Assembly (NCBI RefSeq): GCF_003867075.1
Contig: NZ_CP032544.1
Coordinates: forward strand, 496,001 to 560,000
Length of the DNA: 64,000 nucleotides
Origin: Tenacibaculum mesophilum
Lineage (GTDB): Bacteria; Bacteroidota; Bacteroidia; Flavobacteriales; Flavobacteriaceae
Direction: 5' to 3'
Shown here one piece after another: positions 1 to 64,000 of the stretch. Numbering within the stretch: position 1 is the first letter of the stretch; every line of letters begins with the position of its first letter. The notes under the pieces were generated by a model, which was not told the origin of the DNA, did no database searches, and saw nothing but the letters and a program-made list of their open reading frames with translations. The position numbers were made by a program, and so were the translations under genes.

Positions 1-501
1 ATCAGCAATAACAACTCTCATTGAAATTGATTTTAGATAAACATTTTGTTAAAAATCGGTGGTTTAAAAAGAAGAACCGGACACACCTAGGTTCCCAAAA
101 TGAAGTAGTACCCTTACGGGCGACGTCGGATAAAAATAGGTCGTACAACAGTAATGTTATTGAAAACAATAACAAGAGTTAATAACGATATAAAAATGTA
201 GATTATAGAAATCAAAAGAATGAAAATAAAATTATACAATACTCAGTTTAGGACAAAAGGAAGACTAGCGTCGGTTGAAAGACCGCACTAAAAAACTGGG
301 TATATAGTTGTATATTTTATTTGTTTGCATAACGGCACAAATCTATAAAATAAATTTTGATAAATGCTAAATAAAAAATAAAAACTTTTATAATGTTAAG
401 TAAAACAGTGGGTTAGGAGGTGTGTTTTTAAGGGGAGAAATAAAAAAATCAAAAAAATATTAGGATAACTAAAAAATAATTTCAAATATTTGTGATATCA
501 G
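1..501. other. long region without a recognised gene, upstream of ilv leader
   Basis: No convincing coding region or known RNA is visible here. The longest suggestive item is a 23-codon ATG frame at 220-291, which has no supporting feature. A 7-bp hairpin (GTTATTG, AAAA loop, CAATAAC) sits at 156-173 without a T-tract. The promoter of the ilv leader transcript must lie in or near this stretch. The only -7-like box close to the first leader peptide is AATATTTG at 485-492, which is too near its ATG to be convincing. Confidence 0.4.
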
Positions 502-567
502 ATGAAAAAACAAATATTAAATATCATTTCTATTATTATTGTCATTGTGATTATTTCACAAGGATAG
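502..567 (+). CDS. ilv leader peptide 1 (attenuator)
   Basis: A 21-codon ATG frame ends at TAG 565-567. It holds nine Ile, two Val and one Leu codon, mostly in one run (residues 8-18 are nearly all Ile/Val). It stands just upstream of a strong intrinsic terminator and ahead of the ilv operon. By analogy with classical ilv/his/trp attenuation, a ribosome stalled on the Ile/Val codons during branched-chain amino acid shortage would leave the sequence just after the stop codon free to form an antiterminator. The peptide closely resembles the second leader peptide at 650-712, so the two probably arose by duplication. The call rests on composition and context, not on a database hit. Confidence 0.85.
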   Translation: MKKQILNIISIIIVIVIISQG

Positions 568-615
568 GGAAGCGGTATTTAATATTTAACATATAAATTA
601 ATCAAGAAGGCTTCC
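568..615 (+). promoter_or_regulatory. antiterminator pairing of attenuator 1
   Basis: GGAAGC at 568-573, directly after the stop codon of leader peptide 1, is complementary to GCTTCC at 610-615. The latter is part of the 5' arm of the terminator, so the two structures exclude each other. A ribosome at the stop codon would cover 568-573 and let the terminator form, and a ribosome stalled upstream would not. The pairing is seen in the sequence and the mechanism is inferred. Confidence 0.7.
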
Positions 616-637
616 TAAATTTAGGAAGCCTTTTTTA
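605..637 (+). terminator. intrinsic terminator of attenuator 1
   Basis: A perfect 13-bp inverted repeat (AAGGCTTCCTAAA 607-619 with its reverse complement 620-632) runs straight into six T residues (631-636). It lies between the two leader peptides and before ilvE, so it acts within the transcript and not at an operon end. Confidence 0.85.
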
Positions 638-649
638 GTTGCAAAAAAC

Positions 650-712
650 ATGAATCAAATTTTTAACATCGTGGTAATTATTATTGTCATTATTAGCTCT
701 CCACCGAGTTGA
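650..712 (+). CDS. ilv leader peptide 2 (attenuator)
   Basis: A 20-codon ATG frame ends at TGA 710-712. Residues 7-15 form an unbroken Ile/Val run, followed by Ser-Ser-Pro-Pro-Ser. It resembles leader peptide 1 in its Gln-Ile-(Leu/Phe)-Asn-Ile start and in its isoleucine/valine block. It begins 13 bases after the T-tract of terminator 1, so it is translated only from transcripts that pass the first attenuator. It then controls a second terminator at 737-771. The inferred role is to sense charged tRNA-Ile and tRNA-Val. Confidence 0.85.
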   Translation: MNQIFNIVVIIIVIISSPPS

Positions 713-747
713 TACAGATAGTTATTGCCTATAAGGAAGCCTGTATC
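711..747 (+). promoter_or_regulatory. antiterminator pairing of attenuator 2
   Basis: GATACAG at 711-717 overlaps the TGA stop of leader peptide 2. It is complementary to CTGTATC at 741-747 inside the 5' arm of terminator 2. The geometry repeats that of attenuator 1, which strengthens the reading of both. Confidence 0.7.
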
Positions 748-771
748 TAACTCTAGATACAGGCTTTTTTT
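737..771 (+). terminator. intrinsic terminator of attenuator 2
   Basis: The arms AAGCCTGTATCTA (737-749) and TAGATACAGGCTT (754-766) pair perfectly over 13 bp around an ACTC loop, and a seven-base T-tract (765-771) follows. It lies about 150 bases before ilvE and is the second of two terminators in series in the ilv leader. Confidence 0.85.
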
Positions 772-924
772 ATTCCGTGAATATCATAATGATTTGGTTT
801 TAAGTGCTTGGTTTTGAGTTTTTTGCTTGTTTTTTGGAGTCAGTGAAAATCATCAAAGCCTTACAAAACAAGAAAGTAAATTAAAAAGCGAAAAATAATT
901 TTGAACAGCAAAACAACTGAAAAA

Positions 925-1812
925 ATGTATTACAACGAAGAAACAGTAATCTATTACAACGGAGAGTTTATCAAAGCCGTAGACGCAAGCGCTAACTTGT
1001 ATAGTCAAAGTTTACACTATGGAAATGGGGTTTTCGAAGGTATAAGAGCATACAATACCAACGAAGGAACTAAAATTTTTAAGTCATATGAGCATTACAA
1101 AAGGCTTAAGTATGGAGCAGAAGTCATGAATATTCAATTGGAGTATTCTGAAGAACAACTAACGCAAATTACTTATGAATTATTGGAACGTAATGGTTTA
1201 AAAGACGCATACATCCGTCCGTTAGTCACTACAGGATCAGATATGAGTTTGTTAACTTCTAAAGAGACGAATTTAGTAATACAATGTTGGGAGTGGGGCA
1301 AGTACATGGGAGATAAATTACTTAGAGTAAAAACATCATCGTTTCAGCGTCCGAATCCGAAGTCATGTTTTGTAGAAGCAAAAGTAACAGGGCACTATAC
1401 AAACTCAATATTATCAACTAACGAAGCAAAGAATAATGGGTATGATGAAGCATTGTTATTAGATATGAACGGCAATGTAGCTGAATGTTCTGGAGCAAAT
1501 GTTTTTATGCAGAAAGAAGGGAAGTTATACACGCCACCTAGAGGTCATATCATGGCAGGAATTACTCGTGCTACGGTTATCGATTTATGTAAAGAAGAAG
1601 GAATCTCTGTTGAAGAAAAGCATTTCACTTTAGAAGAATTAAAAAATGCTGATGCTTGTTTTTTTACAGGAACTGCAGCCGAGATAGTTGGCTTACAATC
1701 GCTAGACGACTATCAATTTCCACTAGCGTGGGAAAAATCACACGGGCACAAACTAATGAAATTATATAAAGACGAAGTATTAGGCTTACGTCAAAAACGC
1801 AAAGCAAGCTAA
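925..1812 (+). CDS. ilvE: branched-chain amino acid aminotransferase
   Basis: IlvE is a PLP-dependent class IV aminotransferase that interconverts Val, Leu and Ile with their 2-oxo acids, using glutamate/2-oxoglutarate. The protein is typical for the family: an early [13 protein letters not shown] segment, the [11 protein letters not shown] stretch that should hold the PLP-binding lysine, and a late FFTGTAAEI segment near the cofactor phosphate site. About 295 residues is normal length. The frame also has an upstream TTG at 901; I prefer ATG 925 because homologues usually begin with the MYYNE-like sequence. It is the first structural gene of the ilv operon, directly behind the tandem attenuators, and ilvD starts one base after its stop codon. 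Confidence 0.93.
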
Positions 1813-1813
1813 C

Positions 1814-3490
1814 ATGGAACTAAACAAATTTAGTAAACAAGTAACTCAAGACGATACGCAACCAGCAGCACAAGCTATGTTGCATGCTATAGGTTTGTCG
1901 AAATCAGATTTAGAAAAACCGTTGGTAGGAATTGCAAGTACAGGATATGAAGGGAATCCGTGTAATATGCACCTAAACGATTTAGCAAAATTGGTAAAAG
2001 AAGGAACTGAAAATGCTAATTTAGTAGGATTAATATTTAATACCATAGGCGTTTCCGACGGAATTTCTATGGGAACTCCAGGGATGCGCTATTCTCTACC
2101 ATCTCGTGATGTAATTGCTGACTCTATGGAAACGGTAGTGCAAGCGATGTCGTATGACGGATTGGTAACCGTAGTGGGTTGTGATAAGAACATGCCAGGA
2201 GCCTTAATGGCAATGTTGCGTTTAAATCGTCCATCAGTTTTAGTATATGGAGGAACCATTGCCTCAGGATGTCATGAAGGAAAAAAGTTAGATGTGGTAT
2301 CAGCTTTTGAAGCTTGGGGAGAGAAAGTTGCAGGAACTATTACTCAAAAAGAATATCAAAGTGTTATTGAGAAAGCATGTCCAGGAGCTGGAGCTTGTGG
2401 AGGAATGTATACTGCAAACACGATGGCGTCAGCAATTGAAGCCTTGGGTATGAGTTTACCTTACAACTCGTCTAACCCTGCGATAAGTAACGATAAAGAA
2501 CAAGAATGTGTAAAGGCTGGTGAAGCGTTACGCGTATTACTAGAAAAAGATATCAAACCATCAGACATCGTTACTAAAAAATCGCTGGAAAACGCAGTAC
2601 GATTGGTAACGGTTATGGGAGGTTCTACCAATGCAGTATTACACTTTTTAGCTATAGCAAAAGCGGCAGATGTACAATTTACTTTGGAAGATTTCCAACG
2701 TATTTCAGATGAAACTCCATTCTTAGCCGATTTAAAACCTAGTGGAAAATACTTGATGGAGGATGTGCATAAGGTAGGTGGTACACCGGCAGTTTTAAAG
2801 TATTTACTAGAAAAAGGGTTGTTACATGGAGATTGTTTAACCGTAACAGGAAAAACAGTAGCAGAAAACTTAGCAACAGTTCCAAGTTTAACGGATGGGC
2901 AGGAAGTAATTAAGCCAACAGAACAACCTATCAAAGCTACGGGACATTTACGAATGCTCTACGGAAATTTAGCTAAGGAAGGTTCTGTTGCAAAAATAAC
3001 AGGAAAGGAAGGATTGTATTTCTCTGGAAAAGCAAAAGTTTTTGAAGGCGAATACGCAGCAAATGATGGGATACGAGATGGAAAAGTTGAAAAAGGAGAT
3101 GTAGTCGTAATTCGTTATGAAGGACCTAAAGGAGGACCTGGGATGCCAGAAATGCTAAAGCCAACAGCCGCTATTATGGGAGTAGGGTTAGGTAAAGATG
3201 TTGCTCTAATTACAGATGGTCGTTTCTCTGGAGGAACTCACGGGTTTGTAGTAGGGCATATCACGCCAGAAGCACAAGAAGGTGGTGTAATCGCTTTGGT
3301 AAAAGATGGAGATACCATAACCATTAATGCAGAAACGAATACGATTAATCTAGAAGTTTCAGAAGAAGAGTTAACTAAAAGAAAACAAGAATGGATAGCT
3401 CCACCTTTAAAAGTGAAAAGGGGAGTGCTATATAAATATGCAAGAACAGTAGCATCAGCATCTGACGGATGTGTAACCGACGAATTTTAA
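1814..3490 (+). CDS. ilvD: dihydroxy-acid dehydratase
   Basis: IlvD removes water from 2,3-dihydroxy-isovalerate and from 2,3-dihydroxy-3-methylvalerate, giving the oxo acids that IlvE aminates. The 558-residue protein has the usual IlvD/Edd iron-sulfur cluster cysteines in GNPCNMH (about residue 50), GCDKNMPG (about 123) and [11 protein letters not shown] (about 195). It also has the GRFSGGTHG segment near the C-terminus. The start lies one base after the ilvE stop, so translation is probably coupled. A 167-base gap without a visible terminator separates it from ilvB. Confidence 0.96.
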
Positions 3491-3657
3491 TCGCAGGGCG
3501 ATAGCCAGAAGATAAATTTCTTGAGGCTTGCCTAAAGGTGTTTGATTTTTAGATAAAGACGAGAGAATTAAGATTCAAGACTACATATAGTAGCACTAAA
3601 AATTTAATAAAAATAACTAAGCATATAGCTAAAAGCTAAAAGCATAAAGCTGAGTTT

Positions 3658-5391
3658 ATGGAAACAAAAACGAAACAACAAACAGAACAAGAAATCACAC
3701 AAAAAGTAACCATTACAGGTGCAGAAGCTGTAGTAAGATGTTTATTAGCAGAAGGAGTCGATTTATTGTATGGGTATCCAGGAGGAGCTATTATGCCTGT
3801 ATATGATGAGCTGTATAAATATCAAGATAAATTACATCATGTATTAACACGTCACGAGCAAGGAGCAACTCATGCAGCACAAGGCTATGCGCGAGCTACA
3901 GGTAAAGTAGGAGTTGCCATGGCAACTTCGGGTCCAGGGGCAACTAACCTAATTACTGGTATTGCCGATGCACAGATAGATTCTACGCCAATGGTATGTA
4001 TTACAGGACAAGTAGGAGCACACTTATTAGGGTCTGATGCTTTTCAAGAAACAGATATCGTAGGTATTTCAACTCCAGTAACGAAGTGGAATTATCAGAT
4101 AACCAAAGCAAGTGAGATCCCCGAAGTAATGGCAAAAGCATTTTACATCGCCCGTTCAGGAAGACCAGGACCTGTTTTGGTTGATATTACTAAAAATGCG
4201 CAGTTTGAAGAGTTTGATTTTGAATATAAAAAATGTACTTCAGTGCGAAGTTATCAACCTGTTCCGAATACGAACATCCAAAGTGTTGAAGCAGCTGTTG
4301 AGTTGATAAATAATGCGGAAAGACCATTTGTAGTTTGGGGACAAGGAGTAATACTAGGAGAAGCAGAAGAAGAATTTAAAGCTTTTATAGAGAAAGCAGG
4401 AATTCCATCGGCAAGTACGTTGTTAGGCTTATCGGCTTTACCAACCAAACACCCTTTACATGTTGGAATGGTAGGAATGCATGGTAATTACAGTCCGAAT
4501 AAACTCACCAACGAGTGTGATGTATTAATAGCTGTTGGAATGCGTTTTGACGATCGTGTTACTGGGGATTTAAGCCGTTATGCGAAACAAGCTAAAGTGG
4601 TGCATTTTGAAATAGATCCTGCGGAAGTTGACAAAAATGTAAAGACAGACGTAGCTGTTTTAGGAAATGTAAAAGAAACCTTAACGGTAGCACTTCCTCT
4701 TTTAGAACAGAATTCACACAAAGAATGGTTACAAGAATTTAGAAACCTTGATGCTGTAGAGTTTGATAACGTGATAAAAAATGATTTGTTTCCAACGAAA
4801 GAAGGTTTAACAATGGGAGAGGTTATTAAGCAAATAAATGAAGCCTCTGAAGGAAAAGCCATTGTAGTTACTGATGTTGGTCAACATCAAATGATAGCAA
4901 GTCGTTATGCAGAATTCAATCAAACGAAAAGTAACATTACTTCTGGTGGATTAGGTACTATGGGTTTTGCTTTACCTGCGGCAATTGGAGCAAAAATGGG
5001 AACCCCAGAGCGTGAGGTAGTTGCTGTTATTGGTGATGGCGGTTACCAAATGACCATACAAGAACTTGGAACTATTTTACAAACCAAAGCAGCGGTAAAA
5101 ATTGTAGTGCTTAACAATGAGTTTTTAGGAATGGTACGCCAGTGGCAACAGTTATTTTTTGACAAGAGATATGCTTCTACAGTAATGACAAATCCTGATT
5201 TTATAGCAATTGCTAAAGGGTATCATATGGCAGCTAACAGAGTGACTAAAAGAGAAGATTTGGCGAATGCTGTCCAAGAAATGATACAATCTAAAGAAGC
5301 CTATTTCCTTGAGGTTTGCGTAGAAAAGGAAGATAATGTATTTCCAATGATTCCAACAGGAGCGTCAGTATCTGATGTTCGATTAAAATAA
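3658..5391 (+). CDS. ilvB: acetolactate synthase large (catalytic) subunit
   Basis: This ThDP- and FAD-dependent enzyme condenses pyruvate with pyruvate or 2-oxobutyrate, the first common step of valine and isoleucine synthesis. The 577-residue protein shows the N-terminal YGYPGGAIMP segment with the HEQGA catalytic-Glu region, a central FAD-domain RFDDRVTG motif, and the C-terminal ThDP motif starting GDGGYQM and ending in VLNNEFLGMVRQWQ. The length is normal. The regulatory subunit ilvN begins six bases downstream. The 5' gap from ilvD contains short AAAGCTAAAAGC-like repeats just before the start but no recognisable regulator. Confidence 0.95.
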   Translation: METKTKQQTEQEITQKVTITGAEAVVRCLLAEGVDLLYGYPGGAIMPVYDELYKYQDKLHHVLTRHEQGATHAAQGYARATGKVGVAMATSGPGATNLITGIADAQIDSTPMVCITGQVGAHLLGSDAFQETDIVGISTPVTKWNYQITKASEIPEVMAKAFYIARSGRPGPVLVDITKNAQFEEFDFEYKKCTSVRSYQPVPNTNIQSVEAAVELINNAERPFVVWGQGVILGEAEEEFKAFIEKAGIPSASTLLGLSALPTKHPLHVGMVGMHGNYSPNKLTNECDVLIAVGMRFDDRVTGDLSRYAKQAKVVHFEIDPAEVDKNVKTDVAVLGNVKETLTVALPLLEQNSHKEWLQEFRNLDAVEFDNVIKNDLFPTKEGLTMGEVIKQINEASEGKAIVVTDVGQHQMIASRYAEFNQTKSNITSGGLGTMGFALPAAIGAKMGTPEREVVAVIGDGGYQMTIQELGTILQTKAAVKIVVLNNEFLGMVRQWQQLFFDKRYASTVMTNPDFIAIAKGYHMAANRVTKREDLANAVQEMIQSKEAYFLEVCVEKEDNVFPMIPTGASVSDVRLK

Positions 5392-5397
5392 GAAAAT

Positions 5398-5925
5398 ATG
5401 AGTACAAAAAACACTTATACAATTTCAATATATACTGAAAATAACGTAGGGTTGTTAAATAGAATATCAGCAATATTTCAACGAAGACATATCAATATTG
5501 AGAGTATCAACAGCTCTTCTTCAGAAATTAAAAGTGTGTCGAGAATTACACTTTTGGTTAAGATTACAGAGGAACAAATGAAAAAAATAATTGGTCAAAT
5601 AGAAAAGCAAGTAGAGGTAATCAAAGCTTTTTATCATACCGATGAAGAAACGATTTATCAAGAATCGTGTTTATTCAAACTAAGTACCGATTTGTTAACG
5701 GATAATGATGAAATTCAAACTATTATCAACCAAAGTAAATCAAGAGTCATTAATGTAAATAAAAGCTTTTTTGTTTTGGAAAAATCAGGACGTAAAGAAG
5801 AAGTAGAAGAACTCTATCACATATTAGATAAACATGGTATAAAGCAATTTGTTCGTTCAGGAAGAATTGCGGTTACTAAAGAAGAAATGCCAGTATCGCA
5901 ACTATTACAATTAATACAGCAATAA
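5398..5925 (+). CDS. ilvN: acetolactate synthase small (regulatory) subunit
   Basis: This is the regulatory partner of IlvB, expected to bind valine and give feedback inhibition. The N-terminal ACT domain (about residues 6-80) is recognisable from the TISIYTENNVGLLNRIS start and the RRHINIESIN segment. The second half (80-175) matches the C-terminal domain of small subunits. At 175 residues it is a full-length IlvH/IlvN type. The start is six bases from the ilvB stop, typical of stoichiometric co-expression. Confidence 0.93.
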   Translation: MSTKNTYTISIYTENNVGLLNRISAIFQRRHINIESINSSSSEIKSVSRITLLVKITEEQMKKIIGQIEKQVEVIKAFYHTDEETIYQESCLFKLSTDLLTDNDEIQTIINQSKSRVINVNKSFFVLEKSGRKEEVEELYHILDKHGIKQFVRSGRIAVTKEEMPVSQLLQLIQQ

Positions 5926-5949
5926 ACAAACAACACAAATACAATAGAA

Positions 5950-7452
5950 ATGAAAAATTATTTCAACCAATTATCATTAAGAGAGCAGTTAGAACAATTA
6001 GGAAAATGTAGATTTATGAATGCTGAAGAGTTTTCAGAAGGAATTGAAGCATTAGAAGATAAAAAAGTGGTAATTGTAGGGTGTGGAGCACAAGGATTGA
6101 ACCAAGGATTAAACATGCGTGATTCTGGTTTAGATATTTCGTATGCTTTACGTGAAGCAGCCATTAAAGAGCAACGTCAATCGTATAAAAACGCAACAGA
6201 AAATGGGTTTAAAGTAGGAACGTATGAAGAATTAATTCCTACTGCCGATTTGGTATGTAATTTAACGCCTGATAAGCAACATACACAGGTAGTAAACGCT
6301 GTGATGCCATTGATGAAATCAGGAGCAACTCTATCGTATTCTCACGGATTTAATATTGTTGAAGAAGGCATGCAAGTGCGTAAAGATTTAACCGTAATTA
6401 TGGTGGCGCCAAAGTGCCCCGGAACAGAAGTAAGAGAAGAATATTTAAGAGGTTTTGGAGTACCAACTTTAATTGCGGTACACCCTGAAAACGACCCAGA
6501 AAACAAAGGATTGGCCCAAGCTAAAGCTTATGCGTATGCTACAGGCGGACACAGAGCAGGAGTATTGGAATCGTCGTTTGTTGCTGAGGTAAAATCGGAC
6601 TTAATGGGAGAGCAAACCATTTTATGTGGTGTGTTACAAACAGGGTCTATTTTATCTTTCAACAAAATGGTTGAAGAAGGAGTAGAACCTACCTATGCAT
6701 CTAAGTTAATTCAATACGGATGGGAAACCATTACTGAGGCATTAAAACATGGAGGAATTACCAATATGATGGATCGTTTATCAAATCCTGCAAAAATTAA
6801 AGCTTATCAACTTTCCGAAGAATTAAAAGAAGTATTAGCTCCGTTATTCAACAAGCATATGGATGATATCATGTCAGGACATTTTTCAAAAACCATGATG
6901 GAAGACTGGGCAAACGATGATGTAAATTTATTAACATGGAGAGCAGCTACTGGAGAAACACAATTTGAAAAAACTACTGCGACTTCTGAAGAAATTTCAG
7001 AACAAGTCTATTTTGATAAAGGAACGTTGTTAGTTGCTTTTGTTAAAGCTGGAGTTGAGCTAGCTTTTGAAACGATGGTGAAATCAGGAATTATTTCAGC
7101 ATCGGCATACTACGAATCGTTACATGAATTACCATTAATAGCCAATACGGTAGCACGTAAGAAATTGTTTGAAATGAACCGTATTATTTCTGATACAGCT
7201 GAATACGGATGCTACTTATTCGACCATGCTGCAAAACCATTATTGACTGATTTTATGAAATCTGTACATACTGATGTTATTGGAAAAGCGTACAGTAGCA
7301 CGAACGAAGTTGATAATCTTGAATTAATTAAAGTGAATAAAGTAATTCGCAACCATCCTATTGAAAAAGTTGGAGCAGAGTTGCGTGAGGCAATGACTGC
7401 GATGAAAGTAATCAAAACAAGCGTCAATCAAGAAGAACCCGTTTTAGCATAA
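5950..7452 (+). CDS. ilvC: ketol-acid reductoisomerase, class II (long form)
   Basis: IlvC isomerises and reduces acetolactate or acetohydroxybutyrate with NADPH and Mg2+. At 500 residues this is the long, enterobacterial-like class II form with a duplicated knotted C-terminal domain, not the ~330-residue class I form. The nucleotide-binding [12 protein letters not shown] motif is near residue 42. The [11 protein letters not shown] and [10 protein letters not shown] motifs of the family are present. It lies 24 bases after ilvN and five bases before ilvA. Confidence 0.95.
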
Positions 7453-7456
7453 TCGT

Positions 7457-8722
7457 ATGGAAGTTCAAAAAGAAACCTATTTTCCTAAATTAGAAGATAT
7501 AGAGCAAGCTGCTGCGACTTTACAAGAAGTCGTGGCAGTTACTCCGCTGCAAGAAAATTTTAATTTATCACAACAGTTTAATGCAAACATCTTTTTGAAG
7601 AGAGAAGATTTGCAGCAAGTTCGTTCGTATAAAATTAGAGGAGCTTACAATAAAATTAACTCTTTAACAAAAAATGAATTAGTAAGCGGAATTGTGTGTG
7701 CTAGTGCAGGAAATCATGCACAGGGAGTAGCCTTAGCATGTAGAAAAAAAGAAATCTACGGAACTATTTATATGCCTGCACCTACACCCAAACAGAAGGT
7801 AGAGCAGGTAAAAATGTTCGGAGGTGATTTTGTGGATATTCGATTGATAGGAGATACATTTGATGATGCTTACAAGGCTGCAAAACTTTTATGTGATAGT
7901 TTGCAAAAGACATTTGTACATCCATTTGATGATGAAAAAATTATTGAAGGACAAGCAACCGTTGGCCTAGAAATTTTACAGCAATTACAACAACCAATAG
8001 ACTATGTTTTTGTGCCTGTTGGAGGTGGTGGATTGGCTTCCGGTTTATCAAGTGTTTTTAAGTTATTGTCTCCAAGAACAAAAATTATCGGAGTAGAGCC
8101 AGCAGGAGCACCTTCTATGAAAAAATCGTTAGAAGCAAACAAAAATGTTGTGTTAGAAAACATAGATAAGTTTGTCGACGGAGCAGCAGTACAGCAAGTA
8201 GGAGCGTTGACCTATAAAATTTGTAGAGAGAACTTATCGGATATGATTACTGTTCCTGAAGGAAAAGTATGTCAAACCATTTTAGAAATGTACAATAAAG
8301 AAGCAATAGTGGTTGAGCCTGCTGGAGCTTTGACTATTAGTGCACTTGATTTTTATAAAGAAGAATTAAAAGGTAAAAATGTAGTGTGTGTTGTTAGCGG
8401 AAGTAATAACGACATTACCCGTACCGCCGAAATAAAAGAACGTGCGTTATTATATAGTAAATTAAAGCACTATTTTATTGTCCGTTTTCCACAACGTGCA
8501 GGAGCGCTAAAAGAGTTTGTTGCTGAGGTGTTAGGCGAGAATGATGATATTACTTTTTTTGAATACTCTAAAAAAACCAACAGAGAAAACGGGTCTGCTG
8601 TTGTTGGTATAGAATTAGAGAAAAAAGAAGATTTAGAGCCATTAATTCATCGAATGAAACAGCGAAATTTTTATGGTGAATACCTAAATGATAAACCTAA
8701 TTTATTTGAGTTCTTGGTGTAA
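7457..8722 (+). CDS. ilvA: threonine ammonia-lyase (threonine deaminase)
   Basis: IlvA converts threonine to 2-oxobutyrate and ammonia, the entry step to isoleucine. The PLP lysine is in RSYKIRGAYNK (about residue 56). The SAGNHAQG motif and the glycine loop GGGGLASGLS are present. The C-terminal third (about 335-421) resembles a single ACT-like regulatory domain, so the protein is shorter than the two-ACT-domain enterobacterial enzyme (421 against about 514 residues). Its place as last gene of the operon makes the operon sufficient for isoleucine from threonine and for valine from pyruvate. No leu genes are in this window. Confidence 0.93.
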   Translation: MEVQKETYFPKLEDIEQAAATLQEVVAVTPLQENFNLSQQFNANIFLKREDLQQVRSYKIRGAYNKINSLTKNELVSGIVCASAGNHAQGVALACRKKEIYGTIYMPAPTPKQKVEQVKMFGGDFVDIRLIGDTFDDAYKAAKLLCDSLQKTFVHPFDDEKIIEGQATVGLEILQQLQQPIDYVFVPVGGGGLASGLSSVFKLLSPRTKIIGVEPAGAPSMKKSLEANKNVVLENIDKFVDGAAVQQVGALTYKICRENLSDMITVPEGKVCQTILEMYNKEAIVVEPAGALTISALDFYKEELKGKNVVCVVSGSNNDITRTAEIKERALLYSKLKHYFIVRFPQRAGALKEFVAEVLGENDDITFFEYSKKTNRENGSAVVGIELEKKEDLEPLIHRMKQRNFYGEYLNDKPNLFEFLV

Positions 8723-8732
8723 AATAGATAAA

Positions 8733-8836
8733 ACTGTCTAAGGTGTCATTTCGAACGAGGGACGAGGAGGAATCTCTCAAAAACGAGTAACAAACAAAAG
8801 ATTTCTCCCTTTGGTTGAAATGACGTTTTTGACAGT
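8733..8836. repeat. palindromic intergenic repeat element
   Basis: Nested inverted arms flank a central segment: ACTGTC 8733-8738 with GACAGT 8831-8836, and GTCATTTC 8745-8752 with GAAATGAC 8817-8824. Between them are GAGGAATCTC-like and AGATTTCTCCC-like stretches that also pair partly. I recognise the GTCATTTCGA...GAGAAATCT theme as a dispersed intergenic palindrome of flavobacterial genomes. It lies between two convergent genes and may double as a terminator. Its copy number cannot be judged from one window. Confidence 0.65.
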
Positions 8837-8837
8837 C

Positions 8838-9203
8838 TTATTTTTGACCAAGATATACCCAATGGTCATTTTCTTTACAAAAAACAGAGTTTTCGTGAAT
8901 CACATCGATACTGCCATTTTCCATAAAAAAAGCTTTGAATTCAACTGTAGTTTCTGTTGTACGTAGCACTTCTAGTTTTATCCAATTAACAGCTTTTGTC
9001 CAAGCTAAAATATCTTTCTTTTCTCGCTTAGAAGGTCTGGTACTGCTGTGGTGACTTTTTTGTAGGTAATTAATATCTGCTAAAACAAAAGCACTATATC
9101 TTGAACGCATTAGAGCTTCAGCTGAGGTAGCTGAATGAATATTTTGATGTGCTTTTTGACAGCAATCACTGTATTTTTTATTAGGGTTACATGGACACTG
9201 CAT
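8838..9203 (-). CDS. YchJ-like SEC-C motif protein
   Basis: The 121-residue protein starts with a cysteine-rich SEC-C-like zinc motif (CPCNPNKKYSDCC, residues 3-15). The UPF0225/YchJ core follows, with ALMRSRYSAFVLADINYL. The core fold is thought to be NTF2-like. Members are widespread but their biochemical role is not established, and zinc binding is inferred from the cysteines. It lies six bases downstream of the next minus-strand gene, so the two are probably co-transcribed. Confidence 0.8.
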   Translation of the reverse strand: MQCPCNPNKKYSDCCQKAHQNIHSATSAEALMRSRYSAFVLADINYLQKSHHSSTRPSKREKKDILAWTKAVNWIKLEVLRTTETTVEFKAFFMENGSIDVIHENSVFCKENDHWVYLGQK

Positions 9204-9209
9204 ATTTAT

Positions 9210-9569
<360 letters not shown>

Positions 9570-9616
9570 TTAATGTTCAATAATTAAGCAAAATTAAGAT
9601 AGTTTATTATAAGTAA

Positions 9617-11965
9617 CTACTTTTCTTGGTTAATAAGAGCAGTATTGTGTTTTTTTATTTTAATTTTTACATGCTTTGAGGCAGGCATATTACTACCTTT
9701 AACAGTATTGTGAATTGACACTAAAACATTAGTTTCCGGAAAATAAGTAACCGTGTTTTTTTCAGGAATAGGATATTCAACTATAATAAATAGTGGAGCA
9801 ATACGCTCTGTATTGTCATCATAATTGTACAAGTCTACTTTATCACCTGCATTAAATCCTGCTTTTTCAATATCTTTTTTATTCATAAAAATTACACGAC
9901 GCTCATTATAAACTCCGCGATAACGATCATCTAATCCATAAATAGTAGTATTGAACTGGTCATGAGTTCTTACCGTAGCCATTAAATACTCATCATCAGC
10001 CAATGTGTTTTTAGGTAATGTGGTTATAGAAAATGGAACACGATCTCCAAACTCTTTTGTTTTAAACCGTCCTTCACGAGCCGCATTAGGTAAGTAAAAT
10101 CCGCCTTTTTGTTTTACACGAACATTGTAATTGTCAAAACCTGGAATACATTTTTCAATATCATCTCTCACAGCATCATAACTATTCATATAACGATTCC
10201 AATCAACCACACTTTTACTTCCTAAAGTAGCTTTTGCAATACGGCAAACAATATGAGTTTCGTTGATAAGTTTGTCAGATATTGGTTTTAATACTCCTTT
10301 AGACCACTCTACGATTCCCATGGCATTTTCAGCACTTGTATACTGATGCTCACCATTAATCATATCAATTTCACTTTTAGAAATAGTAGGCAAAATTAAA
10401 GCTTCTTTTCCATGAATTAAATGGGTTCTATTAAGTTTAGTAGAAACAGAAACAGATAAGTCTAGTTGTCTTAATCCGTTTGCAGTATAGGTGGTGTCAG
10501 GAGTAGCAGACAAGAAATTACCTCCCATACTAAAGTGTACTTTAACTTTTCCTTCATTCATTGCTTTTATAGTATCAACTACATCGTAACCGTTCTCTCT
10601 TGGCGGGTTAAAACCAAAAACTTCGTTAAGTTTATCTAATTGTTTTTGGGAAGGATGATTATTAATCAACATTGTTCTGTTTCCTTGTACATTACTATGA
10701 CCTCTTACAGGACAAGAACCCGCTCCGGGTTTACCAATACTTCCTTTTAAAAATAAGAGATTCAGAACTTCTTTTAAAATATCAACCCCGTTAGGTTGTT
10801 GCGTAAGCCCCATTCCCCAACAAATGATAATTCGGTTTTTATAAGCTAACATTTCAGCAGCTTTTTGAATATCTTTTTTTAGAACACCAGATATACTTGC
10901 TAATTCATCTACGTCATAATTTTCAATTTGCTTAATTAAATCGTTATAACCAACTGTTTTATTTTTGATAAATTCTTGATCGAAAACTTTACCTGGGGTT
11001 TCTTTTTCAAAATGAAATAGTAAGCGTTCGATAGCTTTTAGCAGTGCTAAATCTCCATTAATTTTAACGGGAAGGTGTAAATCGGCAAGTTGGATACCTT
11101 TTCCTAAAATACCACTTATTTTTTGAGGATCTCGGAAGCCCATTAAACCAGCTTCGGGAAGAGGATTAACAGCAATAATTTTAGCTCCATTCTTTTTCCC
11201 TTTTTCTAAAGCGCTTAACATTCGTGGAGAATTCGTTCCTGGATTTTGACCAATAATAATAATGATATCAGTATCGTAGAAGTCTTTTAAAGTGGCTGTT
11301 CCTTTTCCTATCCCTGTAACTGAGGCAAGGGTGAAACCAGAGGTTTCGTGACACATATTGGAACAATCAGGAAAGTTATTTGTTCCAAATTCACGTACAA
11401 AAAGTTGATATACAAAAGAAGCTTCGTTACTTGTTCTTCCAGAAGTATAAAAAGCAGCATTATTTGGAGATTCTAATTTATTTAAGTGCTCAGCAATTTT
11501 AGCAAAAGCATTGTCCCAGCTAATAGGTTCATAATGTGTACCATTTTTAGGCAAGTACATTGGTTCAGAAAGTCGCCCTAAACCACCTATTTCATAGTCA
11601 CTCAAGTTGGTTAATTCTTCAATAGAGTTTTGTTTAAAGAAGGAAGCAGTAATTTTTTTATTAGTAGCTTCTTCTGCTAAAGCTTTAACTCCGTTTTCGC
11701 AATATTCAGCAATAGGTGATCGTTCATCATCTGGATCAGGCCAGCCACAACTAGGACAGTCAAAACCATTAAACTGATTCATTTTAAATAAAGCTTTTCC
11801 TCCTCGCGTTAGAGTTTTATCTTTAATTAAACTTTTTATAGCGTTAGTAACTCCAGGAATACCCGCAGCCCAATCTTTCGGAGCACCAGTTCTTAAACTT
11901 AATAGTTTATAAGGAGGTTCTGCAGAAGGTTGTTTGCTTTTGTCTTTTTTATTTTGATTTTCCAT
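9617..11965 (-). CDS. FdhF/YdeP-family molybdopterin oxidoreductase
   Basis: This is a 782-residue member of the formate-dehydrogenase-like molybdopterin oxidoreductases, closest in layout to YdeP. It has an N-terminal FDCPSCGWPD motif in place of the usual ferredoxin-type cluster cysteines. Then come the molybdopterin domains, with SNMCHE around Cys205, where FdhF has its metal-ligand selenocysteine, and a C-terminal dinucleotide-binding domain (TVRTHDQFNTTIYG). No secretion signal is visible, so it should be cytoplasmic. The substrate is unknown; formate dehydrogenase activity should not be assumed. Its promoter region is shared with the divergent H-NOX operon and contains a LytTR-like operator. 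Confidence 0.85.
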   Translation of the reverse strand: MENQNKKDKSKQPSAEPPYKLLSLRTGAPKDWAAGIPGVTNAIKSLIKDKTLTRGGKALFKMNQFNGFDCPSCGWPDPDDERSPIAEYCENGVKALAEEATNKKITASFFKQNSIEELTNLSDYEIGGLGRLSEPMYLPKNGTHYEPISWDNAFAKIAEHLNKLESPNNAAFYTSGRTSNEASFVYQLFVREFGTNNFPDCSNMCHETSGFTLASVTGIGKGTATLKDFYDTDIIIIIGQNPGTNSPRMLSALEKGKKNGAKIIAVNPLPEAGLMGFRDPQKISGILGKGIQLADLHLPVKINGDLALLKAIERLLFHFEKETPGKVFDQEFIKNKTVGYNDLIKQIENYDVDELASISGVLKKDIQKAAEMLAYKNRIIICWGMGLTQQPNGVDILKEVLNLLFLKGSIGKPGAGSCPVRGHSNVQGNRTMLINNHPSQKQLDKLNEVFGFNPPRENGYDVVDTIKAMNEGKVKVHFSMGGNFLSATPDTTYTANGLRQLDLSVSVSTKLNRTHLIHGKEALILPTISKSEIDMINGEHQYTSAENAMGIVEWSKGVLKPISDKLINETHIVCRIAKATLGSKSVVDWNRYMNSYDAVRDDIEKCIPGFDNYNVRVKQKGGFYLPNAAREGRFKTKEFGDRVPFSITTLPKNTLADDEYLMATVRTHDQFNTTIYGLDDRYRGVYNERRVIFMNKKDIEKAGFNAGDKVDLYNYDDNTERIAPLFIIVEYPIPEKNTVTYFPETNVLVSIHNTVKGSNMPASKHVKIKIKKHNTALINQEK

Positions 11966-12106
11966 AATTATAAATAGACTGTTGTTATGAATAAAAAGCG
12001 TTTCATTATAAGTCTTTATAAAACTAACAAAAAAAGACTAAAGAGAAATGCTTAATTTGTAACAGTATTATTTTTTTTATATATTGTATGAAAATTGTTC
12101 AAAATG

Positions 12107-12138
12107 TTCATCGATACTTTTTGTTCATTCATCGATAG
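12107..12138 (+). promoter_or_regulatory. LytTR-like operator pair A (response regulator/H-NOX operon)
   Basis: Two half-sites, TTCATCGATAC (12107-12117) and TTCATCGATAG (12128-12138), match at 10 of 11 bases and start exactly 21 bp apart. A 9-11-base direct repeat with a two-helical-turn period is the usual layout of LytTR regulator sites. The same motif occurs at four other promoters of this locus. A -7-like box TAATATTG is at 12186-12193 and the gene starts at 12224. Binding by the LytTR protein at 15816-16523 is inferred. Confidence 0.65.
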
Positions 12139-12223
12139 TTAGGTATAAGTAGTCTATTTTTAGATGGAGTGTTAAGAATTTGCATTAATATTGGTATAGT
12201 TAATAAATATATCAGAAAACAAA

Positions 12224-12634
12224 ATGAAGAAAAATCTTAATGTCCTTTTAATAGAAGATAATACTATTGAAGTAATGAAAATGGATAGGACAGTTTCATT
12301 ACTTAAGCTAAAGCATAAAATAATAGAGGCTAAGACAGCCGATGTAGCACTGGAAAAGTTAAATGAAGGATTTGATCCTGATATAATTTTGCTTGATTTG
12401 AATATGCCGAAAATAAGTGGTATTGAGTTCTTGTCAATAATTAAAAAAAATGAAGATTTTAGGCACATACCAGTTATTGTATTAACAACGTCTAATAATA
12501 AAAAAGACATTGTAGAGTGTTATAAAATAGGTATTTCAGGGTACATTTTAAAGCCTTTAAAGTATGAAGATTATATTACGAAAATAGATATAACATTGTC
12601 GTATTGGGCTATTAATGAATTAAAAAATAATTAA
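12224..12634 (+). CDS. receiver-only response regulator
   Basis: A single CheY/Rcp1-like receiver domain of 136 residues without an output domain. The acidic pocket is Glu11-Asp12, the phosphoacceptor is Asp58 (ILLDLNMP), the switch residue is in LTTS (88-90), and the conserved lysine is Lys110 (ILKPL). It is the first gene of a three-gene operon, and the next gene's ATG overlaps its stop codon (TAATG). A receiver without output next to a kinase and a free Hpt protein suggests a Spo0F-like phosphate carrier. It could instead act by binding a partner protein. The upstream operator pair suggests feedback from the LytTR regulator. Confidence 0.92.
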   Translation: MKKNLNVLLIEDNTIEVMKMDRTVSLLKLKHKIIEAKTADVALEKLNEGFDPDIILLDLNMPKISGIEFLSIIKKNEDFRHIPVIVLTTSNNKKDIVECYKIGISGYILKPLKYEDYITKIDITLSYWAINELKNN

Positions 12635-13173
12635 TGAAAGGAATTGTTTTTACAGAGTTTTTAGATTTAGTAGAAGAAAAATTTGGTTTAGAAATGGTAG
12701 ATAAAATTATATCCCAATCAGAGTTAGAATCTGATGGGATATATACTTCTATAGGAACTTATAGTTTTTCTGAAATGTTACAATTACTTGAAAACCTAAG
12801 CTCGAATACAGGTGTTTCTATAGATGACTTGTTACTTATTTATGCGGAACATTTTTTTAGTGTTTTGAAAGAAAGTTATTCTGGACTTTTAGAGTCTTTT
12901 AATGACCCCATAGAAATGCTTTCTTCAATAGAAAATCATATTCATGTAGAGGTGAGAAAAATTTATCCAGATGCAGAATTACCCACTTTTATAGTTGAAA
13001 GTAGAACAGACACATCATTAGTAATGATTTATAAGTCCAATAGAGCAATGCATCATTTCGGATTAGGTTTAATGAATAAAACATTTGAACATTTTAATAG
13101 TAGTGCAACAATAATATTAGAAAAGATTAAAGAAGACGGAACAGAAGTTAAATTTATTATCAATAAAAATTAA
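12634..13173 (+). CDS. H-NOX (haem nitric oxide/oxygen-binding) sensor
   Basis: A 179-residue stand-alone H-NOX protein. The YxSxR haem-propionate motif is Tyr133-Ser135-Arg137, and the likely proximal haem ligand is His104 in the IHVEVRKIYPDA segment. In oxygen-binding H-NOX proteins a distal tyrosine lies five residues after the motif arginine; here that position is Phe142. By established structure-function rules this predicts selective NO (and CO) binding without stable O2 binding. Its start and stop codons overlap those of both neighbours, so it is made together with the receiver and the histidine kinase. The expected role is to bind the kinase and change its activity on NO binding. Confidence 0.9.
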   Translation: MKGIVFTEFLDLVEEKFGLEMVDKIISQSELESDGIYTSIGTYSFSEMLQLLENLSSNTGVSIDDLLLIYAEHFFSVLKESYSGLLESFNDPIEMLSSIENHIHVEVRKIYPDAELPTFIVESRTDTSLVMIYKSNRAMHHFGLGLMNKTFEHFNSSATIILEKIKEDGTEVKFIINKN

Positions 13174-15263
13174 TGAGTCAAAATGAAATAGAGATATTAA
13201 AAAGAGCTTTAAAAAGAGAAAAGGCAGCAAGAAAAATAGCTGAAAAAATATTAGAAGATAAATCTAGAGAATTATTTTTAATTTCTGAAAAACTAAAAAA
13301 AACAAACGAAAAGTTAGAGGAATTATTAAATGAGAAGTCTTCACAACTAAAAGGAGTTTTTGAAAATATTAACGACTCTTACCTAGTTATGGATCTAGAG
13401 GGGAATGTCTTAACAATGAACGATGCTGCTAAAGAACTTTTTGGCTATGATATATCAAAAGAAGATTTAAATGTAAAATCTTTACTACATCCTGAAGACA
13501 CAGTATATGCTTTTGAGTCGTTTGGTAAACTGTACGAAACAGGTACTTTTTCAAACTACACTTCCAGAATTATTAGTAAGGATAAAAAGGTAAAATGGGT
13601 TCAAATTAATGCCAGTATAATTTATAATAAAAAGAATGAAAAAATAGCTGCACAAGGAATTATTAGAAACATTTCAGAAAGTAAGAGAGCAACAGAGTTA
13701 ATTGAAGAGCAGAAGAGAGAGTTAGATATAATTGTTGAAAATTCATCTTTAGGAATAGCATTAGCCAAAGACGGTAAAGTTATAAGAACGAATAAAGTTA
13801 TAGAAGAACTTTTAGGGTATTCTAAAGAGGAGTTTGCAGGATTAACTATTAAAGAAGTGTCTTTTAAAGATGATGTTTCGTTGTCTATGAACCATTTAGG
13901 TAAGATGGAAAGAAACGAAATAGATAATTATGTGATAGATAAACGATATAAAAGAAAAGATGGTTCTATTTTATGGGCTAGAGTTAATGTAAACTCTGTA
14001 AATGATGCTCTAGGACAAACAAAATTTCAAGTTGCTATCATAGAGGATATAACATTACAAAGGGAAAGAGCATTAATTATTGATATGATTAATGAATTGG
14101 CTAAATCTATTTTAGGAAAAGATGATATTTATGAAATAGCCTGGGAAGTAACTGAAAAAATAGCTGAATATTTAGACTCTCAAGACTGTGTAATATATTT
14201 GTTAAACAATGATAATAACACATTAGAACAGATTGCTTCATATAGTTTTGGACTAGATAGAGGAGAGATAATTAAAGATGTTTTATCAATTGGAGAAGGT
14301 ATTATTGGAAGTGTTGCAAAAACAGGAAAAGGCGAAATTATAAACGATACTTCTTTGGATGATAGATACGTTGTTGGTGAAAAGGTTAGATATTCTGAGA
14401 TAGCAGTTCCTATAATTAGTGAAGGTAAGGTGATAGGTGTTATTGATTCTGAACACGAAGAAAAAAATTATTACAGAGAAGAAAACTTACATACATTAGA
14501 AAATATAGCAAGTCTTGTATCTATGCAATTAAAGAGTGCTATAAACTTAAGAGAGAGAAAAAAAGCTGAAAAAGAAAATTTACAACTTTTAAAACAATTA
14601 GAGAAAAGTAATAATGAACTAAATGAATACGCACATGTTGTTTCTCATGATTTAAAATCTCCATTAAGAAGTATTGATGCTTTAGTTTCTTGGATAAAAA
14701 CAGATAATGAGGGTAAATTAGATGATACTACACTTCAAAACTTTAATTTGATAGGAGACACTTTAGAAACAATGGAGAATTTAATTTCTAGTATTCTAGA
14801 GTATTCTAGCGCAGGCTCAGAGGTAAGAGAAAAAGAAGAAGTAAATTTAAATATAATCATAAATAACTTAATTCAAACACTATATATACCTGAAAACATT
14901 TTTATAAATGTCCTAGAAGAGTTACCTACTGTAAAAGGAGACTCTATTAAATACCAGCAACTTTTTCAAAATTTAATAAGTAATGCAATTAAATTTTCAG
15001 ATAAAGAAAAAGGAGTAATAAACATAAGCTTTACAGAAAAACCTTCATTTTATCAGTTTTCAGTACAAGATAACGGAATTGGAATTGAAAAAAAATACCA
15101 TGATCGTATTTTTAAAATATTTCATTCTTTAAAAGAAAGTAAAGAGTCAACAGGTATCGGACTTTCTATTGTAAAGAAAATAGTACAGTTGTATGGAGGA
15201 ACAATGTGGTTAGAAAGTGAATTAGGTATCGGTACAACGTTTTACTTTACCATAAAAAAATAA
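13173..15263 (+). CDS. PAS-PAS-GAF sensor histidine kinase (H-NOX partner)
   Basis: This 696-residue cytoplasmic kinase has no membrane segments. An N-terminal coiled coil (about 1-55) is rich in Lys and Glu. Two PAS domains follow (about 60-165 and 170-290), then a GAF domain (about 300-445), HisKA with the phosphoacceptor His492 (VSHDLKSPLR), and a HATPase domain (about 585-696) with NLISNAIKFS, DNGIGIE and GIGLSIVKK boxes. There is no attached receiver, which fits phosphotransfer to the separate receiver two genes upstream. The ATG overlaps the H-NOX stop codon (TAATG). The H-NOX protein probably docks on the N-terminal region; this is inferred from other H-NOX/kinase pairs. Confidence 0.92.
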   Translation: MSQNEIEILKRALKREKAARKIAEKILEDKSRELFLISEKLKKTNEKLEELLNEKSSQLKGVFENINDSYLVMDLEGNVLTMNDAAKELFGYDISKEDLNVKSLLHPEDTVYAFESFGKLYETGTFSNYTSRIISKDKKVKWVQINASIIYNKKNEKIAAQGIIRNISESKRATELIEEQKRELDIIVENSSLGIALAKDGKVIRTNKVIEELLGYSKEEFAGLTIKEVSFKDDVSLSMNHLGKMERNEIDNYVIDKRYKRKDGSILWARVNVNSVNDALGQTKFQVAIIEDITLQRERALIIDMINELAKSILGKDDIYEIAWEVTEKIAEYLDSQDCVIYLLNNDNNTLEQIASYSFGLDRGEIIKDVLSIGEGIIGSVAKTGKGEIINDTSLDDRYVVGEKVRYSEIAVPIISEGKVIGVIDSEHEEKNYYREENLHTLENIASLVSMQLKSAINLRERKKAEKENLQLLKQLEKSNNELNEYAHVVSHDLKSPLRSIDALVSWIKTDNEGKLDDTTLQNFNLIGDTLETMENLISSILEYSSAGSEVREKEEVNLNIIINNLIQTLYIPENIFINVLEELPTVKGDSIKYQQLFQNLISNAIKFSDKEKGVINISFTEKPSFYQFSVQDNGIGIEKKYHDRIFKIFHSLKESKESTGIGLSIVKKIVQLYGGTMWLESELGIGTTFYFTIKK

Positions 15264-15492
15264 AATATTACATTAAGCGCAACTAGGGTAAATACTACGA
15301 TGTTTGCGTCGAAAATTAAGAACTTTTTTTATAAATACTTCATAAGCTTGCTCTGATGTAGCTAACTTAAATATATGTATATGTTTTTAAATCAGGTTTT
15401 TGTATTTCGATAAAACGAAAATTAATATGAGTTTTCATATAAAATTATTATTTTAGATTTTATAAAAAGTAGAAGCCCCCAAAATAATAAGT

Positions 15493-15810
15493 ATGGAAAC
15501 CCCGAATTTAAACTATGTTAATGAGTTAGCAAGAGGAGATGAGTCAATAAAAAATACATTGATAGATATAATAAAGACTGAATTTCCAGAAGAAAAAAAT
15601 GATTATTACGAGAGCTTAGAGGAGAGAGATTGTAAAAAATTAGAAGATAATGTTCATAGAATTAAACATAAAATTAGTATTTTAGGTCTTGAAAAAAGTT
15701 ATGAATTAGCTAATGAATTTGAACATAATTTAAGAGATAATAAGATTGATAAAGTTGATGAGTTCGAAAAAATATTAGTTATAATAACAAATTATTTGAA
15801 AACCATTTAA
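15493..15810 (+). CDS. free-standing Hpt phosphotransfer protein
   Basis: This all-helical protein of 105 residues has the Hpt signature HRIKHKISILGL, in which His55 is the expected phosphorylated residue and ILGL matches the conserved LGL segment. It lies 229 bases after the kinase gene and five bases before the LytTR regulator. A single Hpt protein between a receiver-only protein and a DNA-binding regulator is what a His-Asp-His-Asp relay needs. The pairing is inferred from gene order and has not been shown. Confidence 0.82.
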   Translation: METPNLNYVNELARGDESIKNTLIDIIKTEFPEEKNDYYESLEERDCKKLEDNVHRIKHKISILGLEKSYELANEFEHNLRDNKIDKVDEFEKILVIITNYLKTI

Positions 15811-15815
15811 ATTTT

Positions 15816-16523
15816 ATGAATTGTATTATTATTGATGATGAAAAGTTAGCAAGAACTATTATCAAAACTTTGTGTGATGATATAAGTACTATAAATGTGT
15901 TAGGAGAGTTCTCTAATGCTTTACAAGCAATTAAATTTCTAAATGAAGGGCACAAGGTAGATCTTGTTTTTTTAGATATTCACATGCCTGATTTTACTGG
16001 TTTAGATTTTGTAAAAACCCTAAAATCACCACCCCTAGTTATTCTTACAACATCTGACCCTAAGTTTGCAATTGAAGCTTTTGAGTATGAATGTATAATT
16101 GATTATCTATTGAAACCATTGGATGTTAACCGTTTGAAAAAATCAGTAGAAAAAGCTCATAAGAAAAATATAGAAAAACCATTAGAAAAAATAGCTTCAC
16201 CTACTGAAGTAAAAAATGATTTTTATATAAATATAGATAGGCGCCTTATTAAAATAGATTTACCTTCAATATATTTAGTAGAGGCTAAAGGAGATTATAT
16301 AAATATAAAAACAGAAGAAAAAAATTATATAGTACACTCCACACTAAAAAAAATAGAAGAAAAGTTGCCTGATACATTGTTTTTAAAAGTACATCGTTCT
16401 TATATAATTAACTTAAAAAAAATTATAGATATAGAAGATAATAGTGTTTTAATAAAAAAAGATGTTGTTCCTGTAAGTAGATCAAAAAGACCTGAGTTAA
16501 TGAAGCGTTTAGATTTACTGTAG
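15816..16523 (+). CDS. LytTR-family response regulator
   Basis: The receiver domain (about 1-115) has Asp7/Asp8, phosphoacceptor Asp54 (FLDIHMP), the LTTS switch segment and the LLKPL lysine. The LytTR DNA-binding domain spans about 135-235, with the typical IYLVEAKGDYINI, LFLKVHRSYIINL and VPVSRSKRPEL segments. It starts five bases after the Hpt gene. It is the only DNA-binding regulator in this locus, so it is the natural candidate for the five 21-bp-spaced direct repeats found nearby (12107, 16527, 21353, 23010, 30188). Its own promoter shows no clear copy. Confidence 0.93.
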   Translation: MNCIIIDDEKLARTIIKTLCDDISTINVLGEFSNALQAIKFLNEGHKVDLVFLDIHMPDFTGLDFVKTLKSPPLVILTTSDPKFAIEAFEYECIIDYLLKPLDVNRLKKSVEKAHKKNIEKPLEKIASPTEVKNDFYINIDRRLIKIDLPSIYLVEAKGDYINIKTEEKNYIVHSTLKKIEEKLPDTLFLKVHRSYIINLKKIIDIEDNSVLIKKDVVPVSRSKRPELMKRLDLL

Positions 16524-16526
16524 CAT

Positions 16527-16558
16527 TCCATCTAAATAAAAATGCATTTCGTCTATAC
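16527..16558 (+). promoter_or_regulatory. LytTR-like operator pair (T9SS protein gene)
   Basis: Half-sites TCCATCTAAAT (16527-16537) and TTCGTCTATAC (16548-16558) start 21 bp apart and fit the shared TTCRTCKAWA pattern. The end of the site is 49 bases before the first base of a perfect -7 box at 16607. The same distance separates the operator of the REC-GT2 gene from its -7 box. Confidence 0.6.
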
Positions 16559-16606
16559 TAATAACTAATACAACGTGTTGTAAACTTTTTAAAGTATTAA
16601 TAGTCA

Positions 16607-16614
16607 TAGTTTTG
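16607..16614 (+). promoter_or_regulatory. -7 promoter box
   Basis: TAGTTTTG fits the Bacteroidetes TAnnTTTG consensus exactly. No good -33 TTG lies at the normal distance, as expected for an activator-dependent promoter. Transcription should begin near 16620, which excludes the in-frame GTG at 16614 as a start and supports ATG 16638. Confidence 0.6.
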
Positions 16615-16637
16615 TGATATATCAAACACAAAATATT

Positions 16638-19232
16638 ATGAAAAACAAAACTATACTATTAAAAAAAATATTATACATTAAAATAATATTACTTTCTTTT
16701 TCAAGCATAGCACAAGAGCCTTTCAATTGTGTATACGATGCATATTTATTTCAGTATAACGATGTTTATTCTATTGATTTAGCATCAGGAAATTCTTATT
16801 TAGTTAAAGAAGATATTACCCAAGGAAACATAAATGCAGCAGCCTATAATCCAACTGATGGATATATTTGGGGGTCTTTAACTAGTCCAGAAAAAACTAT
16901 TGTTCGTATTGGAAAAGATTTTTCAACAACAACTTTATATATAAATGAATTACCAACAAATAATAGGTATGTGGGTGATATTAGCTCAGAGGGAGTATAT
17001 TTTTTAAAAGGAGGAGGGACTACTTTTTACAAAATAGATTTAAACCCTAACTCGCCAACATATGAAAAACACCTAGAAACCGAAACATTATCTCAAAATA
17101 TCAACATTCACGATTGGGCCTTCAATGCGGTAGATGGAAATTTATACGCAGTAGAAAAGAAAACAAATATTTTATACAGAATAAATCCAAGAACTTATGA
17201 AGTTGAAGCACTAGGAGTAGTACCAATTCTTTCAGGGCTAAATTACACTTATGGAGCAGTATATTTTGATTTATCAGGGCGTTTTTACGTATCAGCAAAT
17301 CAAACAGGAACAATTTACGTAATTCAAAATGTACAAGATATAAAGCTGCCTACCGATATTGAGTCAAATTTATTTGCTTTTGGACCATCAAGTGCTAGTA
17401 ACGATGGTGCTAGATGCCCAACTGCACCAGTGCCACAAGAAATATGTGATAATGGGATTGATGATGATGGAGATGGATTAGTAGATTGTCAAGATCCGTC
17501 ATGTTCAGGTTTTGGAGTATGTGGAGTAATGTTAGCTCCTACATCTGGAGGTAATGAAGGAGGATTGGAAAGTAATGGAAGATTATCTGAATTAATTAAT
17601 AAGAGGAACTACAATAGGACCAAGGTAAATTATAAATTTAATAGAGCAAGTGCAAGAAAATTAAAAAAGTCAGCAAAGTATAGCAAGAGGTCAAAAGGAG
17701 AAATTATGTTAGAAAGTTTCATCCCTTTAGAAGTAATAAAGGAAGATAATGTAATAGAATCAACACCAATAGACCTGTTGGCTATTACAAATGCTACAGA
17801 AATTTATTCAGTAGATTATATGAAAAACGATGTTCCTGTAGCTTCTATATTAGCAATGAAAACCGAAAATGGAGTTTATGAACATTCAAAATATATCTGT
17901 GATCGTTTACTAGGGGCAGAGTTAGTTTCAGTATCAACAATTGAAATTAAAGGAAAACAGTTTATAAAATCACTAATAAGAAATGCTGATAATACAGTTG
18001 AGTTTGTGTTAAGCTTATCAGCTAAAGCAACAAATAATGAAACCCATTTTTCTATAGAAAGCCATTGGAATTTAGATAAATATGAAAAAGATATTACTTT
18101 TTATAATTTTCAAATATGGTCAAACTCGTTAGATGATTTATATCTTCTTGCTGATGAAGTAATTAATTTATTAGAAGTAGTAAAACCAATTTCAGCTTAT
18201 TATTTATCGTCTGCACCAACAGTTTTTGTTAGAAAAGGTAAATATGTTAATGGAATACTTGATCTAGAAATAATTAATACAAATAAGAGTGATAAAGTAA
18301 CTTTTGACTCAGGGTTTAGAAGAACGGAAACAGATGTTTTTAATAAAGCAAGTCAACCATTAAATTTAGAAGAAAATTATATTACAAATATAAAAGTACC
18401 AACAGGAAATTTATTTGATATAGGTTTTAGAATAGGTGATGGTATTGCTACTCCAGATGATTTATTTATGTCTGATGGTCCTTGGGGGGTTGATGACTCA
18501 CAAGAAAACACAACCATAGTAGATTATAACGTATTTCAAAATAAAAATAAATTTAGTGAAGATGATTTCCCTATAGAGAGGAATATATACTTAAAGGCAA
18601 CAACAGAAAGTTATTTTGCTGCATATAGAGCATTAACTCCACGTTTTAGCGCTGTAGATTTATCTGACTACAATAGTTTTAACTTTAAAGCAAGAGGTAA
18701 TGGTAATGTAGAAATAGTTTTATTGAAAAAAAGTATAACATCATGGGAAAATCAATTTAAAACAACAATATTATTGACTGATGAGTTAAATGAGTTTAAA
18801 ATTCCTTTTTCAGAATTTAAGTCAAAAAATGGAGAAGAACTACTATTAAACGATATAACTACAATAACATTTACAATGACTTCAGATGATGGCAGTATGG
18901 TAGTTAAAGAAATGAATTTACAAGATGTTTATTTTTCTAAAAATAGTAAATTAGAGGTGTCAAACTTTAACTTACAAACTAATCAAGTTAAAGTAGTACC
19001 TAATCCTGTAAAAACAGTATCTAAAATTTATTTTAACTCAAAGTATGAAGAATTGGTTAATATTAATATATATAACTCAATGGGTAGGATAGTAAAAACT
19101 ATAACTTTTGAGGCAAAAATAGGAGAGAATATAGTTTCTTTTATAAAAGGAGATCTTAAAACAGGAATATATTTATGTAAAATAATAGGAACAAAACAAA
19201 AGTATAAAACAGTTAAATTATTAGTAGAATAA
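16638..19232 (+). CDS. T9SS-exported surface protein with type A sorting domain
   Basis: The N-terminal signal peptide (MKNKTILLKK... ending near SIAQE) and a C-terminal type A sorting domain (about the last 80 residues, VVPNPVKT to the end, with the NIYNSMGRIV segment) mark this 864-residue protein for T9SS export. The N-terminal third looks like a beta-propeller or lactonase-like fold (residues about 25-260). A calcium-binding type NGIDDDGDGLVDC segment follows, close to residue 275. The centre is unassigned, with a possible carbohydrate-binding-like beta domain around 590-760. I chose ATG 16638 because the upstream GTG overlaps the -7 box. Sitting inside a polysaccharide locus under the shared operator, it could be a matrix or adhesin protein. 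Confidence 0.85.
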   Translation: MKNKTILLKKILYIKIILLSFSSIAQEPFNCVYDAYLFQYNDVYSIDLASGNSYLVKEDITQGNINAAAYNPTDGYIWGSLTSPEKTIVRIGKDFSTTTLYINELPTNNRYVGDISSEGVYFLKGGGTTFYKIDLNPNSPTYEKHLETETLSQNINIHDWAFNAVDGNLYAVEKKTNILYRINPRTYEVEALGVVPILSGLNYTYGAVYFDLSGRFYVSANQTGTIYVIQNVQDIKLPTDIESNLFAFGPSSASNDGARCPTAPVPQEICDNGIDDDGDGLVDCQDPSCSGFGVCGVMLAPTSGGNEGGLESNGRLSELINKRNYNRTKVNYKFNRASARKLKKSAKYSKRSKGEIMLESFIPLEVIKEDNVIESTPIDLLAITNATEIYSVDYMKNDVPVASILAMKTENGVYEHSKYICDRLLGAELVSVSTIEIKGKQFIKSLIRNADNTVEFVLSLSAKATNNETHFSIESHWNLDKYEKDITFYNFQIWSNSLDDLYLLADEVINLLEVVKPISAYYLSSAPTVFVRKGKYVNGILDLEIINTNKSDKVTFDSGFRRTETDVFNKASQPLNLEENYITNIKVPTGNLFDIGFRIGDGIATPDDLFMSDGPWGVDDSQENTTIVDYNVFQNKNKFSEDDFPIERNIYLKATTESYFAAYRALTPRFSAVDLSDYNSFNFKARGNGNVEIVLLKKSITSWENQFKTTILLTDELNEFKIPFSEFKSKNGEELLLNDITTITFTMTSDDGSMVVKEMNLQDVYFSKNSKLEVSNFNLQTNQVKVVPNPVKTVSKIYFNSKYEELVNINIYNSMGRIVKTITFEAKIGENIVSFIKGDLKTGIYLCKIIGTKQKYKTVKLLVE

Positions 19233-19236
19233 AAAA

Positions 19237-21309
19237 TTAAAATAATTGACTGTTAAAAAGAGGTTTTTTGAATAAATACCATTTAAAACGAATTCCAACC
19301 TCAGAAAAAACAAAACCAGCAGCTGTAGTAGATGCAATATTACTTTGATTTCCAAAAACGTTCAAAAAACTTCTTCTATTTAACTTATAACCTATTTTAC
19401 CTTGAAGACGGTAAGTACTTTGTTTTTCGTTATTTTCAATAAATTGATAACCTACAGCTGCTGTTAATTCATAAAACCATTTATGTGTTTTAGTATCATT
19501 TTCATTTTTAATTATGTTTAAGAAGAGCTCAGAAGCGTTAAACTCTTCTGGACTAAAATACAGTATTGGAACTTGATTTTTAAAAGAAATATATTGATAA
19601 TTAAGACCTATCTTTAAATAAGGTCTCTTTAATACATTGTAGTATAAAGATGTAAAAATTAAATCTCTTTTATTATTATCATTTTGTGAAGTGTAATAAT
19701 ATTGTGTAAACCATCCCAAATTAAAGTTAGTATTTAAGTTATAATTAACAACAAAATTATTTTGAACAATTTCTTTTGCTATTAAAGCAGCATTAAAATT
19801 TTGAACCTCTCTTTTGTAAGCAAAACTTAAATTTTGAAGTTTAAAAGGTTTTATGTGTAAGCTTACATCTGTAAGTAACTGTTTGTAAGAATTTACCTTT
19901 GTGGTAGAAGAAGTTATTCCAATACTACCATTGAGAGTAATGTTGTTTTTAAGTTGATAAGAAGCTCCTAGTAAAAGGTTATTGGAAGTAGCCTCATCTT
20001 CGGTATCAGAATTATTAGTTGTTCTGTAGGTATAATTAGCTGAAAATTTAAGTTTAGTATTTACTGGAAACTCAACGTTGGTTAAAAAAGAATAAGCGTT
20101 ATTATTACCATTATCAAAAGAGTATAATACTTTAGTTTCTGTAAAAGGAGTAAAGGTTTTATTTAAATTATTTATAAAATTTAAGGCATCTTTTTGGTTG
20201 TTATATATCTGTAGAGTTCTGTATGCACTATTGTAAGCTTTTTTATAATAACCAAGAGTTTTTAATGTGTTAGCCTTACCAAGGTTACCGTCAAAAGAAG
20301 CAGTGTCTTTTTTTAAAATAGTATTATAGTCAGTAAGACTTTTTTTAAAATCACTCTTATAAATATTTAAGGTAGCCCTTAAAGAAAGCATCCAGTTTTC
20401 TGGAGTTTCTTTTGTAGCTAACAGTTTATTTATTTCTTTTTCAGCCAAACTATACTTTTGATTCCAAATCAAAGCTTGTATATATCTTTCTTTTGTTTGA
20501 TTTATAGTTTTAGCATCGGTAGTTATATGTATATTTTTAATAGCTTTTTCACTAATTTTTAAGGACTCCTTTTCTTTAAAATTTAAATGATTTGTGAGTG
20601 ATAAACCATTTAAAGAAATTAAATAATTTTGGGGATTATTACCAATAGCGAGGTATGTTTCTTCAGCTTTTTTTAATTGTTTGGAAATAAGATATAGTTC
20701 TGCTAAATTGAGTAATGTTTCTTTATCATTAGGAAAAAAATGTAAGTTTTTCTTTAAGTAGTTTTCAGCAATAGTGTATTTATGGTTATTTTTTAAGAAA
20801 TTAGCATAACCTAAATGAATATATTTTTTAGATAATAAAGCATTATTATTTTTTGGGGAAATGATTAATGCTTTGTTAATGTAAATTAATGCTTCTTTGT
20901 ATTTTTTTAAGTTTGATAAGGTGTTGGCATAACCTAAAAGTACTGTAAAGTTTTTTGGAGCTTCTCTTAATAATTGTTCATAATATTTTTTAGCAAAGGT
21001 ATAATTGTTATCCCATAATAATGATTCTGCATAATTTATCTTAATTTCAAAATCATTAGGAAATTTTTTTAATAAATTTTCAAATAATAAAACAGCTTTT
21101 GTTGGATTTCCGTTTAATCCAACGGCTCTTCCATAACATAAGTTTGCAGTTTTATTGTTTGGGTATGTTTTAAGAATTTCTTTAAAAAATGCAAGAGCTT
21201 TATCGTATTTACCTGTCTCTAAATATGTGTAACCTTGTTGCATGTCTTGAGCAAGGCTATGTAGACTAATAAAAAAAAATATTAGAGGGGCAATATATTT
21301 AAGTTTCAT
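19237..21309 (-). CDS. TPR protein with outer-membrane beta-barrel
   Basis: A signal peptide ends near residue 20 (SLAQ). TPR units cover about 22-385 (for example YLETGKYDKALAFFKEILK). About 300 residues of alternating beta strands then end in an aromatic C-terminal segment. This TPR-then-barrel layout is that of the polysaccharide export porins PgaA, BcsC, AlgK/AlgE and PelB, so export across the outer membrane is the likely role; this is by analogy only. It is convergent with the T9SS gene (four bases between stops) and divergent from the STAS gene. Confidence 0.75.
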   Translation of the reverse strand: MKLKYIAPLIFFFISLHSLAQDMQQGYTYLETGKYDKALAFFKEILKTYPNNKTANLCYGRAVGLNGNPTKAVLLFENLLKKFPNDFEIKINYAESLLWDNNYTFAKKYYEQLLREAPKNFTVLLGYANTLSNLKKYKEALIYINKALIISPKNNNALLSKKYIHLGYANFLKNNHKYTIAENYLKKNLHFFPNDKETLLNLAELYLISKQLKKAEETYLAIGNNPQNYLISLNGLSLTNHLNFKEKESLKISEKAIKNIHITTDAKTINQTKERYIQALIWNQKYSLAEKEINKLLATKETPENWMLSLRATLNIYKSDFKKSLTDYNTILKKDTASFDGNLGKANTLKTLGYYKKAYNSAYRTLQIYNNQKDALNFINNLNKTFTPFTETKVLYSFDNGNNNAYSFLTNVEFPVNTKLKFSANYTYRTTNNSDTEDEATSNNLLLGASYQLKNNITLNGSIGITSSTTKVNSYKQLLTDVSLHIKPFKLQNLSFAYKREVQNFNAALIAKEIVQNNFVVNYNLNTNFNLGWFTQYYYTSQNDNNKRDLIFTSLYYNVLKRPYLKIGLNYQYISFKNQVPILYFSPEEFNASELFLNIIKNENDTKTHKWFYELTAAVGYQFIENNEKQSTYRLQGKIGYKLNRRSFLNVFGNQSNIASTTAAGFVFSEVGIRFKWYLFKKPLFNSQLF

Positions 21310-21352
21310 ATTATTTTTTTGTTAATGCAAGTTAAGCATTAGTATTTAATCT

Positions 21353-21384
21353 TTCATCGAAAGTAAATTGTTTTTCGTCGATAA
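21353..21384 (+). promoter_or_regulatory. LytTR-like operator pair (STAS/flippase operon)
   Basis: Half-sites TTCATCGAAAG (21353-21363) and TTCGTCGATAA (21374-21384) start 21 bp apart. A -7-like box GATATTTG is at 21411-21418, 27 bases after the site, and the STAS gene starts at 21450. The motif orientation points to the plus-strand gene, although the divergent TPR gene shares the interval. Confidence 0.6.
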
Positions 21385-21410
21385 ACTGTTTTTTTTGAGG
21401 ATATTAAGGA

Positions 21411-21418
21411 GATATTTG
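21411..21418 (+). promoter_or_regulatory. -7-like promoter box
   Basis: GATATTTG matches TAnnTTTG at every fixed base but the first. It starts 39 bases before the STAS start codon, like the boxes of the other four operator-bearing genes (31-39 bases). Confidence 0.4.
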
Positions 21419-21449
21419 TAGTGTTAATAACCTATAAAAACTTTAAATC

Positions 21450-21728
21450 ATGGCTTTACAAATTTCAGAAAACAACGGAACTTTTTATTTAAACGGAAAA
21501 ATTAACAATACAACAGTTAGATCTTTTATAATTCATTTTGAGTACTGTATAGAAAAGTGTAAAAATGTTGTAATTAACATTGATAACGTAAATGAGATTG
21601 GAGTAACAGGCTTGAATGCTATTAAAACATTAATGGCAATTGCATTAAAACAGCATAAAATGTTCTCTGTAGTAGGGTATGGATGCAAAGAAGTTTATGA
21701 TCATTTTTATTCTTCACAAGTAGCTTAA
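21450..21728 (+). CDS. STAS-domain (anti-anti-sigma-like) protein
   Basis: A 92-residue single STAS domain. In SpoIIAA-type proteins the phosphorylated serine comes just before a Gly-Leu pair; here the matching segment is VTGL, with Thr53 in that position, so phospho-switching is possible but unproven. No anti-sigma kinase or PP2C phosphatase gene is in the window. It heads a unit with the flippase gene 19 bases downstream. It may act as a local partner switch on polysaccharide enzymes rather than on a sigma factor. Confidence 0.8.
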   Translation: MALQISENNGTFYLNGKINNTTVRSFIIHFEYCIEKCKNVVINIDNVNEIGVTGLNAIKTLMAIALKQHKMFSVVGYGCKEVYDHFYSSQVA

Positions 21729-21747
21729 CAACAAAATAGCAATCAGT

Positions 21748-23004
21748 ATGATAGCAATAATAAAAAATAATTATAGAATTAACTCAGAGCATTTATTTAT
21801 GATAAGTGCTCTTTTAGTAAATGGAGGAAATTATATTTATAACCTATTACTAGGTAGAATTCTTGGGCCAGAAAAGTTTGCTGATGCAGCAATTATGATA
21901 ACTTTTTTATTAGTGTTTTCTTTTGTCGCTATGACTTTTCAATTAGTTACAGCAAAATTTTCTGTGATATTTGAGCAAAAAATTCTTAAGTCGTTTATTT
22001 ATAAGATGAATAGAATAGCTGTCATATCTGGAGTTGTTTTAGGTATAGCAATAGTTTATTATTCTAAAGACTTACAACTTTTTTTTAAAACAACAACATC
22101 TAATATGTTCGTTATTTTTGGAGTAGGGGTTCCATTATACTTTTTAATGAGTATTAATAGAGGTTTTTTTCAGGGTAAAAAAAAATTTGGAGCTTTAGCA
22201 GTTACTTATCAATTAGAAATGATAAGTAGACTGGTGTTTACACTAATATTATTATATTTTTTAGAAATAGATTCATCAATACTTATTGCAATAGGTATTT
22301 TTTGCTCTTTTTTATTTGGGTTAATACCTTTCAAGATTCAAAAGATAAAACCAATAAAAGAAATTAAATTAAGTGTATCTCAAAGAAAAATGATACGTAG
22401 CTTTTTTTTAATTACTGTTTTTTATGAGCTTACTCAAATAATTATTAACAATAGTGATATTTTATTGGTAAAACATTATTTTGAGACTTATGATGCAGGT
22501 TTATATGCTTCACTAGCTTTAATAGGTAGGGTGGTTTATTTTGTAACGTGGATGTTTGTAATGTTATTGTTACCAAAAGTAGTACAATTAAAAAAGGAAG
22601 GCAAACCCACACGTTCAATTTTATTAAAAAATGTAGGTTATATTTCATTGCTAATTGTGGTATTAGTTGCTGTATGCTCTCTTTTTCCTAAAGAAGTTGT
22701 ATTAATATTATTTGGGAAAGATTATATAGCTATAGCTCCTTTATTATGGAAGTACGCACTTGCTACGGGAGTTTTTGCAATATCTAACGTTTTTGCATAC
22801 TATTATCTATCTTTAGATAAATACATACCAGTCGTAGCATCTGGTATTTTTGGGTTACTACAAATTATCTTTATAGTCTTGTATCATAACACATTAGGTC
22901 AAGTGGTAAATATGCAAATTTTAGCAATGACACTATTATTAAGTTTACAATTAAGTTATTTTCTTTTAAGAGATACTAAAAAACCAACAACATCTAAACA
23001 TTAA
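21748..23004 (+). CDS. polysaccharide flippase (Wzx/MATE-like)
   Basis: An integral membrane protein of 418 residues with about 12 hydrophobic segments and the look of oligosaccharide flippases/O-antigen transporters (NYIYNLLLGRILGPEKFADAA near residue 28). Members move lipid-linked sugars, or in the PelG branch polysaccharide, across the inner membrane. It follows the STAS gene closely and precedes a GT4 glycosyltransferase with its own operator. It is the likely inner-membrane step of the polysaccharide route here. Confidence 0.83.
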   Translation: MIAIIKNNYRINSEHLFMISALLVNGGNYIYNLLLGRILGPEKFADAAIMITFLLVFSFVAMTFQLVTAKFSVIFEQKILKSFIYKMNRIAVISGVVLGIAIVYYSKDLQLFFKTTTSNMFVIFGVGVPLYFLMSINRGFFQGKKKFGALAVTYQLEMISRLVFTLILLYFLEIDSSILIAIGIFCSFLFGLIPFKIQKIKPIKEIKLSVSQRKMIRSFFLITVFYELTQIIINNSDILLVKHYFETYDAGLYASLALIGRVVYFVTWMFVMLLLPKVVQLKKEGKPTRSILLKNVGYISLLIVVLVAVCSLFPKEVVLILFGKDYIAIAPLLWKYALATGVFAISNVFAYYYLSLDKYIPVVASGIFGLLQIIFIVLYHNTLGQVVNMQILAMTLLLSLQLSYFLLRDTKKPTTSKH

Positions 23005-23009
23005 TACCA

Positions 23010-23041
23010 TTAAACTACAGATATCTGTATTTCAACTAAAA
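23010..23041 (+). promoter_or_regulatory. LytTR-like operator pair (GT4 gene)
   Basis: Half-sites TTAAACTACAG (23010-23020) and TTCAACTAAAA (23031-23041) start 21 bp apart and agree at 8 of 11 bases. They are the weakest of the five pairs against the shared pattern. A -7-like box GATCTTTG follows at 23068-23075, 27 bases after the site, exactly as at the STAS promoter. Confidence 0.5.
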
Positions 23042-23067
23042 AAAGGGCTTAACTTGTTGTTTTGTAG

Positions 23068-23075
23068 GATCTTTG
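23068..23075 (+). promoter_or_regulatory. -7-like promoter box
   Basis: GATCTTTG differs from TAnnTTTG only at the first base. It starts 33 bases before the GT4 start codon and 27 bases after the operator pair. Confidence 0.4.
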
Positions 23076-23100
23076 AAATGTAAATTAAACAATACTAACC

Positions 23101-24318
23101 ATGAGACTAGCAATTGTAACAGCATATCCACCAAGTAAAGTAACGTTAAATGAATATGCATATCATTTAGTTAAAAACTTTAGACAAAAACAAGAAGTAA
23201 CGGAGCTTATATTGTTAACAGATACAACCAAAGAAATAAAAGATGTTAGTTTTATTGAAAATGGCTGCAAAGTAACAGTAAAAGAATGTTGGAAATTTAA
23301 TAGTTTATTTAATATTATAACAGTAACTAAAGCTATTAATCAAGTAAAGCCAGATGCTATATTATTTAACCTACAATTTATGAAGTTTGGAGACAAGAAA
23401 ATTCCTGCAGCTTTAGGCTTAACTTTACCACTGGTTTGTAAACTAAAAAAAATACCAACAATAACTTTGTTACATAATATTTTAGAGCAGGTAGATTTAA
23501 AGAGCGCAGGTTTTACTTCTAATAAGCTTTTACAAAAAACTTATAACTTTATTGGTACTTGTTTAACAAGGTTAATTTTACAATCAGATACTGTAGCTGT
23601 AACTATTGAAAAATATGCAGTGATTTTAAAAGAAAAATATAAAGTTAAGAATGTAAAGTTAATACCTCATGGTACATTTGAAATTCCAAAAAAACCATGT
23701 TACGAGTTGCCAAAAGGTCCCATGAAAATAATGACTTTTGGAAAATTTGGTACTTACAAAAAAGTAGAGGCTATGATTGAAGCAGTTGAAGTAGTGAGAA
23801 GTACAACAGGATTGAATTTAGAAATAGTTATAGCTGGTACTGATAATCCGAATGTAAAAGGGTATTTAGAAGGAGTAAAGGAAAAATATAAAAATGTATC
23901 TCAGATTGTTTTCACAGGATATGTAGAAGAAAATGAAGTAGAAAATTTATTTAAAGAAAGTGCTGTAGTAGTTTTTCCTTATACCTCTACAACAGGCAGT
24001 TCTGGAGTTTTACATCAAGCTGGAAGTTATGGAAAAGCAGTTGTAATGCCTAATTTAGGAGATTTAGCATTGCTTGTAAAAGATGAAGGTTATAAAGGTG
24101 AATTCTTCGAACCAGAAAGTGTAACAAGTTTAGCTAAAGCAATAGAAGCAATCGTAATAGATGAAAATTATAGGGTAGAATTAGGTAAAACAAATTATAA
24201 GGCGGCAACAAAATATCCTATGGAAAGAATAGCAAGTTTATATCTTGAAGAGTTTTCTAAAATTATAGAAACAAAAAAAATAACATCAAAAAACTTAGTA
24301 ACCAATTCTACTGTTTAG
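23101..24318 (+). CDS. GT4-family glycosyltransferase
   Basis: A 405-residue GT-B-fold glycosyltransferase. The N-terminal Rossmann half starts MRLAIVTAYPPSK. The C-terminal donor half contains the KIMTFGKFGTYKK strand-loop and the VVFPYTSTTGSSGVLHQAGSYGKAVV donor-site segment. It should be cytoplasmic and use a nucleotide sugar; donor and acceptor are unknown. Its 3' end overlaps that of the convergent GH5-like gene by 11 bases. It has its own operator pair and is probably a monocistronic unit. Confidence 0.88.
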   Translation: MRLAIVTAYPPSKVTLNEYAYHLVKNFRQKQEVTELILLTDTTKEIKDVSFIENGCKVTVKECWKFNSLFNIITVTKAINQVKPDAILFNLQFMKFGDKKIPAALGLTLPLVCKLKKIPTITLLHNILEQVDLKSAGFTSNKLLQKTYNFIGTCLTRLILQSDTVAVTIEKYAVILKEKYKVKNVKLIPHGTFEIPKKPCYELPKGPMKIMTFGKFGTYKKVEAMIEAVEVVRSTTGLNLEIVIAGTDNPNVKGYLEGVKEKYKNVSQIVFTGYVEENEVENLFKESAVVVFPYTSTTGSSGVLHQAGSYGKAVVMPNLGDLALLVKDEGYKGEFFEPESVTSLAKAIEAIVIDENYRVELGKTNYKAATKYPMERIASLYLEEFSKIIETKKITSKNLVTNSTV

Positions 24319-25825
24319 AAATATATTTAAAAGAAGGTTTCTTTTCCCCATTATTTTTAATAAACCCGAATTTTTTTTGTGGGTTTACTCTCCAAGGGCG
24401 TTTACCTACAACGCCCTTTGGTATTTTACTAAAATCGTATAAAGTCCAAGAAAGAAAAGGAATATTGTTTGTTGTTAAAATATGCTGCATGTTTTTAAAA
24501 TATTCAGCTTGTTTTTTTTCAGACCCCTCAAAAAAATTCCATATACCACTATATGAAGACATACCAAACTCTCCTAAAACAATGGGTTTGTTAGGCAAAT
24601 TAGATTTTAACTTTTTATACTTTTTCTCAAACATTTCTAAATTATCATAATAATGGAAAGAAATAAAATCTAATTTATCACTTAAAAGGTGAGCACTTTC
24701 AGTGTTTGACCAGCCAATAGTTACAGGGTGTTTTGTATCAATGGATTTAACCAAGTATAATAAATGTTCTAACCAAGGAATAACGTTTTCTTTCCCTCTG
24801 GATTTAAAATCTAAATTAGGTTCATTTTTTAAATCCCATGCTAAAATGGCATTATGGTTTTTAAATTTTGAAACAATTTTCTCAGCATGTTTGAAGGTAA
24901 AAGTCCAATCTAGCACATCGTAATTTCCATAAAAATCAAACAGAGTAACAATTACCTTTATTCCTTTTTTATCAGCTAAATTTAATAGTAAATTGAGTTT
25001 TTTTAATTTGTTTTCATCCACATTTTCCTTCCCGAAATCGTCATAAGGAACAAATATCCTAATAGTATTTAAATTTGCTCTTTTTATAATATTAAAGTCT
25101 TCTTCAATAATTTTTAATTCAAAATTATCACCAAACATGCTCCATGGAGTAGCTTGAGGGTAATAATTAATACCTTTAATATTAGTATATTCTAGATTTG
25201 TTTTCTTTAAATCTTCTTGAAAAGAAGATGAACCTTCTTTAACAAAATGTCTTATACGCCAAAAACCATCTTCAAGTAACAAAATGGCTTTATAGTTTGA
25301 AAACTCTGTAGTTTCATGAATATTATATTTATTTTTAATTATTCTTTTATACTCTAAAACATTTTTATCTTCTAAAACAGCTAATTGTCCGTCTTCACTA
25401 AAAAAAACAATATCAGGATTATGCTTTAGAGTTGTAGCGTCTATTGTAATGTTTAGGGAATCGTTATATTTAATGATATTCTGTATATTTTTACGAGCAT
25501 TTTTAGTGTAATAATCGTTTATACCTGTAGTAAGATTAGATTTATAAGCAATATGTTTAACATACCAACCATCTAAATAATCTTTTTCAATTTCAGTTAA
25601 GGTTTGTGTATCCATAATTCTACCTTCATTTCCATCTTTTACCCAGGTTATTTTAGGTATGTAATTACGAATATCTTTTAATTCGGTGTGTAATATTTTA
25701 CTTCTATCAGCACCTGTGTTAAGGTAACTGTATAAAGAGCTAATTAAAAAAAGGAGCATAGAAATAATAATAATGTAAAATATTATTAAAGATGAACGCA
25801 TTATGTTTTTATCTATACCTACCAT
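24308..25825 (-). CDS. membrane-anchored GH5-like glycoside hydrolase
   Basis: The 505-residue protein has one N-terminal membrane segment (about 11-35). A region of about 80-200 resembles an NTF2-like accessory domain (EDGFWRIRH near its end). A cellulase-type TIM barrel covers about 215-500. The GH5 catalytic pair is visible: acid/base Glu335 in DLKNEPN and nucleophile Glu419 in LGEFGMS. It probably faces the periplasm. Hydrolases of this kind in polysaccharide loci trim or release the growing chain. It overlaps the upstream gene by seven bases. ATG 25825 is used; ATG 25801 is an alternative that removes the overlap. Confidence 0.82.
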   Translation of the reverse strand: MVGIDKNIMRSSLIIFYIIIISMLLFLISSLYSYLNTGADRSKILHTELKDIRNYIPKITWVKDGNEGRIMDTQTLTEIEKDYLDGWYVKHIAYKSNLTTGINDYYTKNARKNIQNIIKYNDSLNITIDATTLKHNPDIVFFSEDGQLAVLEDKNVLEYKRIIKNKYNIHETTEFSNYKAILLLEDGFWRIRHFVKEGSSSFQEDLKKTNLEYTNIKGINYYPQATPWSMFGDNFELKIIEEDFNIIKRANLNTIRIFVPYDDFGKENVDENKLKKLNLLLNLADKKGIKVIVTLFDFYGNYDVLDWTFTFKHAEKIVSKFKNHNAILAWDLKNEPNLDFKSRGKENVIPWLEHLLYLVKSIDTKHPVTIGWSNTESAHLLSDKLDFISFHYYDNLEMFEKKYKKLKSNLPNKPIVLGEFGMSSYSGIWNFFEGSEKKQAEYFKNMQHILTTNNIPFLSWTLYDFSKIPKGVVGKRPWRVNPQKKFGFIKNNGEKKPSFKYISKQ

Positions 25826-27030
25826 AGTTCTATGTTTTTAAATTCTTTGTAAATACCAGCAGCGTCAGTAGTTATTTTATATATCCCTTTTGGTAAAATA
25901 TTAGGGTTTAAGTTAAAATATACATAACCATTTTGTGTTTCTTTGATGAATTCTTGTATCAAGATGTTGTTTTGGTATAGTGAAACTTTAACCTTTAATC
26001 CATCAGGTATCATTTGCCCCATAAAACTTTGTAATGGTCCTATACTAATAGTTCGATTCTTTTCAGTAAAAGAAACTATATAATTTTTAATAGCCTTTTT
26101 ATAATCTAATATTATCCTATCACTTTCAGCAATTCCAATAACATAAGCTTTTACAGACCATTGATCTTCATAATCTGGATGAACTATTTTTGCAGTAGCA
26201 ATACCGTTGATAGTAGTACCTGATGTTTTCAATACATTTCCTTTACTATTAGTAATAAAAAAATCTACAAAACTACCATCACTTATAATATTATCATTAG
26301 TGTCTTTTAATTGTGATGTATATAAGGTTGTAATTTGATTTCCATCTGCATACTTGTGATGTCTTTTAGCAAAAACGTTAAAATTAACAGGAATTGCAGG
26401 CATTATATTAATATCATATTCCTTAGAGTGTAATTTAAAACAGTTTGAAGAAATTAAAACTCTACCGCTTTTTGTAGGAGAGTATATGTTTTTGTATGCG
26501 ATTAAGTTTTTAGTAAATACTTTTTCTTTTTGGGTATCTGTTAAAAATTGTTGATTTATTGTAATAGGGGTGTTTTTTTTAAGAGGATTGTCCAATATAT
26601 CTGTTGGTATGGTAACAATCATTGCATAATCTTTTCCACCTGCTTCTATACTAGGGGGACCTAAGTAGGTTTCTATAAATGTAGGTTTATTTTGTGCAAT
26701 TATAGTAATCTTACCAGAAAGTACTTTTTCAGTATTAATGAGTGACCAGTTAATGATACCTTTTTTTTTGCTTAAAAACATTGGAATATCAAAGATTAAA
26801 GAATCTTTTTTAGAGGGGGTAATTATAGTGCTACCATAACTATTAGCGCAATATAGTTTGTATTTTGTAGATTTATGAGTATTAAACTTTAGTTGAATTA
26901 AAGTTCCTGCTAAAAACTCTTTTTTTGTGGATAATAACTTTAAAGTTGTATTATTACTTTCATTGTATTGTGCGTTTACACAACTAATAAATAAGCATGT
27001 GATACTAAAAAAAAACTTCTTTTTAAACAT
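25819..27030 (-). CDS. exported Ig-like protein of unknown function
   Basis: I do not recognise a named family. The 403-residue protein has an N-terminal signal sequence (residues 1-20, ending near VNAQ). It is otherwise beta-rich, with a run like bacterial Ig/invasin modules (about 215-310, YADGNQITTLYTSQLKDTN...). It lies in a tight minus-strand unit, two bases from the upstream GT-C-like gene and overlapping the hydrolase gene by seven bases. The context suggests a periplasmic or surface accessory of the polysaccharide machinery. Confidence 0.7.
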   Translation of the reverse strand: MFKKKFFFSITCLFISCVNAQYNESNNTTLKLLSTKKEFLAGTLIQLKFNTHKSTKYKLYCANSYGSTIITPSKKDSLIFDIPMFLSKKKGIINWSLINTEKVLSGKITIIAQNKPTFIETYLGPPSIEAGGKDYAMIVTIPTDILDNPLKKNTPITINQQFLTDTQKEKVFTKNLIAYKNIYSPTKSGRVLISSNCFKLHSKEYDINIMPAIPVNFNVFAKRHHKYADGNQITTLYTSQLKDTNDNIISDGSFVDFFITNSKGNVLKTSGTTINGIATAKIVHPDYEDQWSVKAYVIGIAESDRIILDYKKAIKNYIVSFTEKNRTISIGPLQSFMGQMIPDGLKVKVSLYQNNILIQEFIKETQNGYVYFNLNPNILPKGIYKITTDAAGIYKEFKNIELW

Positions 27031-27032
27031 CG

Positions 27033-30000
27033 TTACTTTGGATTTCCTATAAAGTTATTCATTTCAATTTTTACATATTTATATTTAGGGTGTGAAATTT
27101 TTTGCAATTCTGAAAAAGCGTGATTTTTAACCCTATTTGGAATCAATTTGTTAGAGATTTCTTCGTTGGGAAGTCCATTAACAAAACAATTTTGCATATC
27201 ATCATTAATAAATATGATTTTTTTATCTTCTAACAATTTATAATTAAAATGTTTTTTGCGTTGTTGTCTAATGCCACTTTTAATAAATAAATGATCTACC
27301 CAAGCTATTTTTTTATCTTTATTATAGTATGTAATGATTAATTGAGGTACGGTAATCTCTTGAATTCCACTGTTAAACAATGTTCCTTTTATGTTTTTTT
27401 CTTCTATAATAAGCTCACTTAAGGCAAGGTCTTTATATAAATCAGAATTAGAAACATTTCCAGCTGCTTGTAAATTGAATTTAGTAGGTTGCTCTTCAAA
27501 CTCAATAGGTGTAAACTCATCAGGATTAAATGTTTTTGGTATGGAATCAAGTGTTTTGGACCAGGCTATACCTTCAAAATTAATCCTAAAAGAACTAATC
27601 TCTTTAGGCATTAGTTTATGTTTTATATGATACTTTGCATTATAAGTAGCTAATTTTTTATTCGAATCATTATATAAAGTACCTTTAATAACAACATCTG
27701 CAGGTACATTATCTATGTTTTGTATTTCACCAATAATAGCATAATGATTATCAAATTTCACGAGCTTAGCTGTAACGATTTCTAAAACAGGTTGTTTTAA
27801 AACATCTTCATGGTGAGTTTGTTCAGTTGTAATTCTTTTTCTTCCTTGATTAAAATATCCTGTTTTATTATTTGAGTAAAGTTGATCAGGAGGTAAATCA
27901 AAATCAATTACATCAGGTTGTAAAAACCATTTACCGTTTAGTTTAATAGCCGTTTTATAATCTGTTTTATTAATTTTTTCTAAAGGTGTAATCCATTTTG
28001 TATGCACAGTTATAGTAGCTAAGCTATCTGTTTTTTTAGTAACAACAGTATTTAAAGCGTCTAGTTTAGCATAAGAGCTTAATAAACCATCAGTAACAGA
28101 GACTTCTAACATATATTGTGCTATTGAAATATTACTTTTTGGATTAATAAGGTTGTAAGCTTTTTCAAATTGTTTAAAATCTAAAGCATCATAATAAGAT
28201 ATTACAAGGTTTTCGGGCGATTGCTGTGTATTGTTTTCAAGATAAAATTTATACATACCAAAAAAAGAAATAACAGTTAAAAACAGTAACCATATATGAG
28301 CAAAGGGTAATACTTTTTTTGTAAATCCAGAGTAATTTTTATAGGCTTCAATACATAGCACGTAAGTATTCTTTCTCATTTTTATGTGCTTGTTAAATAA
28401 ACTCTTGACATTTAAAAGTAAAGCGAAAATAACAGTTAGAAAAGGAACTGTTCCCCAAAGTAATTTTTGCCATATAGCTACATCTTCTTTTGGTAAAATA
28501 GAAGAGAGAGGTGGAATGTTTAATTTTTCCCAAACTATTATACCGTTTTCTAAAGGAGATAATCTTTGCCAACCACAGAAATATAAGATGGGATCATAAA
28601 ATTTATCATTAGAAAAAATATATTTTAAATTATACTTTTCTGGAGTTGTTAAAAATTGTTGAAGCGATCCAATACCGGCAATACCTTTGAATTTTGAATT
28701 TTCAAGTCGTTCTATAGGCCTTGTTGTAAGTTCTGGTAAACGTCTTGCAGAATGATAATTTCCATCTACAGTCATAGCGTTTGTTTGAGCAGATAACCAT
28801 GCCATTTGATCTCCAAAACCAAGTGTAAGATAACGCCATTGGTCGTGTTGATCTTGGTTTAGAAAGTTAATAATAGGCAACATTTTTATTTTTTGAGGCT
28901 GTGATGGTCTAAAATAGCCAAGACTCATTGTAAAAATAATGGTAAATAAAAATAAAGAGGCTATTAATCCTGCAAGTAAACGATGGTAAATTCTTCCTAA
29001 TTTTTTATGAATAACGTTTTTTAAATCACCATGTATAAAGTGATAGGTTATTTCTCCAAAAAGTGGTATTGCCATAATAGAAGCCCATAGGGTAAATCTA
29101 TCTAAGGTTAAAATATTAAAAGCATTTTCGCCCAAAAGTTTTAAAGGAACTGGGGTAGTACCTCCTGTTCCTAAAATAAAAAGCATAGTAAAAGAAATAC
29201 CAATAAATAAAAAACGCTTACTAAAATATCTATAAAAAAAATAAGGAAGAAAAACTAAAAGTATTCCCCAAGGAATCATAAAAAAAACCAAACCAGAAGA
29301 TGTAACTTCTAGAAAATTATCTCTAGAACCATGTGGTATTGGAATTTGTGTAATAGGATTTTTTTTAGAGTTAATCCAGTAAGGTAGTAAGCACCCTACT
29401 ATGATTACTAGAGCTAAAATTATAAAAAGGATATTATACTTAAACTGAGATTTAAATTTAACTAAGAATAATTTAAATGTAATTTTCTTATACGATTTAA
29501 CTTCATCAAAACAAACATCCATAATAACCATTCCTATTAAAGGTAAAATAAAAAATACCATTCCAAAAATAGGAGTAACATGATGCGAGGTTACAGTAAC
29601 TGAAATTAAAGAAAGAGATGTAAGTAAATATTTATATTTTTTTGTTTTTAACCACAAATAAATCTCGGGTAAAGCATGCATTAAAACAGAAACACCAATA
29701 ATACTGGGTAATTGTCCAAAAATATGTAGTGTTTCTAAAAAAGAAGAAGAAAGAGCAGCTGTAATTGCTGCATAACCAGCTATTTTTTTATTAGCAGTTA
29801 TAAGTAGAGAAAAACGATATGCACCAGAAATAAAAAGTATAACGCCTATTATAGCTACAGTAAAAAGCCCAAATTTTAACCCTCCTATATACGACAAAGC
29901 AGCAATTGATTGATGTACCAGAGGTGGGTAGCTCATTACCGTAAATCCAGTATACCATTTGTAGTTCCAAGGCTCAAACCAATTACTTGCATAATGCTCT

Positions 30001-30122
30001 GCAAAAAACAAATGTATTAGAGCATCATATGTGTTTTCTAGGGTAAAAAAGATAAAAGAACCATGAAAAGCTATACCCAAAAGAAGCGCTAATATTAAAA
30101 GTTTGTTTGATTCCTTTCTCAT
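27033..30122 (-). CDS. large GT-C-like membrane protein with FxLYD-type domain
   Basis: A 1029-residue protein. About a dozen membrane segments lie in residues 8-590, with an acidic ENTYDALIHLFFAEHY segment in the first loop, as in GT-C glycosyltransferases, followed by one more membrane segment near 620. Then comes an NTF2-like domain (about 640-740) and an FxLYD-like beta domain (about 780-870, VGE/IGEIQN pattern) and a second beta domain (about 900-1025). It may be a lipid-linked-sugar glycosyltransferase or polymerase of the polysaccharide route; the family assignment is by layout. It is the first gene of a three-gene minus-strand operon divergent from REC-GT2. Confidence 0.7.
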   Translation of the reverse strand: MRKESNKLLILALLLGIAFHGSFIFFTLENTYDALIHLFFAEHYASNWFEPWNYKWYTGFTVMSYPPLVHQSIAALSYIGGLKFGLFTVAIIGVILFISGAYRFSLLITANKKIAGYAAITAALSSSFLETLHIFGQLPSIIGVSVLMHALPEIYLWLKTKKYKYLLTSLSLISVTVTSHHVTPIFGMVFFILPLIGMVIMDVCFDEVKSYKKITFKLFLVKFKSQFKYNILFIILALVIIVGCLLPYWINSKKNPITQIPIPHGSRDNFLEVTSSGLVFFMIPWGILLVFLPYFFYRYFSKRFLFIGISFTMLFILGTGGTTPVPLKLLGENAFNILTLDRFTLWASIMAIPLFGEITYHFIHGDLKNVIHKKLGRIYHRLLAGLIASLFLFTIIFTMSLGYFRPSQPQKIKMLPIINFLNQDQHDQWRYLTLGFGDQMAWLSAQTNAMTVDGNYHSARRLPELTTRPIERLENSKFKGIAGIGSLQQFLTTPEKYNLKYIFSNDKFYDPILYFCGWQRLSPLENGIIVWEKLNIPPLSSILPKEDVAIWQKLLWGTVPFLTVIFALLLNVKSLFNKHIKMRKNTYVLCIEAYKNYSGFTKKVLPFAHIWLLFLTVISFFGMYKFYLENNTQQSPENLVISYYDALDFKQFEKAYNLINPKSNISIAQYMLEVSVTDGLLSSYAKLDALNTVVTKKTDSLATITVHTKWITPLEKINKTDYKTAIKLNGKWFLQPDVIDFDLPPDQLYSNNKTGYFNQGRKRITTEQTHHEDVLKQPVLEIVTAKLVKFDNHYAIIGEIQNIDNVPADVVIKGTLYNDSNKKLATYNAKYHIKHKLMPKEISSFRINFEGIAWSKTLDSIPKTFNPDEFTPIEFEEQPTKFNLQAAGNVSNSDLYKDLALSELIIEEKNIKGTLFNSGIQEITVPQLIITYYNKDKKIAWVDHLFIKSGIRQQRKKHFNYKLLEDKKIIFINDDMQNCFVNGLPNEEISNKLIPNRVKNHAFSELQKISHPKYKYVKIEMNNFIGNPK

Positions 30123-30187
30123 TGAAATTTATATAGTTAGCTTTTGTTATTGTAAATATAAACGATTTAAAGATATAATATTTTTTG

Positions 30188-30219
30188 TTTAACTAAAGTA
30201 AACTACCATTCGTCTAAAG
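30188..30219 (+). promoter_or_regulatory. LytTR-like operator pair (REC-GT2 gene)
   Basis: Half-sites TTTAACTAAAG (30188-30198) and TTCGTCTAAAG (30209-30219) start 21 bp apart and share 8 of 11 bases. The site ends 49 bases before a perfect -7 box at 30268. It lies between two divergent units, so it could also influence the GT-C operon, but the repeats read in the plus direction. Confidence 0.6.
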
Positions 30220-30267
30220 AAAACATCCCTTTAAGTGTTGTAAGTCATTAAAAAAAAGATACATAGC

Positions 30268-30275
30268 TATTTTTG
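30268..30275 (+). promoter_or_regulatory. -7 promoter box
   Basis: TATTTTTG is a perfect TAnnTTTG box. It overlaps the in-frame TTG at 30273, so that codon cannot be the start, and translation should begin at ATG 30303, 35 bases after the box start. Confidence 0.6.
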
Positions 30276-30302
30276 GATCAAATAACTGTTAAAAATTTAA
30301 TT

Positions 30303-31511
30303 ATGAAAATACTAGCTATAGATGATCAAAAGCTAATATTAATCCCCCTAAAGAAGAGATTGTTAGAGTTAGGTTATGATGTAAAAACTGAAACGAATGC
30401 TTTTGAAGGTATGAAATTGTATGATTCATTTCAACCAGACTTAGTTATAGTAGACATGAATATGCCAACAATATCGGGTATGGAGGTTATAGATTATATA
30501 AGAAACTCTAAAAAACCGTCTACATCAGTAATTGTATTATCAGGAAATACAGATGATAAAATGATAACTAAAGGTTTTGATTTAGGAATTGATGATTACA
30601 TGAAAAAGCCATTAAGCTTAAATGAAATTTGTGTTAGAGTGAAAAGGCTAATAGGGGCTCCTGAAAATATAGTAAGTATAGAAAAACAAAATAATCTTAT
30701 CATTAAAGAAAGGTGTGTTGGGGTAGTAATACCTTGTTACAATGAGGAGAAAAGATTACTAAGTAAAGAGTTTACCAGTTTTATTGACGAGAATTCAGGG
30801 TATCACTTATGTTTTGTAAATGATGGAAGTACAGATAAAACTTTAGACGTGCTAAATAATTTGAGAAATGGAAGAGAAGATTTTATAACAATATACAATT
30901 GCGAAAAAAATGGAGGTAAAGCAGAGGCTGTTAGACAAGGAATGCTACACATGGCAAACTTTAAAGATTTAGATTATATAGGTTTTTTAGATGCAGACTT
31001 ATCTACAGACTTGTTAGATTTTGATGACTTAGTTTCTACAATTGAAAAATCTAACTTTAAAATAGTTAGCGGATCAAGAATTACTAGAATGGGGGCTAAT
31101 ATAACAAAAGAATCTGCTAGAAAAATAATTAGTCTTACCATTAATTTTATTATAAGAAAAATATTATCAATGGATTTTAAAGATACACAATGTGGAGCTA
31201 AAATTTTTCATAGAGATGTAATTGATATCGCATTTAAAGAAAAGTTTATTACAAAATGGTTATTTGATGTAGAGATTTTTTTAAGAATTAAAAAGCATTT
31301 TAAAATTGAAAAAGCAAGAGAAATGATGTGTGAAAAACCTTTAAAAAGATGGATACATGCAGACGGGTCTAAGCTTTCTATGAAAGATTCTATAAAAATA
31401 ATAGGTCAATTAGGTCAAATAGCATGGAATTACAGAGTAAAAAAAAAGAAAGACTCAACGCTAATTGGTAAAATGAAAATGGAAGAATTTTCAATAACCT
31501 TGAATAACTAA
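30303..31511 (+). CDS. receiver-domain/GT2 glycosyltransferase fusion
   Basis: Two complete domains occur in one 402-residue chain. Residues 1-120 form a response-regulator receiver: acidic Asp7-Asp8, phosphoacceptor Asp51 (VIVDMNMP), Ser80 switch and Lys101/102. Residues 139-380 form a GT-A family 2 glycosyltransferase of the dolichyl-phosphate-sugar synthase type: VVIPCYNEE, FVNDGSTDKT, the DxD metal site Asp230-Asp232, and DTQCGAKIF. There is no membrane segment. The fusion suggests that phosphorylation of Asp51 controls sugar transfer. The nearby kinase/Hpt relay is the obvious phosphate source, but this is inferred. manA follows 49 bases downstream. Confidence 0.9.
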   Translation: MKILAIDDQKLILIPLKKRLLELGYDVKTETNAFEGMKLYDSFQPDLVIVDMNMPTISGMEVIDYIRNSKKPSTSVIVLSGNTDDKMITKGFDLGIDDYMKKPLSLNEICVRVKRLIGAPENIVSIEKQNNLIIKERCVGVVIPCYNEEKRLLSKEFTSFIDENSGYHLCFVNDGSTDKTLDVLNNLRNGREDFITIYNCEKNGGKAEAVRQGMLHMANFKDLDYIGFLDADLSTDLLDFDDLVSTIEKSNFKIVSGSRITRMGANITKESARKIISLTINFIIRKILSMDFKDTQCGAKIFHRDVIDIAFKEKFITKWLFDVEIFLRIKKHFKIEKAREMMCEKPLKRWIHADGSKLSMKDSIKIIGQLGQIAWNYRVKKKKDSTLIGKMKMEEFSITLNN

Positions 31512-31560
31512 GCAAGTATAAATAAAAAGATTTAGCAAGTAACTATTAAAATATTAAGAT

Positions 31561-32787
31561 ATGATTAATGAAGCTACACAAACATTTAATTTATTAGCGC
31601 TTACAGGGCAGATTCAAAATTATGATTGGGGAGGTGATAATTATATCACAAAGTTGTTAAAAAGAAAAAACGACGGAAAAAAAATAGCAGAGTACTGGTT
31701 AGGAGCACACAGAAAAGCTCCATCTATAATAAAAACATCTGTTGGAAATCAAACTTTAGATAATTTTTTAAAAAGAAACTTAAAAAAATGTTTAGGTAAA
31801 AGAGTAGCAAGAAAATACGGAAGATTACCTTTTTTATTTAAAGTGTTAGATGTAAAAAAGACATTGTCAATTCAGGTTCATCCTTCAAAAAAAAATGCAG
31901 AAAAAGGATTTAAGGAAGAAAATATTTTAGGAATCCCATTAACAGCACCTTACAGAAACTATAAAGATGATAATCACAAGCCGGAAATTATGGTTGCTTT
32001 GAGTGAATTTTGGTTATTACACGGTTTCTTACCCAAAAGTAAATTAATAGCAAGATTAGAAGAAACACCAGAATTTAAAAAGTTAGTTAATATATTTAAA
32101 GAAGAAGGATATTTTGGATTATATAAAAATGTGATGGAAAAATCAAATGAAGAAGTATATGAAATATTAAAACCTTTAATAGATAGAATTACTCCATTAT
32201 ATAAGAACAAAAAATTAGATAAAAATAGTCCTGACTTTTGGGCAGCAAAAGTTGTTGATGAATCTACAAATAATAAAAAACTAGATAGAGGAATTTTTTC
32301 TATATACTTTTTTAACATAATGAAATTAAATAAAGGAGAAGCTGTTTTCCAAAAAGAGGGAGTACCCCATGCTTATTTAGAAGGTCAAAATATAGAATTA
32401 ATGGCTAATTCAGATAATGTTTTAAGAGGAGGTTTAACAAAAAAACATGTAGATGTTGCTGAGCTATTGAAGAATATTGTTTTTGAAGAAACAAATCCAG
32501 AAGTTTTGTATGGTTGTTTGAAAAAAGATAATTTAGAAAGAGTGTATGAGACAGAAGCAAAAGATTTTGAATTGAGTAAAATTAATATTGCAGAAAGTCA
32601 AGTATACAAGGCAAAATCTAGATCAGTAGAAATTTTAATAGTCATTGATGGAGAGATAGAAATAGTAGAAACAAAATCTGTTTTAAATTTAAAAAAGGGA
32701 CAATCAGCCCTCTTAAAAGCAGGAAGTATTTATAAAATAACTTCTAAAAAGAAAGCAACAATTTACAAGGCAAAAGTACCTTATTAA
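31561..32787 (+). CDS. manA: mannose-6-phosphate isomerase, class I
   Basis: ManA interconverts fructose-6-phosphate and mannose-6-phosphate and so feeds GDP-mannose synthesis. The cupin metal-site motifs of type I enzymes are present: QVHPS, HKPEIMVAL and the later VPHAYLEGQNIELMANSDNVLRGG region. The zinc ligands (Gln, two His, Glu) can be placed in these. At 408 residues it is normal length. Co-location behind REC-GT2 suggests that the polysaccharide contains mannose or a mannose-derived sugar, which is an inference. Confidence 0.93.
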   Translation: MINEATQTFNLLALTGQIQNYDWGGDNYITKLLKRKNDGKKIAEYWLGAHRKAPSIIKTSVGNQTLDNFLKRNLKKCLGKRVARKYGRLPFLFKVLDVKKTLSIQVHPSKKNAEKGFKEENILGIPLTAPYRNYKDDNHKPEIMVALSEFWLLHGFLPKSKLIARLEETPEFKKLVNIFKEEGYFGLYKNVMEKSNEEVYEILKPLIDRITPLYKNKKLDKNSPDFWAAKVVDESTNNKKLDRGIFSIYFFNIMKLNKGEAVFQKEGVPHAYLEGQNIELMANSDNVLRGGLTKKHVDVAELLKNIVFEETNPEVLYGCLKKDNLERVYETEAKDFELSKINIAESQVYKAKSRSVEILIVIDGEIEIVETKSVLNLKKGQSALLKAGSIYKITSKKKATIYKAKVPY

Positions 32788-32789
32788 AA

Positions 32790-33218
32790 TTAAAGTTTTT
32801 TCAATAAGCCTTTTTTCTTTTTTGAAGCTTTTAAAAGTCGGATAAGATTGTTCATTCCAATAACAACTAATATAGAAATACAAGCGGCTGTACCTAATGC
32901 GCCTCCATAACCATTAAAAAAAGTAGGACTAACCGTATAGATAAATCCAAAAACAATTCCTGCAAAAATAATTGAAGTATAGTTACGAGTAAGTTTACTA
33001 GAGGTCATACCAACAAAAGAAGCACCAAAAAATACCCAAGGAATTTGATTGGCTATATCTTCAGAAAATAACTCAGAAAAAAGAGAACATGTACTAGCAA
33101 CAAAAAGAGTGAGTAGAGCAGAAGCTCTTACAGGACCCTGTTTGTATTTTGTACTTACTAAAAACGTTAAAAAAGCCCCAAGTATGCTTGTTAAATATAT
33201 TGATATGGTGGTAAGCAC
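32790..33218 (-). CDS. small membrane protein, paralogue of the upstream neighbour
   Basis: A 142-residue protein with about four hydrophobic segments and a basic C-terminal tail (KASKKKKGLLKKL). I do not recognise the family. It shares an SFVGMTS...FNGYGGALGTAA core with the adjacent gene (FVGMSQ...FNGVGGKLGTLA), so the two are tandem paralogues. Its start codon shares one base with the stop codon of that gene, so they are translationally coupled. Such coupled pairs of small membrane proteins often form a hetero-oligomer. Confidence 0.7.
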   Translation of the reverse strand: MLTTISIYLTSILGAFLTFLVSTKYKQGPVRASALLTLFVASTCSLFSELFSEDIANQIPWVFFGASFVGMTSSKLTRNYTSIIFAGIVFGFIYTVSPTFFNGYGGALGTAACISILVVIGMNNLIRLLKASKKKKGLLKKL

Positions 33219-33787
33219 TATGAAAGAATTAAAAGAAATAACGATGAAATAACTACACTACCAAAGGCAAGAGTACCCAGTTTACCACCAACTCCATTAA
33301 AAAGGTTTTTAGAGAGTATAAAAAAAATACCCGCTATGATACCTGCAATAATTATAAGGCTATAATCAATAGCAACGTTTTTTTGTGACATTCCTACAAA
33401 ACAACCACAATACATAGCATTGGGAATATTTTGTAAAACCTTCGACTTTTTATTTAAATCAGGTAAAAAAGAAGCAACTGTACCAATAAGTGTTGCTGCA
33501 AAAACAGAATTTAATTTAGTGAAAAGATGTAAGTAACTTGTAAGTATAGCTCCAATTATAACAAAAATTATTACATAGAATGGCTCAAAATCTACTCTTT
33601 TAATTTTAAAAAACTTTATGTAACTATAAATTATAAGTGTAGTAATAAGTGTTGTTAACGATAGTATTGTAAAAGTATTTTTATGCTCAAACAATAATGC
33701 AGTAATAAATGCAAATTGAGTAAGAACTAAAAAAATGATAGAAAAAAAGTGAAAATATTTTTGTCTCAAACCAGAGTTATTCTGCAA
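33218..33787 (-). CDS. small membrane protein, paralogue of the downstream neighbour
   Basis: A 189-residue protein with about six hydrophobic segments. The C-terminal half (about 125-180) matches the neighbouring 142-residue protein in the motif order FVGM, Ile-rich helix, FNGxGGxLGT. The N-terminal third is extra. No function is known to me. It is the first gene of the pair and is convergent with manA. Confidence 0.7.
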   Translation of the reverse strand: MQNNSGLRQKYFHFFSIIFLVLTQFAFITALLFEHKNTFTILSLTTLITTLIIYSYIKFFKIKRVDFEPFYVIIFVIIGAILTSYLHLFTKLNSVFAATLIGTVASFLPDLNKKSKVLQNIPNAMYCGCFVGMSQKNVAIDYSLIIIAGIIAGIFFILSKNLFNGVGGKLGTLAFGSVVISSLFLLILS

Positions 33788-33832
33788 TTATAATATAATG
33801 GCAAATTTACGGTATAAACTATGATTTATCAA

Positions 33833-34828
33833 TTAATTTCCTTGAATTCTAACCCAAAGATCTGTTAATAATTGTTTAGCTTTTTCACGATTTCTAGGTA
33901 CTTCGTTTATAACTATTTTATTTTGCTTTTTTGTTATTTGAAAGCTAAAAGCAAACTGCTGAAAATTAGGAGCTACGCTTAATAACCCAAAGCGTAAATC
34001 ATTTAAATAAATTAAACTATTCTTTTCTGAAATTGTATACCAACCTTTGGTAATTTTAATAAGTCGTTTTATTGAAACATTATTTTTATAATCGTCTAAT
34101 AAATGATGATTTTTAGGGTAGGAATAAAATTCAATTGGTTTAGTATCAAAAAAAGAATAATAACCTATTAGATAAGCATCATCTGTTTCAACATTTGCAG
34201 ACCATAAAATGGTGTTAAAAGGCGTAGGTTTGGTTTCTATTTCTTTATAAGAAATCCCTTGTTCTTTTAAAGCGTGTGAAAATTTAGTATAAGTGATTCC
34301 TTTGATAACAAGAGTAATTGCTATGTAAGAGCTACTAATAATTAGTCCTAAATTGTTATACTTTGTTCTTTTAGCTGTCCCTTTACGTTGGAACATTGCC
34401 ATTAGTAGAAATACTAAGAAAGGTAATGTGTATAAAGGGTCAATAACAAATATATTTTTAAAAGCTAACCGCAAATCGAGTGGCCAAAAAAGTTGAGTTC
34501 CCCAAGTGGTATGTGCGTCTAGAATTGGATGTGTTATAAATCCCCAAAACATAAGTAGAGCCCATTCTTTAGTGGAGGCATTTTTTTCATATAAAGAGAT
34601 AAGCCAACCAAAAATCCAGCCGAAAACAATTGCAAAAAATACAGAATGTGTAAAACCTCTGTGTATTTCTAGAGCAGTAACAGTGTCAAAAAGCTTACCA
34701 ACATAAACATCTAAGTCTGGAATAGTACCAGCGATGGCACCATAAAGCATTGCTTTGTTTCCTACTTTTTTACCTAATACAGCTTCTCCAACAGCTGCCC
34801 CAAGAACAATTTGTGTGAGTGAATCCAT
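33833..34828 (-). CDS. YdjM-like membrane-bound metal-dependent hydrolase
   Basis: The N-terminal MDSLTQIVLGAAVGEAVLGKKVG, IPDLDVY and HRGFTHSVFF segments are those of the DUF457/YdjM-type membrane proteins annotated as metal-dependent hydrolases. The conserved His and Asp residues are the presumed metal ligands, and HPILDAHTTWG is also present. Five to six membrane segments cover about 1-190, and the C-terminal 130 residues are soluble. The substrate is unknown. At 331 residues it is a normal size. Confidence 0.82.
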   Translation of the reverse strand: MDSLTQIVLGAAVGEAVLGKKVGNKAMLYGAIAGTIPDLDVYVGKLFDTVTALEIHRGFTHSVFFAIVFGWIFGWLISLYEKNASTKEWALLMFWGFITHPILDAHTTWGTQLFWPLDLRLAFKNIFVIDPLYTLPFLVFLLMAMFQRKGTAKRTKYNNLGLIISSSYIAITLVIKGITYTKFSHALKEQGISYKEIETKPTPFNTILWSANVETDDAYLIGYYSFFDTKPIEFYSYPKNHHLLDDYKNNVSIKRLIKITKGWYTISEKNSLIYLNDLRFGLLSVAPNFQQFAFSFQITKKQNKIVINEVPRNREKAKQLLTDLWVRIQGN

Positions 34829-34852
34829 TAGGCAAAAATACTTATAAAACGG

Positions 34853-35650
34853 TTAGTAAATAGTGTTATAATATTCGTTAATCCATTTTGTAGGATATTT
34901 ATTGTATAAATCGTTAAGAAGTAACTTGTTTGCTTCGGAAGTTTTAAAATCTTTATAAAAACTACCAAGAACCCAAACTATTTCTCTAGATAACTCTCTT
35001 TTATGACACTCTAAAAGAACTTGCTTCGATTTTATTGAAGAGTCTGTTAATAGTAATACTAAAGCTCCCGCTGTTTCAAAATTGAACTCATTAAAGAAAG
35101 GCGTTATTTTTTGAGCTCTTTTTAAGAGTATTTCATTCTCTAAAAAAAGAGATGCTTTTAGTTTTTTTCGTAAACTAGGATAGCTAGTATATGAGTTCAC
35201 CTTGATAACAAATTTTAAGTTTTCTAAAAACTCGCTATACTTTGTATTGTACAGGTTTTCTATATCATTTAGTGAGTTCACTCCAAAGAGTAAATATACC
35301 GTACTAGGTCTTAAAATATTAATATTATATCCCTCACCAAGAGACGATAGTGTTTTTTCAATTCCTTTTAAGAAAAGGGGGTAATTGTTTTCTTTTACTT
35401 TTGTAATAATACCTAATCTAGAGGCGTGAAAATAAGCATCAATAATTTTTTGCTTGTCTATTCCTTTTAAAGCTTTTGTTAGTGTTGCATTAATATCATA
35501 ATGACGATACGGATAAAATTGACCTTGAAATTTATGGAGTAAAGCTTCGTTTTCGCTTTCAATAAAAAGATCAATAATTTTACTTGTGGTAAGTTTACCT
35601 AAAGATTGATATTTTTTTTCTTGTAACTGTATTATTATCTCTCTTTCCAT
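34853..35650 (-). CDS. protein of unknown function (helical)
   Basis: This 265-residue soluble protein has no signal peptide or membrane segment and no motif that I recognise. The predicted character is mainly helical and rich in Leu, Lys and Asn, with features such as YPYRHYDINATLTKAL near the N-terminus. It lies 24 bases upstream of the YdjM-like gene and 33 bases downstream of another unknown gene, so it is probably in a shared transcript. Confidence 0.6.
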   Translation of the reverse strand: MEREIIIQLQEKKYQSLGKLTTSKIIDLFIESENEALLHKFQGQFYPYRHYDINATLTKALKGIDKQKIIDAYFHASRLGIITKVKENNYPLFLKGIEKTLSSLGEGYNINILRPSTVYLLFGVNSLNDIENLYNTKYSEFLENLKFVIKVNSYTSYPSLRKKLKASLFLENEILLKRAQKITPFFNEFNFETAGALVLLLTDSSIKSKQVLLECHKRELSREIVWVLGSFYKDFKTSEANKLLLNDLYNKYPTKWINEYYNTIY

Positions 35651-35683
35651 TTATGAGATGTGTTTTATTAATTGTTGATGTTT

Positions 35684-36316
35684 TTAATGAAAAACTATGG
35701 CTGCTTTGTTGTGAATGCTATGTTTTGAAGCTTTGAACAATTCACACCAAACTAGTTTTTCTTTCCAAAAATCTTCTTCTGCGTTTATTGATTTATTTAC
35801 AGCTTCAATATTTACAATAGTATCGTCTTCATCTAGTTGAATATTAAGCTTATTTGCTATAAATTTTAATTCCTTAAATAGAGTGTATGACGAACCAATC
35901 ATTGCACCATCAATAGGAATTTCATCATTATCAAAAACAATATCGATAAAATCTACAGGAACATAAAAACCTGTACAATCTGAATGACATATAAGATGAC
36001 AAGTAAGGTCTGATGCATGATCATCTATAATAGAATCTTCACTAGGCTTACTGTTAGGGCTAAATGGAATAGGAGTCCAATCTTCATATTCGGCACAATA
36101 AGCATAAAAACGCCTTAAGTGATGAATAAAATCGTAAGAAAACCCACCAAGTTCTAAAGAACCTCCTTCTAATTCAGCTGGTTCTTCGTAAGGTGTAAGC
36201 CCATTTAATTCTAATAGTTTGTTAATGTTTTTAAATACCAAAGAATAATGTTCAAAAGCTTCTTCATCCATTTCTTTAAAGCTAGCAAGTGCTCCGCTAG
36301 TAATGTATAGTCCCAT
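35684..36316 (-). CDS. protein of unknown function (acidic, cytoplasmic)
   Basis: The protein has 210 residues from ATG 36316. An ATG 14 codons upstream adds an unlikely hydrophobic stretch, so I prefer the MGLYITSGA start. It is acidic and without membrane segments. It has a cysteine/histidine cluster around residues 104-116 (LTCHLICHSDC) that could bind a metal. I do not recognise the family. Confidence 0.6.
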   Translation of the reverse strand: MGLYITSGALASFKEMDEEAFEHYSLVFKNINKLLELNGLTPYEEPAELEGGSLELGGFSYDFIHHLRRFYAYCAEYEDWTPIPFSPNSKPSEDSIIDDHASDLTCHLICHSDCTGFYVPVDFIDIVFDNDEIPIDGAMIGSSYTLFKELKFIANKLNIQLDEDDTIVNIEAVNKSINAEEDFWKEKLVWCELFKASKHSIHNKAAIVFH

Positions 36317-36442
36317 TTTTTTTGAGTTTAGTTTAATTACTTGTAAAAGTATAAACAAGTGTAAGTAGAAAGGAATCTGTTTTATAAGCGTAGTTAACCG
36401 TTATAAATTTGAAGTTTTTAAGCTAAATAGAAGCTGTAACTA

Positions 36443-36475
36443 AAACAAGGAGCTTATTTTAAAAACTCCTTGTTT
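36443..36475 (-). terminator. intrinsic terminator after the Gre-like gene
   Basis: Ten-base arms, AAACAAGGAG (36443-36452) and CTCCTTGTTT (36466-36475), lie just beyond the 3' end of the minus-strand Gre-like gene. In the minus direction the stem ends in TTTT. Confidence 0.65.
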
Positions 36476-36493
36476 AGGCTATAAATTTTAACC

Positions 36494-36877
36494 TTAAAGT
36501 TGTTCAAAAGGAGTTACTTTTAAAATTTCAATTCTTTTATTTCCTTTTTTAAAAGGCCAGTCAATAATATCACCTTCTTTATAGCCAACAGTGGCTAAAG
36601 CCATATCTGAAAGGATTGAAAACTTTCTTTTTTGAAGCTTAGTCTTGTTTGTAGAAACGAAAATATATTCTTTTTCTTGTTGGTCTGAATGATCTAAAAT
36701 CATAACCCTTCTGTTTACGGTAACTACATCATTAGGAAGCTCTCTTCGTCTTACTTGTTTTGCGCCTTTTAATTCAGCTAGTAAGCGGTTTTCTTCTTCA
36801 ATGGTTACTTTTTTTCTTCTAACGTGGTCTTTTATAAGATCGTATATACCTGTGGTTACTATAATATTTTTTGTCAT
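36494..36877 (-). CDS. GreA/GreB C-terminal-domain protein
   Basis: The C-terminal FKBP-like domain of Gre transcript-cleavage factors is recognisable (VTVNRRVMILDHSDQQEKEYIFVS, SDMALATVGYKEGDIIDWP). The N-terminal part is only about 45 residues, so the full GreA coiled coil is missing or replaced by a short helical segment, as in Rnk-type proteins. It probably binds RNA polymerase, but cleavage activity is not implied. ATG 36877 (MTKNIIVTT) is chosen over an in-frame ATG at 36931. Confidence 0.82.
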   Translation of the reverse strand: MTKNIIVTTGIYDLIKDHVRRKKVTIEEENRLLAELKGAKQVRRRELPNDVVTVNRRVMILDHSDQQEKEYIFVSTNKTKLQKRKFSILSDMALATVGYKEGDIIDWPFKKGNKRIEILKVTPFEQL

Positions 36878-37272
36878 TATTTTATAATTATTGATGAATA
36901 GAAATAAACCATCGCTAGGTATTAAAAACACCTAGGATTTAGTTTAAAATTAATTAAAACTAAAGTTGTCCCTACCTTTAAAATGGGTAGGGCTTAAATA
37001 ATAAACTCTTTAGAATTTTTTAAAAATATATCATCAAGCAGGTAGCGCAAAGAAGCAATTAGCTTTTGCGCAAAGTTTTTTTGAAATGTAAATATTGCAG
37101 TCATGTATCATTTACACTTAGTGGATACAAATTTACTGCTTATTTATTGAATTAAAAAGTGGTATTTACTCCCTAATTTTCTTTGTTTTTACAGAGAATG
37201 TGAGGTTGTTTAAAAAGAGATGATTTTATAAAACTGAAAACAGCTGTCTTTTTAATTAAAGGAAAATAAATT
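36878..37272. other. intergenic region with three hairpins, possible small RNA
   Basis: There is no coding frame of note. Three hairpins follow each other: CTAGGT/ACCTAG (36915-36935), CCCTACC/GGTAGGG (36970-36992), and GCGCAAA...AGC/GCT...TTTGCGC (37045-37071). A seven-T run at 37076-37082 follows the last one on the plus strand. Neither neighbour is transcribed in that direction, so a plus-strand small RNA of about 170 bases is possible. The rest of the stretch up to mnmE shows nothing. Confidence 0.35.
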
Positions 37273-38667
37273 TTACTTTCCGATACAGAAATTTCCAAAA
37301 ATGTGTCCTAAAATATCTTTATCTACATCGTATTCACCTGTAATATTTCCTAAATGACGTAAGCATTCTCGAATATCTATAGCAAATAAATCAGAAGAAA
37401 TATCTAATTCAATACCATTTTTAACAGAATTGATACTTTCCAAAGCTAAAGTTAATGCTTCAAAATGACGAGAGTTAGTAACAATTGTTTCATTATTACT
37501 CAAAGCTCCAGTATTGACTAATGAAATAAGTTCTTGTTTTAACTCGTCAACTCCAATATTTTGTTTTGCAGAAAGTAAAATTAAGTTTTCAATCTCAGAT
37601 TGTAGAATAGAGGAGTCATGGCATGACAAGGTGTCTATTTTATTGGCGATTACCAATAAACGTTTGTTAGGAAAACGTTGCTTTATAGTCTCAATTTCCT
37701 CTAAGAATAAGTCTTTAGAATGTATATACTTATTGGAGTCAATTAAAAATATAATTAATTGTGCGTTTTCTGCTTTTTCATATGCTTTTTTGATACCGAT
37801 GTTTTCAACAACATCTTCAGTTTCTCTAATTCCAGCGGTATCGATAAAACGAAAAACAACACCATCAATAATTAATTCATCTTCAATAGCATCACGAGTT
37901 GTACCAGCAATATCAGATACGATAGCCTTTTCTTCATTAAGCAAAGCATTTAATAGAGTAGACTTTCCAACATTTGGTTCACCAATAATAGCTACAGGTA
38001 TTCCATTTTTCATAGCATTCCCAAAGGCAAAAGAATCTATTAAACGTTTTAAAACTTCCGATATTTTAGCTACTAATTCTTTAAACTTGGTTCTATCAGC
38101 AAACTCTACGTCTTCACCAGAAAAATCGAGTTCTAACTCAATTAAAGCTGCAAAATCAAGTAGTTGTCCTCTTAATTCTTTTAGTTCATTGGTAATTCCT
38201 CCACGCATTTGCTGAATTGCCATTTGATGAGAAGCAGCAGAGTTTGAAGCAATCACATCAGCCACAGCTTCCGCTTGCGATAAATCCATTTTACCATTTA
38301 AAAAGGCACGCATTGTAAACTCACCGTTATCAGCCATTCTACAACCATTTTGTAAGAAAAGTTGAATGATTTCTTGTTGGATAAAACTAGAACCATGACA
38401 CGAAATTTCTACTACATCTTCACCTGTATATGAGTGCGGATTTTTAAAAATAGATACTAAAACTTGATCAATAACAACTCCATTATTCACAATATGACCT
38501 AAATGTAAGGTATGAGATTTTTGATTTAATAATGATTTATTTTTCTTTACAGAAGAGAAAAATGAATCCACAATTTTTATAGAATTTTCTCCAGAAAGTC
38601 TAATAATAGCAATAGCACCAACCCCTGCTGGTGTTGCTAAAGCAATAATTGTATCGTTTTGTATCAT
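37273..38667 (-). CDS. mnmE: tRNA uridine-5-carboxymethylaminomethyl synthesis GTPase
   Basis: MnmE works with MnmG on the wobble uridine (U34) of tRNAs. The 464-residue protein has the folate-binding N-domain (ATPAGVGAIAIIRLSG start), a helical middle, the inserted GTPase domain with GEPNVGKSTL (G1), DTAGIRET (G3) and NKID (G4), and the C-terminal FCIGK ending with the conserved cysteine. The length is normal. It is divergent from the adhesin cassette and shows no operon partner. Confidence 0.97.
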   Translation of the reverse strand: MIQNDTIIALATPAGVGAIAIIRLSGENSIKIVDSFFSSVKKNKSLLNQKSHTLHLGHIVNNGVVIDQVLVSIFKNPHSYTGEDVVEISCHGSSFIQQEIIQLFLQNGCRMADNGEFTMRAFLNGKMDLSQAEAVADVIASNSAASHQMAIQQMRGGITNELKELRGQLLDFAALIELELDFSGEDVEFADRTKFKELVAKISEVLKRLIDSFAFGNAMKNGIPVAIIGEPNVGKSTLLNALLNEEKAIVSDIAGTTRDAIEDELIIDGVVFRFIDTAGIRETEDVVENIGIKKAYEKAENAQLIIFLIDSNKYIHSKDLFLEEIETIKQRFPNKRLLVIANKIDTLSCHDSSILQSEIENLILLSAKQNIGVDELKQELISLVNTGALSNNETIVTNSRHFEALTLALESINSVKNGIELDISSDLFAIDIRECLRHLGNITGEYDVDKDILGHIFGNFCIGK

Positions 38668-39041
38668 ATCGCAAAATTACCTAATTTAGTAAGAAGTATT
38701 ATAAAATATCAACAACATATTTTTACTAAACAAGTATGGGGAAAAACCCCTTTTTTAACTTTTCATTTTTTAAACCTGAAAATAAATGCTACTTTTGGTA
38801 TAACTGTTTTTTTAGAACTTAAAAAACGTTAATCCCTCAAAAATAATACTATTCCATTTAGTATTGGCTTCCTCGAAAAATCTTATTGTACATTCTTTAT
38901 GTGTTATACTTATATAATACTCTGAAATGCGTACCTCTTAATTACCCTGCCCCCAAAATTACAGTTACCCCCACTTTTAAAGTTAGATATACAACTTTTA
39001 TTGCTTGTATATGTAGTATAATAATTATAAAAACAAATAAT
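38668..39041. other. divergent promoter region between mnmE and the adhesin cassette
   Basis: A perfect TAnnTTTG box, TACTTTTG, is at 38790-38797 on the plus strand, though far from the next start. A hairpin AATACTA/TAGTATT lies at 38845-38865. An open frame continues upstream of ATG 39042 to 38886, but its translation has no signal-peptide logic and an odd composition, so I treat it as non-coding. No LytTR-like 21-bp pair was found here. Confidence 0.4.
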
Positions 39042-39518
39042 ATGAGAAAAAATATTATTCAAAAACTACTGTATTTATTCTTTTTAGGTAGCGGTTTAAG
39101 TCTTTGTTCACAAAATTTAACAGAGTTATCGGTAGTTTCCTATAGTGATAAACCAGATTATGAAAGAGTGCATGTGCATAAACTAAAGATTAGCAATAAT
39201 AGCATAGTAGAAAAAGAATATCGTTTTTCCATAAACAATGTACCGTGCAAAAATCAAGAAAAAATAGAAACGATATTAGAGTATTCATTATTAGATGAAA
39301 AAAAGAAACCTCTTATAAAAGCATTAAAAGTACTATCTAAAAGAAGTAAAATACTTTATTTAAAAATAACTAAACCATACAATATCAAATTAGGAAGTTG
39401 GAATTGTATAGAACTCCTGGTAAATGACCTTCAAGAGCAAGTGTCATTACAGAAAAAAGCTCCCTCTAGCAAGATTAATATAAAAACATATATACCAAAT
39501 CAGAGTAATGACAATTAG
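39042..39518 (+). CDS. small exported protein, first gene of adhesin cassette
   Basis: This 158-residue protein has a signal peptide (residues 1-22, LFFLGSGLSLCSQN). The rest is Lys-rich and beta-like. I do not recognise the family. I chose ATG 39042 over the long upstream extension because it puts the signal peptide at the N-terminus. It ends 43 bases before the giant adhesin gene and may help its folding, attachment or processing; the role is inferred only from position. Confidence 0.65.
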   Translation: MRKNIIQKLLYLFFLGSGLSLCSQNLTELSVVSYSDKPDYERVHVHKLKISNNSIVEKEYRFSINNVPCKNQEKIETILEYSLLDEKKKPLIKALKVLSKRSKILYLKITKPYNIKLGSWNCIELLVNDLQEQVSLQKKAPSSKINIKTYIPNQSNDN

Positions 39519-39561
39519 ACGATTAGCATAAGATTGTTGTTATTAGAAAAACTTAGAGGAC

Positions 39562-42500
39562 ATGAAAAAAATTACTAGTTTTACTTTATTTTTTATAGTG
39601 GTTTTTCTCGTTGCTGGCGGAAAATTAGAAGCCCAAATAAAAAAAGGATTCCAACCTAGATTTTCAGAAGCAGTTAAAGGAAATGTAACATTAATAGCAA
39701 ATAATGTTTTATCAAGAAATAAAACAACGAGCTATATAGGAAGCGACGGAAACCATGACTTTAGTAATAACGTTTTTGTTGATATAGATAGTGATGCAAG
39801 TACATTCAATTCAAGTAGCGCAAACTTATCTAACCCAGAGCCAACAGTTAGTTGTTTAAGTATAAAGAAAGCATATTTATACTGGGCAGCAGCTGATAAA
39901 GAGGAAGACAATTCTTCAGATGAACCCAATTGGGATTATAATAAAGTAAAATTGCAATTACCAGGAAGTTTAGGTTATACAACTATAACTGCTGATGATG
40001 TTATTTATAGAGGAAGAGACGAGATAGGTCACTTTGTTAATGATCCATACATTTGTTTTAAGGATATCACAAGTGAAGTAAAAGCTTTGGCAACACCCTA
40101 TGGAACTTATCAAGTAGCTAATGTTAGGGCAAAGGAAGGAAGTTTGACTTCACATGGTGGAGGAAATACAGGAACTTCTGGAGGTTGGCAAATAGTATTT
40201 GTATATGAAAGCCCTACTTTACCAGCAAAAAATATATCGCTTTTTGATGGTTACGCACATGTTACAAGTAGTGTTAATAATTTTGAAATTGGATTTAGTG
40301 GTTTTCAAACAGTACCAACAGGAGATGTAGATGTAGATGTAGTAATAGGTGCCTTAGAAGGAGATAGAGATTTATCAGGAGACAGGTTGCAAATAAAAAA
40401 TACTAGTAACAATTGGGTAGATTTATCATATAGTTTAAGGAGTTCAAGTAATTTTTTTAATAGTAGAATAGCTAAAAATGGAAGTAACTTTATAGATAGA
40501 AATCCAGCTAGTACTAATACTTTAGGATTTGATGCAGATGTATTTGCTCTTAGTAATCCAGGAAATAGTATAATAGCTAACAATCAAACTTCTGCGACAA
40601 TAAGATTAACATCAAACCAAGAAACATACGGACTCTTTTTAATAGGATTGTCTGTAGATGTTTGGAAACCAGATTTAGCGCCATTAATATTATCAAGCTC
40701 AACAAATACTAGTAGTGTAGAAGACACTGTTAGTTTTTCAGTCAATATAGAAAACAATGGTAATGACAATGTAAAAGACTTAACAATAGAAACAACAATA
40801 CCTCAAGAAGTAGATTTAATAGAACCAATAATAGGGTTACCTTTTGGGGTTACTTATAGCTATAATACAACAACTAGATTATTAACCTTTGATGCTATTG
40901 ATGGAATTACAGATGTTGGAGGTACACCATATAGTTTAAGTTTTCAGGTGAAAGTAAAAGAACAGTGTTATTTTCTAGAAGAAATGTGTTCCGATAAATT
41001 TCAAATGCAATTAATAGCAACTTATGCAGGAGAAGAAAATAATAGTACACAAACAACTTTAAGTTCTAAATCAGTTGATTCTTGTGGTATAGGAGATAAT
41101 TTACCTAATGAGATAAGTATTAACCAACCTGACGAGGCTAATTGGACAACTACAGTCGATTCATTAGATAGAACAGTGTCTTGTGAAGATAGTGCTGCCC
41201 TAGCTACGGCGCAATTACTTACCCCAGAAGCAAGTTGTGATTTAACAATAACCAAAATACCTGGAAGTTTTGAGGCTTCAACAACTAACTGTCCTGTTAT
41301 AGGAACATATACTAATATTTGGACATTTACAGATAGTTGTGGAAGAACAAGTGGACAATTTACCCAAACCATTACGGTAACTGATACTTCAGCACCCGTT
41401 TTATCAGCAACACCAGCCGATGTAAGTGTCGACTGTGAAGCCATCCCATCAGTACCAACCATCACAGCAACCGATAATTGCGATAGCGTAGTAGACGTAG
41501 TCTTTACCGAAGTAAGCAATACAGTAGTAGACGGTTGTGGAGAGATTGTACGTCAATGGGAATCAACCGACAACTGTGGTAACACCGTAAGTCATACCCA
41601 AACCATTACGGTAACTGATACTTCAGCACCCGTATTATCAGCAACACCAGCCGATGTAAGTGTCGATTGTGAAGCTATACCAGCAGTACCAACCATTACC
41701 GCAACCGATAATTGTGATAGTGTAGTAGATGTAATCTTTACCGAAGTAAGCAATACAGTAGTAGACGGCTGTGGAGAAATCGTACGTCAATGGGAATCAA
41801 CCGACAATTGTGGCAACACGGTAAGTCATACACAAACCATCACGGTAACCGATACTACAGCACCCGTATTATCAGCAACACCAGCCGATGTAAGTGTCGA
41901 CTGTGAAGCCATCCCATCAGTACCAACCATCACAGCAACCGATAACTGTGATAGCGTAGTTGACGTAGTATTCACTGAAGTAAGCAATACGGTAGTAGAC
42001 GGCTGTGGAGAAATTGTACGTCAATGGGAATCAACCGATAACTGTGGCAACACCGTAAGTCATACCCAAACCATTACAGTAACCGATACCACTGCACCCG
42101 TATTATCAGCAACACCAGCCGATGTAAGTGTCGACTGTGAAGCCATCCCATCAGTACCAACCATCACAGCAACCGATAATTGCGATAGCGTAGTAGACGT
42201 AGTCTTTACCGAAGTAAACAATACAGTAGTAGACGGCTGTGGAGAGATTGTACGTCAATGGGAATCAACCGACAACTGTGGTAACACCGTAAGTCATACC
42301 CAAACCATTACAGTAACCGATACCACTGAACCCGTATTATCAGCAACACCAGCCGATGTAAGTGTCGACTGTGAAGCTATCCCATCAGTACCAACCATCA
42401 CAGCAACCGATAACTGTGATAGCGTAGTTGACGTAGTATTCACTGAAGTAAGCAATACGGTAGTAGACGGTTGTGGAGAAATTGTACGCCAATGGGAATC

Positions 42501-45500
42501 AACCGATAACTGTGGTAACACGGTAAGCCATACCCAAACCATTACAGTAACCGATACCACTGCGCCCGTATTATCAGCAACACCAGCTGATGTAAGTGTC
42601 GACTGTGAAGCCATCCCAGCAGTACCAACCATCACAGCAACCGATAATTGTGATAGCGTAGTAGATGTAGTATTCACTGAAGTAAGCAATACAGTAGTAG
42701 ACGGTTGTGGAGAAATTGTACGCCAATGGGAATCAACCGATAACTGTGGTAACACGGTAAGCCATACCCAAACCATTACAGTAACCGATACCACTGCGCC
42801 CGTATTATCAGCAACACCAGCTGATGTAAGTGTCGACTGTGAAGCCATCCCAGCAGTACCAACCATCACAGCAACCGATAATTGTGATAGCGTAGTAGAT
42901 GTAGTATTCACTGAAGTAAGCAATACAGTAGTAGACGGTTGTGGAGAGATTGTACGCCAATGGGAATCAACCGACAACTGTGGTAACACCGTAAGTCATA
43001 TCCAAAGCATCACAGTAACCGATACCACTTCACCCGTATTATCAGCAACACCAGCCGATGTAAGTGTCGACTGTGAAGCCATCCCAGCAGTACCAACCAT
43101 CACAGCAACCGATAATTGTGATAGCGTAGTAGATGTAGTATTCACTGAAGTAAGCAATACAGTAGTAGACGGTTGTGGAGAGATTGTACGCCAATGGGAA
43201 TCAACCGACAACTGTGGTAACACGGTAAGTCATACCCAAACCATTACAGTAACCGATACCACTGCGCCTGTATTATCAGCAGAACCAGCTGATGTAAGTG
43301 TCGACTGTGAAGCCATCCCATCAGTACCAACCATCACAGCAACCGATAATTGCGATAGCGTAGTAGATGTAGTCTTTACTGAAGTAAGCAATACTGTAGT
43401 AGACGGCTGTGGAGAGATTGTACGCCAATGGGAATCAACCGACAACTGTGGTAACACGGTAAGTCATACCCAAACCATTACAGTAACCGATACCACTGCG
43501 CCTGTATTATCAGCAGAACCAGCTGATGTAAGTGTCGACTGTGAAGCCATCCCATCAGTACCAACCATCACAGCAACCGATAATTGCGATAGCGTAGTAG
43601 ATGTAGTCTTTACTGAAGTAAGCAATACCGTAGTAGACGGCTGTGGAGAGATTGTACGCCAATGGGAATCAACCGACAACTGTGGCAACACGGTAAGTCA
43701 TACACAAACCATTACAGTAACCGATACTACAGCACCCGTATTATCAGCAACACCAGCCGATGTAAGTGTCGACTGTGAAGCTATACCAGCAGTACCAACC
43801 ATCACTGCAACCGATAATTGTGATAGTGTAGTAGATGTAATCTTTACTGAAGTAAGCAATACAGTAGTAGACGGCTGTGGAGAAATTGTACGTCAATGGG
43901 AATCAACCGATAACTGTGGTAGCACGGTAAGTCATACGCAAACCATTACGGTAACTGATACTACTACCCCAGATTTTACAGTACCAGTAGATATTACAAT
44001 TTATAAAGATGATAATTGTACTTATGATGCTAGTATTGGAATCACTGGCGATGTTACCAATGAATCTGATAATTGTGATACAACTTTAGATGCTAGTTAT
44101 AGTGATGTAGAATCGGCAGGAACCTGTGAAGGAGAAGTAATAGTTACTCGTACATGGAGTCTTACTGATAACTGCGGGAATACAACTGAAAAAGTTCAAA
44201 CAATAACAGTTAAAGACAATACTGCACCAATTATAGACGAAACAAACAAAAATAATATAGACATAGAATGTGGAGTAGGAGATACAGAAACTACGTTACA
44301 AGATTGGTTGAATAGTAATGCAGGAGCTACAGCAACCGATAACTGTAGTACTGTAACATGGACCAATAATTATGGGAATGATACCTCTGTAAAATGTGAT
44401 GGAAGTTATATCACAGTAATATTTACAGCTACAGATGCTTGTGGTAACTTTAGCACTACAACAGCAGGATACTTAATTAAAGATGAAACACCACCAACAA
44501 TAACTCAGCAGCCATCCGATAAAACAGTAGAGTGTGATGGATCAGGAAATACAACAGAGTTAAATGCTTGGTTAACTAGCAATGGAGGAGCAACAGCGAC
44601 AGATGACTGTAGTATTGTAACATGGAGTAATAATTATACAGATTTAACATACACCTGTAGTTTTACAGGAGAAGTAGAGGTAATCTTTACTGCAAAAGAT
44701 GCCTGTGGAAATACTATTAATACAACTCCTGCTAAGTTCATTATAGAAGACACAGTAGCACCAGAATTTGTAGAGACTTTACCAGCAGCAGAAATCACTG
44801 TAAGTTGTGATAATATTCCAGTGATGGAAACCTTAACAGCAACCGATAACTGTGATGCTTCTGTAACAGTAATTCCAAGCGAAGTAACCAGTGGCGATGA
44901 TGATGCCTGTGGATCAGAATATTTGATTACAAGAAAATGGACCGTATCAGATTGTTCAGGAAACACAACAACACATATCCAAGTAATCACAGTAAAAGAC
45001 ACAGTAGCACCAGAATTTGTAGAGACTTTACCAGCGGCAGAAATCGCTGTAAGTTGTGATAACATTCCAGTAATGGAAACCTTAACAGCAACCGATAATT
45101 GTGATGCTTCTGTAACTGTGAATTACTCAGAAGAATTTTCAGGACAAGACGATATATGTGCATCAGAATATACGATTACAAGAACTTGGGCAGTTCAAGA
45201 TTGTGCAGGTAATAGTACATCACACACTCAAGTAGTAACAGTTGAAGATACTACGGCTCCAGAGTTTGTAGAGGAATTACCAGCAGATGCAATAGTAAGT
45301 TGTGATACAATTCCAACTGCAGTAATTTTAACAGCAACCGATAATTGTGATGCTTCTGTAACTGTGAATTACTCAGAAGAATTTTCAGGACAAGATGATG
45401 CATGTGCATCAGAATATACAGTTACAAGAACATGGACAGTAGAAGATTGTGCGGGTAATGAAACTTCGCATACTCAAGTAGTAACTGTTGAAGATACACA

Positions 45501-46545
45501 AGCACCCGAATTTGTAGAGGAATTACCAGCAGATGTAACAGTAAGTTGTGATACAATTCCAACTGCAGTAATTTTAACAGCAACCGATAATTGTGATGCT
45601 TCTGTAACTGTGAATTACTCAGAAGAATTTTCAGGACAAGACAATATATGTGCATCAGAGTATACAGTTACAAGAACATGGGCAGTAGAAGATTGTGCGG
45701 GTAATGAAGCTTCTCATACTCAAGTAATAACTATTGAAGATAATGAAGTACCACAATTGGTATCAACATTAGAAGACATTATAGTAGAATGTGATACTGT
45801 TCCTGATGTTCCAACTTTAGAATTTACAGACAATTGTTCTTCAAATGTAACACAAACTAACTTTGAGGAAACAAGTACGTTTGATGGAAGTGATAGCGAT
45901 TATACAATTACAAGAACATGGACAGTTACAGATGACTGTGGAAATGTAGCAGACTTTATACAGTATATTACAGTAACTGTAAAAACATCTGTAACAGAAA
46001 TAGTGGATTCAAGGTGTATTGACGATGGCGAAATTAACTTAAATGATTATTTGGCAAATCAAAGTGAAAACGGAACTTGGGAAGTGACTCAAGGAAGCGT
46101 TACAATATCTAATGATGGAAGTTTTGATCCGTCAGGAGTAAATTTAGGAGATTATGTGTTTACATATACATCATCAAATAGTAGTTGTTTAACAGTAACA
46201 GAAGTTACGATTAATATAAACGATGACTGTTTAGTATTACCATGTGGGCAAGAAGATGTGGTAATTTCAAAAGCAGTAACTCCTAATGGAGATTCATGGA
46301 ATGAGTTTTTCGAAGTTACAGGAGCTGAATCCTGTGGATTTATAGCCAATGTAAAAATATTTAACCGTTGGGGGGCTAGAGTTTTTGAATCTAAAAATTA
46401 TGCAAATAATTGGAACGGAACTTCAGATGGAGCAACGTTTGGATCAGCAGAAAGATTACCGGCTGGTACATATTACTACATTGTAATATTAGAAAATAGT
46501 GGGTTAAAACCATTTACAGGAGCAATTTACTTAGGAACTAAATAA
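39562..46545 (+). CDS. giant HYR-repeat adhesin with T9SS type B sorting domain
   Basis: A 2327-residue protein. Signal peptide 1-24; a non-repeated N-terminal region to about 590, including a DUF11-like segment (about 370-470); eleven near-identical 78-residue HYR-like repeats (611-1468), each with four cysteines; three more diverged modules; four about-83-residue repeats (1733-2062). The C-terminal 90 residues are the gliding-motility-associated type B domain (VTPNGDSWNEFF, FNRWGARVFES, LPAGTYYYIV). It should be exported by T9SS and displayed on the surface, as SprB is in gliding flavobacteria. A PorP/SprF partner and an OmpA protein follow directly. Confidence 0.9.
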   Translation: MKKITSFTLFFIVVFLVAGGKLEAQIKKGFQPRFSEAVKGNVTLIANNVLSRNKTTSYIGSDGNHDFSNNVFVDIDSDASTFNSSSANLSNPEPTVSCLSIKKAYLYWAAADKEEDNSSDEPNWDYNKVKLQLPGSLGYTTITADDVIYRGRDEIGHFVNDPYICFKDITSEVKALATPYGTYQVANVRAKEGSLTSHGGGNTGTSGGWQIVFVYESPTLPAKNISLFDGYAHVTSSVNNFEIGFSGFQTVPTGDVDVDVVIGALEGDRDLSGDRLQIKNTSNNWVDLSYSLRSSSNFFNSRIAKNGSNFIDRNPASTNTLGFDADVFALSNPGNSIIANNQTSATIRLTSNQETYGLFLIGLSVDVWKPDLAPLILSSSTNTSSVEDTVSFSVNIENNGNDNVKDLTIETTIPQEVDLIEPIIGLPFGVTYSYNTTTRLLTFDAIDGITDVGGTPYSLSFQVKVKEQCYFLEEMCSDKFQMQLIATYAGEENNSTQTTLSSKSVDSCGIGDNLPNEISINQPDEANWTTTVDSLDRTVSCEDSAALATAQLLTPEASCDLTITKIPGSFEASTTNCPVIGTYTNIWTFTDSCGRTSGQFTQTITVTDTSAPVLSATPADVSVDCEAIPSVPTITATDNCDSVVDVVFTEVSNTVVDGCGEIVRQWESTDNCGNTVSHTQTITVTDTSAPVLSATPADVSVDCEAIPAVPTITATDNCDSVVDVIFTEVSNTVVDGCGEIVRQWESTDNCGNTVSHTQTITVTDTTAPVLSATPADVSVDCEAIPSVPTITATDNCDSVVDVVFTEVSNTVVDGCGEIVRQWESTDNCGNTVSHTQTITVTDTTAPVLSATPADVSVDCEAIPSVPTITATDNCDSVVDVVFTEVNNTVVDGCGEIVRQWESTDNCGNTVSHTQTITVTDTTEPVLSATPADVSVDCEAIPSVPTITATDNCDSVVDVVFTEVSNTVVDGCGEIVRQWESTDNCGNTVSHTQTITVTDTTAPVLSATPADVSVDCEAIPAVPTITATDNCDSVVDVVFTEVSNTVVDGCGEIVRQWESTDNCGNTVSHTQTITVTDTTAPVLSATPADVSVDCEAIPAVPTITATDNCDSVVDVVFTEVSNTVVDGCGEIVRQWESTDNCGNTVSHIQSITVTDTTSPVLSATPADVSVDCEAIPAVPTITATDNCDSVVDVVFTEVSNTVVDGCGEIVRQWESTDNCGNTVSHTQTITVTDTTAPVLSAEPADVSVDCEAIPSVPTITATDNCDSVVDVVFTEVSNTVVDGCGEIVRQWESTDNCGNTVSHTQTITVTDTTAPVLSAEPADVSVDCEAIPSVPTITATDNCDSVVDVVFTEVSNTVVDGCGEIVRQWESTDNCGNTVSHTQTITVTDTTAPVLSATPADVSVDCEAIPAVPTITATDNCDSVVDVIFTEVSNTVVDGCGEIVRQWESTDNCGSTVSHTQTITVTDTTTPDFTVPVDITIYKDDNCTYDASIGITGDVTNESDNCDTTLDASYSDVESAGTCEGEVIVTRTWSLTDNCGNTTEKVQTITVKDNTAPIIDETNKNNIDIECGVGDTETTLQDWLNSNAGATATDNCSTVTWTNNYGNDTSVKCDGSYITVIFTATDACGNFSTTTAGYLIKDETPPTITQQPSDKTVECDGSGNTTELNAWLTSNGGATATDDCSIVTWSNNYTDLTYTCSFTGEVEVIFTAKDACGNTINTTPAKFIIEDTVAPEFVETLPAAEITVSCDNIPVMETLTATDNCDASVTVIPSEVTSGDDDACGSEYLITRKWTVSDCSGNTTTHIQVITVKDTVAPEFVETLPAAEIAVSCDNIPVMETLTATDNCDASVTVNYSEEFSGQDDICASEYTITRTWAVQDCAGNSTSHTQVVTVEDTTAPEFVEELPADAIVSCDTIPTAVILTATDNCDASVTVNYSEEFSGQDDACASEYTVTRTWTVEDCAGNETSHTQVVTVEDTQAPEFVEELPADVTVSCDTIPTAVILTATDNCDASVTVNYSEEFSGQDNICASEYTVTRTWAVEDCAGNEASHTQVITIEDNEVPQLVSTLEDIIVECDTVPDVPTLEFTDNCSSNVTQTNFEETSTFDGSDSDYTITRTWTVTDDCGNVADFIQYITVTVKTSVTEIVDSRCIDDGEINLNDYLANQSENGTWEVTQGSVTISNDGSFDPSGVNLGDYVFTYTSSNSSCLTVTEVTININDDCLVLPCGQEDVVISKAVTPNGDSWNEFFEVTGAESCGFIANVKIFNRWGARVFESKNYANNWNGTSDGATFGSAERLPAGTYYYIVILENSGLKPFTGAIYLGTK
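41392..43965 (+). repeat. eleven 234-bp tandem repeats in the adhesin gene
   Basis: Eleven in-frame copies of exactly 234 bp encode 78 residues beginning APVLSATPADVSVDCEAIP and ending TITVTDTT. Copies differ mainly at synonymous sites, plus a few residues (Ser/Ala in AIPS/AIPA, Thr/Glu in SAT/SAE, one SHIQS variant). Copies 9 and 10 are almost identical to each other, as are 6, 7 and 8. This points to recent copy exchange. Confidence 0.95.
44758..45747 (+). repeat. four ~83-residue HYR-like repeats in the adhesin gene
   Basis: Copies start at 44758, 45007, 45256 and 45502, giving periods of 249, 249, 246 and 246 bp. Each opens with APEFVE and contains TATDNCDASVTV. They are older and more diverged than the 234-bp block, and a final single module follows. 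Confidence 0.85.
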
Positions 46546-46555
46546 TATTATAGCT

Positions 46556-47497
46556 ATGAACCAAAATTACAAGCTATTAAAAGCAACTATTGTACTGTTT
46601 TTTGCAACAGTTTTAACAGTTCAATCACAACAGTTACCACAGTTTACTCAATATATGTATAATACAATTTCTATCAACCCTGCATATGCAGGAAGTAGAG
46701 AAGTACTGAGTATTGTTGGACTGCATAGAAGTCAGTGGGCAGGATTAGATAGAGCACCAGAAACACAAACCCTATCTATTCACACTCCACTTAGAAATGA
46801 TAAAATAGGATTAGGATTATCATTTATAAATGATCAATTAGGCTATGAAAATTTCACCTATTTATATGGAGATTTCTCATATACGATTCAGCTTAATGAG
46901 GATATAAAATTAGCTTTTGGACTTAAAGCAGGATTTACTCAATACAATATAGATGATGCTTTAATAGCCTCTGAAGGATCAGACCCAGGAATTTCAGGGG
47001 TTCAAAATAGATGGGAACCTAATTTTGGGAGCGGTTTATTATTACATACAAATAAATGGTATGTGGGGTTTTCAGCTCCAAGATTATTAAATATAGATCA
47101 TAATGATTTGGTTGTTAATGGAATTAATTACGGAATTATAGACAGAGTAAGTTATTATTTAACAGGAGGATATGTTTTTGATTTGAGTGATAATGTAAAG
47201 TTTAAGCCAGCGACGTTAATTAAAGCAACGAATGGAGCACCAGTATCATATGACATAACAGCAAACTTCTTATTCAATGAAAAATTTTGGTTAGGAGGTT
47301 CTTATAGAATCAATGAAAACACAGGAGCTTTAGGGGCTTTAGTAGATATTCAAGTATCTCGTCAGTTCCGAATAGGTTACGCGTACGAGCATCCATTATC
47401 AGACATTAATCAATACTCAAATGGTACACATGAAATATTATTAATGTTTGAGTTATTTCCTAAGTCATATAGAACGAAATCTCCTAGATATTTTTAA
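46556..47497 (+). CDS. PorP/SprF family T9SS membrane protein
   Basis: The 313-residue outer-membrane beta-barrel protein opens with a signal peptide and the family hallmark PQFTQYMYNTISINPAYAGSRE. PorP/SprF proteins attach or help export type B-domain cargo such as SprB. It starts ten bases after the adhesin stop codon and ends 11 bases before the OmpA-type gene, so the three are one operon. The obvious partner is the giant adhesin. Confidence 0.93.
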   Translation: MNQNYKLLKATIVLFFATVLTVQSQQLPQFTQYMYNTISINPAYAGSREVLSIVGLHRSQWAGLDRAPETQTLSIHTPLRNDKIGLGLSFINDQLGYENFTYLYGDFSYTIQLNEDIKLAFGLKAGFTQYNIDDALIASEGSDPGISGVQNRWEPNFGSGLLLHTNKWYVGFSAPRLLNIDHNDLVVNGINYGIIDRVSYYLTGGYVFDLSDNVKFKPATLIKATNGAPVSYDITANFLFNEKFWLGGSYRINENTGALGALVDIQVSRQFRIGYAYEHPLSDINQYSNGTHEILLMFELFPKSYRTKSPRYF

Positions 47498-47508
47498 GAA
47501 GGATAGTT

Positions 47509-49398
47509 ATGAAGACAAAAATTACACTGATACTACTTTTTTTATCAAGCTTTGTATTTTCTCAAAGAAAAATAGCAAATAAATTTTATAAAGAATATGC
47601 GTATGTAAAAGCAGCTGAGTTTTATAAAAAAGCCATAAACGAAGGAGATGATGGGGTGGATATGATAACAAGGTTGGCAGATTGTTATTATAATAACTCA
47701 AACTCTAAACAAGCTGCTTATTGGTATGGAGTTGCTTCAAATAGAAAAGAAAACTTAACTGATGACGCTATATATAAGTATGTACAGTCACTTAGAAGTA
47801 TAGGAGAGTATGACAAAGCAGATAAATGGCTTCAAAAGATATCTGACAAAGCGTTAAAAGTAAAAAATGTTGACTATAATAAATTAAAAACACTTAATAA
47901 AGACTCTGTAGTAGTAGCAAACTTAGAAATTAATACTAAAAACTCAGAGTTTGGAACGTATGTACATGGACAAAAACTATATTTTGCTTCGACAAGAAAA
48001 AAAGATGGTGAAATTTATGAATGGAATAACCAACCGTATTTAGACTTATATCAAGCCAAAATTATTAAAAATAAAAAAGATGAAGATAGTATAGCAAGTG
48101 TTATTCCTATTGTATCTTCTAAAATTAATACGGGTTTTCATGAATCGAGTGTAGCAATAACTAAAGACGGGAAAACGTTATATTTTACAAGAAATAATTT
48201 AAACGAAAAGAAAAAACTAGAGTATAGTAAAAAAGGTACATCACATTTAAAAATATTCAAAGCTACGTTGGTTAATGGGCAATGGGATAATATTGAAGAG
48301 TTACCGTTTAATGATAAAATGTATTCTAGTGGACATCCAGCATTGAGTCCGGATGATAAAACATTATATTTTGTATCTGATAGACCAGATAGTTATGGGT
48401 TAACGGATATTTATAAAGTAGCTATTTTAGCTAATGGAGAGTATGGAGCACCAATAAACTTAGGAGATAAAATAAATACAAAAGGAAGAGAAATGTTTCC
48501 TTTTGTAGCTAAAGATTATACCTTATATTTCTCTTCGGATGGTTATGCAAATTTAGGATTATTAGATATTTTTAAATCTGATTTACTAAAAAATAACTCG
48601 TCAGAAGTTATAAATATAGGAGCTCCATTTAATAGTGGATATGATGATTTTGCTTTCTTTTATAATGAAGATGCAAAAACAGGGTACTTTTCTTCTAACC
48701 GACCAGGAGGAAAAGGACAGGATGATTTATATAAGTTTAAAACCTTAAAGTGTAAACAATATATTAAAGGGAGAACTTTTGATAAAAGAACAAAAGAAAT
48801 TTTACCTAACACTTTAGTAGAGCTTATAGACTTTAAAGGAAAAGTTGTAAAAAGGTTCGTAACTCAAGAAGATGCCACTTACGTTTTTGAAGTTGAATGT
48901 GAGAAGAAATTTTCTTTAAGAGGAACAAAACTAGATTATAAAGATGACTTCATTAATAATATTGAAACGACAGATGTAAGAGGTATAGAAATAGAGCGTG
49001 ATTTATATTTAACACCATTAATTATAGGAAACGAAATAGTAATAGATCCTATATTTTTCGATTTTGATAAATGGAATATACGACCAGATGCAGCTTATGA
49101 ACTAGAGCATATTGTACGAGTAATGAAGAATCATCCAAAAATGATTATTAAAATTGAAGCTCATACAGATAGTAGGGGTAGTGATAAATACAATGAGATT
49201 TTATCAGATAGAAGAGCTAAATCTACCAGAGATTATATTTTTTCAAGAGGTATAGCTACCAACAGGATAGAAAGTGCTATTGGTTATGGAGAAAAGCAGT
49301 TGGTGAACAAATGTTCTAATGGTGTACCTTGTTCAGATGAAGAGCATCAAGAAAACAGACGCTCAAAATTTATAATTGTTAATGATTATAAAAAATAA
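47509..49398 (+). CDS. OmpA-family protein with TPR and PD40 propeller
   Basis: The order in this 629-residue protein is: signal peptide (1-18), TPR-like helices (about 25-140), PD40/WD40-like beta-propeller repeats (about 150-425, with LYFASTR, LYFTRNN, LYFVSDRPD, LYFSSDG, GYFSSNRPGG), a carboxypeptidase-regulatory-like beta domain (about 430-505), and a C-terminal OmpA peptidoglycan-binding domain (about 515-625, FDFDKWNIRP, EAHTDSRGSDKYN, LSDRRA). It resembles PorE-type T9SS accessory proteins. It is the last gene of the adhesin operon and is probably a cell-wall anchor. Confidence 0.9.
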   Translation: MKTKITLILLFLSSFVFSQRKIANKFYKEYAYVKAAEFYKKAINEGDDGVDMITRLADCYYNNSNSKQAAYWYGVASNRKENLTDDAIYKYVQSLRSIGEYDKADKWLQKISDKALKVKNVDYNKLKTLNKDSVVVANLEINTKNSEFGTYVHGQKLYFASTRKKDGEIYEWNNQPYLDLYQAKIIKNKKDEDSIASVIPIVSSKINTGFHESSVAITKDGKTLYFTRNNLNEKKKLEYSKKGTSHLKIFKATLVNGQWDNIEELPFNDKMYSSGHPALSPDDKTLYFVSDRPDSYGLTDIYKVAILANGEYGAPINLGDKINTKGREMFPFVAKDYTLYFSSDGYANLGLLDIFKSDLLKNNSSEVINIGAPFNSGYDDFAFFYNEDAKTGYFSSNRPGGKGQDDLYKFKTLKCKQYIKGRTFDKRTKEILPNTLVELIDFKGKVVKRFVTQEDATYVFEVECEKKFSLRGTKLDYKDDFINNIETTDVRGIEIERDLYLTPLIIGNEIVIDPIFFDFDKWNIRPDAAYELEHIVRVMKNHPKMIIKIEAHTDSRGSDKYNEILSDRRAKSTRDYIFSRGIATNRIESAIGYGEKQLVNKCSNGVPCSDEEHQENRRSKFIIVNDYKK

Positions 49399-49402
49399 TA
49401 TC

Positions 49403-49437
49403 TAAGACCTCTATTTATTTTAAAAATAGAGGTCTTA
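49403..49437. terminator. bidirectional terminator between convergent genes
   Basis: A 14-bp stem (TAAGACCTCTATTT at 49403-49416, pairing with 49424-49437) lies between the OmpA-type gene and the convergent CAP-domain gene. Confidence 0.75.
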
Positions 49438-49450
49438 TCAAGTATTGTTG

Positions 49451-49942
49451 TTATTTTTTTACAAAAATATTGGTATAGTACCATGTACCACCAGTGTTTT
49501 TTTCGGCAGTCACTTCAAAATGGGTAAAATCACCTTCAATATTTTTTCGATGTCCCTCGCTTTTAATCCATCCATTAACAACAGATTCAGCAGTAGAATA
49601 TCCATAAGCTACATTTTCAGCAACCTTAATAGCATTTGTGTTTTCAACTAAATAATCTTTACGATCATGAAAAAAATCGTGAGAAAGCTCTTTTTTCTTT
49701 ATCATATACATAGTATGATTATATGTTTGAGATTTTATAGCTTCAAGTTTTTTTAAAGTAGATAAGCCTTTGCTTAATCTATAATCATTAATAAGATCAA
49801 GAATTTCATTTTCTATTGATTTTTCTTCTATGCTAACGGTAGAATCAGAAGGAGAGTCAATTAATTCATTTTCATTTGAAGAACAAGAAAAGAAAACTAA
49901 GGCACAACATAGTACCAATAACTTAAAGGGGAAGTTATTCAT
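49451..49942 (-). CDS. CAP-domain (SCP/PR1-like) lipoprotein
   Basis: The 163-residue protein has a lipoprotein signal peptide with lipobox ALVFFSC (Cys near residue 20). A CAP domain covers about 45-160: LDLINDYRLSKGLSTL, the HTMYM helix, ELSHDFFHDR, VAENVAYGY and GWIKSEGHRKNI. Histidine and glutamate residues of the CAP cavity are visible. The molecular role of bacterial CAP proteins is mostly unknown. It is monocistronic. Confidence 0.87.
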   Translation of the reverse strand: MNNFPFKLLVLCCALVFFSCSSNENELIDSPSDSTVSIEEKSIENEILDLINDYRLSKGLSTLKKLEAIKSQTYNHTMYMIKKKELSHDFFHDRKDYLVENTNAIKVAENVAYGYSTAESVVNGWIKSEGHRKNIEGDFTHFEVTAEKNTGGTWYYTNIFVKK

Positions 49943-50045
49943 TTTTAATAGGGGTTAGGGGTTAAATTATTTTAAAAGTCCAAAAATAGTACAAAATACA
50001 ATTTAAAACAAGTTTCTTTTTATGCTTAAACGTATTTTTGTATGA

Positions 50046-50483
50046 TTAGATAGCCTGTTTTATAAAGTCTTCATATTCATAAAAAAACAGTTCAAACTGT
50101 GTCATAGTCTCTACAAAAAACTCATAACAATCTCTCCAAGTATCTTTATTGTGAATACTAAATTTTTTATCAAAAGGGATATAAATTCTACGAATAATTT
50201 TGTGATTGTTTAACTCAAAATTATCATCAAATATAACTTCAGGTAAATATTCTGTTTCCAATATTTTCTTCAAAGAAAGAAGTTGATCGTAAAGTAATTC
50301 ATTGGCTACATCTTCTGGATGTTCGAAATCTAAACAAACTGAAGCGTTTTTTCTATCCGCTTGAAATTTAAAAGCAAATCCCTTTATTTTGGTATTGTAT
50401 AACAACCATTTTCTTGGAAAAGATTTTCCAAAACTAGTCCAAAATTCTTTACGCAATCGGGCAGATTCTTCTTTACTAAACAC
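50046..50483 (-). CDS. DUF4268 family protein
   Basis: This 145-residue protein is a full-length DUF4268 protein (FWTSFGKSFPRKWLLYNTKIKGFAFKF near the N-terminus). The domain is found alone or next to nuclease-like domains; its own activity is not established. It has no signal peptide. It shares one base with the miaE gene upstream, so the two are translationally coupled, which is the only functional hint. Confidence 0.75.
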   Translation of the reverse strand: MFSKEESARLRKEFWTSFGKSFPRKWLLYNTKIKGFAFKFQADRKNASVCLDFEHPEDVANELLYDQLLSLKKILETEYLPEVIFDDNFELNNHKIIRRIYIPFDKKFSIHNKDTWRDCYEFFVETMTQFELFFYEYEDFIKQAI

Positions 50484-51064
50484 TATCCGTGAACTTTTGC
50501 AGTTTTACCTCTTTCTCGCATCATTTCGGCTTCGAAAGCCAATAAATCTTCCCATTTTTTATCAACGATTTCACGATCCATATACTTACGAGCATACCCT
50601 AAAAATAAGGTATAATGATTTGCTTCAGAAACCATTAAATCCAAATAAAATTTAGATAATTGTTCATCTTCCATATTATCAGCAAAAACCTTAAAACGTT
50701 CACAGCTACGTGCTTCTATTAGAGCAGCAACTAAAAGTCTGTGAATTAGCGCTTCTGTTCTATTACCTGTATGAGGGAAAAATTTTTGCAATTTTAAAGC
50801 ATAATCGTTTTTAGTAGCCTGTCCTAAAACCATATCTCGCTCTATCATTATGTTATGTACCATCCTAAAATGTTCCATTTCTTCAATAGCAATATCACTC
50901 ATATCTTTAACAAGTTCAGTTTCTTCAGAGTAATTGATAATAATTGACACAGCATTTGAAGCAGCTTTTTGTTCAGCAAAAGCATGATCTGTTAATAGTT
51001 GTTCTAATCCGTTTTTAGCAACTTCAACCCATGAAGTTTCTGTGTCAAATTGTAATCCAAGCAT
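50483..51064 (-). CDS. miaE: tRNA-(ms2io6A) hydroxylase
   Basis: MiaE is a di-iron ferritin-like enzyme that hydroxylates the isopentenyl group of ms2i6A37 in tRNA. The 193-residue protein has the iron-ligand helices EEMEHF (about 62-67), EARSCERF and SEANHY. The length fits the family. It overlaps the DUF4268 gene by one base. Confidence 0.88.
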   Translation of the reverse strand: MLGLQFDTETSWVEVAKNGLEQLLTDHAFAEQKAASNAVSIIINYSEETELVKDMSDIAIEEMEHFRMVHNIMIERDMVLGQATKNDYALKLQKFFPHTGNRTEALIHRLLVAALIEARSCERFKVFADNMEDEQLSKFYLDLMVSEANHYTLFLGYARKYMDREIVDKKWEDLLAFEAEMMRERGKTAKVHG

Positions 51065-51298
51065 AATGTGTAATTGAGGTTGTAAAAGTAAAAAATATAA
51101 GTGCTAATTGTATTATAAATACTCTAAAAATGGTAAATTTGTTGCTGAAAAAATCTCTTAAGAAAATTGCTTTAAAAAATATTGATCCGAATTACGAATA
51201 CTAAATAGATTGCTACAAATTCTAAATAGGGTAATATTTTAAAAATATTTTTCAGTAGTTTTAGATAAAATAGAGAAAGACAGAAAACTTCTAAGGAA

Positions 51299-54200
51299 AT
51301 GAAATTACAGTTACAAAAAAAAATGGGAAAAATTATTGGCGCTTTAGCATTAGTCTTTTTAATGATTACAGCTAATTCGTGTAAAAAAACAGTTACTACA
51401 GAAAGTAATGTAAATGAATTTGGTGAATATATTAGTGGTTTTCCAGATAAGCTAATATCGGTAAACCCTAACTTAAAATTTGTATTAAAAAATAAAGTCA
51501 CGACAAACTTTGATGCCACTGAAGTTATTACTACAAAACCAGCTATAAAAGGAGAAGTAGTTTTAAATGATAATGAGTTAGTTTTTGTTCCAGCTGAAAA
51601 ACTAAAAAGCAATCAAGAGTATTTAATAACACTTCATTTATCTAAATTATATGAAGATATAGAGGAAGATTTAGAGAACTTTACTGTTAAAGTGAAAACT
51701 AAAGAATTATTATTCAACGTTTCTTTACAAGCTCCAAGTGTTCATAATAAAAAACTATATGCAGTAGAAGGAGAGTTAATTGCTAGTGATATTATAGAAA
51801 CGGAAAAAATTCCATCTTTAATTAGAGCTACATATAATGGGAAAGAAAAAGCTATAAAGTTTAGTACTGTAGGTAAAGTAAGTTCTAAAGTTTACTTTAA
51901 GATAGACAGTATAGAGCGCTATGAGGAAGACAAACAATTAAAGGTAGAGTGGACTGGAACACCAATTCAGTCAGAGTCCAAAGGAAGTAGAGAAGTTACC
52001 ATAACAGGAAAAAACAACTTTAAGATATTAAATGTTGAAGTTATTGATATAGATAAACAACATATTGAAATAAGCTTCTCAGACCCATTACAAAAATCAC
52101 AAAATTTAAAAGGACTTATTCAGTTTTTAAATACTCAAAAAAGAGCTTTTACATACAAGATAAATAGTAACAAAGTAACAGTATATCCAAAATCATCATT
52201 TACACAAAAAGTTGATTTAGAGATTTTCAAAGGAATTAAGAGTGTGGATGGTTATACTTTAAAAGAAAACACAATTAAAACGGTTTATTTTGAAGAATTA
52301 AAGCCTGCGGTAAAGTTTATAAAGAGTGGATCAATACTTCCAAACTCTAATAACCTAAAAATAAATTTTAGTGCAGTTAACTTAAAAGCGGTTGATGCTA
52401 CAATTTACAAAGTATATAAGGAAAATGTATTGCAATTTTTACAAAATAATAGTTTAAGTAATCAAGGAAATTTACGTTATGTAGGGCGTCCTGTAGCTAA
52501 ATACACAGTAAACCTTGGTAATCAAGGATTAGATCTAAGTAAAGAAAATGCTTTTGCTATTGATTTAGCAGAAATAATAAAAGTGGAAAACGGAGCGATG
52601 TATAGAGTCGAGTTTTCATTTAATAAAGACTATTCAAATTATAAATGTGCAGAAGGTGTTTCAACGAAAACCATCGTTTTCGGAAAAAAGGAGATAGATA
52701 CCAAAAGCTATGACAACCCTAATTACTATGACGATTATTACTACGATTATAATTGGAGAGATAGAGAGGATCCTTGCACAACGTCATACTATTATAACAA
52801 AGATATTAGTACAAATATTTTAGCTACCAATATTGGAGTTATAATTAAAAAAGGAAATAATAATAAAACGTTAGTAGCAGTAACAGATATACTTACCACA
52901 GATGCTATAGAAGGAGCAAAAGTAACTTTATATAATTTACAAAAGCAAGAAGTAGCTTCAGAAACAACTAATAAAGAAGGAGTAGTTTCTTTTTCTGATG
53001 TTACTAATGCCTTTTTTGCAGTAGTTACTAAAAACAACAATACAACTTATGTGAAGTTGAAAGACGGTGATGCACTTTCAATGAGTAAGTTTGATGTTTC
53101 TGGAGTGAAATTACAAGAAGGAATCAAAGGGTATATTTATGGAGAACGAGGAGTTTGGAGACCAGGAGATCAATTGTTTTTAACTTTTGTTTTAAACGAT
53201 AATGCGAATCCAATTCCAGAGGAACACCCAATAAAATTTGAATTAATAAATCCGCAAGGAAAAATAATCGATAGAAAAGTACTTCCAAAAAAATCAAACA
53301 ATGTATACACATACGCTCCTATAACAAACCTAGAAGCTATTACTGGTAATTGGAAGTTACGTGTAAGTGTTGGCGGAGCTGTTTTCAATAAAACATTAAA
53401 GATTGAAACCATAAAACCGAATCGATTAAAGATAAAACTAGCTACAGATGCAGAGTTCATCAAAGCAAATTCAACTATTACAGGAAATGTAGAAGTAAAA
53501 TGGTTACATGGAGCAATAGCAAGAGGATTAAAGTTAGATATCAACGGGAAATTCTCACAAACCAATACGGAGTTTTCAAAATTCAAAAACTATAATTTTG
53601 ATGATGTAACTCGTCGATTTGGAACAGAAGAGTTTAAAGTGCTAAAAGGAAGTTTAAGTAATGAAGGAACTACTAAGTTCTCGGTAAAACCTAAATTAGA
53701 TAGTAAAGCTCCAGGAATGTTAAGAGCGAGTTTTATTACAAAAGTGTATGAAAATGGAGGTGACTTTAGTACAGATGTGTTCTCTAACAAAGTGTCACCG
53801 TATACTTCGTATGCTGGATTACAAGATGCTGAAGAACCACAATCTAAAAACTATTTATTTACAGATGAAAACTATACATTTAATGTAGCTTCAGTAAATG
53901 AAGAAGGAGTAGGAATAGCAAATACTTTAGAAGTAAATGTATATAAATTATCATGGCGTTGGTGGTGGAGTACTTCTGATAATGGATTGTCTAGTTATGA
54001 TGGTACACGTTATCATGAACCTTATAAGAAATTAAAAGTAACAACAAATGCAAGCGGTAAAGGAACCTTTACATTAAAGGTTGACGAAAATGATTGGGGA
54101 CGTTATTTAATAAAAGTAAAAGACTCAAAAAGTAAGCATGTTACCTCAAATGTGGTTTATTTTGATTGGCCTTCTTGGTATGCTAAAAAGAAAGGAAATC

Positions 54201-56818
54201 AAGATAAAAGTAACGCTACGATGTTAATATTTACAACCGATAAAGAATCGTATGAAGTAGATGAAAAAGCAACTGTGAAGTTTCCGTCTTCAGAAGGAGG
54301 AAAAGCGTTTATTACCATAGAAAACGGAACAGAAGTATTAGATCATTTCTGGGTACCAACACAAGCACAACAAACATCGTTTAGTTTCCCAGTAAAAGCG
54401 AGTTATACACCAAATGTATTTGTAAATATTTCATTGTTACAAAAACATAGTCAAACAGTAAACGATTTACCAATTCGTATGTACGGTTCAATACCAATGT
54501 TGGTACACAATCCTGCAACGAAATTAGAACCAAAAATCCAGTTAGCGGACGAGTTAAGACCAGAGTCTACGGCTACTATTCAAGTAAAAGAAGAAAAAGG
54601 TAGACCAATGACCTATACCATTGCGTTAGTGGATGAAGGCTTGTTAGATTTAACACGTTTTAAAACACCAAATCCATGGGGAGTGTTCTATGCACGCCAA
54701 TCTCTTGGTGTAAAAACTTGGGATATTTTTGATGACGTTATTGGTGCTTACGGTGGAAAAGTAAATCAAATATTAAGTATTGGAGGAGATGAAGCAGAGG
54801 CAGGAAGTAAAAACCGAAAAGCGAATCGATTCAAACCAATGGTTACGTATTTAGGCCCTTTCGATTTAGAAAAAGGAGACAGTAAGGAACATAAAATAAA
54901 AATACCTAAATATGTAGGATCTGTTCGAGCTATGGTGGTGGCTACTGATACTAAAAAAGATGCGTACGGTAGCGATGAAAAAACAGCTTTTGTACGAAAA
55001 CCAGTAATGATTTTAGCATCATTGCCTCGTAAAATAACACCACAAGAAACTGTTACCTTACCAGTTACTGTTTTTGCAATGAAACCAAACATTAAAAATG
55101 TAAAAGTTACAGTACAACCAAACGAAGCATATACTATTGTAGGAGATAAAACACAAACCGTTTCATTTAGTCAGCCAGATGAAAAAATGGCGTATTTCAC
55201 CTTAAAAGTAAATGATTTTAAAGGAATTGGTAAAGTAAAAATAGACGCAAGTTCAGGAAGAGAAAAAGCATCTTACGAAGTAGAAATAGATGTGTTAAAC
55301 CCAAATCCAGTAACTACTGAAGTAAAAGATGTCGTATTGAAATCTAATGAAGTAGGGGAGATTAACTTTACAAGTTTTGGTACCAAAGGAACGAACGGAG
55401 CTACGTTAGAATTATCAACCTTACCACCAATGAACTTTACCAAGCGTTTGGGATACTTAATTCGTTATCCGCATGGATGTGTAGAACAAACAACTTCAGG
55501 TGCTTTTCCACAGTTGTTTTTACCAGAATTATTTGAATTATCAAAAGAGAAGATAGCTTCAACAGAAAGAAATATAAAAGCAGCAATTCAACGTTTATCA
55601 GATTTCCAATTATCTAATGGAGGATTGTCATACTGGCAAGGAAATAGTACCGCAGATAGTTGGGGAACGTCTTATGCAGGTCATTTTATGATAGCGGCCG
55701 AGAAGAAAGGATATGTGCTACCTATTGGTTTCAAATCAAAATGGATAGGATATCAAAAGCAACAAGCACGTAATTGGAGAAATAACTCACGTTATTACAA
55801 TAATTCTTTATCACAAGCATATAGGTTATACACGTTAAGTTTAGCAAATAGTCCTGATTTAGCATCAATGAACCGTTTACGCGAATCAATGGGAGTTTCA
55901 GATGAAGCAAAAATGAGATTAGCAAGCGCGTATGCTTTAATAGGTAAAAAGGCTATAGCAAAATCTATTTTAAAAGGAATAACCGGTTATACCTATACAA
56001 AACGATATTATTCAAACTATGGTTCTGAAACTAGAAACAAAGCAATGTCTTTAGAAACCTATATGTTGTTGGATGACGAAACTAAATCAATAAAGTTAGC
56101 AAAAGAAATTGCTGAAAATCTATCAAGCGAGCGTTGGATGAGCACACAAACTACGGCCTATAGTTTGTTGGCAATGAGCCAATATGCTCTAAAAAATGGC
56201 GGTAGTGACGGAATTAATACAAGTTATATTTTAAATAAGGCGTCAGGAGAAGCAAGTACTTCAAAATCGCTGTTAGCAAAAGATTTAATAGCTATTCAAA
56301 AAGAAAATTCATTAAAAATAACTAACAAAAACAACGGAGTTTTATATGTACGTATACTAAACAAAGGAATTTTACCAGTAGGTGAAGAAAAAGTATTCCA
56401 AAAGAATTTAGAAACCACTATTACATACAAAACAAAAGATGGAGCTCGTATTACTCCAGATAACTTGTCACAAGGAACCAATTTTGTAGCAGAAGTTACA
56501 GTGAAAAATCCAACAAGTGAAACCATTGAAAATGTAGCATTAACGCAATACATTCCTTCAGGATGGGAAATTGTAAATACACGTTTTACTGATTTTGGAA
56601 ACAATACAACATCTTCAAAAGTAGATTATACCGATATACGAGATGCAAGTATCAGTAACTACTTTACCTTGAAGAAGTACGAAACCAAAACATTTAGAGT
56701 ATTAGTGAATGCTTCGTATTTAGGTGAATATTATTTACCAGGAGTACAAGTAGAAGCAATGTATGACAACGATTATATAGCTCGTACTAAAGGACAGTGG
56801 ATTAAGGTAATTAAGTAA
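51299..56818 (+). CDS. alpha-2-macroglobulin family lipoprotein
   Basis: The 1839-residue protein has a lipoprotein signal (TANSC, Cys near residue 28). The macroglobulin-like MG domains are followed by the bait/MG region, a thioester domain with the intact CVEQ motif at Cys1394, and a C-terminal receptor-binding-like beta domain. Bacterial A2M proteins are periplasmic protease traps, and pairing with a PBP1C gene is the well-known yfhM-pbpC arrangement, also seen here. ATG 51299 is used; ATG 51323 is a possible alternative that gives a more usual signal peptide. Confidence 0.93.
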   Translation: MKLQLQKKMGKIIGALALVFLMITANSCKKTVTTESNVNEFGEYISGFPDKLISVNPNLKFVLKNKVTTNFDATEVITTKPAIKGEVVLNDNELVFVPAEKLKSNQEYLITLHLSKLYEDIEEDLENFTVKVKTKELLFNVSLQAPSVHNKKLYAVEGELIASDIIETEKIPSLIRATYNGKEKAIKFSTVGKVSSKVYFKIDSIERYEEDKQLKVEWTGTPIQSESKGSREVTITGKNNFKILNVEVIDIDKQHIEISFSDPLQKSQNLKGLIQFLNTQKRAFTYKINSNKVTVYPKSSFTQKVDLEIFKGIKSVDGYTLKENTIKTVYFEELKPAVKFIKSGSILPNSNNLKINFSAVNLKAVDATIYKVYKENVLQFLQNNSLSNQGNLRYVGRPVAKYTVNLGNQGLDLSKENAFAIDLAEIIKVENGAMYRVEFSFNKDYSNYKCAEGVSTKTIVFGKKEIDTKSYDNPNYYDDYYYDYNWRDREDPCTTSYYYNKDISTNILATNIGVIIKKGNNNKTLVAVTDILTTDAIEGAKVTLYNLQKQEVASETTNKEGVVSFSDVTNAFFAVVTKNNNTTYVKLKDGDALSMSKFDVSGVKLQEGIKGYIYGERGVWRPGDQLFLTFVLNDNANPIPEEHPIKFELINPQGKIIDRKVLPKKSNNVYTYAPITNLEAITGNWKLRVSVGGAVFNKTLKIETIKPNRLKIKLATDAEFIKANSTITGNVEVKWLHGAIARGLKLDINGKFSQTNTEFSKFKNYNFDDVTRRFGTEEFKVLKGSLSNEGTTKFSVKPKLDSKAPGMLRASFITKVYENGGDFSTDVFSNKVSPYTSYAGLQDAEEPQSKNYLFTDENYTFNVASVNEEGVGIANTLEVNVYKLSWRWWWSTSDNGLSSYDGTRYHEPYKKLKVTTNASGKGTFTLKVDENDWGRYLIKVKDSKSKHVTSNVVYFDWPSWYAKKKGNQDKSNATMLIFTTDKESYEVDEKATVKFPSSEGGKAFITIENGTEVLDHFWVPTQAQQTSFSFPVKASYTPNVFVNISLLQKHSQTVNDLPIRMYGSIPMLVHNPATKLEPKIQLADELRPESTATIQVKEEKGRPMTYTIALVDEGLLDLTRFKTPNPWGVFYARQSLGVKTWDIFDDVIGAYGGKVNQILSIGGDEAEAGSKNRKANRFKPMVTYLGPFDLEKGDSKEHKIKIPKYVGSVRAMVVATDTKKDAYGSDEKTAFVRKPVMILASLPRKITPQETVTLPVTVFAMKPNIKNVKVTVQPNEAYTIVGDKTQTVSFSQPDEKMAYFTLKVNDFKGIGKVKIDASSGREKASYEVEIDVLNPNPVTTEVKDVVLKSNEVGEINFTSFGTKGTNGATLELSTLPPMNFTKRLGYLIRYPHGCVEQTTSGAFPQLFLPELFELSKEKIASTERNIKAAIQRLSDFQLSNGGLSYWQGNSTADSWGTSYAGHFMIAAEKKGYVLPIGFKSKWIGYQKQQARNWRNNSRYYNNSLSQAYRLYTLSLANSPDLASMNRLRESMGVSDEAKMRLASAYALIGKKAIAKSILKGITGYTYTKRYYSNYGSETRNKAMSLETYMLLDDETKSIKLAKEIAENLSSERWMSTQTTAYSLLAMSQYALKNGGSDGINTSYILNKASGEASTSKSLLAKDLIAIQKENSLKITNKNNGVLYVRILNKGILPVGEEKVFQKNLETTITYKTKDGARITPDNLSQGTNFVAEVTVKNPTSETIENVALTQYIPSGWEIVNTRFTDFGNNTTSSKVDYTDIRDASISNYFTLKKYETKTFRVLVNASYLGEYYLPGVQVEAMYDNDYIARTKGQWIKVIK

Positions 56819-56827
56819 ATAGTTTCT

Positions 56828-56860
56828 AAACAATCATTACGGTTTTTGTAGTGATTGTTT
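56828..56860 (+). terminator. hairpin after the A2M gene (copy 1)
   Basis: The arms AAACAATCATTAC (56828-56840) and GTAGTGATTGTTT (56848-56860) pair over 13 bp with one G-T pair. A near-copy of the whole hairpin lies 144 bases downstream inside pbpC, so its role as a simple terminator is uncertain. Confidence 0.55.
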
Positions 56861-56931
56861 GTTATTTGTTAAATTTTAAAAGAGGGTACGAGGGATATTT
56901 TTTAGGAGAAATTTGACACATAAAATAATTT

Positions 56932-59286
56932 ATGCAAACAATTTTCAAATGGATACAACAAAATAAAATCAAAACAATCATCACAGCGTTCGTGGTGATT
57001 GTTTATTATTTCTGTTTACCAAAAAAATTATTTGAGATACCTACATCAACAGTTGTTACTGCAAAAAACAACAAATTATTAGGAGCTGTAATAGCCAGCG
57101 ATGGTCAGTGGAGATTTCCTGAGTTAGACTCTGTGCCTAGAAAATTTGAATATTGTATTTTACAATTTGAAGATGCTTACTTCTATAAGCATTTCGGGTT
57201 TAATCCTATTTCAATAGGAAAAGCAATGGTAGAAAACATCAAAGCGAAAAGAGTTGTACGAGGAGGAAGCACATTGACACAGCAAGTAATTCGCTTATCA
57301 AGAAAGAATAAAGAACGCTCATATTTTGAAAAGCTACAAGAATTAATACTAGCCACTCGATTAGAATTTCGTCACTCAAAAAAAGAAATTCTAAACCTCT
57401 ATGCATCTCATGCTCCTTATGGAGGAAATGTTGTTGGGTTAGAAATGGCATCGTGGCGTTATTTTGGTTTAAAACCACATCAATTGTCATGGGCAGAAAC
57501 AGCAACTCTAGCTGTATTACCCAATGCTCCTTCATTGATTTATCCGGGAAAAAATCAACAAAAGCTAAAAAATAAAAGAAATAGGTTATTACAAAAATTA
57601 CATGAAGAAGGAATAATAGATCAAATAACATATGATTTAGCAATTGAAGAAGAGTTACCACAAAAACCATATCCGTTACCTACAGTAGCACCACATTTTG
57701 TACAAGAAGTAACTAAACAGTATAGAGGACAACGTGTAAAAAGTTCTATTGATATTCATTTGCAAAGGCAAGTAAATAATTTAGTAAAGCAGCATTATTT
57801 CCGTCAAAAACAAAATGAAGTCTACAATATGGCAGTATTGGTGTTAGATGTTAAAACAAGAAAAGTACTGTCTTATGTAGGGAATTCTCCAACCGATAAA
57901 GCACATCAAAAAGATGTGAACAATATCATCGCTCCAAGAAGTACAGGAAGTACTTTAAAGCCTTTTTTATATGCGCAAATGCTACAATCGGGAGATTTAC
58001 TACCTAGTCAATTAGTCGCAGATGTACCAACAGAAATAGCAGGTTATTCTCCTAAAAATTTTAATTTAACTTTTGATGGAGCAGTTCCTGCGAACGAAGC
58101 ATTAACACGTTCACTGAACATTCCTTCAGTACGCATGTTACAGCGATACGGATTGGAAAAATTTAGAGAAGATTTAAAAGCATATCACATTAGCGATATT
58201 AATAAATCAGCAGATTATTATGGACTCTCCTTGATTTTAGGAGGAGCAGAAGCTAGTTTATGGGATTTATGTAAAACCTTTGCAGGATACGCAGGAATTG
58301 TAAATCACTATGAAGAACTAAAACATAAGTATTACCAAAATGAGTTCATAGAACCTAGTTTTTTGTCAGAAAGAACTCCAGATTTTGGTAAAGTTCAAGA
58401 AGACTATATAACTTTAGATGCTGGAGCTACATTTTTAACACTAAACACTTTAATAGAGGTAAATAGACCTTATACAGATCAAGCTTGGAAGTATTATGAT
58501 TCGTCTCAAAAAATAGCATGGAAAACAGGGACAAGTTTTGGAAATAAAGATGCTTGGGCAGTTGGAGTTACCCCAAAATATGTAGTAGGGGTGTGGATAG
58601 GAAATTCTGATGGAGAAGGACGTCCAGACTTAACAGGAGTTGGAAGTGCAGCTCCATTAATGTTTAATGTTTTTGATGTGTTACCGAAATCTAACTGGTT
58701 TTTAGAACCCTATGAAGATTTAATAGAAGCTGCTATTTGTGAGAAAAGCGGGTTCTTAGCTAAGACAATTTGTCCTTTAGTAATAACCAAAAGAGTTCAA
58801 AAAAGTGCTATGAAAGCCAAGTCATGCCCGTATCACCAAGAAATAACGGTAGATATATCTGAAAAATATAGAGTGAACTCAAATTGCGAATCAATTTCTA
58901 ACATGATAACAAAACCATGGTTTGTATTACCACCACTAATGGCTTATTATTATCAGCAGAATAACGCAGATTACAGATCACTTCCAAAATATAGATCAGA
59001 TTGTAACCAGTTGGAAAGTAATACAATGGATTTTGTTTTTCCTGCTAAGCTCACATCAAAAATATCGTTAACACGAGGAGAGAATAATAAGTTAAATCCT
59101 ATAATTTTAAAGCTCACACACGCCAATGCAGAGGCAAAAGTATATTGGTATTTAAATAAACAATTTATTGGAATAACAGAACAGTATCATGAACAAGCTG
59201 TTATGCCAAAAAAAGGAGTTCATACAATAACAGTTATAGATGATTTTGGGAATGAGCTGAAAAGGATTATTGAACTAAAAAATTAA
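56932..59286 (+). CDS. pbpC: penicillin-binding protein 1C
   Basis: This 784-residue bifunctional cell-wall enzyme has an N-terminal membrane anchor (about 14-30), a GT51 transglycosylase domain (FEDAYFYKHFGFN, GGSTLTQQV), a transpeptidase domain with Ser340 in STLK (SxxK), SLN and the KTGTSFGNKDAW box, and a C-terminal BiPBP-type beta domain. It lies 113 bases after the A2M gene, matching the classical yfhM-pbpC pair thought to act together in envelope defence and repair. A terminator-like hairpin (56972-57004) is embedded in its first 25 codons. Confidence 0.94.
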   Translation: MQTIFKWIQQNKIKTIITAFVVIVYYFCLPKKLFEIPTSTVVTAKNNKLLGAVIASDGQWRFPELDSVPRKFEYCILQFEDAYFYKHFGFNPISIGKAMVENIKAKRVVRGGSTLTQQVIRLSRKNKERSYFEKLQELILATRLEFRHSKKEILNLYASHAPYGGNVVGLEMASWRYFGLKPHQLSWAETATLAVLPNAPSLIYPGKNQQKLKNKRNRLLQKLHEEGIIDQITYDLAIEEELPQKPYPLPTVAPHFVQEVTKQYRGQRVKSSIDIHLQRQVNNLVKQHYFRQKQNEVYNMAVLVLDVKTRKVLSYVGNSPTDKAHQKDVNNIIAPRSTGSTLKPFLYAQMLQSGDLLPSQLVADVPTEIAGYSPKNFNLTFDGAVPANEALTRSLNIPSVRMLQRYGLEKFREDLKAYHISDINKSADYYGLSLILGGAEASLWDLCKTFAGYAGIVNHYEELKHKYYQNEFIEPSFLSERTPDFGKVQEDYITLDAGATFLTLNTLIEVNRPYTDQAWKYYDSSQKIAWKTGTSFGNKDAWAVGVTPKYVVGVWIGNSDGEGRPDLTGVGSAAPLMFNVFDVLPKSNWFLEPYEDLIEAAICEKSGFLAKTICPLVITKRVQKSAMKAKSCPYHQEITVDISEKYRVNSNCESISNMITKPWFVLPPLMAYYYQQNNADYRSLPKYRSDCNQLESNTMDFVFPAKLTSKISLTRGENNKLNPIILKLTHANAEAKVYWYLNKQFIGITEQYHEQAVMPKKGVHTITVIDDFGNELKRIIELKN
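56972..57004 (+). repeat. hairpin copy 2 inside the 5' end of pbpC
   Basis: AAACAATCATCAC (56972-56984) and GTGGTGATTGTTT (56992-57004) form a 13-bp stem with one G-T pair and the same outer arms as the hairpin at 56828-56860. It encodes part of the PbpC membrane segment. Its 5' arm could also pair with the 3' arm of copy 1. Confidence 0.6.
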
Positions 59287-59294
59287 ATAAATAT

Positions 59295-59330
59295 AAATAC
59301 GGTTTAATTAAAAGCTGTATTTTTAGTTTT
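59295..59330 (+). terminator. possible terminator after pbpC
   Basis: AAATAC (59295-59300) pairs with GTATTT (59317-59322), with an imperfect inner stem, and is followed by a T-rich run. The inner stem contains a bulge, so the call is weak. Confidence 0.4.
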
Positions 59331-59344
59331 TTTAAATATAAAAT

Positions 59345-61168
59345 ATGTTAGAACTAGCAGGGATAATTATACTTGGAATTTTAGCTCAATGGGTAGCTTG
59401 GAGGTTTAAAATTCCAGCAATTTTACCTTTAATTTTAATAGGATTGCTTGTTGGACCTATTGCAGCAGAATTTTTTAATGATGATGGAAGTAAATGGATA
59501 GAACCTATTTGGGATGGTGAAAAAGGGTTATTCCCCGGAGAAGGACTGTACTATTTTGTGTCATTATCAATTAGTATTATTCTTTTTGAAGGAGGTTTGA
59601 CCTTACGACGCGGAGAAATAAAAAATATAGGTCCTGTTATCACCAAATTAATCACATTAGGATCTGCAGTTACTTTTTTTGGAGGAGCTATAATTGCTCA
59701 TTATGTATTTGGATTAAGTTGGGAGTTGTCATTCTTATTTTCTGGATTAATAATTGTTACTGGACCTACAGTAATAACACCAATTCTTAGAAACATACCG
59801 CTTAAAAAAGATGTCTCAGCAGTTTTAAAATGGGAAGGAATACTAATAGACCCTATTGGAGCATTAGTAGCTGTACTTGTTTTTGAATTTATAAGTGTAG
59901 GTGGAGGTGCTGGATTTACTGGAACAGCCTTATTAGAATTCTTAAAAATTATCCTTTTTGGAACCACTTTCGGTTTCACTTTTGCCCATGCTTTAATCTT
60001 TGTAATTAATAAAAAATGGGTGCCACATTATTTATTAAATGTAGTTTCCTTATCCACTGTTTTATTAGTATTTGTAGAATCTGAATTATTTGCTCATGAA
60101 TCAGGATTATTAGCTGTTGTGGTTATGGGAATGGTACTTGGTAATAGTAAATTAAAGAACTTAAAAGAGATACTGTACTTTAAAGAATCATTAAGTGTCT
60201 TGTTAATCTCTATTCTATTTATTTTATTATCAGCAAATATTGATTATAAAGAGCTAACACTATTATATGAGTGGAAAACATTGCTTCTATTTGCTTTAAT
60301 TGTGTTTGTGATACGTCCGTTAGCAGTATTTTTAAGTACCTCAAAATCTAATTTAAAAACTAACGAAAAACTATTTATTAGTTGGGTAGGGCCAAGAGGT
60401 ATTGTTGCAGCAGGTATTGCTTCGTTATTTGGAAGCAAGCTGTTAAAGCAAGGAATTGAAGGAGCAGAATATATTACACCTTTAGTATTTATGGTGGTGT
60501 TAGGAACTGTTTTGTTAAACGCTACTACAGCAAGGTTATTTGCTAAATTAGTTGGTGTATTTTTAAAACGTTCAAATGCAATAATGATTGTTGGAGCTTC
60601 AGATTTAGCTAGAATGATTGCTAAGTATTTAAAACAAAACCAAAGAAGAGTGGTGTTGATTGATTCTAATATTGAAAATGTTGAAAAGGCCAAAGAAGAA
60701 GGATTAGAATCAATTGAAGTAAATATTTATGATGATCAACTTACAGACAATATTGAACTTAATGATGTAGGATATTTAATAGCAATGACAGGAAGTGATT
60801 CAATTAACAAATTTGTAATTTCTAATTTCTCCTCTATTTTTGGAGAGCAAGGAGCTTATCGTTTAGCAACTTCTCAGGAAGTTATTACAAAAGATTACGA
60901 AGACGAAGATCATTTATTTACAATAGAAGATGATTATATTAATTTAATGGAAGCTGTAAGAGAATTCCCTGAAATTCACGAAACAGTAGTTAATTCTATT
61001 GATGATTATAAGAAGAAAATTGAAGAAATTAATAGAGATCAAAAATCGATTCCAATTTTCGTTAAGAGTCAAAAGAATGAAATTCTATTAATCTCAGAAT
61101 TTGAGAAAAAAGTAAAGAAAATAGAAGATTGGAAGTTAGTTTACGTAGGTAAGAATTTAAACATCTAA
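59345..61168 (+). CDS. CPA1-type Na+/H+ antiporter with TrkA-N domain
   Basis: This 607-residue inner-membrane protein has about 12-13 membrane segments in residues 1-400 with CPA1 features (FEGGLTLRRGE, GPTVITPILR, LIDPIGALVAVLV, SWVGPRGIVAAGIASLFG). A cytoplasmic NAD-binding TrkA-N/RCK-like domain (about 405-520, IMIVGASDLARMIAKYL) and a further C-terminal domain follow. The expected role is sodium or potassium/proton exchange. The last 12 bases overlap the 3' end of the convergent dnaX gene. Confidence 0.88.
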   Translation: MLELAGIIILGILAQWVAWRFKIPAILPLILIGLLVGPIAAEFFNDDGSKWIEPIWDGEKGLFPGEGLYYFVSLSISIILFEGGLTLRRGEIKNIGPVITKLITLGSAVTFFGGAIIAHYVFGLSWELSFLFSGLIIVTGPTVITPILRNIPLKKDVSAVLKWEGILIDPIGALVAVLVFEFISVGGGAGFTGTALLEFLKIILFGTTFGFTFAHALIFVINKKWVPHYLLNVVSLSTVLLVFVESELFAHESGLLAVVVMGMVLGNSKLKNLKEILYFKESLSVLLISILFILLSANIDYKELTLLYEWKTLLLFALIVFVIRPLAVFLSTSKSNLKTNEKLFISWVGPRGIVAAGIASLFGSKLLKQGIEGAEYITPLVFMVVLGTVLLNATTARLFAKLVGVFLKRSNAIMIVGASDLARMIAKYLKQNQRRVVLIDSNIENVEKAKEEGLESIEVNIYDDQLTDNIELNDVGYLIAMTGSDSINKFVISNFSSIFGEQGAYRLATSQEVITKDYEDEDHLFTIEDDYINLMEAVREFPEIHETVVNSIDDYKKKIEEINRDQKSIPIFVKSQKNEILLISEFEKKVKKIEDWKLVYVGKNLNI

Positions 61169-62860
61169 GCCAAAAGTACTCTTTAATTTTTCAATTAATG
61201 GATTTTTTTCTTTTAGTTTGTCGTACTTCTCTTGAGGAGTATAGGCAAACTTTTTTTCTACAGTTTCATTTACAATAACATTAATTTGGATACCATAGTT
61301 ATTTAATTTTTCTCGTAAAAAACGTAATAACTTAGGTTTTCCTTTTTCAAGTTGAGACTTCATTAAGTCATTAGGCAACGAAAAAACAATAGTAAAATCT
61401 TCTTGTAACTTGGGCTCACCAGAAGCTAAAATAGCAGCGATACTTCGTTCTCCAAAACCTTGTAATTGGAAATAATATTTTTTCCAAGCATCTTTTAACT
61501 CATCTTGAGTAAAAGGAGTTCTTGGATGATTATCGAAGTTTTCCTCTGTATCAATAGTACTTTTTACTTCTTTCTTTTGCTGTAAGCTTTTTAAAGATAA
61601 AGCAGAAGTACGTCGTTTAATGTTCTTTAAAACTGGTTTAGTGGGAGTTTTTTCTTTTGTTTCAGTACTAGTTACTTGTACTGGTTCCATTTTTTTAGGA
61701 GTTTTTGTAACAATAGGCTTTACCTCAGTTTTTTTGACAGAAGGAGATAAAGCGGTAAAAAAAGTAGCAGGAATTATGTAGTTGCTAGATTTTTTTTTTG
61801 CTCCATCAAAAGTGATAGAGGCAATTTGCATTAAAGTAAGTTCTACCAATAAGCGTTGGTTTTTACTTCCTCGATATTTCAAGTCGCAATCATTAGCCTT
61901 GTCTATAGCAGGGAGTAAAAATTGCATACTGGCTTTAGAAGCTTGCTCTAAATATTTTTTCTTAGTATTATCACCAACCTCTAATAAAGCTATGGTAGCT
62001 TGGTCTTTTGCAACTAACAAATCTCTAAAGTGAGAAGCCAAACCGTTTATAAAATGATGTCCCTCAAAACCTTTTCCCAATACATCGTTAAATGCCATTA
62101 AGACTTCTGGAATTTTATTCTGAAGTAATAAATCGGTAATGTTAAAATACACATCGTAGTCTAACACATTTAAGTTTTTAGTAACAGCTTCGCGAGTTAA
62201 ATTGTTTCCAGAGAAGCTTACAACTCTATCAAAAATAGAAAGGGCGTCACGCATTGCACCGTCAGCTTTTTGAGCAATTACATGTAATGCATCATCTTCA
62301 GCAGTAATGTTTTCTTTAGCACAAATCGTTTTTAAATACTCTTTAGCATCTAAAACACCAATGCGTTTAAAATCAAAAATTTGACAACGAGATAATATCG
62401 TTGGTATAATTTTATGTTTTTCAGTAGTTGCTAAAATAAAAATAGCATGTGCAGGCGGTTCTTCTAACGTTTTTAAAAAAGCATTAAAAGCGGCTTGAGA
62501 AAGCATGTGAACCTCATCAATAATATAAACCTTGTACTTTCCTGTTTGAGGCGGAATACGAACTTGATCTGTTAAATTACGAATATCATCAACCGAGTTG
62601 TTAGAAGCCGCATCTAATTCAAAAATATTAAAAGCAAAATCTTCATCATCAGTAGTTGCATCTTCTTGGTTAATACGTTTAGCCAAGATACGAGCACACG
62701 ATGTTTTACCAACTCCACGAGGTCCTGTAAACAATAAAGCTTGAGCTAAATGGTTGTTTTGTATAGCATTTTCTAACGTATTGGTAATAGCTTGTTGCCC
62801 TACTACATCTTCAAAATTTTGAGGACGATATTTACGTGCCGATACTATAAAATGTTCCAT
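61157..62860 (-). CDS. dnaX: DNA polymerase III subunit gamma/tau
   Basis: DnaX is the clamp-loader ATPase. The 567-residue protein from ATG 62860 (MEHFIVSARKYRPQ) has Walker A GPRGVGKTS, Walker B DEVHMLS, the FLKTLEEPPAHAIFILATTE segment, and a tau-like C-terminal half. An in-frame ATG at 62986 would add a 42-residue Cys/Phe-rich tail without family support. The zinc-finger cysteine cluster that many DnaX proteins carry after Walker A is missing: that stretch holds acidic residues instead (DATTDDEDFAFN). Confidence 0.95.
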   Translation of the reverse strand: MEHFIVSARKYRPQNFEDVVGQQAITNTLENAIQNNHLAQALLFTGPRGVGKTSCARILAKRINQEDATTDDEDFAFNIFELDAASNNSVDDIRNLTDQVRIPPQTGKYKVYIIDEVHMLSQAAFNAFLKTLEEPPAHAIFILATTEKHKIIPTILSRCQIFDFKRIGVLDAKEYLKTICAKENITAEDDALHVIAQKADGAMRDALSIFDRVVSFSGNNLTREAVTKNLNVLDYDVYFNITDLLLQNKIPEVLMAFNDVLGKGFEGHHFINGLASHFRDLLVAKDQATIALLEVGDNTKKKYLEQASKASMQFLLPAIDKANDCDLKYRGSKNQRLLVELTLMQIASITFDGAKKKSSNYIIPATFFTALSPSVKKTEVKPIVTKTPKKMEPVQVTSTETKEKTPTKPVLKNIKRRTSALSLKSLQQKKEVKSTIDTEENFDNHPRTPFTQDELKDAWKKYYFQLQGFGERSIAAILASGEPKLQEDFTIVFSLPNDLMKSQLEKGKPKLLRFLREKLNNYGIQINVIVNETVEKKFAYTPQEKYDKLKEKNPLIEKLKSTFGLDV

Positions 62861-63004
62861 TAAAATATACTGTTTACTTGAACAAAAATAGAAAACACAG
62901 TGGCAACACGCAAACAAAATTCTTAAGGAAATATTAAAGTTGTAAACAATTGTAAAAATTGTATTCTTTGTACGACCAACTAACATATAAATAATAGGAA
63001 TTAT

Positions 63005-63661
63005 ATGAAGATATTTAAGGGAGTAACAGTATTTACTGTTGTTGTTTTAGCGGTAACGTTATTAAGTTTTTCACAAAAAAAAGAAGAAAAACTAAAAGAG
63101 GTGTCAGTAGAAACAAGCTCAGAAACACAAGTAGCTTACTTTGCAAGTGGTTGTTTTTGGTGTGTAGAAGCAATTTTTGAAAGTGTAAATGGAGTAGAAG
63201 AAGCTGTATCAGGATATGCAGGAGGACATACTAAAAATCCAACCTATAAAACAATAGGAACAGGTAGAACAGGACATGCTGAATCTGTAGCTGTATATTA
63301 TAATCCGAAAAAAGTTAGTTTTCAAACATTAGTAACGGTGTTTTTTGGTTCACACGATCCAACCACTATAAACGGGCAACATCCTGATTATGGTTCACAG
63401 TATCGTTCAATAGCTTTCTATAAAACACAAGAAGAAAAGCAGTTCATAGAAAATACTATTAAAAAATTGAATAAAGATGTGTATCATGGGAAAATAGTTA
63501 CGGAGGTTAAAAAGATGGAGAAGTTTTACCCTGCGGAAGAGTATCATCAAAACTATGAGCGTTTGCACCCAGAAAACCCTTATGTGCAAAAAGTTTCAAT
63601 TCCTCGATTAAACCGGTTTAAACGCAAGTTTCCGGAATTGCTTAAAAAGGAAAAGCATTAA
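63005..63661 (+). CDS. msrA: peptide methionine-S-sulfoxide reductase
   Basis: MsrA reduces the S-form of oxidised methionine in proteins. The active-site GCFWCVEAIF lies at about residue 50, and the GYAGGHTKNPTY and GSQYRSIAFY segments are present. The protein has 218 residues and starts with a hydrophobic stretch (residues 7-22, VTVFTVVVLAVTLLSF), so it is probably exported or membrane-anchored. An intrinsic terminator follows its stop codon, and a damaged duplicate of the gene's last segment lies downstream. Confidence 0.95.
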   Translation: MKIFKGVTVFTVVVLAVTLLSFSQKKEEKLKEVSVETSSETQVAYFASGCFWCVEAIFESVNGVEEAVSGYAGGHTKNPTYKTIGTGRTGHAESVAVYYNPKKVSFQTLVTVFFGSHDPTTINGQHPDYGSQYRSIAFYKTQEEKQFIENTIKKLNKDVYHGKIVTEVKKMEKFYPAEEYHQNYERLHPENPYVQKVSIPRLNRFKRKFPELLKKEKH

Positions 63662-63696
63662 AAACTTTATTAAGTTAAAGTTTGTTTATATAAAAG

Positions 63697-63730
63697 CTCC
63701 CCAGCAACAGCGTTACTGGGGAGTTATTTT
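63697..63730 (+). terminator. intrinsic terminator of msrA
   Basis: CTCCCCAG (63697-63704) pairs with CTGGGGAG (63716-63723), followed by TTATTTTTT. Confidence 0.85.
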
Positions 63731-63852
63731 TTATAGAGTAAAGGTTATTTCTATAAAAATACTTTTAGGAGTAAATTTTCTGGTGAATGTAACTGGTTGT
63801 GTAGAACATATAGAAGAGGTAGTAGTATATTCCAATACAGAAAAAGTAGTTT

Positions 63853-63954
63853 TCAATTTCTCAACTAAACTAGTTCAATTGCAAATATCCAAGTTTGCTA
63901 AAAAAGAAAAGTATTAAAAACTTTATCAAGTAAAAGTTGGTTTAAATATAAAGC
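63853..63954 (+). pseudogene. decayed duplicate of the msrA 3' end
   Basis: This segment aligns with 63596-63697, which covers the last 22 codons of msrA plus the downstream spacer, with roughly three-quarters or more identity by eye. It includes the AAAAGTATTAA stop context and the AAAACTTTAT spacer. The reading frame is shifted against msrA by a one-base difference until just before the stop, so it is a fragment and not a gene. An open frame runs through it from upstream without an ATG. Confidence 0.6.
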
Positions 63955-63986
63955 CTCTTAGCAGCATAGTTACTAAGAGGCTTTTA
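63951..63986 (+). terminator. intrinsic terminator after the msrA remnant
   Basis: AAGCCTCTTAG (63951-63961) pairs with CTAAGAGGCTT (63973-63983). It sits at the same position relative to the duplicated segment as the msrA terminator, but with different stem bases. Confidence 0.75.
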
Positions 63987-64000
63987 TAATATGGATTGTT

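Follow-up and report, generated by a model that had tools for sequence, protein, structure and literature searches.

A putative H-NOX phosphorelay and its candidate LytTR operator at a predicted exopolysaccharide locus of Tenacibaculum mesophilum

In a 64-kb stretch of the 3.34-Mb Tenacibaculum mesophilum genome (G000), referred to below as the window, arrays of short direct repeats lie ahead of a phosphorelay operon and of genes of a predicted exopolysaccharide locus. The repeats likely serve as operator for a LytTR response regulator (encoded at 15816-16523), which would activate its own relay operon together with an exopolysaccharide regulon. A predicted nitric oxide-sensing relay probably controls the five genes or operons jointly through this one regulator protein. 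That the arrays define a single regulon read by LytTR was the original prediction and, on the sequence evidence, no other reading appears to be as well supported: the prediction held up when tried out-of-sample on relatives, and the motif tracks LytTR-bearing genomes. The kinds of protein involved are known; the predicted circuit is new and widely conserved.

Five pairs of half-sites, at 12107, 16527, 21353, 23010 and 30188, lie where they were first described, their starts exactly 21 bp apart. Each pair is upstream of a gene and co-directional with it (5/5 pairs), and half-site positions 1, 6, 8 and 10 (T, C, A and A) are invariant in all ten half-sites. The consensus first proposed to fit all of them, TTCRTCKAWA, is too strict: it is exact in only six of the ten half-sites, and two pairs alone, those at 12107 and 21353, match it exactly in both halves. 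That account, correct as to the pairs, missed an in-phase third box, a fixed distance to the promoter and the sensor side of the system. With third boxes included, the operators (all on the + strand) are A (12107-12158; boxes at 12107 and 12128 and a weak third at 12149), B (16527-16578; boxes at 16527 and 16548 and a weak one at 16569), C (21332-21383; a weak box at 21332, then 21353 and 21374), D (22989-23040; a box at 22989, then 23010 and 23031) and E (30188-30239; boxes at 30188 and 30209). The third boxes are weak in the window (combined p = 0.005), and that of operator E, at 30230, fails and is unsupported.

Operator A precedes the relay operon. The gene after operator B encodes a secreted protein, SEC (16638-19232, +), with a DUF6923 domain and a T9SS sorting tail; its start is presumed to be the ATG at 16638, the GTG at 16614 having been set aside for its overlap with the -7 element. 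Operator C is followed by the gene of a STAS-domain protein (21450-21728, +; PF01740, E 2.5e-5) and then by a flippase-like gene (21748-23004; its PF01943 score is below the Pfam cut-off), operator D by the gene of a glycosyltransferase of the GT1 group (23101-24318, +; PF00534, E 1.8e-18), and operator E by that of a receiver domain-GT2 glycosyltransferase fusion (30303-31511, +, the start again being presumed; PF00072, E 1.2e-23, and PF00535, E 1.2e-20), after which a phosphomannose isomerase gene begins at 31561 (PF20511, E 1e-31). NCBIfam assigned none of the flippase-like, STAS, 403-aa and 1029-aa proteins to a family, and PHROGs yielded no match for the protein encoded at 25819-27030.

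The first gene of the relay operon encodes a single-domain response regulator of 136 aa (12224-12634, +; PF00072, E 3.1e-22), with its phospho-Asp present in 77/77 aligned relatives. The second encodes an H-NOX haem gas sensor of 179 aa (12634-13173, +; PF07700, E 5.6e-39; E 6.5e-98 and 2.4e-97 against PDB 6bdd and 6bde), which has the HNOB fold, the haem His (69/69 aligned relatives) and the YxSxR motif (Y in 69/69, S in 70/70 and R in 66/70, with K in the other four). It is followed by a PAS-PAS-GAF-HisKA-HATPase histidine kinase (13173-15263, +; Pfam domains), the acceptor His of which is found in 79/80 aligned relatives; no Response_reg match was found in this kinase, in contrast to the Vibrio-type hybrid kinase with a receiver of its own. 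An Hpt phosphotransfer protein (15493-15810, +; PF01627, E 1.4e-5; His in 79/79) and the LytTR regulator (15816-16523, +) complete the operon. The latter combines a receiver (PF00072, E 3e-18; Asp in 80/80) with a LytTR DNA-binding domain (PF04397, E 1.7e-21), and among the five operon proteins scanned it alone has a Pfam DNA-binding domain. The acceptors of a four-step phosphorelay, His, Asp, His and Asp, are accordingly in place on kinase, receiver, Hpt and regulator, and the five proteins are predicted to form a split phosphorelay in which H-NOX, the putative NO sensor, would act on the kinase and the signal would pass through the stand-alone response regulator and Hpt to LytTR. Split phosphorelays of the Spo0F/Spo0B type likewise divide their steps among separate proteins, namely a kinase, a stand-alone receiver, a phosphotransferase and a response regulator that binds DNA; here the output domain and the sensor are unrelated to theirs, and all components lie in one operon. 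An inhibitory membrane protein of the LRS type is not among the operon's products.

A matrix built from nothing but the ten half-sites of the window was applied to relatives, which makes this an out-of-sample test. Sites were found upstream of the first gene of the relay operon in 76/76 relatives, of the STAS gene in 33/36, of the GT1 glycosyltransferase gene in 30/37, of the SEC gene in 33/46 and of the receiver-GT2 gene in 6/13. Because related sequences are not independent, these and the other counts from relatives exceed the number of independent events. Before three internal operon genes of the relatives there were none (0/226). An unlinked second STAS gene bears the same array.

The candidate sites have the form expected for LytTR, direct repeats of ~9-10 bp with a 21-22-bp period upstream of promoters, and their distribution among genomes bears on which protein reads them. 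In 45 LytTR-bearing genomes the promoter-linked motif has 74 matches, against 16 for the reversed control; in 13 genomes without such a LytTR it has 2, against 2. A LytTR homologue of ~50% identity or more is present in 32 of 34 H-NOX genomes (Fisher p = 0.0008). An unlikely alternative is that the repeats are indeed a regulon operator but are read by a different protein, for example another LytTR, the regulator encoded at 15816-16523 controlling something else. Of the 13 genomes that have LytTR but not H-NOX, ten lack a motif match, so that the motif tracks the H-NOX module more closely than it tracks LytTR presence alone; in nine of these 13, the best LytTR match is 56-59% identical and no motif match is found. 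A strong array also occurs in one genome in which no LytTR was detected (G052, 80% complete), and in another (G024) the H-NOX operon and its operators lie ~170 kb from a 74% identical LytTR gene. The T. mesophilum genome itself has a second kinase-LytTR pair (G000:C1:881296-883120; its LytTR is 38% identical to the 15816-16523 protein), preceded by three boxes, CTCAACTAAA, TTCGTATAAA and TTTGTCAATA, on a 21-bp period (match at 881206), with a 6/6 -7 element, TAATTTTG, at +78. A looser array of the same register at a second LytTR system means that the box type is not exclusive to one LytTR, and another LytTR regulator might read, or cross-talk at, the five operators. It also favours LytTR proteins as the readers of such boxes. 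However, this array is loose: the full matrix scores it at -11.3 and -3.3 bits, versus 21.9 to 30.6 for the five operators; moreover, LytTR is the sole DNA-binding domain identified in the relay operon, and that operon, which encodes it, carries the operator in every relative tested.

If the 15816-16523 protein is the reader, the arrangement of boxes relative to the promoter suggests what it does there. The Bacteroidota -7 element (TANNTTTG) occurs at one of two constant distances from the best pair, +79/80 or +58/59, and much more often than in shuffled sequence. In the window (all +) it is TAATATTG at operator A (12186-12193; 5/6; 79 bp from the first box), TAGTTTTG at B (16607-16614; 6/6; 80 bp from the first box), GATATTTG at C (21411-21418; 5/6; 58 bp from 21353 and 79 bp from 21332), GATCTTTG at D (23068-23075; 5/6; 58 bp from 23010 and 79 bp from 22989) and TATTTTTG at E (30268-30275; 6/6; 80 bp from the first box). 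(Further 5/6 matches to the element occur at +48 at operator A, +37 at C and +47 at D.) In relatives, the operator consists of three in-phase boxes, the extra one at +42 where the -7 element is far and at -21 where it is near; the last box starts 37-38 bp, and ends ~27 bp, ahead of the -7 element. A recognisable -7 element is absent from the expected place at 42 of 178 relative sites, and a sigma-70 promoter scan does no better than shuffles (117 vs a mean of 123.8). No conserved -33 TTG is present at these promoters. Each operator, with two strong boxes and a weaker one repeating every two helical turns, would align LytTR molecules on one face of the DNA, from which RNA polymerase may be recruited to promoters without a -33 element; phosphorylated LytTR would thereby activate its own relay operon and the exopolysaccharide regulon, comprising SEC, the STAS/flippase genes, the glycosyltransferase gene and the receiver-GT2/phosphomannose isomerase genes. 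We consider it improbable that LytTR instead binds and represses, the array blocking the promoter as with CoxC, which represses through three direct repeats at its promoter. In the available text on CoxC (PMC11347149), the operator overlaps the -35 box, whereas the last box here stops well short of the -7 element, and the lack of a conserved -33 TTG fits an activator-dependent promoter.

The rarity of the pattern depends on the stringency with which it is sought. The window contains two exact matches to the two-box pattern, a number reached in 0/100 shuffles, and these are its only two occurrences in the 3.34-Mb genome. For boxes of the form TTCRWCKAWA, the genome has four matches with at most one mismatch, all at this locus, 13 with exactly two, of which one (23010) is at this locus, and 202 with three or fewer, below the 378 of the reversed control; a looser box with at most one mismatch gave 9 versus 7 in G000 in a scan of 58 genomes. 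Low-stringency scans being noise, the -7 element was added to the pattern: a TTCRWCKAHA pair plus TANNTTTG, with three offsets searched, yields just the five sites at up to two mismatches and eight matches outside the locus at three. (A site at 3024333 of G000 was dropped, no ORF of at least 80 aa lying downstream of it on the same strand within locus L134.) Across 80 relative loci totalling 1.53 Mb, there are 109 pairs of period 21 with at most two mismatches, 101 of them outside ORFs of more than 400 nt; none of the remaining 15 periods between 15 and 30 has more than 13 such pairs (range 1 to 13). The full matrix, which was trained on these same loci, gives 243, against 0-1 for reversed or permuted matrices. 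A chance or compositional origin (TTCATC-like words being acidic-residue codons on the reverse strand, and 21 bp seven codons) would suit the genome background at three or fewer mismatches, presumably coding in nature, but is refuted, and scarcely credible, given the confinement to period 21 and mainly to DNA outside ORFs, the retention of sites at orthologous promoters and the link to the -7 element.

Full-text searching of the literature, which reaches few subscription papers, returned no description of this regulon or operator. As far as the accessible texts go, LytTR-family operators (PMC6193735, PMC11347149) share with it direct repeats of ~8-11 bp, a two-turn period and a position just upstream of the promoter; Bacteroides LRS-like operons have direct repeats before a TATCTTTG -7 element (PMC6193735), and CoxC and RcoM, with three repeats, serve gas-sensing proteins (PMC11347149). 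The box is TTCRTCKAYA here and TCCGGTATTCA or TTCNNGCA there. In contrast with the LRS-like, RcoM and CoxC systems as described in those texts, the regulator has a receiver domain fed by a predicted relay, no inhibitory membrane protein is co-encoded, and one type of array is common to at least five transcription units. Shewanella and Vibrio H-NOX signalling, in the accessible part of PMC6769237, also has H-NOX beside a histidine kinase, phosphotransfer steps and a link to biofilm, but its outputs are c-di-GMP enzymes or the LuxU/LuxO quorum pathway. In the present system the receiver and the Hpt are each a protein of their own, no receiver having been found in the kinase, and the predicted relay ends in a DNA-binding regulator of the LytTR family.

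A wider reading, which we offer tentatively as a possibility, is that matrix polysaccharide is under two-level control by a single gas-sensing phosphorelay: LytTR would switch on the genes through a standard three-box operator, placed before a range of exopolysaccharide cassettes across the Flavobacteriaceae, and the same relay would phosphorylate one of the enzymes so induced, the receiver-GT2 fusion. H-NOX proteins of marine Bacteroidota have so far been studied as isolated gas-binding proteins (that of Kordia algicida was used in a molecular dynamics study, according to the accessible text of PMC7356049). The locus described here connects H-NOX to a predicted relay that ends in a DNA-binding protein, to a candidate operator in register with the promoter and to predicted targets in many genera. 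The fixed distance from box to -7 element is a computable rule for LytTR-controlled promoters in the phylum, and it flags the second LytTR system of this genome.

All five pairs of half-sites in the original prediction, the putative LytTR operators of the predicted exopolysaccharide locus, lie at the coordinates it gave (12107, 16527, 21353, 23010 and 30188, forward strand), their halves starting 21 bp apart, and T1, C6, A8 and A10 are indeed invariant in 10/10 half-sites. The accompanying consensus TTCRTCKAWA is over-strict, being fitted by 6/10 half-sites. The genome is a single contig of 3.34 Mb, and the proposed whole-genome two-box scan finds two exact matches in it, both at this locus. 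Boxes of the form TTCRWCKAWA yield four genome matches with at most one mismatch, all four within this locus, and 13 with two mismatches, 12 of them elsewhere; with up to three mismatches the genome-wide count (202) falls below its reversed control (378). This low-stringency background is probably coding sequence, since the reverse strand of the box spells acidic-residue codons and 21 bp is seven codons. If the Bacteroidota -7 promoter element, TANNTTTG, is required at its observed distance, exactly the five sites remain in the genome at up to two mismatches; at three mismatches there are eight matches outside the locus (4, 2 and 2 in three runs), of which one, near 49643, is still in the window. 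The motif having been built from these five sites, conservation provides the independent test.

A LytTR protein search confirmed at least 546 relatives, and the best 80 of their loci (L023-L102; 1.53 Mb from Kordia, Tenacibaculum, Polaribacter, Winogradskyella, Algibacter and other genera) were taken. In these, pairs with at most two mismatches number 109 at a period of 21 bp and 1-13 at any one of the remaining periods between 15 and 30; 101/109 lie outside ORFs longer than 400 nt. A matrix trained solely on the window's ten half-sites, with its 1% threshold set by 553 shuffled regions, was run over the 200 bp upstream of those orthologues whose N-terminus was covered. It finds a site before the response regulator gene (RR) of the relay operon in 76/76 cases, before the secreted-protein gene (SEC) in 33/46, the STAS gene in 33/36, the glycosyltransferase gene GT1 in 30/37 and the receiver-glycosyltransferase fusion gene (RR-GT2) in 6/13, these relatives not being mutually independent. 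The operon-internal H-NOX (0/67), Hpt (0/79) and LytTR (0/80) genes have no such site, and the internal kinase and flippase genes have it in 1/20 and 4/40; the counts are 0/9 for GH5, 0/2 for a 403-aa gene and 1/2 for a 1029-aa gene. The TPR gene scores 0/46 on its own strand and 44/46 on the opposite one, because it is divergent from STAS. At periods of 19, 20, 22 and 23 bp the same threshold is passed by 10, 19, 19 and 13 RR regions, 2, 9, 7 and 2 SEC regions, 5, 6, 4 and 1 STAS regions and 2, 5, 3 and 2 GT1 regions; presumably one strong box alone can carry the score. The reversed matrix passes RR 0, SEC 1, STAS 4, GT1 2 and LytTR 8/80 times.

Alignment of 178 sites from the relatives gives a 21-bp repeat unit near CCATTCRTCKAYA(C/G)TWAA, in which +5 is C in 100%, +26 in 99% and +47 in 68% of sites. 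Matches to TANNTTTG (at least 5 of 6) stand at +79/80 or +58/59 from the best pair: 31 RR sites have one at +79 and 16 at +80 (about 1 per offset in shuffles), and 17 STAS sites at +59 (0.4 in shuffles). A recognisable -7 element was not found in 42/178 sites, and no conserved -33 TTG was seen in the aligned relative sites. The two distance classes differ by 21 bp, and the best further half-site lies at +42, by a large margin, in the 96 far sites and at -21 in the 40 near ones, so that the operator across relatives reads as three in-phase boxes, the last starting 37-38 bp before the -7 element. C at +47 occurs in 85/96 far and 10/40 near sites (Fisher p 7e-13, relatedness ignored). The window's five -7 elements lie 79, 80, 79, 79 and 80 bp from the first of three boxes, with a further 5-of-6 match at an unrelated offset in 3/5 operators. 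In the window the third box is weak throughout, at percentiles of 0.024, 0.070, 0.049, 0.006 and 0.22 (combined p 0.005), and at 30230 (0.22) it is unsupported. Placement of operator and -7 element suggests moving two gene starts, to ATG 16638 and ATG 30303; with these revisions the -7 element precedes the ATG by 23-31 nt in all five units.

A full matrix, trained on the same 80 relative loci that it was used to scan, finds 243 sites above 17 bits there, against 0 when reversed and 0-1 in 12 column permutations. The downstream gene is RR in 72 cases, SEC in 43, STAS in 35, GT1 in 25, RR-GT2 and the flippase-like gene in 1 each and another gene in 30; 31 sites have no ORF downstream and 5 lie inside one. 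Eight of these 30 other genes were scanned against Pfam, 4 of them without a match; the scan identifies a UDP-glucose/GDP-mannose dehydrogenase (L069, L077), an outer-membrane efflux-type protein (L069) and a CAP-domain protein (L070). In some relatives, then, the operator, adjoining the relay, stands on polysaccharide cassettes of another kind: L069 and L077 by Pfam, and L092, L099 and L102 by sequence resemblance. Several relatives have small genes (~93-132 aa, sharing an LKHLEFI-like motif) directly before the relay operon, with operators of their own (L048:4046, L060:4039, L072:5721, L082:5663, L085:4037 and others); the two such proteins scanned had no Pfam match. Outside the window, a three-box array with a -7 element (G000:C1:942284-942335) stands upstream of a second STAS gene. 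That gene is unlinked (942284-942671 with its array; L133:2285-2675) and preceded by an rRNA methyltransferase-like gene. One orthologue (L139, 83%) keeps the boxes and a -7 element, and in another (L140, 83%) the boxes have decayed to 3.4 bits; more distant relatives score 17.7 (L141, 37%) and 2.7 bits (L142, 35%). In the window itself, two adjacent genes for hydrophobic proteins (32790-33787; 32% identical to each other over 108 residues) are apparently a tandem duplication.

Which protein reads the boxes can be approached by co-occurrence. A LytTR homologue (about 50% identity or more) is present in 45/58 genomes of the genus, with a partial match alone in G045 and G048; H-NOX is present in 34/58, and 32 genomes have the two together (Fisher p 0.0008). 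With at most two mismatches allowed, two promoter-linked patterns have 36 and 40 matches in the 58 genomes against 10 and 8 in reversed controls, some sites being counted under both. Matches occur in 28/32 genomes with LytTR and H-NOX (65 against 11 reversed), in 3/13 with LytTR only (9 against 5), in 0/2 with H-NOX only and in 2/11 with neither (2 against 2). The LytTR-only genomes speak against the simple view that the motif is read by any close LytTR. By eye, three of the matches (in G016, G032 and G041) resemble the array of a second LytTR system rather than the H-NOX operator. The G045 LytTR match (residues 99-235, 68% identity; G045:C8:1439593-1440000) lies inside a 1812-aa open frame, possibly a large fusion.

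In the genome to which the window belongs, the LytTR genes that come next in similarity, two in number (36-38% identical), have no site above 9 bits within the surrounding 8 kb. One belongs to a kinase-LytTR pair (L132:3297-5121; with its array G000:C1:881206-883120, outside the window) preceded by looser boxes of 21-bp period, CTCAACTAAA, TTCGTATAAA and TTTGTCAATA at L132:3207, 3228 and 3249, and by TAATTTTG at +78. This second array keeps the register with looser boxes, which favours LytTR proteins as the probable readers, and because it precedes another kinase-LytTR system, boxes of this type are not confined to the H-NOX module; it looks as though the second system worked through a related operator, its register to the promoter unchanged. 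The relay of G024 is divided among separate places (L136:1-6000; L135:11000-12700), with arrays at both. Its H-NOX operon, which has no LytTR gene, carries sites with -7 elements at +79 and +80, and a LytTR gene (74% identical) lies ~170 kb away. At a third locus, RR-Hpt-LytTR (60%), a 32-bit pair begins 8 bp past the stop codon of the LytTR gene and lacks a -7 element at the expected offsets.

The relay operon runs response regulator, H-NOX, PAS/GAF kinase, Hpt, LytTR, and tblastn matches RR in 77, H-NOX in 70, kinase in 80 and Hpt in 79 of the best 80 of at least 546 relatives' loci. Phospho-acceptors are kept in the aligned relatives (RR Asp 77/77, kinase His 79/80, Hpt His 79/79, LytTR Asp 80/80), as is the H-NOX haem His (69/69). 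Since a domain scan of the kinase for a receiver found none, the set reads most naturally as a split His-Asp-His-Asp relay. The H-NOX matches PDB 6bdd (E 6.5e-98) and 6bde (E 2.4e-97), which we take to be the Kordia algicida H-NOX, although the PDB entry names say otherwise. NO would be the signal, judging by the H-NOX family, with an effect of either sign. LytTR, phosphorylated via Hpt, likely lines up along the three-box array and there likely activates promoters that have no -33 element; about 27 bp separate the end of the last box from the -7 element, a placement typical of activators. Its targets would include its own operon, giving positive feedback. RR-GT2 (30303-31511) stands under an operator of the same type as the relay operon's. 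Among aligned relatives, 14/14 keep its phospho-Asp and 8/8 the two Asp of its DAD motif; direct phospho-control of this enzyme, as a second, enzyme-level output, is a possible if speculative reading.

Passages of the literature describe three-repeat LytTR operators with two-turn spacing for CoxC/RcoM (PMC11347149), predicted LytTR repeats in front of Bacteroides promoters (PMC6193735) and H-NOX/kinase systems whose output goes to c-di-GMP or quorum pathways (PMC6769237). A full-text literature search found no description of an H-NOX-to-LytTR relay or of this regulon's three-box 21-bp operator.
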